64,000 nt of DNA from Eriocheir sinensis (taxonomy: Eukaryota; Arthropoda; Malacostraca; Decapoda; Varunidae): assembly GCF_024679095.1 (NCBI RefSeq), contig NW_026111184.1, forward strand, positions 248,001 through 312,000. Direction: 5' to 3'. Below, one piece after another: positions 1-64,000 of the stretch. The notes beneath the pieces were generated by a model that saw only the letters and a list, made by a program, of their open reading frames with translations, made no database searches and was not told where the DNA came from. The first letter of the stretch is position 1; every line of letters begins with the position of its first letter. The position numbers and the translations under genes were made by a program.

Positions 1-300
1 TCATGTGTATTTTGCATATCTATTTTCAAACAAACAGTATAAAATAACGTTTTATTAATATTCTGTGTATTTGTTTTGATACGATTTTACATTATTCTAT
101 TTGTGTTTTGTATATATTTTTTTATACATATTTACATTATTTAATGTGTATTTTGTATATTTTAAAACAAATTTACGTTATTTTATGCGCATCTGTTAAA
201 ATACTTTGTTACAAATTTACATTATTTTATGTATTTTGTATATATATTTCAATACAAATTTAGTTTATTTTATGAATATTTTGTATATCTATTTTCATTC
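1..300 (+). repeat. block 1, F orientation
   Basis: About seven monomers. It carries a marker shared with 43.0-43.24 kb (direct) and 61.11-61.4 kb (inverted): a unit reading GCGCATCTGTTAAAATA. It ends at a switch where TTTTCATTC meets GTATCAAAATAAATAAAC. It contains no gene. Confidence 0.85.
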
Positions 301-973
301 GTATCAAAATAAATAAACAAAATAGCAATAAAATAATGTAAATTTGCATGAGAAAACATATACAAATACACATAAAATAACGCAAATTTCTAAAAAAATA
401 TATGTACAAAAATGCACATAAAATAAAGTAAATTTGCATAAAAATATATATACAAAACAAACTTTAAATAATGTAAATGCGTACATAAAATAACCTAAAT
501 TTGTATAAAACTATATACAAAAATACACAAAAATATATATACAAAAAACAAATAGAATAATGTAAAATCGTATCAAAATAAATACACTGAATATTAATAA
601 AATACCATGAATTTGTATGAAAATATAGATTCAAAATTCTCAAATTGCGCATTTCTTATAAAAATATATATACCAAAATACACATAAAATATTTAAATTT
701 GTATTGAAATAAATATACAAAATGCACATACAATAAGGTAAACTTCTATTGAAAGAGATATGCAAAAATACATTTAAAACAATGTAAATTTGTTTCAAAA
801 TATATATACGAATACATATAAAATAACGTAGATTTCTATAAAAATATATATACAAAATACACATAAAATTAACTAAATACGTATAAAAAAAATGTAAACA
901 AAATACACATAAAATAATGTAAACTCGAAACAAAATAAATACACAAAATACCAATAAAAGAATGTGTATTTGT
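300..973 (-). repeat. block 2, R orientation
   Basis: About 15 monomers in reverse sense. The part from about 640 is the inverse of 18,700-19,030. The part from 300 to 540 is the inverse of 60,885-61,110, including an apparent deletion join near 530-540 (AAAATATATATACAAAAAAC). It ends where AATGTGTATTTGT runs into TCTGTGTATTTTTG. Confidence 0.85.
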
Positions 974-3110
974 TCTGTGTATTTTTGTATATAGTTTTAT
1001 ACAAATTTGCGATTTTTTATGTGCATTTTGTATATTTATATTTATACAAATACACATTCTTTTATTGGTATTTTGTTTATTTATTTTGATACGATTTTTA
1101 TGTGTATTTTGTATTCATTTTTTTATACACATTCTTTTACTGGTATTTTGTTTATTTATTTTGATACGATTTTTATGTGTATTTTGTATATATTTTTATA
1201 GAAATCAACGTTATTTTATATGTATTCGTATATATATTTTGAAACAAATTTACATTGTTTTATATGTATTTTGAATATCTATTTCAATACAAATTTACCT
1301 TACAGTATGTGCATTTTTTATATTTATTTTAATACAAATTTTAATATTTTATGTGTATTTTGGTATATATATTTTTATAAAAAAATGCGTTATTTTATGG
1401 CTATTTTGCATCTTTATTTTCATACAAATTTACATTATTTTATTAATGTTCTGTGTATTTATTTTGATACGATTTTACATTATTCTATTTGTGTTTTGTA
1501 TATATTTTTTTATACATATTTACATCATTTAATTAGTATTTTGTATATATATTTCATACAAATTTACATTATTTTAAGTGTATATGTTTATATATTTTCA
1601 TTCAAATTTCCATTATTTTATGTGTATTTTGTATATGTATTTCAATACAAATTTATCTAATTTTATGTGTATTTTGTATATATATTTCTATAGAAATCTA
1701 CGTTATATTATGTGTATTCGTATATAGATTTTTAAACAAATTTACACTTTTATGTGTATTTTGCATATTTTTTCAATACAAATTTACCTTATTCTATATG
1801 CATTTTGTATATTAATTTTAATAGAAATTTAATTATTCTATGTGTATTTTTGTATATGTATTTTTAAAAAAATATGCTTTATTTTATGGGTATTTTGCAT
1901 CTTTATTTTCATACAAAATTTACGTTATTTTATTGATATTCTGCTCATTCATTTTGATACGATTTGACATTATTCTATGTGTATTTTGTATATATTTTTC
2001 ATACATATTTACGTTATTTTATGTGTATTTGTTTATATATTTTGACACAAATTTACAATATTTTATGGGTATTTTGTATATATATTTCAAAAGAAATTTA
2101 CATAGTTTTATGTGTATTTTGAATATCTATTTTCATACAAACTCAAATTATTTATATGTATTTTTGTATATATTTCAATACAAATTTTAGTTATGTTATG
2201 TGTATTTTGTAAATCTATTTTCATTCAAATATATATTATTTTATTGGTATTTTGTTGATTTATATTGATACGAATTTGCATTTTTTTATATGTACTTTTT
2301 ATATATATTTTTATACGCATTTACATTATTTAATATTTATTTTGAATATATAATTTTATACAAATTCATGGTATTTTATGTGTATTTGTATATATATTTT
2401 CATAAATTTACATTATTTTATGTGTATTTTGTACATATATTTCATTACAAATTTACCTTATTTTATGTTTATTTTGTATGTGTATTTTGCACATTTATTT
2501 TTATACACGCTCACTCATACAAATTTATATTATTTTATTGGTATTTTGTTTATTTATTATGATACGAATTACATGATTATATGTGTATTTTGTACACATT
2601 TTTTTATACGTATTTACATTATTTAATATGTATTTTGTTTATATATTTTCATACAAATTTACGTTATTATATGTGTATTTGTATAAATATTTTGATACAA
2701 ATCTACTTTATTTCATGTATTTTGTATATATATATTTCAATTCAAATTTAGCTTATTTAGTGTGTATTTTGTATATATTTTCATACAAATTTAATTACTT
2801 CTGTGTATTTTTGTATATAGTTTTATATAAATTTACGTAATTTTATGTGTATTTTGTATATTTATATTTATACAAATACACATTCTTTTATTGGTATTTT
2901 GTTTATTTATTTTGATACGAATTTACATTATTTTATGTGTATTTTGTATACATTTTTTTATACGTATTTACTTCATTTTATGTGTATTTTGTATATATTT
3001 TTATAGAAATCTACGTTATTTTATGTGTATTCGTATACATATTTTGAAACAAATTTACATTGCTTTATATGTATTTTGCATATCTATTTCAATACAAATT
3101 TACCTTATTG
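973..3110 (+). repeat. block 3, F orientation
   Basis: About 47 monomers. It is the inverted counterpart of 16,370-18,697, and therefore also of 58.2-60.45 kb. Markers shared by these copies include the ACACGCTCACTCATAC stretch near 2,502 and the ACACATTCTTTTACTGG unit near 1,130. Confidence 0.85.
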
Positions 3111-3785
3111 TACATATAAAACAATGTAAATTTGTTTCAAAATATATGTACGAATACACATAAAATAACGTAGATTTCTATAAAAATATATATACAAAAT
3201 ACACATAAAATTAAGTAAATACGTATAAAAAATGTAAACAAAATACACATAAAATAATGTAAATTCGAAACAAAATAAATAAACAAAATACCAATAAAAG
3301 AATGTGTATTTGTATAAATATAAATGTACAAAATACACATACAAAATAAACATAAAATAAGGTAAATTTGTAATGAAATATATGTACAAAATACACATAA
3401 AATAATGTAAATTTATATGAAAATATATATATAAATACACAAAAAATAATGTAAATTCGTAAAAAATTAAATACACAAAATTCCAATAAAAGAATGTATA
3501 TTTGTAGGAAAATATATATATACAAAAAACAAATAAAATAACTAAAATTTGTATAAAAATATATACAAAAATACACAAAAATAATTTAAATTTGTTTGAA
3601 AATAGATATGCAAAATACACATAAAGTTAGGCAAATTTGTATTGAAATATATATACAAAACTCACATAAAATAATGTAAATTTGTATGAAAATATATAAA
3701 CAAATACATATAAAATAACGTAAATTTGGATAAAATATATATACAAAATATACATTAAATATTTTAAATATTTAAATATATTATA
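3110..3785 (-). repeat. block 4, R orientation, short form
   Basis: Inverse of 14,845-16,370 but about 850 bp shorter, so one of the two has a large internal deletion or insertion. It begins at a switch with TTGTACATATAAAACAATG. It ends in an AT-only stretch (TTAAATATTTAAATATA) at the recurring junction near 3,785. Confidence 0.8.
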
Positions 3786-6700
3786 TATATTTTTATTGAT
3801 ATTTGCGTTATTTATGTGTATTTTGTATATGTTTTCTCATAGAAATTTACATTATTTTATTGGTATTTTGTCTATTTATTTTGATACGAATTACATGATT
3901 ATTTGTGTATTTTGTACATTTTTTTATACGTATTTACATTATATAATGTGTATTTTGTTTATATATTTTTATACAAATTTACGTTATTATATGTGTATTT
4001 GTATAAGTATTTTGATACAAATTTACATTGTTTTATGTATTTTGTATATATATTTCAATTCAAATTTAGCTTATTTTATGTGTATTTTGTATATCTATTT
4101 ATTTTAATACAAAATCAAATATTTTATGTTTTTTCGTATATATTTTTTTTTTTTTAAAATGCGTTATTTTATGGGTATTTTGCATCTTATTTTTCATACA
4201 AATTTACATTATTTTATTAATATTTTCTGTATTTATTTTGATACGATTATACATTATTTTATTTGTGTTTTGTATATATTTTTTTATACATATTTACATT
4301 ATTTAATGTCTTTTTTGTATATATATTTAATACAAATTTACGTTATTTTAAGTCTATATGTTTATATATTTTCATTCAAATTTACATTATTTTATGTGTA
4401 TTTTGTATATGTATTTCAATACAAATTTACCTAATTTTATATGTTTTTTGTATATTTATTTTCATACAAGTTTAAATTATTTTTGTGTATTTTTGTATAT
4501 AGTTTTATACAAATTTATGTTATTTTATGTGTATTTTGTATATCTATTTTCATACAAATACACATTCTTTTCATGATATTTTGTTTATTTATTTTGACAC
4601 GAATTAACATTATTTAATGAGTATTTTGTATATATATTTTTATACGTATTTACATTATTTCAAGTGTATTTTGTATATATATTTCTATAGAAATCTGCGT
4701 TATTTTATGTGTATTCGTATATATATTTTGAAACAAATTTACATTGTTTTATGTGTATTTTGCATATTTTTTTAATACAAATTTACCTTATTGTATGTGC
4801 ATTTTGTATATTAATTTTAATACAAATTTGATTAATCTATGTGTATTTTTGTATATGTATTTTTATAAAAATATGCTTTATTTTATGGGTATTTTGCATC
4901 TTTATTTTCATACAAATTTACATTATTTTATTGATATTCTGTGTATTTATTTTGATATGATTTTACATTATTCTATGTGTATTTTGTATATATATCTTAT
5001 ATAAAATGTATTTGTTTTCATTTCATACAAATCTACATTATTTTATGTGTTTTTTGTACATGTATTTAAATACAAATTTAACTAGTTATATGTGTATTTT
5101 GTATATCTATTTTGTATGTATATTTTCATAGAACTTTACTCTATTTTATGAGTATTCGAATATATATTTTGATACAAATTTACATTATTAATGTGTATTT
5201 TGCATATCTATTTCAATACAAATTTACTTTATTGTACGTTCATTTTGTATATTTATTTTAATACAAATTTAATTATTTTATATGTCTTTTTGTATATATA
5301 TTTTTATGCAAATATGCGTTATTATATGGATATTTTGCATCTTTATTTTCATACAAATTTACATTATTTTATTGATATTCTCTTTATTTATTTCATACGA
5401 TTTAACATTATTCTATGTGTTTTTTGTATATAGTTTTTTATATATATATTTACATTATTTAATGTTCATTTTGTATATATATATGTTCATTTTGTATATA
5501 TATTTTATCCAAATTTACATTATTTTATGTGTATTTGTTTATATATTTTCATACATATTTACATTATTTTATGTGTTTTTTGTATATATATTTTTCTACG
5601 TATTTAAATTATTTTATGTGTATTTTGTATATACATTTTCATAAAAAAAATTACGTTATTTTATTGTGTGTATAAATATATATTTTGATACAAATTTTAT
5701 ACAAATTCATGTTATTTAATGTGTATTTGTATATATATTTTCATACAAATTTATATTATTTTATGTGTATTTTTTCATATATTTCATTACAAATTTACCT
5801 TATTTTATGTTTATTTTGTATATTTATTTCATTCAATTTTAAATTATTTTATGTGTATATTTGTATTTGTATTTAGGTTATTTTATATGCATTTTCTATA
5901 TATATGTTCATCCAACATTACATTATTTTATTGGTATTTCTTATTTTACTTCGATACGAATTTAGATTAGTTCATAGGTCTTTGGTAGACATATTTTTAT
6001 ACTCATTTACATTATCTCATGTGTGTTTGGTATATATTTTTATGCAAATTTATTTTATGTTCATTTTTGTACATATATTTTTATAGAAATCTGCGTTATT
6101 TTATGTATATAGTTTTATATAAATTTACGTTATTTTATGTGCATTTTGTATATTTATATTTATACAAATCCATATTCTTTTATTGATATATTGTTTATTT
6201 ACATTTATACGAATTTACATTATTTTATGTGTATTTTGTATACATTTTTTTTATACGTATTCACTTAATTTGATGTGTAATTTGTATATGTATTTTTTTT
6301 ATAGAAATCTACGTTATTTTATGTGTATTCGTATATATATTTTGAAACAAATTTACATTATTTTATATGTATTTTCCATATCTATTTCAATACAAATTTA
6401 CCTTATTGTATCTGCATTTTGTATATTTATTGTAATACAAGTTCAAATATTTTATGTTTATTATTGTATCAATAATTTTATAAAAATTTAGTTATTTTAT
6501 ATGTATTTTGAATCTTAATTTTAATTTTATATTTACTTTGTATAGATATTTTATACGCTCTTACATTATTTAATATTTATTTTGAATATATATTTTATAC
6601 AAATTCATGGTATTTTATGTGTATTTGTATATATATTTTCATATAAATTTACATTATTGTATGTGTATTTTGTACATATATTTCATTACAAATCTATCTT

Positions 6701-7388
6701 ATTTTATGTTTATTTTGTATGTGTATTTTGTATATTTATATTTATCAAATACACATTCTTTTATTAGTATTTTTTATTTATTTTAATTCGAGTTTACATT
6801 ATTTTATGTGTATTTTGAATACATTTTTTATACGTATTTACTTAATTTTATGTGTATTTTGTATATATAATTTTATAGAAATCTTCGTTTTTATTTGTTT
6901 TAGTATATATATTTTGAAACAAATTTACATTGTTTTATATGTATTTTGCATATCTCTTTCAATACAAATTTACCTTATTGTATATGCATTTTGTAAATTT
7001 ATTTCAATACAAATTTAAAAAAATTATGTGTATTTTGGTATATATATTTTATAAGAAATACGCTATTTTATAGAATTTTGCATCTTTATTTTCATACAAA
7101 TTTATATTATTTTATTAATATTTGGTGTAATTATTTTGATACGATTTTACATTATTCTATTTGTTTTTTGTATACTTTTTATACATATACATTATTTAAT
7201 GTGTATCTTGCATATATATTTTATACAAATTTATTATCTATTTGCATACAAATACACATTCTTTTCATGATATTTTGTTTATTTATTTTGACACTAATTT
7301 ACATTATTTGATATGTATTTTGTATATATATTTTTATACGTATTTACATAATTTCATATGTATTTTGTATATATATTTAATAGATATT
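3785..7388 (+). repeat. block 5, F orientation
   Basis: About 80 monomers. From 3,796 to about 6,530 it is the inverse of about 11,830-14,810. From about 6,540 it joins different material related to 21.7-22.2 kb and then 26.8-27.1 kb. It includes a 21-22 bp slippage duplication at about 5,462-5,505 that the sister copies lack. The switch at about 7,388 lies inside the TA core of a monomer. Confidence 0.85.
5462..5505 (+). repeat. 21-22 bp slippage duplication
   Basis: ATGTTCATTTTGTATATATA occurs twice in a row. Sister copies near 12,850 (inverted) and 56,730 have it once, so it is specific to copy A. Confidence 0.85.
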
Positions 7389-8403
7389 CAAAATACACAT
7401 AAAATAACCTAAATTTGTATCAAACTATATACAAAAATATTTTAAATTTGTATGAAAATAAATATACAAAATACACATAAAATTAGGTAAATTTGTATGG
7501 AAATACATATACAAAATACACATAAAATAATGTAAATTTGAATGAAAATACATAAACAAATACACTTAATATAACGTAAATTTGTATAAAAAAAATATAT
7601 ACAAAACACAAATAGAATAATGTAAAATCGTATCAAAATAAATACACAGAATATTAATAAAATAATGTAAATTTGTATGAAAATAAAGAGGCAAAATACC
7701 CAAAAATAACGCATTTTTTTATTTATAAAAATATATATACCAAAATACACATAAAAAAATTAGATTTGTATTAAAAAAAATATATAAAAAACACATACAT
7801 TAAGGTAAATTTGTATTGAAATAGATACGCAAAATACATATAAAGCAATGTAAATTTGTTTCAAAATATGTATACGAATACACATAAAATAACGTAGATT
7901 TCTATAAATATATATATATACAAAATACACATAAAATGAAGTAAATACGTATAAAAAAATGTATACAAAATACACATAAAATAATGTAAATTCGTATCAA
8001 AATAAATAAACAAAATACCAATAAAAGAATGTGTATTTGTATAAATATAAATATACAAAATACACATAAAATAACGTAAATTTATATAAAACTATATACA
8101 TAAATACACAGAAGTAATTAAATTTGTATGAAAATATATACAAAATACACACAAAATAAGCTAAATTTGATTTGAAATATATATACAAAATACATGAAAT
8201 AAAGTAAATTTGTATCAAAATATTAATACAAATACACATATAATAACGTAAATTTGTATGAAAATATATAAACAAAATACACATTAAATAATGTAAATAC
8301 GTATAAAAAAATGTGTACAAAATACACATATAATCATGTAATTCGTATCAAAATAAATAAACAAAATACCAATAAAATAATATAAATTTGTATGAGTAAA
8401 CGT
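7388..8403 (-). repeat. block 6, R orientation
   Basis: About 22 monomers. It closely resembles 20.2-21.2 kb and 22.5-23.53 kb, and all three end at the same switch with TGTATGAGTAAACG followed by GTTGCATATTTTTTCAAT. It is one arm of a recurrent R+F composite. Confidence 0.85.
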
Positions 8404-9977
8404 GTATGTTGCATATTTTTTCAATACAAATTTACCTTATTATATACTCATTTTGTGTATTAATTTTAATATATGTGTATTTGAATATATATTTTGATAC
8501 AAATTTACATTATTATATGTATTTTCTATATTTATTTCAATTCAAATATAGCTTATTTTATGTGTCTTTTGTATATCTATTTTCATAAAAATTTAATTAT
8601 TTTTGTTTATTTTTGTATATAGTTTTATACAATTTTAGTTATTTTATGTGTATTTTGTATATTTATATTTATACAAGTAAAAATTCTTTTATTTGCATTT
8701 TGTATATTTATTGTCATACAAATTTAAATATTTTATATGCATTTTGGTATATATATTTTCATAAAAAATGCGTTGTTTTATGGGTATTTTGCATCTTTAT
8801 TTTCATACAAATTTACATTATTTTATTAATATTCTGTGTATTTATTTTGATACTATTTTACATTATTCTATTTGTGTTTTCTATATATTTTTTTATACAT
8901 ATTTACATTATTTAATGTGTATTTTCTACATATATTTCATACAAATTTTCGTTATTTTAAGTGTATTTGTTTATATATTTTTATTCAAATTTACATTATT
9001 TTATGTGTATTTTGTATATGTATTTCAATAGAAATTTTCCTAATTTCATGTGTATTTTGTATATATATTTTATACAAATTTAAATTATTTTTTGTGTATT
9101 TTTGTATAGAGTTTTCTACAAATTTATAATATTTTATGTGTATTTTGTATATCTATTTTCATACAAATACACATTCTTTTATTGATATTTTGTTTATTTA
9201 TTTTGATGCGAATTTACATTATTTAATGTATTGTGTATATATATTTTTATACGTATTTACGTCATTTCATGTGTATTTTGTATATATATTTCTATAGAAA
9301 TATTCGTTATTTTATGTGTATTCGTATATATATTTTGAAACATATATACATTGTTTTATGTGCATTTTGCATATTTTTTCAATACAAATTTACCTTGTTG
9401 TACGTGCATTTTGTATATTAATTTTAATTCAAATTTAGCTATTCTATGTGTATTTTTGTATATGTATTTTTATAAAAATATGCTTTATTTTATGGGTATT
9501 TTGCATCTTTATTTTCATACAAAGTTACATTATTTTATTGATATTCTGTGTATTTATTTTGATACGATTTTACATTATTCTATGTATATTTTGTATATCT
9601 ATTTTATACTAATGTACGTTATTTTATGTGAATTTGTTTTCATTTCATACAAATTTACATTATTTTATGTGAATTTTGTTCATGTATTTAAAAACAAATT
9701 TAACTAATTATATGTGTATTTTGTATATCTATTTTCATACAAATTGAAATTAATTTTGTGTATTTTTGTATATATTCTTATTCAAATTTGCGTAATTTTA
9801 TGTGTATTTTGTATATTTATTTTCTTACAAATATACGTTCTTTTATCGGAATTTTATTTATTTATTTTGATACGAATTTTCATTTTTTTAGGTGTATTTG
9901 ATATATATATTTTTATACTTATTTACATAATTTTATATGTATTTTGAATATATATTTTCATAGAAATTTACTCTATA

Positions 9978-9978
<1 letters not shown>
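8403..9978 (+). repeat. block 7, F orientation
   Basis: About 35 monomers. The part 8.6-9.13 kb is the inverse of 29.4-29.9 kb and of 49.75-50.1 kb: all share the unusual GTTTTCTATATA and ATTTCAATAGAAATTTTCCT variants or their complements. It ends at the recurring F-to-R switch CTCTATATGTATATGTATAG. Confidence 0.8.
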
Positions 9979-14844
<4,866 letters not shown>

Positions 14845-14845
<1 letters not shown>

Positions 14846-16370
14846 ATTTAAAATATTTAATGTATATTTTGTATATATATTTTATCCAAATTCACGTTAT
14901 TTTATATGTATTTGTTTATTTATTTTCATACAAATTTACATTATTTTATGTGAGTTTTGTATATGTATTTCAATACAAATTTGCCTAACTTTATGTGTAT
15001 TTTGCATATCTATTTTCAAACAAATTTAAATTATTTTTGAGTATTTTTGTATATATTTTTATACAAATTTTAGTTATTTTATTTGTTTTTTGTATATATA
15101 TTTTCCTACAAATATACATTCTTTTATTGGAATTTTGTGTATTTATTTTTTTCCGAATTTACATTATTTTATGTGTATTTTGTATATATATTTTTCTACG
15201 TATTTAAAGTATTTTATGTGTATTTTATATACACATTTTCATAAAAATTTACGTTATTTTATTGTGTATTCGTATATATTTTGAAACAAATTTTATACAA
15301 ATTCATGTTATTTTATGTGTATTTGTATATATATTTTCATACAAATTTATATTATTTTATGTGTATTCTTACATATATTTTATTACAAATTTACCTTATT
15401 TTATGTTTATTTTGTATATATATTTAATTTAATATAATCAAATTTAAATTTATTATATATGTATTTTGTATATTAATTTTAATACAAATGTAATTATTCT
15501 ATGTGTATTTTTCTATATGTATTTTTATAAAAATATGCTTTATTTTATGGGTATTTTGCATCTTTATTTTCATACAAATTTACGTTATTTTATTGATATT
15601 CTGCTCATTCATTTTGATACGATTTGATATTATTCTATGTATTTTGTATATATTTTTCATACAAATTTACGTTATTTTATGAGTATTTGTTTATATATTT
15701 AGACACAAATTTACAATATTTTATGGGTATTTTGTATATAAATTTCAAAAGAAATTTACCTAGTTTTATGTATATTTTGAAGATCTATTTTCATACAAAC
15801 TCAAATTATTTTTATGTATTTTTGTATATATTTCAATACAAATTTTAGTTAGGTTATGTATTTTGTAAATCTATTTTCATTCAAATATATATTATTTTAT
15901 TGGTATTTTGTTGATTTATATTGATACGAATTTACATTACTTTATATGTACTTTGTATATATATTTTTTATACGCATTTACATTATTTAATATTTATTTT
16001 GAATATATAATTTTATACAAATAAATGGTATTTTATTTTTATTTGTATATATATTTTCATATAAATTTACATTATTTTATGTGTATTTTGTACATATATT
16101 TCATTACAAATATACCTTATTTTATGTTTATTTTGTATGTGTATTTTGTACATGTATATTTATACAAATACGCATTCTTTTATTGGTATTTTGTTTATCT
16201 ATTTTGTTTCGAGTTTACATTATTTTATGTGTATTTTGTTTACATTTTTTTATACGTATTTACTTAATTTTATGTGTATTTTGTATATATATTTTTATAA
16301 AAATCTACGTTATTTTATGTGTATTCGTACATATATTTTGAAACAAATTTACATGGCTTTATATGTACAA
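14845..16370 (+). repeat. block 9, F orientation, long form
   Basis: About 34 monomers. It is the full-length inverse of 3,110-3,785, with about 850 bp extra in the middle. That extra part contains units of the 21.3-21.7 kb type (CTCATTCATTTTGATACG near 15,603). Near 15,425 an AT-only stretch looks like an internal join. Confidence 0.8.
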
Positions 16371-18697
16371 TAAGGTAAATTTGTATTGAAATAGATACGC
16401 AAAATACATATAAAGCAATGTAAATTTGTTTCAAAATATGTATACGAATACACATAAAATAACGTAGATTTCTATAAAAATATATATACAAAATACACAT
16501 AAAATGAAGTAAATACGTATAAAAAAATGTATACAAAATACAAATAAAATAATGTAAATTCGTATCAAAATAAATAAACAAAGTACCAATAAAAGAATGT
16601 GTATTTGTATAAATATAAATATACAAAATACACATAAAATAACGTAAATTTATATAAAACTATATACAAAAATACACAGAAGTACTTAAATTTGTATGAA
16701 AATATATACAAAATACACACAAAATAAGCTAAATTTGAATTGAAATATATATACAAAATACATGAAATAAAGTAAATTTGTATCAAAATATTTATTCAAA
16801 TACACATATAATAACGTAAATTTGTATGAAAATATATAAACAAAATACACATTAAATAACGTAAATACGTATAAAAAAATATGTACAAAATACACATATA
16901 ATCATGTAATTCGTATCAAAATAAATAAACAAAATACCAATTAAATAATATAAATTTGTATGAGTAAACGTGTATAAATATAAATGTACAAAATACACAT
17001 ACAAAATAAACATAAAATAAGGTAAATTTGTAATGAAATATATGTACAAAATACACATAAAATAATGTAAATTTATATGAAAATATATATACAAATACAC
17101 ATAAAATACCATGAATTTGTATAAAATTATATATTCAAAATAAATATTAAATAATATAAATGCGTATAAAAATATATATAAAAAGTACATATAAAATAAT
17201 GTAAATTCGTATCAATATAAATCAACAAAATACAAATAAAATAATATATATTTGAATGAAAATAGATTTACAAAATACACATAACCTAACTAAAATTTGT
17301 ATTGAAATATATATATACAAAAATACATATAAATAATTTGAGTTTGTATGAAAATAGATATTCAAAATACACATAAAACTAGGTAAATTTCTTTAGAAAT
17401 ATATATACAAAATACCCATAAAATATTGTAAATTTGTGTCAAAATATATAAAGAAATGCACATAAAATAACGTAAATTTGTATGAAAAATATATACAAAA
17501 TACACATAGAATAATGTCAAATCGTATCAAAATGAATGAGCAGAATATCAATAAAATAACGTAAATTTGTATGAAAATAAAGATGCAAAATACCCATAAA
17601 ATAAAGCATATTTTTATAAAAATACATATACAAAAATACACATAGAATAAATAAATTTGTATTAAAATTAATATACAAAATGCATATACAATAAGGTAAA
17701 TTTGTATTGAAAAAATATGCAAAATACACATAAAAGTGTAAATTTGTTTAAAAATCTATTTACGAATACACATAATATAACGTAGATTTCTATAGAAATA
17801 TATATACAAAATACACATGAAATGATGTAAATACGTATAAAAATATATATACAAAATACACATTAAATAATTTTAATTCTCGTTAAAATAAATAAACAAA
17901 ATATTAATAAAAGAATGTGTATTTGTATGAAAATAGATATACAAAATTCTCATAAAATAACCTGTTTGTATAAAACTATATACAAAAATACACAAAAATA
18001 ATTTAAATTTGTATGAAAATAAATATACAAAATACACATAAAATTAGGTAAATTTGCATTGAAATACATATACAAAATACACATAAAATAATGGAAATTT
18101 GAATGAAAATATATAAACATATATACTTAAAATAACGTAAATTTGTATCAAATATATATACAAAATACTAATTAAATAATGTAAATATGTATAAAAAATA
18201 TATACAAAACACAAATAGAATAATGTAAAATCGTATCAAAATAAATACACAGAATATTAATTAAATAATGTAAATTTGTATGAAAATAAAGATGCAAAAT
18301 AGCCATAAAATAACGCATTTTTTATAAAAATATATATACCAAAATACACATAATATATTAAAATTTGTATTAAAATAAATATAAAAAAAGCACATACTGT
18401 AAGGTAAATTTATATTGAAATAGATATGCAAAATACATCTAAAACAATGTAAATTTGTTTCAAAATATATATACGAATACACATAAAATAACGTTGATTT
18501 CTATAAAAATATATACAAAATACACATAAAATGAAGTAAATACGTATAAAAAAATGAATACAAAATACACAAAAATCGTATCAAAATAAATAAACAAAAT
18601 ACCAGTAAAAGAATGTGTATTTGTATAAATATAAATATACAAAATACACATAAAATATCGTAAATTTGTATAAAACTATATACAAAAATACACAGAA
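16370..18697 (-). repeat. block 10, R orientation
   Basis: About 52 monomers. Direct copy of 58.2-60.45 kb: CACAGAACAA is at 18,691 and CACAGA at 60,445 (offset 41,754), and TGTATAAATA is at 16,971 and 58,723 (offset 41,752). It is also the inverse of 973-3,110. Confidence 0.85.
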
Positions 18698-19649
18698 CAA
18701 ATACACATTCTTTTATTGGTATTTTGTTTATTTATTTTGTTTCGAATTTATATTATTTTATGTGTATTTTGTTTACATTTTTTATACGTATTTACCTAAT
18801 TTTATGTGTATTTTGTATATATATTTTTATAGAAATCTACGTTATTTCATGTGTATTCGTATATATATTTTGAAACAAATTTACATTGTTTTATATGTAT
18901 TTTTGCATATCTCTTTCAATAGAGGTTTACCTTATTTTATGTGCATTTTGTATATTTATTTCAATACAAATTTAAATATTTTATGTGTATTTTGGTATAT
19001 ATATTTTTATAAGAAATGCGCTATTTGAAGGGAATTTTGCATCTTTATTTTCAAACATATTTACATTATTTTATTAATATTCGGTGTATTTATTTTGATA
19101 CGATTTTACATTATTCTATTTGTTTTTTGTATATATATTTTTTATACATATTTACATTATTTAATGTGTATCTTGCATATATATTTCATACAAATTTATT
19201 ATCTATTATTTATTTTCATATAAATACACATTCTTTTCATGATATTTTGTTTATTTATTTTGACACGAATTTACATTACTTAATATGTATTTTATATATG
19301 TATTTTTATACGTATTTACATAGTTTCATGTGTATTTTGTATATATATTTCTATAGAAATCTACGTTATTTTATGTGTATTCGTATATATATTTTGAAAC
19401 AAATTTACACTGTTTTATTTGAATTTTGCGGGTTTTTTTTCAATACAAATTTACCTTATTGTATGTGTGCATTTTGTATATTAATTTTAATACAAATTTA
19501 ATTATTCTATGTTTATTTTTGTATATGTATTTAAAAAAAATGCTTTATCTTATGGGTATTTTGCATCTTTATTTTCATACAAATTTAAATTATTTTATTG
19601 ATATTCTGTGTACTTATTTTGATACGATTTTACATTATTCTATGTATAA

Positions 19650-19650
<1 letters not shown>
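18697..19650 (+). repeat. block 11, F orientation
   Basis: About 21 monomers. It starts at the recurring switch with CACAGAACAAATACACATTC. To about 19,140 it matches the inverse of 540-973. The following TTTATTATCTATTATT variant is shared with 27.0, 28.0, 44.1, 47.7 and 48.8 kb. Confidence 0.85.
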
Positions 19651-21202
<1,552 letters not shown>

Positions 21203-21203
<1 letters not shown>

Positions 21204-22276
21204 GTGTATGTTGCATATTTTTTCAATTCAAATTTACCTTATTATATATGCATTTTGTATATTAATTTTAATACAAATTTAATTATTCGATGTGTATTTT
21301 TGTATCTGTATTTTTATAAACATATGCTTTATTTTCTGGGTATTTTGCATCTTTATTTTCATACAAATTTACGTTATTTTATTGATATTCTGCTCATTCA
21401 TTTTGATACGAATTGACATTATTCTATGTGTATTTTGTATATATTTTTCATACAAATTTACGTTATTTGATGTGTATTTGTTTATATATTTTGACGCAAA
21501 TTTACAATATTTTATGGGTATTTCGTAAATACATTTCAAAAGAAATTTACCTAGTTCTATGTGTATTTTGTATATCTATTTTCATACAAACTCAAATTAT
21601 TTCTATGTATTTTTGTATATATTTTAATACAAATTTTAGTTATGTTATGTGTATTTTGTAAATTTATTTTCATTCAAATATATATTATTTTATTGGTGTT
21701 TTGTTGATTTATATTGATACGAATTTACATTATTTTATATGTACTTTGTATATATATTTTTATACGCTTTTACATTATTTAATATTTATTTTGAATATAT
21801 ATTTTCATACAAATTCATGGTATTTTATGTGTATTTGTATATATATTTTTATATAAATTTACATTATTTTATGTGTATTTTGTATATATATTTGTTTTAC
21901 AAATCTACCTTATTTTATGGTTATTTTGTATGTGTATTTTGTATATTTATATTTATCCAAATACACGTTCTTTAATTGGTATTTTGTTTATTTATTTTAA
22001 TTCGAATTTACATTATTTTATGTGTATTTTGTATACATTTTTTTATACGTATTTACTTAATTTTATGTGTATTTTGTATATATATTTTTATAGAAATCTA
22101 CGTTTTCTTTATTTGTATTCGTATATATATTCTGAAACAAATTTACATTGTTTTATATGTATTTTTGCATATCTCTTTTAATACAAATTTACCTTATTGT
22201 ATGTGCATTTTGTATATTTATTTCAATGCAAATTTAAATATTTTATGTGTATTTTGGTATATATATTTTTATAAGA
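21203..22276 (+). repeat. block 13, F orientation
   Basis: About 24 monomers, paired with 23,533-24,602 and most of 25.2-26.28 kb. The order of variants is the same in all three. It ends where TTTTATAAGATTACGAAAAT turns into R-sense sequence. Confidence 0.85.
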
Positions 22277-23533
22277 TTACGAAAATTTGAATAACAATAT
22301 ATACAAAAAAACAAAAAAATAAATTTCAATTTGTATGAAAATAGATATACAAAATTCACATATAATTAGTTAAATTTGTATTTAAATACATGTACAAAAT
22401 ACACATAAAATAACGTAAATTTGTATGAAATGAAAACAAATTGACATAAAATTCGCGTCAAAATAAATAAACAAAATATCAATAAAAGAATGTGTATTTG
22501 TATGAAAATAGATATACAAAATACACATAAAATAACCTAAATGTGTATCAAACTATATACAAAAATACACAATTTTTTTTTAAATTTGTATGAAAATAAA
22601 TATACAAAATACACATAAAATTAGGTAAATTTGTATTGAAATACATACAGAAAATACACATAAAATAATGTAAATTTGAATGAAAATACATAAACAAATA
22701 CACTTAAAATAACGTAAATTTGTATAAAAAAATATGTACAAAACACAAATAGAATAATGTAAAATCGTATCAAAATAAATACGCAGAATATTAATAAAAT
22801 AATGTACATTTGTATGAAAATAAAGAAGCAAAATACCCATAAAATAACGCATTTTTTTTTATAAAAATATATATACCAAAATACACATCAAAAAATTAAA
22901 TTTGTATTAAAATAAATATACAAAAAACACATACAATAAGGTAAATTTTTATTGAAATAGATATGCAAAATACATATAAAACAATGTAAATTTGTTTCAA
23001 AATATATATACGAATACACAAAATAACGTAGATTTCTATAAAAATATATATAAAAAATACACATAAAATGAAGTAAATACGTATAAAAAAATGTATACAA
23101 AAAACACATAAAATAATGTAAATTCGTATCAAAATAAATAAACAAAATACCAATAAAAGAATGTGTATTTGTATAAATATAAATATACAAAATACACCTA
23201 AAATAACGTAAATTTATATAAAACTATATACAAAAATACACAGAAGTAATTAAATTTGTATGAAAATATATACAAAATACATACAAAATAAGCTAAATTT
23301 GAATTGAAATATATATACAAAATACATGAAATAAAGTAAATTTGTATCAAAATATTTATACAAATACACATATAATAACGTAAATTTGTATGAAAATATA
23401 TAAACAAAATACACATTAAATAATGTAAATACGTATAAAAAATATGTATAAAATACACATATAATCATGTAATTCGTATCAAAATAAATAAACAAAATAC
23501 TAATAAAATAATATAAATTTGTATGAGTAAACG
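22276..23533 (-). repeat. block 14, R orientation
   Basis: About 28 monomers. The first 170 bp are the 'R tail' also found at 24,602 and 26,283. A join near 22,445 (TTGACATAAAATTCGCGTC) leads into a copy of the 20.2-21.2 kb arm. Confidence 0.85.
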
Positions 23534-24602
23534 AGTATGTTGCATATTTTTTCAATTGAAATTTTCCTTATTATATACGCATTTTGTATATTAATTTTAA
23601 TACAAATTTAATTATTCGATGTGTATTTTTGTATATGTATTTTTATAAACATATGATTTATTTTTTGGGTATTTTGCATCTTTATTTTCATACAAATTTA
23701 CATTATTTTATTGATATTCTGCTCATTCATTTTGATACGAATTGACATTATTCTATGTGTATTTTGTATATATTTTTCATACAAATTTACGTTATTTTAT
23801 GTGTATTTGTTTATATTTTGACACAAATTTACAATATTTTATGGGTATTTTGTATATACATTTCAAAAGAAATTTACCTAGTTTTATGTGTATTTTGTAT
23901 ATCTATTTTCATACAAACTCAAATTATTTCTATGAATTTTTGTATATATTTTAATACAAATTTTAGTTATGTTATGTGTATTTTGTAGATTTATTTTCAT
24001 TCAAATATATATTATTTTATTGGTGTTTTGTTGATTTATTTTGATACGAATTTACATTATTTTATATGTACCTTGTATATATATATTTTTATACGCTTTT
24101 ACATTATTTAATATTTATTTTGAATATATATTTTTATACAAATTCATGGTATTTTATGTGTATTTGTATATATATTTTCATATAAATTTACATTATTTTA
24201 TGTGTATTTTGTACATATATTTTATTACAAATCTACCTTATTTTATGTTTATTTTGTATGTGTATTTTGTATATTTATATTTATCCAAATACATATTCTT
24301 TTATTGGTATTTTGTTTATTTATTTTAATTCGAATTTACATTATTTTATGTGTATTTTTTATACATTTTTTTATACGTATTTACTTAATTTTATGTGTAT
24401 TTTGTATATATATTTTTATAGAAATCTACGTTTTTTTATTTGTATTCGTGTATATATTTTGAAACAAATTTACATTGTTTTATATGTATTTTTGCATATC
24501 TCTTTCAATAGAAATTTACCTTATTGTATGTGCATTTTGTATATTTATTTCAATGCAAATTTAAATATTTTATGTGTATTTTGGTATATATATTTTTATA
24601 AG
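23533..24602 (+). repeat. block 15, F orientation
   Basis: Second copy of the F arm of the composite unit, near-collinear with 21,203-22,276 and with 25.2-26.28 kb. Differences are mostly single bases and few-base indels. Confidence 0.85.
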
Positions 24603-24812
24603 ATTACGAAAATTTGAATAAAAATATACAAAAAAACAAAAAAATAAATTTCAATTTGTATGAAAATATATATACAAAATACACATATAATTATTTAAGT
24701 TTGTATTTAAATACATGTACAAAATACACATAAAATAATGTAAATTTGTATGAAATGAAAACAAATTCACATAAAATAACGTACATTTGTATAAAATAGA
24801 TATACAAAATAA

Positions 24813-24813
<1 letters not shown>
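24602..24813 (-). repeat. block 16, short R tail
   Basis: About 210 bp (five monomers) in reverse sense, ending in a switch that reads ATATACAAAATAATTTTATG. The first 170 bp match 22,276-22,440 and 26,283-26,447. Confidence 0.8.
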
Positions 24814-26282
<1,469 letters not shown>

Positions 26283-26283
<1 letters not shown>

Positions 26284-26447
26284 GATTACGAAAATTTGAA
26301 TAAAAATATACAAAAAAACAAAAAAATAAATTTCAATTTGTATGAAAATATATATACAAAATACACATATAATTATTTAAGTTTGTATTTAAATACATGT
26401 ACAAAATACACATAAAATAATGTAAATTTGTATGAAATGAAAACAAA
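26283..26447 (-). repeat. block 18, short R tail
   Basis: About 165 bp in reverse sense, nearly identical to the start of block 16. It ends abruptly where GAAATGAAAACAAAT joins CTACCTTATTTTATG, re-entering sequence seen at 24,230. Confidence 0.8.
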
Positions 26448-28765
26448 TCTACCTTATTTTATGTTTATTTTGTATGTGTATTTTGTATATTTATATTTAT
26501 CCAAATACATATTCTTTTATTGGTATTTTGTTTATTTATTTTAAATCGAATTTACATTATTTTATGTGTATTTTGTATACATTTTTTTATACGTATTTAC
26601 TTAATTTTATGTGTATTTTGTATATATATTTTTATATAAATCTACGTTTTTTTATTTGTATTCGTATATATATTTTGAAACAAATTTACATTGTTTTATA
26701 TGTATTTTTGCATATCTCTTTCCATACAAATTTACCTTATTGTATGTGCATTTTGTATATTTATATCAATACAAATTTAAATATTTTATGTGTATTTTAG
26801 TATATATATTTTTTATGAGAAATGCGCTATTTTATGGGAATTTTGCATCCTTATTTTCATACAAATTTACATTATTTTATTAATATTTGGTGTATTTATT
26901 TTGATACGATTTTACAGTATTCTATTTGTTTTTTGTATATACTTTTTTATACATATTTACATTATTTAATATGTATCTTGAATATATATTTTATACATAT
27001 TTATTATCTATTATCTTTTTTCATACAAATACACATTCTTTTCATGATATTTTGTTTATTTAATTTGACACGAATTTACATTATTTGATATGTATTTTGT
27101 ATATATATTTTTATACGTATTTACATAATTTCATATGTATTTTGTATATATCTATATCTATAGAAATCTACTTTATTTTATGTGTATTCGTATATATATT
27201 TTGAAACAAATTTACATTGTTTTATATGTATTTTTGAATATCTCTTTTAATACAAATTTACCTTACTGTATATGCATTTTGTATATTTATTTCAATACAA
27301 ATTTAAATATTTTATGTGTATTTTGGTATATATATTTTTATAAAAAATGCGATAATTTTTGGGAATTTTGCATCTTTATTTTCATACAAATTTACATTAT
27401 TTTATTGATATTCTGTGTATTTATTTTGATACGATTTTACATTATTCTATTTGTTTTTTGTATATATTTTTTTATACGCATTTACATTATTTAATGTGTA
27501 TCTTGCATATATATTTTATACAAATTTACGTTCTTTTAAGTGTATTTGTTTATATATTTTCATTCAAATTTACATTTATTTTAATTCGAAATTACATTAT
27601 TTTATGTCTATTTTGTATACATTTTTTTATACGTATTTACTTAATTTTATGTGTATTTTGTATATATATTTTTATAGAAATCTACGTTTTTTATTTGTAT
27701 TCGTATATATATTTTGAAACAAATTTACATTGTTTTATATGTATTTTTGCATATCTCTTTCAATACAAATTTACTTTATTGTATGTGCATTTTGTATATT
27801 TATTTCAATGCAAATTTAAATATTTTATGTCTATTTTGGTATTTATATTTTTATTAGAAATGCGCTATTTATTTTCATACAAATTTACATTATTTTATTA
27901 ATATTCGGTGTATTTATTTTGATACGATGTTACATTATTCTATTTGTTTTTTGTATATACTTTTTTATACATATTTACATTATTTAATGTGTATCTTGCA
28001 TATATATTTTATACAAATTTATTATCTATTATCTATTTTCATACAAATACACATTCTTTTCATGATATTTTGTTTATTTATTTTGACACGAATTTACATT
28101 ATTTGATATGTATTTTGTATATATATTTTTATACGTATTTACGTGTATTTTGTATATATATTTTTATACAAATCTACGTTATTTTATGTGTATTCGTATA
28201 TATATTTTGAGACAAATTTACATTGTTTTATATGTATTTTGCATATATATTTCAATACAGATTTACCTTATTGTATGTGTATTTTGTATATTTATTTTAA
28301 TACAAATTAATTTTTTCATGTGTATTTTGGAATCTATATTTTTATAAAAAATGCGTTATTTAATGGGTATTTTGCATCTTTATTTTCATACAAATTTACA
28401 ATGTTTTATTAATATTCTGTGTATTTATTTTGATAGGATTTTACATTATTCTATTTGTGTTTAAATGTATTTAAATACAAATTTAACTAATTATATGTGT
28501 ATTTTGTATAACTATTTTCATACAAATTGAAATCTATTTTTTTGTTTTTTTGTATATATTTTTATTCAAATATTCGTAATTTTATGTGTATTTTGTATAT
28601 TTATTTTCCTACAAATATACGTTCTTTTATCGGAGTTTTGTTTATTTATTTTGATACGAATTTTCATTTTTTAGGTCGTATTTGATATATATATTTTTAT
28701 ACTTATTTACATAATTTTATATGTATTTTGAATATATATTTTCATAGAAATTTACTCTATATGTA
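26447..28765 (+). repeat. block 19, F orientation
   Basis: About 51 monomers. It contains two tandem copies of a roughly 1.0 kb unit, with markers TTTATTATCTATTATCT near 27,000 and 28,018. It is the inverse of 47.45-49.2 kb: the rare GCGATAATTTTTGGGAATTT at 27,349 has its complement near 48,421-48,440. 28.18-28.4 kb also matches 42.72-42.96 kb directly. Confidence 0.85.
26450..28300 (+). repeat. inverted partner of 47.45-49.2 kb
   Basis: The sum of paired coordinates stays near 75,760-75,780 at three landmarks (27,350 with 48,430; 28,010 with 47,750; 26,990 with 48,785). The arms are about 1.8 kb and the separation about 19 kb. Confidence 0.8.
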
Positions 28766-29329
28766 TATACAAAAAAACACAAAAATAATTTAAATTTGTA
28801 TGAAAATAAATATACAAAATACACATAAAATTAGGTAAATTTGTATTGAAATACATATACAAAATACACTTACAATAATGTAAATTTGAATGAAATTATA
28901 TAAACAAATACACTTAAAATAACGTTAATTTGTATAAAATATATATAAAAATACACATTAAATAATGAAAATATGTATAAAAAAATATATACAAAACACA
29001 AATAGTATAATATAAAATCGTATCAAAATATATACACAGAATATTAATAAAATAATGTACATTTGTATGAAAACTAAGGTGCAAAATACCTATAAAATAA
29101 CGCATTTTTTATAAAATTATATATACCAAAATACACATAAAATATTTGAATTTGTATTTGAATTTGTTTCAAAATATATATACGAATACACATAAAATAA
29201 CGTATATTTCTATAGAAATACATATACAAAATACACATGAAATGACGTAAATACGTATAAAAATATATATACACAATACACATTAAATAATGTAAATTCG
29301 CATCAAAATAAATAAACAAAATATCAATA

Positions 29330-30050
29330 AAAGAATGTGTATTTGTATGAAAATAGATATACAAAATACACATAAAATATTGTAAATTTGTATAAAACTC
29401 TATACAAAAATACACAAAAAATAATTTAAATTTTGTATAAAATATATATACAAAATACACATGAAATTAGGTAAATTTCTATTGAAATACATATACAAAA
29501 TGCACATAAAATAAAGTAAATTTGAATAAAAATATATAAACAAATACACTTAAAATAACGAAGATTTGTATGAAATATATATAGAAAATACACATTAAAT
29601 AATGTAAATATGTATAAAAAAAATATATACAAAACACAAATAGAATAATGTGAAATAGTATCAAAATAAATACACAGAATATTAATAAAATAATGTAAAT
29701 TTGTATGAAAATAAAGATGCAAAATACCCAAAAACAACGCATTTTTTATGAAAATATATATACCAAAATGCACATAAAATATTTAAATTTGTATTACAAT
29801 AAATATACAAAATGCACATACAATAAGGTAGATTTGTATTGAAATAGATATGCAAAATACATATAAAACAATGTAAATTTGTTTCAAAATATACATACGA
29901 ATACACATAAAATAACGTAGATTTCTATAAAATATATATACAAAATATACATAAAATTAAGTAAATACGTATAAGAAAATGTATACAAAATACACATAAA
30001 ATAATGTAAATTCGTATGAAAATAAATAGACTAAATGCCAATAAAAGAAT
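29330..30050 (-). repeat. representative higher-order repeat (about 0.7 kb, 15-16 monomers)
   Basis: Within long blocks the monomer variants follow a preferred order. The variant containing AATAAAAGAATGTGTATTTG (R sense) is a convenient phase marker. It recurs near 29,330, 30,040, 30,690 and 31,390, and near 33,360 and 34,110. The spacing is about 650-750 bp, or 15-16 monomers. Order between markers: AATGTGTATTTG unit, TCAAAATAAATAAAC unit, AAATACGTATAAAA unit, GTAGATTTCTATA unit, TTTGTTTCAAAAT unit, ATTGAAATAGATATGC unit, GCATTTTTTATA unit, AAATCGTATC unit and others. Elsewhere the period is shortened or lengthened by loss or gain of monomers (about 445 bp at 34.1-34.55 kb, about 975 bp at 35.3-36.2 kb), so this is a loose higher-order unit. 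Confidence 0.7.
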
Positions 30051-30399
30051 GTTTACTTGTATAAATATAAATATGCAAAATACACATAAATCAACGTAAA
30101 ATTGTATAAAACTATATACAAAAATAAACAAAAATAATTAAATTTGAATGAAAATAGATATACAAAAGACACATAAAATAAGCTAAATTTGAATTGAAAT
30201 AAATATAGAAAATACATAAAATAATGTAAATTTGTATGAAAATATATATTCAAATACACATATAAGAACGTAAATTTGTATAAAAATATATAAACAAAAT
30301 ACACATTAAATAATGTAAATACGTATAAAAGATATGTAAGTAATGTAAAAATTTATAAAATTAAAGATGCAAAATACCCATAAAATATCTCATATTTAA

Positions 30400-33300
30400 A
30401 AAAATATATATACAAAAATACACATAAAATAATTAAATTTTTATTAAAATAAATATACAAAATACACATACAATAAGGTAGATTTTTATCGAAATAGATA
30501 TACAAAAAACACATAAAATTATGAAAATTTTTATCAAAATATATACGAATACACACAATAAAATTACGTAAATTTTTATGAAAATATATATACAAAATAC
30601 ACATAAAATAATGTAAATACATAGAAAAATATATATACAAAATACACATAAAATAATGTAAATTCGTATCAAAATAAATAAACAAAATTTCCTCTAAAAG
30701 AATGTATATGTGTAGGAAAATATATATACAAAATACAAATAAAATAACAAAAATTTGTATAAAAATAATACAAAAATACACAAAAATAATTAAAATTTGT
30801 TTGAAAATAGATATGCAAAATACAAATGAAATTAGGCAAATTTTTATTGAAATACATATACAAAATACACATAAAATAATGTAAATTTGTATGAAAATAT
30901 ATAAACAAATACACATAAGATAACGTAAATTTCCATAAAATATATGTACAAAATATACATTAAATAGTGTAAATATGTCTAAAAATATATATACAAAATA
31001 CACAGAATAACGTAAAATCGTATCAAAATAAATAAACAGACAATCAATAAAATAATGTAAATTTGTATGAAAATAAAGATGCAAAATACCCATATAATAA
31101 CGCATATTTGTTTAAAAATATATATACAAAAATACACATAAAATATTTAAATTTGCATCAAAATGAATATATAAAAGGCACATACAATAAAGAAAATTTG
31201 TATTGAACTAGATATGCGAAATACACATAAATAATGTAAATTTGTATCAAAATATATATACGAATACACATAAAATAGAGTAAATTTCTATGAAAATATA
31301 TATTCAAAATACATATAAAATTATGTAAATAAGTATAAAACTATATATATCAAATACACCTAAAATAATGAAAATTCGTATCAAAATAAATAAACAAAAT
31401 TCCGATAAAAGAACGGATATTTGTAGGAAAATAAATATACAAAATTCACATAAAATTACGAAAATTTGAATAAAAATATATACTATAATACACAAAATTA
31501 ATTTCAATTTGTATGAAAATAGATATACATAATACACATATAATTAGTTAAATTTGTATTTAAATACATGTAAAAAATACACATAAAATAATGTAAATTT
31601 GTATGAAATGAAAACAAATTCACATAACATAACGTTCATTTGTATGAAATATATATACAAAATATACATAGAATAATGTAAAATCGTATCAAAATAAATA
31701 CACAGAATATCAATAAAATAAGGTAAATTTGTATGAAAATAAAGATGCAAAATACCCATAAAATAAAGCATTTTTTTATGAAAATACATATACAAAAATA
31801 CACATAGAATAACTAAATTTGTATTAAAATTAATATACAAAATGCACGTACAATAAGGTAAATTTATATTGAAAAAATATGCAAAATGCACATAAAACAA
31901 TGTATATTTGTTTCAAAATATATATACGAATACACATAAAATAACATATATTTCTATAGAAATATATATACAAAATACACATGAAATGACGTAAATACGT
32001 ATAAAAATATATATACACAATACACATTAAATAATGTGAATTCGCGTCAAAATAAATAAACAAAATATCAATAAAAAATGTGTATTTGTATGAAAATAGA
32101 TATACAAAATACACATAAAATATTTTTAATTTATATAAAACTCTTTTTATAAAAATATATATACCAAAATAATAAAATATTTAAATTTATATTACTATAA
32201 ATATACAAAATGCACATACAATAAGGTAGATTTATATTGAAATAGATATGCTAAATACATATAAAACAATGTAAATTTGCTTCAAAATATATATACCAAT
32301 ACACATAAAATAACGTAGATTACTATAAAATATATATACAAAATACACATTAAATGAAGTAAATACGTATAAGAAAATGTATACAAAGTACACATAAAAT
32401 AATTAAATTTGTATTAAAATAAATATACAAAATACACATACAATAAGGTAAATCTATATTGAAATAGATATGCAAAATAAACATAAAATAATGTAAATTT
32501 GTATCAAAACATATACGAATACACACAATAAAATAACGTAAATTTTTATGAAAATATATATAAAAAATACACATAAAATAATGTAAATACGTAGAAAAAT
32601 ATATATACAAAATACACATAAAATTATGTAAATTCTTATGAAAATAAATGAACAAAATTCCACTAAAAGAATGTATATTTGTAGGAAAATATAAATACAA
32701 AATACAAATAAAATAACTAAAATTTGTATAAAAATATATAAAAAATACATAAAAATAATTTAATTTTATTTGAAAATAGATATGCAAAATACACATAAAA
32801 TTAGGCAAATCTGTATTGAAATACATATACAAATTACACATAAAATATTGTAAATTTGTATGAAAATATATAAACAAATACACATAAAATAGCGTAAATT
32901 TATATAAAATATATATACAAAATATACATTAAATAATGTAAATGTGTAAAAAAATATATACAAAATACACATAGAATAATGTAAAATCGTATCAAAATAA
33001 ATAAACAGAATATCAATAAAATAATGTAAATTTGTATGAAAATAAAGATGCAAAATACCCAAATAATAACGCATATTTTTACAAAAATACACATAAAATA
33101 GTTAAATTTGTATTAAAATAAATATACAAAATACACATACAATATGGTAAATTTGAATTGAAATAGATATGCAAAATAAACATAAATAATGTAAATTTGT
33201 ATCAAAATATATATACGAATACCCATAAAATAGAGTAAATTTCTATGAAAATATATATTCAAAACACAAATAAAATGATATAAATATGTATAAAAATATA

Positions 33301-33530
33301 CATATCAAATACACCTAAAATAATGTAAATTCGTATAAAAATAAATAAACAAAACTACGATAAAAGAACGTATATATGTAGGAAAAAAAATATACAAAAT
33401 ATATTTGTATAAAAATATATACAAAAATACACAAAACTAATTTCAATTTGTATGAAAATAGATATACAAAATACTCATATAATTAAATAAGTTTGTATTT
33501 AAATACATGTACAAAATATACAAAAAATTA
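30400..33530 (-). repeat. tandem pair, offset about 1.96-1.97 kb
   Basis: 30.4-31.57 kb and 32.4-33.53 kb share a distinctive order: CTAAAAGAATGTATAT near 30,694 and 32,662, then the AATAACGCATATTTG or TTTTT unit near 31,096 and 33,064, then GATAAAAGAACG near 31,402 and 33,359. Confidence 0.75.
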
Positions 33531-34463
33531 GGTAGATTTGTATTGAAATACATATACAAAATACACATAAAATAATATCTAAATTTGAATGAAAATATAT
33601 AAAAAATACACCTAAAATTACGTAAATTTGTATAAAATATATATAAAAAACACACATTAAATTATGTAAATATGTATAAAAAAGTATATATACAAAACAC
33701 AAATAGAATAATGTAAAATAGTATCAAAATAAATACACAGAATCTTAATAAAAAAATGTAAATTTGTATGTAAATTAAGATGCAAAATACCCATAAAGAA
33801 ACGCATTTTTTTATAAAAATATATATACCAAAATACACATAAAATATTTGAATTTGTATTAAAATAAATATAAAAAATGCACATACAATAAGGTAAATTT
33901 GTATTGAAATAGATATGCAAAATACATATAAAACAATGTAAATTTGTTTCAAAATATATATACGAATACCCACAAAATAACGTAGATTTCTATAAAAATA
34001 TATACAAAATACACATAATAAGAAGTAAATACGTATAAACAAATGTATACAAAATACACATTAAATAATGTAAATTCGTATCAAAATAAATAAACAAAAT
34101 ACCAATAAAAGAATGTGTATTTGTATAAATATAAATATACAAAATACAGATAAAATAACGTAAATTTGTATTAAACTATATACAAAAATACACAGAAGTA
34201 ATTAAATTTGTATGAAAATATATATACAAAATAAAAATAAAATAAGCTAAATTTGAATTGAAATGTATATACAAAATACATAAAATAATGTAAATTTGTA
34301 TCAAAATATTTACACATATACACATTTAATAACGTTAATTTGTTTAAAAATATATAAACAAAATACACATTAAATAATGTAAACACGTATAAAAAACATG
34401 TACAAAATACACATATAATCATGTAATTCGTATCAAAATAAATAAACAAAATAGCAATAAAAT

Positions 34464-34480
34464 GATAATAATAATAATAA
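34464..34480. repeat. (AAT)n run beside the non-satellite insertion
   Basis: About five to six AAT steps directly before the 30-bp unrelated segment. The partner run at 50,710-50,730 is slightly longer and purer (no G), so length varied after duplication. Confidence 0.9.
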
Positions 34481-34511
34481 ATGGTCTATTCATTTGTAGG
34501 AAGCCATTAAA
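34481..34511. other. non-satellite segment, copy 1
   Basis: About 30 bp that do not resemble any monomer: TGGTCTATTCATTTGTAGG followed by AAGCCATT, then the array resumes with AAATAATGTAAACTCGCG. Its ends AATGG and CCATT are 5-bp inverted repeats, which is weak evidence for a remnant of an inserted element or a repaired break. Too short to identify. Confidence 0.75.
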
Positions 34512-36544
34512 TAATGTAAACTCGCGTCAAAATAAATAAACAAAATATCAATAAAAGAATGTGTATTTGTATGAAACTAGATATAGAAAATACACATAAA
34601 ATAACCTAAATTTGTATAAAACTATATACAAAAAAACACAAAAATAATTTAAATTTGTATGAAAATAAATATACAAAATACACATAAAATTAGGTAAATT
34701 TGTATTGAAATACGTGTACAAAATACATTTAAAATAATGTAAATTTGAATGAAATTATATAAAGAAATACACTTAAAATAACGAAAATTTGTATAAAATA
34801 TATATAAAAAATACACATTAAATAATGAAAATATGTATAAAAAAATATATACAAAACACAAATAGTATAATATAAAATCATATCAAAATATATACAAAGA
34901 ATATTAATAAAATAATGTAAATTTGTATAAAAACTAAGATGCAAAATACCTATAAAATAACGCATTTTTTTAAAAATTATATATACCAAAATACACATAA
35001 AATATTTGAATTTGTATTAAAATAAATATACAAAATGCACATACAATAAGGTAAATTTGTATTGAAATAGATATGCAAAATACATATAAAACAATGTAAA
35101 TTTGTTTCAAAATATATATACGAATACAAATATAATAACGTAGATTTCTATAAAAATAAATATACTAAATACACATAAAATTAAGTAAATACGAATAGAA
35201 AAAGTACACAAAATACACATAAAATAATGTAAATTCGTATTAATATAAATAAACAAAATACCAATAAAAGAATGTGTATTTGTATAAATATAAATATACA
35301 AAATGCACATAAAATAACTTAAATTTGTATAAAACTATATACAAAAATACATAGAAGTAATTAAATTTGTATGAAAATAGATATACAAAATACACACAAA
35401 ATAAGCTAAATTTGAATTGAAATATATATACAAAATACATAAAATAAAGTAAATTTGTTTCAAAATATTTTTAACAAATACACATATAATAACGTAAATT
35501 TGTATAAAAATATATAAACAAAATACACATTAAGTAATGTAAATACGTATACAAAAAATATGTACAAAATACACAAATAATCATGTCATTCGTATCAAAA
35601 TAAATAAACAAAAAACTAATTAAATAATGTCAATTTGTATGAGAAAACATATACAAAATACACATAAAATAACGCAAATTTCTATAAAAATATATGTACA
35701 AAAATGCACATAAAATTAATTTGCATAAAAAATATATATACAAAACACACATTAGATAATGTAAATGAGTATAAAAATATGTATACAAAATACCTATGAA
35801 ATAATCTAAATTCGTATCGAGTTAAATTAAGAAAATAACAATAAATTAATGTAATTTTGGATGAAAATATATATAGAAAACACACATAAAATAACCTAAA
35901 TACAAATACAAATAAACACATTAAATAATTTAAAATTGAATGAAATAAATATACAAAATAAACATAAAATAAGGTAAATTTGTAATAAAATATATGTAAA
36001 AATACACATAAAATAATATAAATTTGTATGAAAATATATATACAAATACACATAAAATAACATGAATTTGTATAAAATTTGTTTCAAAATATATACGAAT
36101 ACACACAATAAAATAACGTAAATTTTTATGAAAATGTATATATAAAATACACATAAAATAATTTAAATACGTAGAAAAATATATATACAAAATACACATA
36201 AAATAATGTAAACTCGTAACAAAATAAATACACAAAATTCCAATAAAAGAATGTATATTTGTAGGAAAATATATATACAAAAAACAAATAAAATAACTAA
36301 AATTTGTATAAAAATATATACAAAAATACACAAAAATAATTTAAATTTGTTTGAAAATAGATATGCAAAATACACATAAAGTTAGGCATATTTGTATTGA
36401 AATACATATACAAAACTCACATAAAATAATGTAAATTTGTATAAAAATATATATACAAATACACATAAAATAACGTAAATTTGGATAAAATATATATATA
36501 CAAAATATACATTAAATATTTTAAATATGTATAAAAATATATTA

Positions 36545-37360
36545 TATTATATATATTTTTATTGACATTTGCGTTATTTATGTGTATTTTGTATATGTTT
36601 TCTCATAGAAATTTACATTATTTTATTGGTATTTTGTCTATTTATTTTGATACGAATTACATGATTGTTTGTGTATTTTGTACATTTTTTTATACGTATT
36701 TACATTATTTAATGTGTATTTTTTTATATATTTTTTTACAAATTTACGTTATTATATGTGTATTTTTATAAGTATTTTGATAAAAATTTACATTATTTTA
36801 TGTATTTTGTATATATATTTCAATTCAAATTTAGCTTATTTTATGTGTATTTTGTATATCTATTTTAATACAAATTTAATTACTTTTATGTATTTTTGTA
36901 CATAGTTTTATATAAATTTACGTTATTTTATGTGTATTTTGTATATTTATATTTATACAAACACACATTCTTTTATTAGTATTTTATTTATTTATTTTGA
37001 TACGAGTTGACATTATTTTATGTGTATTTTGTATACATTTTTTTATACGTATTTACTTAATTATATGTGTTTTTTGTATATATATTTTTATAGAAATCTA
37101 CGTTATTTTAGTTGTATTCCTTTATATATTTTGAAACAAATTTACATTGTTTTATATGTATTTTGCGTATCTATTTCAATACAAATTTACCTTATTGTAT
37201 GTGCATTTTGTATACTTTAATACAAAATCAGATATTTTTTTTGTTTTCGTATATATATTTTTATAAAAAGTGCGTTATTTTATGAGTATTTTGCATCTTA
37301 ATTTTCATACAAATTTACCTTATTTTATTAATATTTACATTATTCTATTTGTGTTCTGTA
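36545..37360 (+). repeat. block 21, F orientation
   Basis: About 18 monomers, directly repeated at 52,795-53,582. It starts at the four-times-recurring R-to-F junction. Similarity to the partner stops near 37,335 (53,580 in the partner), which I take as the end of the duplication. Confidence 0.85.
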
Positions 37361-37542
37361 AATATGTATAAAAAATATATATACAAAACACAAATAGAAT
37401 AATGTAAAATCGTATCATAATAAATACATAGAATGTAAATAAAATAATGTAAATTTGTATGAAAATAAAGATGCAAAATACCCATAAAATAACGCATTTT
37501 TTTTAAATATACAAAATACACATGAAAGGATGTAAATACGTA

Positions 37543-37561
37543 TAAATAAATAAATAAATAA

Positions 37562-37568
<7 letters not shown>
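37543..37568. repeat. (AAAT)n microsatellite
   Basis: About six AAAT steps joined directly to the TA tract at 37,567. The sister loci near 54,125 and 57,605 read TACGTATAAAAATATATATA here, so the run probably grew from TATAAAAATA. Confidence 0.9.

Positions 37569-37656
<88 letters not shown>
37567..37656. repeat. (TA)n microsatellite, about 90 bp
   Basis: A pure TA run ending in CAAAATACACATTAAATAAT. It forms a compound tract with the preceding AAAT run and is absent from the sister copies at 54.1 and 57.6 kb. Confidence 0.97.
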
Positions 37657-37658
<2 letters not shown>

Positions 37659-38427
37659 AAATACACATTAAATAATGTAAATTCGTGTCAAAATAAATAA
37701 ACAAAATATCAATAAAAGAATGTGTATTTGTATGAAAATATACACAAAAAACACATAAGATAACATAAATTTGTATAAAACTATATACAAAAATACACAA
37801 AAATAATTTAAATTTGTATGAAAATAAATATACAAAATACATATAAAATTAGGTAAATTTGTATTGAAATACATATAGAAAATACACATAAAATAATGTA
37901 AATTTGAATGAAAATACATAAACAGATACACTCTAAGTAACGTAAATTTGAATAAAAAATATATACAAAACACAAATAGAACAATGTAAAATCGTATCAA
38001 AATAAATACACAGAATATTAATAAAATAATCTAAATTTGTATGAAAATAAAGATGCAAAATACCCATAAAATAACGCATTTTTTTATAGAAATATATTTA
38101 CACAAAAATACACATAAAAAAATTAATTTGTATTAAAATAAATATACAAAATACACATACAATAAGGTAAATCTGTATTGAAATATATATGCAAAATACA
38201 CATCAATAATGTAAATTTGTATCAAAATATATATACGAATACTCATAAAATAGAGTAAATTTCTATGAAAATAAAATAATATAAGTTTGTATGAAAATAA
38301 AGATGCAAAATTCCCATAAAATAGCGCATTTCTTATAAAAATATATATACCAAAATTCACATAAAATATTTAAATTCGTATTGAAATAAATATACAAAAT
38401 GCATATACAATAAGGTGAATTTATATT

Positions 38428-38540
38428 GAATTTTCATTTTTTTAGGTGTATTTGATATATATATTTTTATACTTATTTACATAGTTTTATATGTATTTTC
38501 AATATATATTTTCATAGAAATTTACTCTATATGTATATGT
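38428..38540 (+). repeat. block 23, 112-bp F island
   Basis: A short forward island inside a long reverse region. It matches 9,875-9,978 (offset 28,554), including the flanking F-to-R switch CTCTATATGTATATGTATAG. The left edge joins at GAATTTTCATTTTTTTAGG. Confidence 0.85.
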
Positions 38541-39499
38541 ATAGAAAATACATATGGAATAATCTAGATTCGTATCGAAAAAAATGAACAAAATACCGAT
38601 AAAATAATGTAATTTTGAATGAAAATATATATAGAAAATACATATAAAAGAACGTATATACAAGTAAATATATACACATAAAATAATTTGAATTTGAATG
38701 AAAATAGATATAAAAATAAACATAAAATAAGGCAAATTTGTAATGAAATATATATACAAAATACACATAAAATAATGAAGATTTGTTTCAAAATATATAT
38801 ACGAATACACTTAAAATAACGTAGATTTCTATAGAAATATATATACAAAATACACATGAAATGATGTAAATACGTATAAAATATATATACAAAATACACA
38901 TTAAATAATGTAAATTCGTGACAAAATAAATAAGGAAAATATCAATAAGAGAATGTGTATTTGTATGAAAATACATATATAAAATACACATAAAATAACG
39001 TAAATTTTAATAAAACTATATATAAAAATACACAAAAATAAATTAAATTTGTATGAAAATAAATATACAAAATACACATAAAATTAGGTAAATTTGTATT
39101 GAAATACATATACAAATACACATAAAATAATGTAAATTTGAATGAAAATATATAAACAAATACACTTAAATTACCGTAAATTTGTATAAAATATATATAC
39201 AAAATACTCATTAAATAATGTAAATATGTATACAATATATATATACAAAACACAAATAGAATAATGTAAAATCGTATCAAAATAAATACACAGAATGTTA
39301 ATAAAATAATGTAAATTTGTATGAAAATAAGATGCAAAATACCCATAAAATAACGCATTTTTTTTATGAAAATATATTTACCAAAATACACATAAAAAAT
39401 TTATTTGTATTAAAATAAATATACAAAATACACATACAATAAGGTAAATCTGTATTGGAATAGATATGCAAAATACATATAAAACAATGTAAATTTGTT

Positions 39500-40270
39500 T
39501 CAAAATATATATACGAATGCTCATAAAATAACGTAGATTTCTATAAAAATATATAAACAAATAAATAAATGAATAAATGAAGTAAATACGTATAAAAAAA
39601 TGTATACAAATTACACATAAAATAATGTAAATTCGTATCAAAATAAATAAACAAAATACCAAAAAAAGAATGTGTATTTGTATAAATATAAATATACAAA
39701 ATACACATAAAATAACGTAAATTTGTATAAATCTATATACAAAAATACACAGAAGTAATTAAATTCGTATGAAAATAGATATACAAAATACAGATAAAAT
39801 AAGCTAAATTTGAATTGAAATATATATACAAAATACATGAAATAAAGTAAATTTGTATCAAATTTTTTATACAAATACACATTTAATAAATTTGTTTCAA
39901 AATATATATACGAATACACATAAAATAACGTAGATTTGTATAAAAATATACATACAAAATACACATAAAAATGAAGTAAATACGTATAAAAAAATGTATA
40001 CAAATTATACATGAAATAATGTAAATTCGTATCAAAATAAATAAACAAAATACCAAAAAAGGAATGTGTATTTGTATAAATATAAATATACAAAATACAC
40101 ATAAAATAACGTAAATTTGTATAAAACTATATACAAAAATACACAAAAGTAATTAAATTTGTATGAAAATAGATATACAAAATAAACACAAAATAAGTTA
40201 AATTTGAATTGAAATATATATATACAAAATACATAAAATAAAGTAAATTTGTATCAAAATATTTATACAA
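39500..40270 (-). repeat. local tandem duplication, offset about 394 bp
   Basis: The unusual TACCAAAAAAAGAATG at 39,657 recurs as TACCAAAAAAGGAATG at 40,051, with matching flanks on both sides. It looks like a recent loss-or-gain event of about nine monomers. Confidence 0.75.
39557..39580. repeat. short (AAAT)n run
   Basis: AAATAAATAAATGAATAAAT, a short tetranucleotide run replacing the usual ACAAAATACACATAAAATG between two R monomers. Probably slippage. Confidence 0.8.
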
Positions 40271-42707
40271 ATACACATATAATAATGTAAATTTGTACGA
40301 AAATATATAAACAAAATACACATTAAATAATGTAAATACGTATAAAAAATATGTACAAAATACACATATAATCATGTTATTCGTATCAAAATAAATAAAC
40401 AAAATACCAATGAAATAATATAAATTTGTTTGAAAAAACATATACAAAAAACACATAAAATAACGCAAATTTCTATGAAAATATATGTACAAATAAATTT
40501 GCATAAAAATATGAGTATAAAAAAAAATATGAGTATAAAAATATGTATACAAAATACCTATGAAATAATCTAAATTCGTATCGAATTAAATTAAGAAAAT
40601 ACCAATAAAATAATGTAGTTTTGCATGAAAATATATATAGAAAATACACATAAAATAAACTAAATACAAATACAAATATACACATAAAATAATTTAAAAT
40701 TGAATGAGATAAATATACAAAATAAACATAAAATAAGGTAAATTTGTAATGAAATATATGTTAAAATACACATAAAATAATATAAATTTGTATCAAAATA
40801 CATATATACAAATACACATTAAATAACAAGAATTTGTATAAAATTTGTATCAAAATATATACGAATACACACAATAAAATAACGTATCAAAATAAATAAA
40901 CAGAATATTAATAAAATAATGTAAATTTGTATGAAAATAAAAATGCAAAATATCCATATAATAACGCATATTTGCATAAAAATATATATACAAAAATACA
41001 TATAAAATAATTAAATTTGTATTAAAGTAAATATACAAAATGCACGTACAATAAAATAAATTTGTATTGAAATAGATATGCAAAATACACATCAATAATG
41101 TAAAATTGTAGCAAAATATATATACGAATACTCATAAAATAGAGTAAATTTCTATGAAAATAAAATAATGTAAGTTTGTATGAAAATAAAGATGCAAAAT
41201 TCCCATAAAATAGCGCATTTCTTATAAAAATATATATACCAAAATACACATAAAATATTTAAATTTGTATTGAAATAAATATACAAAATGCACATACAAT
41301 AAGGTAAATTTGTATTGAAAGAGATATGCAAAAATACATATAAAACAATGTAAATTTGTTTCAAAATATATATACGAATACAAATAAAATAACGTAGATT
41401 TCTATAAAAATATATATACAAAATACACATAAAATTAAGTAAATACGTATAAAAAAATGTATACAAAATACACATAAAATAATGTAAATTCGAATTAAAA
41501 TAAATAAACAAAATACCAATAAAAGAATGTGTATTTGGATAAATATAAATATACAAAATACACATACAAAATAAACATAAAATAAGGTAGATTTGTAATA
41601 AAATATATGTACAAAATACACATAAAATAATGTAAATTTATATGAAAATATATATACAAATACACATAAAATACCATGAATTTGTATAAAAATATATATT
41701 CAAAATAAATATTAAATAATGTAAATGCGTATAAAAATATATATACAAAGTACATATAAACAATGTAAATTCGTGTACAAAATACACTTAAAATAATGTA
41801 AATTTGAATGAAAATATATAAACATATAGACTTAAAATTACGTAAATTTGTATCAAATATATATACAAAAAAAACATTAAATAATGTAAATATGTATAAA
41901 AAAAATATATACAAAACACAAATAAAATAATGTAAAATCGTATCAAAATAAATACAGAAAATATTAATAAAATAATGTAAATTTGTATGAAAATTAAGAT
42001 GCAAAATACCCATGAAATAACGCATTTTTTTATAAAAATATATATACGAAAAAACATAAAATATTTGATTTTGTATTAGAATAAATAGATATACAAAATA
42101 CACATAAAATAAGCTAAATTTGAATTGAAATATATATACAAAATACATAAAATAATGTAAATTTGTATCAAAATACCTATACAAATACACATATAATAAC
42201 GCATATTTACATAAAAATATATATACAAAAATACATATAAAATAATTAAATTTGTATTAAAATAAATATACAAAATGCACGTACAATAAAGTAAATTTGT
42301 ATTGATATAGATATGCAAAATACACATTATTAATGTAAATTTGTATCAAAATATATATACGAATACTCATAAAATAGAGTAAATTTCTATGAAAATATAC
42401 ATGCAAAATAGATATACAAAATACACATATAACCAGTTAAATTTGTATTTAAACACATGTACAAAAAACACATAAAATAATGTAGATTTGTATGAAATGA
42501 AAACAAATACATTTTATATAAAATATATATACAAAATACACATAGAATAATGTAAAATCATATCAAAATAAATACACAGAATATCAATAAAATAATGTAA
42601 ATTTGTATGAAAATAAAGATGCAAAATACCCATAAAATAAAGCATATTTTTATAAAAATACAAATACAAAAATACACATAGATTAATCAAATTTGTATTA
42701 AAATTAA

Positions 42708-42737
42708 TATACAAAATGCACATGTATTTTGTATATA
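42708..42737. repeat. fold-back palindrome at an orientation switch
   Basis: ATATACAAAAT, an 8-bp spacer GCACATGT, then ATTTTGTATAT: perfect 11-bp arms. The breakpoint in the monomer is the same as at 45,808, but the flanks differ. Confidence 0.9.
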
Positions 42738-43238
42738 TATTTTTATACAAATCTACGTTATTTTATGTGTATTCGTATATATATTTTGAAACAAATTTAC
42801 ATTGTTTTATATGTATTTTGCATATCTATTTCATTACAGATTTACCTTATTGTATGTGTTTTTTGTATATTTATTTTAATACAAATTCATTTTTTCATGT
42901 GTATTTTGGTATATATATATTTTTTTAAAAATGCGTTATTTAATGGGTATTTTGCATCTTTATTTTCATACAAATTTACATTGGTTTATTAATATTCTGT
43001 GTATTTATTTTGATACGATTTTACATTATTCTATTTGTGTTTTGTATATATTTTTTTATACATATTTACATTATTTAATGTGTATTTTGTATATTTTAAA
43101 ACAAATTTACGTTATTTTATGCGCATCTGTTAAAATATTTTGATACAAATTTACATTATTTTATGTATTTTGTATATATATTTCAATACAAATTTAGTTT
43201 ATTTTATGTATATTTTGTATATCTATTTTCATTCGTAT
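42722..43238 (+). repeat. block 25, F orientation
   Basis: About 12 monomers. It matches 28.18-28.4 kb directly and 61.11-61.62 kb inverted. The last 240 bp repeat 60-300, with the GCGCATCTGTTAAAATA marker. Confidence 0.85.
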
Positions 43239-45808
43239 CAAAATAAATAAACAAAATAGCAATAAAATAATGTAAATTTGTATGAGAAAACATATACAAA
43301 TACACATAAATTAACGCAAATTTCTATAAAAATATATGTACAAAAATGCACATAAAATAAAGTAAATTTGCATAAAAATATATATACAAAACACACATTA
43401 AATAATGTAAATGCGTACATAAAATAACCTAAATTTGTATAAAAATATATATAAAAATACACAAAAATATTTAAAATTTGTATGAAAAGAAATATACAAA
43501 ATACACATAAAATTAGGTAAATTTGTATTGAAATACATATACAAAATACACATAGAATAATGTAAATTTGAATGAAAATATATAAACAAATACACATAAA
43601 ATAACGTAAATTTGTATAAAATATATATGCAAGATACACATTAAATAATGTAAATGTTTATAAAAAAAAATATATAAAAAAAAGAAATAGAATAATGTAA
43701 AATCCTATCAATATAAATACACAGAATATCAATAAAATAATGTAAATTCGTTTGAAAAGAAAGATGCAAAATTCCCATAAAATAGCGGATTTTTTATAAA
43801 AATATATATACCAAAATACACATAAAATATTTAAATTTGTATTGAAATAAATATACAAAATGCATATACAGTAAGGTAAATATGTATTGAAAGAGATATT
43901 CAAAAATACATATAAAACAAAGTAAATTTGTTTCAAAATATATATACGAATACACATAAAATAACGTAGATTTTTATAGAAATATATATACAAAATACAC
44001 ATGAAATTATGTAAATACGTATAAAAATATATATACAAAATACATATCTAGGTAAATTCGTGTCAAAATAAATAAACAAAATATCATGAAAAGAATGTGT
44101 ATTTGTATGAAAATAAATAATAGATAATAAATTTGTATGAAATATATATGCAAGATACACATTAAATAATGTAAATATGTATAAAAAAAATATGTATACA
44201 AAAAATAAATAGAATTATGTGAAATCGTCTCAAAATAAATACACCGAATATTAATAAAATAATGTAAATTTGTATGAAAATAAAGATGCAAAATTTCCAT
44301 CAAATAGCGCATTTCTTATAAAAATATATATACCAAAATACACATAAAATATTTAAATTTGTATTGAAATAAATATACAAAATGCACATACAATAAGGTA
44401 AACTTGTATTGAAAGAGATATGCAAAAATACCTATAAAACAATGTAAATTTGTTTCAAAATATGTATACGAATACACATAAAATAACTAAGATTTCTATA
44501 AAAATATATATACAAAATACACATAAAATTAAGTAAATACGTATAAAAATAGATATACAAAATACACATACAATAATGTAAAACTGTTTCAAAAAAAATA
44601 AACAGAATATAAATAAAATAATGTAAATTTGTATGAAAATAAAAATGCAAAATACCCATAAAATAAAGCATATTTTTATAAAAATACATATACAAAAATA
44701 CACATAGCATAATTAAATTTGTATTAAAATTAATATACAAAATGCATATACAATAAGGTAAGTTTGTATTGAAAAAATAAGCAAAATACACATAAAACAG
44801 TGTAAATTTATTTCAAAATCTATATACGAATACTCATAAATCAACGTAGATTTCTATAGAAATATATATACAAAATACACATCAAATGATGTAAACACGT
44901 ATAAAAATATATATATAAAATACACATTAAATAATGTAAACTCGCGTCAAAATAAATAAACAAAATATCAATAAAAGAATGTGTATTTGTATGAAAATAG
45001 ATATACAAGATACACATAAAATCACTTAAATTTGTATAAAACTATATACAAAAATACACAAAAATAATTTTAAATTGTATGAAAATAAATATAGAAAATA
45101 CACAAAATTAGGTAAATTTGTATTGAAATACATTTATAAAATACACATAAAATAATGTAAATTTGAATGAAAATATATAAACAAATACACTTAAAATAAC
45201 GTAAATTTGTATAAAATATATATAAAAAATACACATTAAATAATGTAAATATGTATAAAAAATATATACAAAACACAAATAGAATAATATAAAATCGTAT
45301 CAAAATAAATACACAGAATATTAATAAAATAATGTAAATTTGTATAAAAATTAAGATGCAAAATACCCATAAAATAACGCATTTTTTATAAAAATATTTA
45401 TACCAAGACACACAAAATATTTGAATTTGTATTAAAATAAATATACAAAATGCACATACAATAAGGTAAATTTGTATTAAAATAGATATACAAAATACAT
45501 ATAAAACCATGTAAATTTTTTTCAAAATATATATACGAATACACATAAAATAACGTAGATTTCTATGAAAATAAATATACAAAATACACATAAAGTGAAG
45601 TAAATACGTATAAAAAAAGGTATACAAAATACACATAAAATAATGTAAACTCGTATCAAAATAAATAAACAAAATACTAATAAAAGAATGTGTATTGAAT
45701 AAATATAAATATACAAAATACAAATAAAATAACGTAAGTTTATATAAAACTATATGCAAAAATACACAAAAGTAATTAAATTTGTGTGAAAATAGATATA
45801 CAAAATAC
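43238..45808 (-). repeat. block 26, R orientation
   Basis: About 57 monomers. The first 220 bp continue the copy of 300-530. 43.65-44.45 kb belongs to the roughly 1.0 kb subfamily that also appears at 47.2-49.2 kb. It ends in the cleanest fold-back junction of the window, at 45,808. Confidence 0.85.
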
Positions 45809-45824
45809 ATGTGTATTTTGTATA
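45795..45824. repeat. fold-back palindrome at an orientation switch
   Basis: ATATACAAAATAC, a 4-bp spacer ATGT, then GTATTTTGTATAT: perfect 13-bp arms. R-sense and F-sense monomers meet head to head exactly at the CAT/ATG of the unit. Confidence 0.9.
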
Positions 45825-46473
45825 TTTATTTCATACAAATTGAAATTATTTTGTTTATTTTTTTATATATTTTCGAACAAATTTTCGTTATTTTATGTGT
45901 ATTTTGTATATTTATCTTTTCTACAAATATACGTTCTTTTATCTGAATTTTGTTTATTGAATTTGAAACGAATTTACCTTATTTTGTATATCTATTTTCA
46001 TACAAATTAAAATACTTCTGTGTATTTTTGTAGTTTTATATAAATTTACGTTATTTTATGTGTATTTTGTATATTTATATTTATACAAATAAACATTCTT
46101 TTATTGGTGTTTTGTATATTTATTTTGATACGAATTTACATTATTTTATGTGTATTTTGCATATTTTTTTTATACGTATTTACTTCATTTTATGTGTATT
46201 TTGTATATATATTTTTATAGAAATCTATGTTATTTTATGTGTATTCGTATATATATTTTGAAACAAATTTACATTGTTTTATATGTATTTTGCATATCTA
46301 TTTCAATACAAATTTACCTTATTGTATGTGTTTTTTATATATTTATTTTAATTCAAATTTAATTTTTTTATGTGTATTTTGGTATATATATTTTTATAAA
46401 TAAAAAAAAGCGTTATTTTATGGGTATTTTGCCTCTTTATTTTCATACAAATTTACTTTATTTTATTAATATT
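45808..46473 (+). repeat. block 27, F orientation
   Basis: About 15 monomers between two switches. The order of variants is the usual one (ACATTCTTTTATTGG, TATACGTATTTACTTC, AGAAATCTATG, CAAATTTACATTG). The right switch reads TTATTAATATTCAAAATAC. Confidence 0.85.
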
Positions 46474-47449
46474 CAAAATACACATAAAATGAAATAAATA
46501 CGTTTAAAAAAATGAATACAAAATATACATAAAAATCGTATCAAAATAAATAAACAAAATACCAGTAAAAGAATGTGTATTTGTATAAATATAAATATAC
46601 AAAATACACATAAAATATCGTAAATTTGTATAAAACTATATACAAAAATACACAGAAGTAATTAAATTTGTATGAAAATATATATACAAAATACAGCTAA
46701 AATAAGCTAAATTTAAATTGAAATGTACATACATACATTACATAAATACATAAAATAATGTAAATCTGTTTCAAAATATTTATACAAATACATATAATAA
46801 CGGAGATTTGTTTAAAAATATATAAACAAAATACACATTAAGTAATGTAAATACGTATGAAAAATATGTACAAAATACACATATAATCATGTAATTCGTA
46901 TCAAAATAGCAATAAAATAATGTAAATTTGTATGAGAAAACATATACAAATAACGCAAATTTCTATAAAAATATATGTACAAAAATACACATAAAATAAA
47001 GTAAATTTGCAAAAAAACATATATACAAAACACACACTAAATAATGTAAATGCGTACATAAAATAACCTAAATTTGTATAAAACTATATACAAAAATACA
47101 CAAAAAATAATTTAAATTTGTTTGAAAAGAAATATACAAAATACACATAAAATTAGGTAAATTTGTATTGAAATACATATACAAAATACACATCAAATAA
47201 TGTAAATTTGAATGAAAATATATAAACAAATACACTTAAAATAATGTAAATTTGTATAAAATATATATGCAAGATACACATTAAATAATGTAAATGTGTA
47301 TAAAAAATATATATACAAAAAACAAATAGAACAATGTAAAATCGTATCAAAATAAATACACAGAATATCAATAAAATAATGTAAATTTGTATGAAAATAA
47401 AGATGCAAAATTCCCAAAAATATATTTACCAAAATACACATAAAATATT

Positions 47450-49200
47450 TAAATTTGTATTGAAATAAATATACAAAATGCATATACAGTAAGGTAAATT
47501 TGTATTGAAAGAGATATTCAAAAATACATATAAAACAAAGTAAATTTGTTTCAAAATATATATACGAATACACATAAAATAAAGTAGATTTCTATAGAAA
47601 TATATATACAAAATACATATGAAATTATGTAAATACGTATAAAAATATATATACAAAATACATATCAAATAATGTAAATTCGTGTCAAAATAAATAAACA
47701 AAATATCATGAAAAGATTGTGTATTTGTATGAAAATAGATAATAGATAATAAATTTGTATAAAATATATATGCAAGATACACATTAAATAATGTAAATAT
47801 GTATAAAAAAAGGGTATACAAAAAACAAATAGAATAATGTAACATCGTATCAAAATAAATACACCGAATATTAATAAAATAATGTAAATTTGTTTGAAAA
47901 TAAAGATGCAAAATTCCCATAAAAAAGCGCATTTCTTATAAAAATATATATACCAAAATACACATAAAATATTTAAATTTGTATTGAAATAAATATACAA
48001 AATGCACATACAATAAGGTAAATTTGTATTGAAAGAGATATGCAAAAATACATAAAACAATGTAAATTTGTTTCAAAATATATATACGAATACAAATAAA
48101 AAAACGTAGATTTCTATAAAAATATATACACAAAATACACATAAAATTAAGTAAATACGTATAAAAAATGTATACAAAATACACATAAAATAATGTAATT
48201 TCGAATGAAAATAAATGTAAATTTGAATGAAAATATATAAACAAATACACTTAAAATAACGTAAATTTGTATAAAATATATATGCAAGATACACATTAAA
48301 TAATGTAAATGTGTATAAAAAAATATACAAAAAACAAATAGAATAATGTAAAATCGTATCAAAATAAATACACAAAATATCAATAAAATAATGTAAATTT
48401 GTATGAAAATAAAGATGCAAAATTCCCAAAAATTATCGCATTTTTTATAAAAATATATATACCAAAATACACATGAAATATTTAAATTTGTATTGAAATA
48501 AATATACAAAATGCATATACAGTAAGGTAAATTTGTATTAAAAGAGATATTCAAAAATACATATAAAACAATGTAAATTTGTTTCAAAATATATATACGA
48601 ATACACATAAAATAAAGTAGATTTCTATAGAAATATATATACAAAATACATATGAAATTATGTAAATACGTATAAAAATATATATACAAAATACATATCA
48701 AATAATGTAAATTCGTGTCAAAATAAATAAACAAAATATCATGAAAAGAATGTGTATTTGTATGAAAATAGTTAATAGATAATAAATTTGTATAAAATAT
48801 ATATGCAAGATACACATTAAATAATGTAAATATGTATAAAAAAGTATATACAAAAAACAAATAGAATAATGTAAAATCGTATCAAAATAAATACACCGAA
48901 TATTAATAAAATAATGTAAATTTGTATGAAAATAAAGATGCAAAATTTCCATAAAATAGCGCATTTCTTATAAAAATATATATACCAAAATACACATAAA
49001 ATTTTTAAATTTGTATTGAAATAAATATACAAAATGCACATACAATAAGGTAAATTTGTATTGAAAGAGATATGCAAAAATACATATAAAACAATGTAAA
49101 TTTGTTTCAAAATATATATACGAATACAAATAAAAACACGTAGATTTCTATAAAAATATATATACAAAATACACATAAAATTAAGTAAATACGTATAAAA
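47450..49200 (-). repeat. inverted partner of 26.45-28.3 kb, itself a tandem pair
   Basis: Two copies with a 1,033-bp offset, each carrying the AATAGATAATAAATTTG variant. Because 26.45-28.3 kb has the same two-copy structure, the tandem pair arose before the inverted duplication. Confidence 0.8.
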
Positions 49201-50709
49201 ATATGTGTATTTGTAAAAATATAAATATACAAAATACACATAAAATATCGTAAATTTGTATAAAACTATATACAAAAATACACAGAAGTAATTAAATTTG
49301 TATGAGAATATATATACAAAATACAGCTAAAATAAGCTAAATTTGAATTGAAATGTACATACAAAATACATAAAATAATGTAAATCTGTATCAAAATATT
49401 TATACAAATACATATAATAACGTAGATTTGTTTAAAAATATATAAACAAAATCCACATTAAGTAATGTAAATACGTATAAAAAATATGTACAAAATACAC
49501 ATATATTCATGTAATTCGTATCAAAATAAATAAACAAAATAGCAATAAAATAATGTAAATTTGTATGAGAAAACATATACAAATAACGCAAATTTCTATA
49601 AAAATATATGTACAAAAATGCACATAAAGTAAATTTGCAAAAAAATATATATACAAAACACACACTAAATAATGTAAATGCGTACATAAAATAACCTAAA
49701 TTTGTATAAAACTATATACAAAAATACACAAAAATAATTTAAATTTGTGTGAAAAGAAATATACAAAATACACATAAAATTAGGTAAATTTCTATTGAAA
49801 TACATATACAAAATACACATAAAATAATATAAATTTGAATAAAAATATATAAACAAATACACTTAAAATAACGAAAATTTGTATGAAATATATATAGAAA
49901 ATACACATTAAATAAAGTAAATATGTATAAAAAAATATATACAAAACACAAATAGAATAATGTAAAATAGTATCAAAATAAATACACAGAATATTAATAA
50001 AATAATGTAAATTTGTATGAAAATAAAGATGCAAAATACCCTTAAAACAACGCATTTTTTATGAAAATATATATACCAAAATGCACATAAAATATTTAAA
50101 TTTGTATTACAATATATATACAAAATGCACATACAATAAGGTAAATTTGTATTGAAATAGATATGCAAAATACATATAAAACAATGTAAATTTGTTTCAA
50201 AATATACATACGAATACACATAAAAAACGTAGATTTCTATAAAATATATATACAAAATACACATAAAAAGAAGTAAATACGTATAAACAAATGTATACAA
50301 AATACACATAAAATAATGTAAATTCGTATCAAAATAAATAAACAAAATACCAATAAAGGAATGTGTATTTGTATAAATATAAATATAAAAAATACACATA
50401 AAATAACGTAAATTTGTATTAAACTATATACAAAAATACAAAGAAGTAATTAAATTTGTATGAAAATATATATACAAAATAAAAATAAAATAAGCTAAAT
50501 TTGAATTGAAATGTATATACAAAAAAACATAAAATAATGTAAATTTGTATCAAAATATTTACACAAATACACATTTAATAACGTTAATTTGTTTAAAAAT
50601 ATATAAACAAAATACACATTAAATAATGTAAACACGTATAAAAAAACATGTACAAAATACACATATAATCATGTAATTCGTATCAAAATAAATAAACAAA
50701 ATAGCAATA

Positions 50710-50730
50710 AAATAATAATAATAATAATAA
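50710..50730. repeat. (AAT)n run, duplicated copy
   Basis: Partner of the run at 34,464-34,480, followed by the same unrelated segment. It is pure AAT, about seven steps. Confidence 0.9.
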
Positions 50731-50761
50731 ATGGTCTATTCATTTGTAGGAAGCCATTAAA
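50731..50761. other. non-satellite segment, copy 2
   Basis: Identical by eye to the segment at 34,481. TGGTCTATT starts at 50,732 here and at 34,482 there (offset 16,250). The insertion therefore predates the large direct duplication and is the best near-unique landmark in the window. Confidence 0.75.
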
Positions 50762-52794
50762 TAATGTAAACTCGCGTCAAAATAAATAAGCAAAATATCA
50801 ATAAAAGAATGTGTATTTGTATGAAACTAGATATAGAAAATACACATAAAATAACCTAAATTTGTATAAAACTATATACAAAACAACACAAAAATAATTT
50901 AAATTTGTATGAAAATAAATATACAAAATACACATAAAATTAGGTAAATTTGTATTGAAATACATATACAAAATACATTTAAAATAATGTAAATTTGAAT
51001 GAAATTATATAAAGAAATACACTTAAAATAACGTAAATTTGTATAAAATATATATAAAAAATACATTAAATAATGAAAAAATGTATAAAAAAATATATAC
51101 AAAACACAAATAGTATAATATAAAATCGTATCAAAATATATACACAGAATATTAATAAAATAATGTAAATTTGTATGAAAACTAAGATGCAAAATATCTA
51201 TAAAATAACGCATTTTTTTAAATCATATATACCAAAATACACATAAAATAATTGAATTTGTATTAAAATAAATATACAAAATGCACATACAATAAGGTAA
51301 ATTTGTATTGAAATAGATATGCAAAATACATATAAAACAATGTAAATTTGTTTCAAAATATATATACGAATACACAAATAATAACGTAGATATCTATAAA
51401 AATATATATACTAAAAGCACATAAAATTAAGTAAATACGAATAGAAAAAGTACACAAAATACACATAAAATAATGTAAATTCGTATAAATATAAATAAAC
51501 AAAATACCAATAAAAGAATGTGTATTTGTATAAATATAAATATACAAAATGCACATAAAATAACGTAAATTTGTATAAAACTATATACAAAAATACTCAG
51601 AAGTAATTAAATTTGTATGAAAATAGATATACAAAATACACACAAAATAAGCTAAATTTGAATTGAAATACATATACAAAATATATAAAATAAAGTAAAT
51701 TTGTTTCAAAATATTTTTAACAAATACACATATAATAACGTAAATTTGTATAAAAATATATAAAACAAAATACACATTAAGAAATATAAATACGTATACA
51801 AAAAATATGTACAAAATACACAAATAATCAAGTCATTCGTATCAAAATAAATAAACAAAAAACTAATTAAATAATGTCAATTTGTATGAGAAAACATATA
51901 CAAAATACACATAAAATAACGCAAATTTCTATAAAAATATATGTACAAAAATGCACAAAATTAATTTGCATAAAAAATATATATACAAAACACACATTAG
52001 ATAATGTAAATGAGTATAAAAATATGTATACAAAATACCTATGAAATAATCTAAATTCGTATCGAGTTAAATTAAGAAAATAACAATAAATTAATGTAAT
52101 TTTGGATGAAAATATATATAGAAAACACACATAAAATAACCTAAATACAAATAGATATAAACACATTAAATAATTTAAAATTGAATGAAATAAATATACA
52201 AAATAAACATAAAATAAGGTAAATTTGTAATAAAATATATGTAAAAATACACATAAAATAATATAAATTTGTATGAAAATATATATACAAATACACATAA
52301 AATAACATGAATTTGTATAAAATTTGTTTCAAAATATATACGAATACACACAATAAAATAACGTAAATTTTTATGAAAATGTATATATAAAATACACATA
52401 AAATAATTTAAATACGTAGAAAAATATATATACAAAATACACATAAAATAATGTAAACTCGTAACAAAATAAATACACAAAATTCCAATAAAAGAATGTA
52501 TATTTGTAGGAAAGTATATATACAAAAAACAAATAAAATAACTAAAATTTGTATAAAAATATATACAAAAATACACAAAAATAATTTAAATTTGTTTGAA
52601 AATAGATATGCAAAATACACATAAAGTTAGGCATATTTGTATTGAAATACATATACAAAACTCACATAAAATAATGTAAATTTGTATAAAAATATATATA
52701 CAAATACACATAAAATAACGTAAATTTGGATAAAATATATATATACAAAATATACATTAAATATTTTAAATATGTATAAAAATATATTATATCA

Positions 52795-53582
52795 TATATA
52801 TTTTTATTGACATTTGCGTTATTTATGTGTATTTTGTATATGTTTCTCATAGAAATTTACATTATTTTATTGGTATTTTGTCTATTTATTTTGATACGAA
52901 TTACATGATTGTTTGTGTATTTTGTACATTTTTTTATACGTATTTACATTATTTAATGTGTATTTTGTTTATATATTTTTTTACAAATTTACGTTATTAT
53001 ATGTGTATTTTTATAAGTATTTTGATAAAAATTTACATTATTTTATGTATTTTGTATATATATTTCAATTTAAAATTTAGCTTATTTTATGTGTATTTTG
53101 TATATCTATTTAATACAAATTTAATTACTTTTATGTATTTTTTGTACATAGTTTTATATAAATTTACGTTATTTTATGTATTTTGTATATTTATATTTAT
53201 ACAAACACATTCTTTTATTAGTATTTTGTTTATTTATTATGATACGAGTTTACATTATTTTATGTGTATTTTGTATACATTTTTTTATACGTATTTACTT
53301 AATTATATGTGTATTTTGTATATATATTTTAATAGAAATCTCCGTTATTTTAGGTGTATTCCTTTATATATTTTGAAACAAATTTACATTGTTTTATATG
53401 TATTTTGCGTATCTATTTCAATACAAATTTTTATTGTATGTGCATTTTGTATACTTATTTTAATACAAAATCAGATATTTTATGTGTTTTCGTATATATA
53501 TTTTTATAAAAAATGCGTTATTTTATGCGTATTTTGCATCTTAATTTTCATACAAATTTTCATTATTTTATTAATATTTCCA
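52795..53582 (+). repeat. block 29, F orientation
   Basis: About 17 monomers, direct copy of block 21. It has small indels relative to the partner; one changes TACTTTAATAC to TACTTATTTTAATAC, so the 45-bp register is kept here and lost there. It ends at TTAATATTTCCATTAG. Confidence 0.85.
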
Positions 53583-56500
53583 TTAGAATACACATGAAAT
53601 GTTGTAAATACGTATAAAAATATATATAATTTAAACTCAAATCAAAATAAATAATTAAAATATCAATAAAAGAATGTGTATTTGTATGAAAATACATATA
53701 CAAAATATACATAAAATAACGTAAATTTGTATAAAACAATATATAAAAATATGCAAAAATAAGTTAAATTTGTATGAAAATAAATATACAAAATATACAT
53801 AAAATTAGGTAAATTTGTAAAGAAATACATATACAAAATACACATAAAATATTGTAAATTTGAATGAAAATATATAAACAAATACACTTAAATTAACATA
53901 AATTTGTATAAAATATATATAAAAAATATTCATTAAATAATGTAAATATGTATAAAAAATATATATACAAAACACAAATAGAATAATGTAAAATCGTATT
54001 AAAATAAATATACAGAACATAAATAAAATAATGTAAATTTGTATGAAAATAAAGATGCAAAATACCCATAAAATAACTTATTTTTTATAAATATACAAAA
54101 TACACATGAAAGGATGTAAATACGTATAAAAATATATATACAAAATACATTAAATAATGTAAATTCGCGTCAAAATAAATAAACAAAATGTCAATAAAAG
54201 AATGTGTATTTGTATGAAAATAAATATACAAAATACACATAAGATAACATAAATTTGTATAAAACTATATACAAAAATACACAAAAATAATTTAAATTTG
54301 TATGAAAATAAATATACAAAATACATATAAAATTAGGTAAATTTGTATTGAAATACATATACAAAATACACATAAAATAATGTAAATTTAAATGAAAATA
54401 CATAAACAAATACATTTAAAATAACGTAAATTTCTATATAAAAAAAAAACACAAAACACAAATAGAATAATGTAAAATCGTATCAAAATAAATACACAGA
54501 ATATAAATAAAATAATGTAAATTTGTATGAAAATAAAGAAGCAAAATACCCATAAAATAACGCATTTTTTTTAAATATATATACAAAAATACACATAAAA
54601 AATTTATTTGTATTAAAATAAATATACAAAATACACATACAATAAGGTAAATCTGTATTGAAATAGATATGCAAAATACATATAAAACAATGTAAATTTG
54701 TTTCAAAATATATATACGAATACACATAAAATAACGTAGATTTGTATAAAAATATATATACAAAATACACGTAAAATGAAGTAAATACGTATAAAAAAAT
54801 GTATACAAAATACACATAAAATAATGTAAATTCGTATCAAAATAAATAAACAAAATACCAATAAAAGAATGTGTATTTGTATAAATATAAATATACAAAA
54901 TACACATAAAATAACGTAAATTTATATAAAACTATATACAAAAATACACAGAAGTAATGAAATTCGTATGAAAATAGATATACAAAATACAGATAAAATA
55001 AGCTAAATTTGAATTGAAATGTATATACAAAATTCATAAAATAATGTAAATTTGTATCAAAATATTTATAAAAATACATATAATAACGTAAATTTGTTTA
55101 AAAATATATAAACAAAATACACATTAAGTAATGTAAATACGTAAAAAAATATGTACAAAATACACATATAATCATGTAATTCGTATCAAACTAAATAAAC
55201 AAAATAGCAATAAAATAATGTAAATTTGTATGAGAAAACATATACAAATACATATAAGATAACGCTAATTTCTATAAAAATATATGTCCAAAAATGAACG
55301 TAAAATAAATTAACTTTGGATAAAAATATATACAAAAAACACAATAAATAATGTAAATGCGTACATAAAATAACCTAAATTTGTATAAAACTATATACAA
55401 AAATACACAAAAATAATTTAAATTTGTATGAAAAGAAATATACAAAATACACATATAATTAGGCTAATTTCTATTGAAATACATATACAAAATACACATA
55501 AAATAATGTAAATTTGAAAGAAAATATATAAACAAATACACATATAATAACGTAAATTTGTATGAAATATATATACAAAATACACATTAAATAATGTAAA
55601 TATGTATAAAAAAAAATATATACAAAACACAAATAGAATAATGTAAAATCTTATCAAAATATATACACAGAATATTAATAAAATAATGTAAATTTGTATG
55701 AAAATTAAGATGCAAAATACCTATAAAATAACGCATTTTTTATAAAATTATTGATACCAAAATACACATAAAATATTTGAATTTGTATCAAAATAAATAT
55801 ACAAAATGCACATACAATAAGGTAAATTTGTATTGAAATAGATATGCAAAATACATATAAAATAATGTAAATTTGTTTCAAAATATATATGCGAATACAC
55901 ATAAAATAACGTAGATTTCTATAAAAATACATATACAAAATACACATAAAATTAAGTAAATACGTATAAAAAAATGTATACAAAATACACACAAAATAAT
56001 GTAAATTCGTATAAATATAAATAAACAATATAGCAATAAAAGAATGTGTATATGTATAAATATAAATATATAAAATACACATAAAATAACGTAAATTTAT
56101 ATAAAACTATATACATAAAATAACGCAAATTTCTATAAAAATATATGTACAAAAATGAACATAAAATAAATTTGCATAAAAATATATATACAAAACACAC
56201 ATTAGATAATGTAAATGAGTATAAAAATATGTATACAAAATACCTATGAAATAATCTAAATTCGTATCGAATTAAATTAAGAAAATACCAATATAATAAT
56301 GAATTTTGGATGAAAATATATATACAAAATACGCATAAAATAACCTAAATACAAATACAAATATACACATAAAATAATTTAAAATTGAATGAAATAAATA
56401 TACAAAATAAACATAAAATAAGGTAAATTTGTAATAAAATATATGAAAAAATACATATAAAATAATATAAATTTGTATGAAAATATATATACATATACAC

Positions 56501-59500
56501 ATTAAATAACATGAATTTGTATAAAATTTGTATCAAAATATATACTTATACACACAATAAAATAACGTAATTTTTTTATGAAAATGTATATACAAAATAC
56601 ACATAAAATAATTTAAATACGTAGAAAAATATATATACAACAAACACATAAAATAATGTAAATATGTATGAAAATAAATAAACAAATCCACATAAAATAA
56701 AGTAAATTTGGATAAAATATATATACAAAATGAACATTAAATAATGTAAATATGTATAAAAAAAATATATGCAAAAAACACATAGAATAATGTTAAATCG
56801 TATCAAAATAAATAAAGAGAATATCAATAAAATAATGTAAATTTGTATGAAAATAAAGATGCAAAATATCCATATAATAACGCATATTTGCATAAAAATA
56901 TATATACAAAAATACATATAAAATAATTAAATTTGTATTAAAATAAATATACAAAATGCACGTACAATAAAGTAAATTTGTATTGAAATAGATATGCAAA
57001 ATACACATTAATAATGTAAATTTGTATCAAAATATATATACGAATACTCATAAAATAGAGTAAATTTCTATGAAAATATACATACAAAATAGATATACAA
57101 AATACGCATAATATAATGTAGATTTGTATGAAATGAAAACAAATACATTTTATATAAAATAAATATACAAAATACACATAGAATAATGTAAAAACATATC
57201 AAAATAAATACACAGAATATCAATAAAATAATGTAAATTTGTATGAAAATAAAGATGCAAAATACCCATAAAATAAAGCATATTTTTTATAATAATACAT
57301 ATAGAAAAATACACATAGATTAATCAAATAATGTAAATTTGAATGAAAATATATAAACAAATACACTTAAATTAACATAAATTTGTATAAAATATATATA
57401 AAAAATACTCATTAAATAATGTAAATATGTATAAAAAATATATATACAAAACACAAATAGAATAATGTAAAATTGCATTAAAATAAATATACAGAATGTA
57501 AATAAAATAATGTAAATTTGTATGAAAATAAAGATGCAAAATACCCATAAAATAAAGCATTTTTTATAAATATACAAAATACACATGAAAGGATGTAAAT
57601 ACGTATAAAAATATATATACAAAATACACATTAAATAATGTAAATTCGCTTCAAAATAAATAAACAAAATGTCAATAAAAGAATGTGTATTTGTATGAAA
57701 ATAAATATACAAAATACACATAAGATAACATAAATTTGTATAAAACTATATACAAAAATACACAAAAATAATTTAAATTTGTATGAAAATAAATATACAA
57801 AATACACATAAAATTAGGTAGATTTGTATTGAAATACATATACAAAATACACATAAAATACTGTAAATTTGAATGAAAATACATAAACAAATACACTTAA
57901 AATAACGTAAATTTGTATAAAAAAATATATACAAAACACAAATAGAATAATGTAAAATCGTATCAAAATAAATACACAGAATATTAATAAAATAATGTAA
58001 ATTTGTATGAAAATAAAGAAGCAAAATACCCATAAAATAACGCTTTTTTTTTAAATATATATACAAAATACACATAAAAATTTATTTGTATTAAAATAAA
58101 TATACAAAATACACATACAATAAGGTAAATCTGTATTGAAATAGATATGCAAAATACATATAAAACAATGTAAATTTGTTTCAAAATATATATACGAATA
58201 CACATAAAATAACGTAGATTTCTATAAAAATATATATACAAAATACACATAAAATGAAGTAAATACGTATAAAAAAATGTATACAAAATACACATAAAAT
58301 AATATAAATTCGAATCAAAATAAATAAACAAAATACCAATAAAAGAATGTGTATTTGTATAAATATAAATATACAAAATACACATAAAATAACGTAAATT
58401 TATATAAAACTATATACAAAAATACACAGAAGTAATTAAATTTGTATGAAAATATATACAAAATACACACAAAATAAGCTAAATTTGAATTGAAATATAT
58501 ATATACAATATACACGAAATAAAGTAAATTTGTATCAAAATATTTATACAAATACACATATAATAACGTAAATTTGTATGAAAATATATAAACAAAATAC
58601 ACATTAAATTATGTAAATACGTATAAAAAAATGTGTACAAAATACACATATAATCATGCAATTTGTATCAAAATAAATAAACAAAATACCAATAAAATAA
58701 TATAAATTTGTATGAGAAAACGTGTATAAATATAAATGTACAAAATACACATACAAAATAAACATAAAATAAGGTAAATTTGTAATGAAATATATGTACA
58801 AAATACACATAAAATAATGTAAATTTATATGAAAATATATATACAAATACACATAAAATACCATGAATTTGTATAAAATTATATATTCAAAATAAATATT
58901 AAATAATGTAAATGCGTATAAAAATATATATAAAAAGTACATATAAAATAATGTAAATTCGAATCAATATAAATCAACAAAATACCAATAAAATAATATA
59001 TATTTGAATGAAAATAGATTTACAAAATACACATAACATAACTAAAATTTGTATTGAAATATATACAAAAATACATATAAATAGTTTGAGTTTGTATGAA
59101 AATAGATATTCAAAATACACATAAAACTAGGTCAATTTCTTTTTGAAATATATATACAAAATACCCATATAAAATTGTAAATTTGTGTCAAAATATATAA
59201 ACAAATACACATAAAATAACGTAAATTTGTATGAAAAATATATACAAAATACACATAGAATAATGTCAAATCGTATCAAAATGAATGAGCAGAATATCAA
59301 TAAAATAACGTAAATTTTGTATGAAAATAAAGATGCAAAATACCCATCAAATAAAGCATATTTTTATAAAATTACATATACAAAAATACACATAGAATAA
59401 TTAAATTTGTATTAAAATTAATATACAAAATGCATATACAATAAGGTAAATTTGTTTTGAAAAAATATGCAAAATACACATATAAGTGTAAATTTGTTTA

Positions 59501-60455
59501 AAAATCTATATACGAATACACATAATATAACGTAGATTTCTATAGAAATATATATACAAAATACACATGAAATTATGTAAATACGTATAAAAATATATAT
59601 ACAAAATACACATTAAATAATTTAAATTCTCGTCAAAATAAATAAACAAAATATCAATAAAAGAATGTGTATTTGTATGAAAATAGATATACAAAATACT
59701 CATAAAATAACCTAATTTTGTATAAAACTATATACAAAAATACACAAAAATAATTTAAATTTGTATGAAAATAAATATACAAAATACACATAAAATTAGG
59801 TAAATTTGTATTGAAATACATATACAAAATACACATAATATAATGGAAATTTGAATGAAAATATATAAATATATACACTTAAAATAACGTAAATTTGTAT
59901 CAAATATATATACAAAATACTAATTAAATAATGTAAATATGTATAAAAAAATATATACAAAACACAAATAGAATAATGTAAAATCGTATCAAAATAAATA
60001 CACAGAATATGAAGAAAATAATGTAAATTTGTATGAAAATAAAGATTCAAAATAGCCATAAAATAACGAATTTTTTATAAAAATATATATACCAAAATAC
60101 ACATAAAATATTAAAATTTGTATTAAAATAAATATAAAAAATGCACATACTGTAAGGTAAATTTGTATTGAAATAGATATGCAAAATACATATAAAACAA
60201 TGTAAATTTGTTTCAAAATATATATACGAATACAAATAAAATAACGTTGATTTCTATAAAAATATATTCAAAATACACATAAAATGAAGTAAATACGTAT
60301 AAAAAAATGAATACAAAATACACATAAAATCGTATCAAAATAAATAAACAAAATACCAGTAAAAGAATGTGTATTTGTATAAATATAAATATACAAAATA
60401 CACATAAAATATCGTAAATTTGTATAAAACTATATACAAAAATACACAGAACAAA
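53582..60455 (-). repeat. block 30, R orientation
   Basis: About 150 monomers. It is collinear with 10.3-12.6 kb and 16.4-18.7 kb, but an extra block at about 57.33-58.4 kb is a second copy of 53.9-55.0 kb (AAGATAACATAAATTTG near 54,241 and 57,722). It contains no switch. Confidence 0.85.
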
Positions 60456-60885
60456 TACACATTCTTTTATTGGTATTTTGTTTATTTATTTTGTTTCGAA
60501 TTTACATTATTTTATGTGTATTTTGTTTACATTTTTTTATACGTATTTACTTAATTTTATGTGTATTTTTGTATATATTTATAGAAACGTTATTTTATAT
60601 ATATTCGTATATATATTTTGAAACAAATTTACATTGTTTTAAATGTATTTTGCATATCTCTTCAATAGGTTTACTTATTGTATGTGCATTTTGTATATTT
60701 ATTTCAATACAAATTTAAATATTTTATGTGTATTTTATATATATATTTTATAAGAAATGCGGTATTTGATGGAATTTTGCATCTTTATTTTCATACAAAT
60801 TTACATTATTTTATTATTCGGTGTATTTATTTTGATACGATTTTACATTATTCTATTTGTTTTTTGTATATATATTCTTGTGTAT
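53590..60885 (-). repeat. segmental copy C
   Basis: Direct counterpart of about 10.3-19.1 kb, with an internal deletion and an internal duplication. It lacks the TA expansion of B and lacks the R-to-F-to-R excursion at 14.85-16.37 kb. The switch at 60,455 and its flanks equal those at 18,697. Confidence 0.7.
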
Positions 60886-61110
60886 TTTTGTATATAGTTT
60901 TATACAAATTTAGGTTATTTTATGTACGCATTTACATTATTTAATGTGTGTTTTGTATATATATTTTTATGCAAATTTACTATTTTATGTGCATTTTTGT
61001 ACATATATTTTTTTAGAAATTTACGTTATTTTATGTGTATTTGTATATGTTTTCTCATGCAAATTTACATTATTTTATTGCTATTTTGTTTATTTATTTT
61101 GATACGAATG
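60455..61110 (+). repeat. block 31, F orientation
   Basis: About 14 monomers. It starts at the same switch as 18,697 and ends at the same switch as 300 and 43,238, so it is the mirror image of block 2. Several monomers are shortened (for example near 60,590 and 60,665). Confidence 0.85.
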
Positions 61111-61880
61111 AAAATAGATAAAAAAAATATACATAAAATAAACTAAATTTGTATTGAAATATATATACAAAATACATAAAATAATGTAAATTTGTATCAA
61201 AATATTTTAACAGATGCGCATAAAATAACGTAAATTTGTTTTAAAATATACAAAATACACATTAAATAATGTAAATATGTATAAAAAAATATACAAATCA
61301 CAAATAGAATAATGTAAAATCGTATCAAAATAAATACACAGAATATTAATAAAACAATGTAAATTTGTATGAAAATAAAGATGCAAAATACCCATTAAAT
61401 AACGCATTTTTTATAAAAATATATATACCAAAATACAAATGAAAAAATTAATTTGTATTAAAATAAATATACAAAATACACATACAATAAGGTAAATCTG
61501 TATTGAAATATATATGCAAAATACATATAAAACAATGTAAATTTGTTTCAAAATACATATACGAATACACATAAAATAAAGTAGATTTGTATAAAAATAC
61601 ATATACAAAATACACATTAAATGAAGTAAATACGTATAAGAAAATGTATACAAAATACACATAAAATAATGTAAATTCGTATCAAAATAAATAAACAAAA
61701 TACCAATAAAAGAATGTGTATTTGTATAAATATAAATATACAAAATACACATAAAATAACGTAAATTTGTATAAAACTATACAAAAATACACAGAAGTAA
61801 TTAAACTCGTATGAAAACAAATATACAAAATACAGATAAAATAAGCTAAATTTGAATTGAAATGTATATACAAAATACAA
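61110..61880 (-). repeat. block 32, R orientation
   Basis: About 17 monomers. The first 290 bp are the inverse of 1-300, and to about 61,620 it is the inverse of 42,722-43,238. It ends where ATATACAAAATACAATATTT switches sense. Confidence 0.85.
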
Positions 61881-62515
61881 TATTTTATGTGTATATTTGT
61901 ATTTGTATTTAGGTTATTTTATGTGTATTTTGTATATATATTTCCATCCAAAATTACATTATTTTATTGGTATTTTCTTAATTTAATTCGATACGAATTT
62001 AGATTATTTCATAGGTTTTTTCTATACATATTTTATACTCATTTACATTATCTAATGTGTTTTTGTATATATATTTTGTGCAAATTTATTTATGTTCATT
62101 TTGTTCATATATTTTTATAGATTTTTGCGTTATTTTTTGTATATAGTTTTATATAAATTTACGTTATTTTATGTGCATTTTGTATATTTATATTTATACA
62201 AATACACATTCTTTTATTGGTATATTGTTTATTTACATTTATACGAATTTACATTATTTTATGTGTATTTTGTATACATTTTTTTATACGTATTTACTTA
62301 ATTTTATATGTATTTTGTATACGTATTTTTATAGAAATCTACGTTATTTTATGTGTATTCGTATATATATTTTGAAACAAATTTACATTATTTTATATGT
62401 ATTTTGCATATCTATTTCAATACAAATTTACCTTATTGTATGTGCATTTTGTATATTTATTTTAATACAAATTGAAATGTTTTATGTGTATTTTGGTATC
62501 AATAATTTTATAAAA
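61880..62515 (+). repeat. block 33, F orientation
   Basis: About 14 monomers. Direct copy of about 5,845-6,490 and inverse of about 11,870-12,490. Shared rare variants include ATTTAGATTA with ATTTCATAGG, and TATCAATAATTTTATAAAAA at the right edge. Confidence 0.85.
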
Positions 62516-63132
62516 AAAACGTAAATTTGTATAAAAAAATATGTACAAAACACAAATAGAATAATGTAAAATCGTATCAAAATAAATACACAGAATATTA
62601 ATAAAATAATGTAAATTTGTATGAAAATAAAGAAGCAAAATACCCATAAAATAACGCATTTTTTATTTATAAAATATATATACCAAAATATACCTAAAAA
62701 ATTAAATTTGTATTAAAATAAATATACAAAAACACATACAATAAAAGGTAAATTTGTATTGAAATAGATATGCAAAATACATATAAAACAATGTAAATTT
62801 GTTTCAAAATATATATACGAATACACATAAAATGACGTAGATTTCTATATTGAAATATATATACAAAATACATGAAATGAAGTAAATACGTATAAAAAAT
62901 GTATACAAAATACACATAAAATAATGTAAATTCGTGTCAAAATAAATAAACAAAATACCAATAAAAGAATGTGTATTTGTATAAATATAAATATACAAAA
63001 TACACATAAAATAACGTAAATTTGTATAAAACTATACAAAAATACACAGAAGTAATTAAATTTGTATGAAAATATATACAAAATACGCACAAAATTAGCT
63101 AAATTTGAATTGAAATATATATACAAAATACA
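62515..63132 (-). repeat. block 34, R orientation
   Basis: About 14 monomers of the 20.35-21.0 kb type. The left switch is TTTTATAAAAAAAACGTAAA. The right switch is ATATACAAAATACATTTATT. Confidence 0.85.
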
Positions 63133-63200
63133 TTTATTTTGCATATCTATTTTCAAACAAATTTAAATTATTTTTGTGTTTTTATATATTATTTTATTAT
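63132..63200 (+). repeat. block 35, 70-bp F island
   Basis: About one and a half forward monomers (TTTGCATATCTATTTTCAAA) between reverse blocks, ending in TTTTATATATTATTTTATTA. It resembles the CAAACAAATTTAAATTATTT unit seen near 15,016. Confidence 0.7.
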
Positions 63201-63482
63201 ACATAGAATAATGTAAAATCGTATCAAAATAAGTACACAGAATATCAATAAAATAATTTAAATTTGTATGAAAATAAAGATGCAAAATACCCATAAGATA
63301 AAGCATTTTTTTTTAAATACATATACAAAAATACACATAGAATAATTAAATTTGTATTAAAATTAATATACATAATGCACACATACAAAAAGGTAAATTT
63401 GTATTGAAAAAAAACGCAAAATACAAATAAAACAGTGTAAATTTGTTTCAAAATATATATACGCATGCATATAAAATAACGT
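63200..63482 (-). repeat. block 36, R orientation
   Basis: About six monomers of the ACATAGAATAATGTAAAATC and GATGCAAAATACCCATA types. It ends after an unusual ACGCATGCATATAAAATAAC at 63,461. Confidence 0.8.
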
Positions 63483-64000
63483 GTATATTGTATATCTATT
63501 TTCATACAAATACACATTCTTTTATTGATATTTTGTTTATTTATTTTGACGCGAATTTACATTATTTAATGTGTATTTTATATATATATTTTTATACGTG
63601 CTTATATCATTTGATGTGTATTTTGTATATATATTTCTATAGAAATCTACGTTGATTTATGAGTATTCGTATATAGATTTTGAAATAAATTTACTCTGTT
63701 TTATGTGTATTTTTCATATTTTTTCAATACAAATTTACCTTATTGTATATGCATTTTGCATATTAATTTTAATACAAATTTAATTAAGCTATGTGTATTT
63801 TTGTATATGTATTTTTATAAAAATATGCTTTATTTTATGGGTATTTTGCATTTTTATTTTCATACAAATTTACATTATTTTATTTATATTCTGTTTATTT
63901 TTTTTAAACAATTTTACATTATTCTATGTGTATTCTGTATATCTATTTTATACGTATTTACTTAATTTTATGTGTATTTTGTATATATATTTTTATAGAA
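63482..64000 (+). repeat. block 37, F orientation, continues past the window
   Basis: About 11 monomers to the window edge. It resembles 9.15-9.6 kb and 4.5-4.95 kb (TTTATTGATATTTTG, TTTTTTCAATACAAATTTAC, AAATATGCTTTATTTTATGG). The array clearly continues beyond 64,000. Confidence 0.85.

What the first reader, a model, noticed from the sequence alone, without database searches (positions are those of the whole stretch)
1..64000. A bidirectional mosaic satellite: about 37 orientation blocks in 64 kb
Ordinary tandem satellites run head to tail for long distances. Here the same 45-bp monomer flips direction about 36 times, in blocks from about 70 bp to 7.8 kb. The flips can be read directly from whether TGTGTATTTTG or its complement appears. 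This suggests an array maintained by inversion, fold-back duplication and template switching as well as unequal exchange.
Basis: seen in the sequence. Interest (0 to 1): 0.75.

Follow-up and report, generated by a model that had tools for sequence, protein, structure and literature searches.

The report
Two-way satellite with reused flip points
A very abundant AT-rich 45-base repeat runs in alternating directions, flipping about every two thousand bases, and many of its flip points are old copies that recur elsewhere in the genome, two of them more than a thousand times each.

Summary
A two-orientation profile of the 45-bp monomer divides the window into 37 blocks with 36 switches, 65 to 7,787 bp long. 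The count holds over five switch penalties, and a re-oriented control gives 0.

The 36 switches are 22 junction types. Thirty have a homologue in the 285 kb of satellite sampled, 26 on other contigs. The two types counted genome-wide have 7,874 and 1,222 copies. Some runs of blocks recur up to 31 Mb apart with lengths kept within about ten bases.

So most switches were probably not made here. They are old joins inherited inside copied and shuffled two-way modules. Most breakpoints show no fold-back arms, preferred phase or reciprocal partner, against simple balanced inversion. Where flanks are still shared, they are as conserved as the junctions.

The satellite is roughly 7% of a 1.77-Gb assembly (my estimate), equally common on both strands. 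Closest known: macro-dyad satellites of Tribolium beetles.

The parts
1..64000 (.). 45-bp AT-rich satellite array, both orientations; it continues on both sides of the window
   Evidence: continuation
1..296 (+). orientation block 1 (begins before the window)
297..973 (-). orientation block 2
974..3110 (+). orientation block 3
3111..3781 (-). orientation block 4
3782..7378 (+). orientation block 5 (its junction pair and length recur at C1:30.03 Mb)
7379..8401 (-). orientation block 6 (1,023 bp here, 1,032 bp at C1:30.03 Mb)
8402..9982 (+). orientation block 7
9983..14824 (-). orientation block 8
14825..16367 (+). orientation block 9
16368..18696 (-). orientation block 10
18697..19643 (+). orientation block 11
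19644..21203 (-). orientation block 12
21204..22275 (+). orientation block 13, + half of the 2.33-kb two-way module
22276..23532 (-). orientation block 14, - half of the 2.33-kb two-way module
23533..24602 (+). orientation block 15, + half of a second module copy
24603..24811 (-). orientation block 16
24812..26284 (+). orientation block 17
26285..26442 (-). orientation block 18
26443..28760 (+). orientation block 19
28761..36547 (-). orientation block 20 (longest)
36548..37358 (+). orientation block 21
37359..38427 (-). orientation block 22
38428..38536 (+). orientation block 23
38537..42723 (-). orientation block 24
42724..43230 (+). orientation block 25
43231..45808 (-). orientation block 26
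45809..46467 (+). orientation block 27
46468..52792 (-). orientation block 28
52793..53579 (+). orientation block 29
53580..60450 (-). orientation block 30
60451..61109 (+). orientation block 31
61110..61880 (-). orientation block 32
61881..62512 (+). orientation block 33; same junction pair and similar length (637 and 641 bp) at two sites on C1
62513..63132 (-). orientation block 34
63133..63197 (+). orientation block 35 (shortest)
63198..63482 (-). orientation block 36
63483..64000 (+). orientation block 37 (cut by the window end)
1171..7050 (.). left arm of a macro-dyad: two overlapping inverted matches (89.9% and 84.5%) to 11548-18310; contains J3 and J4, partners of J9 and J8; J2 just outside pairs with J10
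11548..18310 (.). right arm of the macro-dyad
12871..13182 (.). (TA)n tract inside the array
19891..20004 (.). (TA)n tract inside the array
24964..25103 (.). (TA)n tract inside the array
37566..37655 (.). (TA)n tract inside the array

Best explanation
This is a very abundant 45-bp satellite whose arrays are patchworks of a limited stock of two-way (bidirectional) higher-order modules. Each orientation switch arose rarely, by a non-homologous join of two opposed stretches, most likely replication template switching or insertion of an inverted copy (inferred). After that the join was inherited as part of a segment. Segments of tens to thousands of bases around the switches were copied in tandem and between distant arrays by segmental duplication, unequal exchange and conversion (copying shown from sequence; the enzymatic route inferred). 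Copying also seems to run between opposed blocks, so '+' and '-' blocks stay alike (inferred from the painting). The window is therefore mainly a record of copying and shuffling of old switches, with few new flips.
For: Thirty-six switches form 22 junction types; 7 types hold 21 of the 36. With the fetched stretches of C960, C1 and C2 there are 152 switches in 284,872 bp of satellite, window included; they form 51 types, 126 of 152 lie in 25 multi-copy types, and 14 types stand on two or more contigs. Of the 116 switches outside the window 76 match a window switch, as do 52 of 82 on C1/C2. Null: 1 of 100 artificial joins of real '+' and '-' pieces matches any real junction. Genome-wide, a 36-bp pattern across type B (8401, 21203, 23532; up to 3 mismatches) has 3,893 + 3,981 matches, backward control 0 + 0; type H (3110, 16367) has 631 + 591, control 0 + 0, and the 100 places listed for it lie on 30 contigs. 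Runs recur with block lengths kept: A-3597-Q-1023-B in the window and A-3599-Q-1032-B at C1:30.03 Mb; K-632/637/641-L at three places; B-272-X-95-B at two places 31 Mb apart; the 2.33-kb module (+1,054-1,073 / -1,251-1,266 bp) stands in tandem at C1:43.946-43.955 Mb, and one and a half copies lie in the window. Painting the window from itself, '+' blocks take 67% of their length from inverted donors (68% expected if direction does not matter), '-' blocks 20% (32% expected).
Against: Genome counts were obtained for only 2 of 22 types. Six of 36 window switches (26442, 38427, 42723, 53579, 63132, 63197) had no match in the sample and could be recent; their genome counts could not be obtained (type H, seen only on C960 in the sample, did prove genome-wide). 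The template-switching step is inferred: whole blocks have unbroken copies elsewhere, but no better ones than random fragments (median 90.4% against 89.9%, p 0.30, 23 of 35 internal blocks), and microhomology at junctions is at best weak (+-5 bp p 0.07, +-10 bp p 0.83). Shared flanks are short on some sides: for J6/J12 the right side falls after 50 bp, for J7/J23 the left side after 100 bp. The fetched stretches were chosen at listed satellite places on two scaffolds plus this contig, not at random, and switch density differs between them (0.10 to 0.79 per kb). '-' blocks take less from inverted donors than free exchange predicts.
Confidence: 0.78

Rival explanations
1. One reading: flips arise continually in place by inversion, fold-back and template switching, so the 36 switches are mostly separate events.
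For: Twenty-two types in 64 kb is still many; 6 of 36 are unmatched in the sample; the J3/J9 type has 92-95% palindromic arms; 2 of 35 blocks fit a balanced inversion at both edges.
Against: Thirty of 36 switches have homologues; the two types counted have over a thousand copies each, J3/J9 being one of them; balanced-inversion phases and reciprocal junctions are at chance; arm similarity is within the random range for 34 of 36 junctions.
Confidence: 0.12
2. Switch points are kept by selection because opposed blocks form hairpins or a chromatin fold, for example at (peri)centromeres, as proposed for Tribolium.
For: Switches occur in all 11 stretches examined, 0.53 per kb overall; one rotation of the monomer consensus folds better than 99.6% of 500 shuffles; strand use is balanced genome-wide; among copies of a type the share still alike falls with distance from the junction, as a conserved core would give, though the types were defined at the junction.
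Against: Where flanks are still shared they are as alike as the junction; junction hairpins are not better than those of artificial joins (p 0.87 and 0.10); many junction types with no preferred phase. No chromatin data.
Confidence: 0.15
3. The switches are assembly artefacts (chimeric fold-back reads or wrong joins).
For: Satellites are hard to assemble; a gap of 100 N lies at an array edge (C1:43.94 Mb); no reads could be checked.
Against: Arms at the junctions are at best 95% alike, so none is a perfect palindrome; the same junctions with nearly equal block lengths on separate contigs; 7,874 copies of one. Fold-back artefacts would be expected to give near-identical arms and private joins.
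Confidence: 0.04
4. The modules are spread by a mobile element or circular DNA that carries two-way satellite pieces, so dispersal is by insertion and not by exchange between arrays.
For: Matches cluster at several separate sites on one 45-Mb contig; one array edge abuts a LINE tail and the same tail sequence lies inside another array.
Against: No tRNA, no Rfam family and no element ends were seen in the window; only one array edge without a gap was read next to a long flank, so this is hardly tested.
Confidence: 0.15

Closest known systems
Macro-dyad satellite arrays TmSat1/TmSat2 of Tribolium madens (PMC13081366; passages, section 7 part 1 and section 10 part 1 read)
   Same: Satellite monomers change direction inside arrays, giving inverted subarrays; inversion sites fall into types repeated thousands of times (paper: 2,044 and 3,486 copies, 98.9% and 98.2% alike); short dyads within the subunits.
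   Different: There predominantly two subarrays per array, two predominant inversion types for TmSat1, repeats of 225 and 704 bp, intermingled major and minor satellites. Here one 45-bp monomer, median block 1,071 bp, 51 junction types in 285 kb. This assembly is 1.77 Gb; the paper gives about 300 Mb (assembly 360 Mb) for T. madens.
Human satellite HSAT2 arrays in opposite orientations (PMC10138405, passages read)
   Same: Arrays of one satellite lie on both strands; inversions are reported.
   Different: The passages describe hits on opposite strands, in some subfamilies both; they mention no dense switching with a reused stock of junctions.
CUS-TR24 satellite of Cuscuta europaea (PMC8091179, passages read)
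   Same: Satellite arrays cut up by simple repeats, with segmental duplications and inversions; LINEs nearby.
   Different: Neighbourhoods in opposite orientation are less frequent there (10-15% against 40-45% in the same orientation); no list of recurrent junctions in the passages read.
Higher-order repeats of centromeric satellites (general knowledge, recalled)
   Same: Multi-monomer units copied in tandem (2.33-kb module).
   Different: Here the higher-order unit itself contains both orientations.

Membership tests
Satellite DNA (long tandem arrays) | Head-to-tail monomers over long distances, high copy number | tested here: met
   45-bp period through 64 kb; 811,671 matches of a 24-bp motif genome-wide, backward control 140
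Satellite DNA (long tandem arrays) | Non-coding | tested here: met
   50% of 1,319 monomer spacings are multiples of 3, mostly because 45 is; no tRNA, no Rfam family. Long open frames on the T-rich strand exist
Macro-dyad satellite arrays (Tribolium type) | Direct and inverted subarrays forming palindrome-like structures of kilobases | tested here: met
   Arms 1171-7050 and 11548-18310, 84.5-89.9% identical, with mirrored switches
Macro-dyad satellite arrays (Tribolium type) | Recurrent, highly conserved inversion sites | tested here: met
   7,874 and 1,222 copies of two junctions; 93-99% mean pairwise identity in the first 50 bp for six types
Macro-dyad satellite arrays (Tribolium type) | Diverged subunits at the inversion point, distinct from the standard ones | not tested
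   Divergence of junction monomers from the standard monomer was not measured
Macro-dyad satellite arrays (Tribolium type) | Predominantly two subarrays per array | tested here: not met
   37 blocks in 64 kb; no whole array was read end to end, but single stretches hold up to 58 switches
Macro-dyad satellite arrays (Tribolium type) | Putative (peri)centromeric location | not testable with these tools
   No cytology or CENP-A data; matches cluster at several sites of one 45-Mb contig
Higher-order repeat | Multi-monomer unit in tandem, copies more alike than monomers | tested here: met
   2.33-kb unit, 95% between neighbouring copies in the window; tandem series on C1
Fold-back inverted duplication | Palindromic arms next to the junction, more alike than random opposed pieces | tested here: not met
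   J3 and J9 (one type) reach the top 1.5-2% of random pairs; the other 34 do not, the nearest being J10 at 8%
Balanced inversion | Matching monomer phase at both edges of the flipped block | tested here: not met
   12 of 70 edges within 3 bp, 10.9 expected; 2 of 35 blocks fit at both edges; reciprocal pairs not in excess

The most novel reading that the evidence does not exclude
A second lineage, apart from Tribolium, has independently built a major satellite from a fixed stock of two-way modules with conserved flip points, spread to arrays on many contigs. Array direction would then be a heritable, module-level trait that is either actively spread (by circular or mobile DNA) or kept because opposed blocks matter for chromatin. 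The flip points would be natural markers that let satellite exchange be traced between chromosomes.
Probability: 0.3. Interest if true: 0.78.

Novelty: new variant of a known kind. Interest (0 to 1): 0.6.

Why it matters
Satellite arrays are usually modelled as one-way head-to-tail repeats kept alike by unequal crossing over. Here direction changes about every 2 kb, yet most of the changes seen are shared with other places. That makes each flip point a tag in otherwise uniform repeat, so one can trace which arrays exchanged pieces and how far. It also bears on a current proposal: in Tribolium, conserved inversion sites were read as a sign of possible function, and here similar conservation of flips and still-shared flanks fits simple copying.

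Tried and rejected
Coding potential: 45 = 15 codons leaves long open frames on the T-rich strand, but about half of the monomer spacings are not multiples of 3. One 201-aa database entry (P0001, source ENA) is a read-through of the same satellite (94% over 85% of the first query sequence). Searches for the satellite in viral contigs, bacterial/archaeal genomes, phages and plasmids found no relative (in 41 and 42, 16 and 87 stretches matched a peptide pattern and none was confirmed).

Junction types depend on the threshold: a first, loose linking tied nearly all junctions of a kind together at about 75% identity, the level of unrelated monomers; one search used the 99% level of a null, and 22 types also result at 84% identity. 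Pairs at 80-82% (J13/J33, J16/J36, J27/J29) may be older copies, so the types may be fewer. J11 and J35 may be one type: about 300 bp alike on one side, only about 30 bp beyond; they are counted apart, together. Type D merges two sub-variants by single linkage (39 of 78 pairs match directly).

Hairpin-guided flips: the monomer has a short dyad, but breakpoints show no preferred dyad centre (Rayleigh p 0.89), and the strong folding at junctions compared with block interiors is no more than artificial joins give (p 0.87 and 0.10).

Simple inversion and reciprocal junctions: at chance. Copy-insertion of whole blocks: unbroken copies exist for 34 of 35 internal blocks (13 of them at 90% or more), but they are not better than for random fragments.

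Organism: not identified. A flanking LINE has a reverse transcriptase domain. From memory only, that LINE resembles those of decapod crustaceans; no call supports this.
Full report
What is there. The window is one AT-rich satellite from end to end (16% G+C). A profile HMM with both orientations as states, trained on the window, gave a 45-bp consensus; monomers agree with it at about 86%, and 732 bases ((TA)n tracts and a few short pieces) fall outside it. It divides the window into 37 blocks with 36 switches, 65 to 7,787 bp. The number is the same for switch penalties 1e-4, 1e-8, 1e-12, 1e-20 and 1e-30; a lax 1e-2 gives 128. A control in which all blocks are turned one way gives 0. The T-A skew sign agrees in 37 of 37 blocks and 550 of 550 inner 300-bp windows.

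Few flip types. I compared the 150 bp on each side of every junction with all others of its kind, against a null of artificial joins with the same monomer phases. At the 99% level the 36 switches fall into 22 types, 7 of which hold 21 switches. Eighteen of the 21 linked pairs are 94-100% identical over 257-300 aligned columns, the other 3 are 87-88%. Going outward, copies stay mostly at 92-100% and then fall to background; the shared stretch runs from 50-100 bases (right of J6/J12, left of J7/J23) to over 1 kb, and some pairs have gaps in it. Two overlapping inverted matches, 1171-3769 with 18310-15709 (89.9%) and 3184-7050 with 15425-11548 (84.5%), form a macro-dyad with J3/J9 and J4/J8 as mirrored partners and J2/J10 just outside.

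The same flips elsewhere. The window lies at C960:248001-312000 in an assembly of 1.765 Gb and 2,158 contigs. A 24-bp satellite motif (up to 2 mismatches) has 405,827 forward and 405,844 reverse matches, with 92 and 48 in the backward control. The window itself has 399, which scales to about 130 Mb or 7% of the assembly (my estimate, assuming equal density). I read 240 kb more on C960 (605 kb), C1 (45.4 Mb) and C2 (32 Mb). All 11 stretches examined, the one with the window among them, switch direction: 152 switches in 284,872 bp of satellite, 0.53 per kb overall and 0.10 to 0.79 per stretch, median block 1,071 bp, 48% '+'. These form 51 types; 25 multi-copy types hold 126 of 152 switches, and 14 of them stand on two or more contigs. 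Twenty-six of 36 window switches have a homologue on C1 or C2 and 30 of 36 have one somewhere in the sample. Of 100 artificial joins, 1 matched a real junction. Genome-wide, junction type B has 7,874 matches (3,893 and 3,981 by strand) and type H 1,222 (631 and 591), none in the backward controls; the 100 places listed for H lie on 30 contigs, although in the sample H was seen only on C960. The stretches were picked at places listed and on C960, so rates are not from a random sample.

Modules. Lettering the types shows repeated words with block lengths kept within about ten bases: A-3597-Q-1023-B in the window and A-3599-Q-1032-B at C1:30.03 Mb; K-632-L, K-641-L and K-637-L in the window and at C1:12.95 and 43.94 Mb; B-272-X-95-B at C1:12.975 and 43.946 Mb. 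The 2.33-kb unit has a + block of 1,035-1,073 bp (7 cases) and a - block of 1,251-1,266 bp (6 cases); it stands in tandem at C1:43.946-43.955 Mb, with about one copy at C1:12.976 Mb and one and a half in the window. Other types, such as A, C and D, meet different partners at many distances, so stretches between switches are exchanged while the switches persist.

How flips arise. Balanced inversion predicts that the monomer phase is restored when a block is turned back: 12 of 70 edges are within 3 bp, 10.9 expected; 2 of 35 blocks fit at both edges, about 0.85 expected by my reckoning. Reciprocal partner junctions are not in excess at any of four tolerances. Fold-back predicts similar arms: J3 and J9 (one type) have 95% and 92% arms, reached by 1.5-2% of random opposed pairs, which is weak evidence among 36 tests; J10, J30 and J2 are at 8%, 12% and 28%; the other 31 are at 39% or more. 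Breakpoints have no preferred dyad centre (Rayleigh p 0.89), and agreement of the two sides is not raised over +-10 bp (p 0.83) and only weakly over +-5 bp (p 0.07). Whole blocks have unbroken copies elsewhere in 34 of 35 cases, but no better ones than random fragments (23 blocks tested, p 0.30), so this does not prove copy-insertion. What remains is a non-reciprocal join at more or less any monomer phase, as template switching or insertion of an inverted copy would give. This step is inferred.

How the array is kept. Painting each piece of the window with its best copy elsewhere in the window gives 155 segments (median 250 bp, mean identity 96.8%). A change of donor lies within 25 bp of 16 of 36 switches (about 4 expected by chance); the other 20 are painted straight through, 19 of them members of multi-copy types and the twentieth J11. 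'+' blocks take 67% of their length from inverted donors and '-' blocks 20%, where indifference to direction predicts 68% and 32%. So close copies are shared across orientations, with an excess of same-direction donors in '-' blocks. The painting picks one of several near-equal donors, so it shows relationship and not single events.

Function or hitchhiking. In Tribolium madens the authors read conserved inversion sites as possibly functional (PMC13081366). Here, for six types, mean pairwise identity is 93-99% in the first 50 bp and 92-99.5% in bins out to 450 bp. That comparison counts a bin only while it and all bins inside it are at least 85% alike, so it speaks of still-shared flanks; the share of pairs that stay alike falls with distance (type A, right side: 163 of 171 in the first bin, 24 of 171 at 400-450 bp). 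Junction windows do not fold better than artificial joins. This fits hitchhiking in copied segments. It does not exclude a function of opposed blocks as such.

Comparison and novelty. The closest known case is the Tribolium macro-dyads; the authors write that such symmetries had been documented only in that genus. Human HSAT2 and Cuscuta CUS-TR24 also have opposed arrays. In the listings of my paper searches I saw no description of a 45-bp satellite of this kind; they cover only the open library, and only listed titles and abstract starts were seen apart from the three papers named. I call it a new variant of a known kind.

Limits. No reads, no cytology, no species name. Genome counts were obtained for 2 of 22 window junction types because the genome search was mostly unreachable.

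Noticed in passing
12871-13182, 19891-20004, 24964-25103, 37566-37655; also C960:246668-246818, C1:12950770-12950962: Nearly pure (TA)n tracts of about 90-350 bp interrupt the array; for three of the four in the window the profile is left and re-entered near the TATATATA core of the monomer, as if that core had expanded.
   Followed up: partly
C1:12940822 (L016:822) and C1:18159925-18159986 (L024): The left edge of one array abuts a LINE 3' tail, and the same tail sequence (97% over 58 bp) lies inside another array, as if LINEs insert into or border the satellite.
   Followed up: partly
P0001 (201 aa, source ENA, contig of 11,780 bases): A predicted protein in the public database is a read-through of this satellite's open T-rich strand, 94% identical over 85% of a window frame; it looks like no real protein.
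   Followed up: yes
C960:228606-232773, C960:247832-251781 (window up to 3781), C960:327843-331334: The same run of junctions A-459/464-C-675/678-F-2137/2362-H occurs three times within 104 kb, hinting at modules of tens of kb.
   Followed up: partly
C1 near 12.94-13.11, 18.15-18.42, 20.18-20.73, 30.02-30.19, 33.41-33.63, 36.69-36.74, 38.42-38.46 and 43.94-44.89 Mb: Listed matches of the satellite motif and of two junctions cluster at several separate sites along one 45-Mb contig, so the satellite is not confined to one centromere-like place; the stretches between matches were mostly not read.
   Followed up: partly
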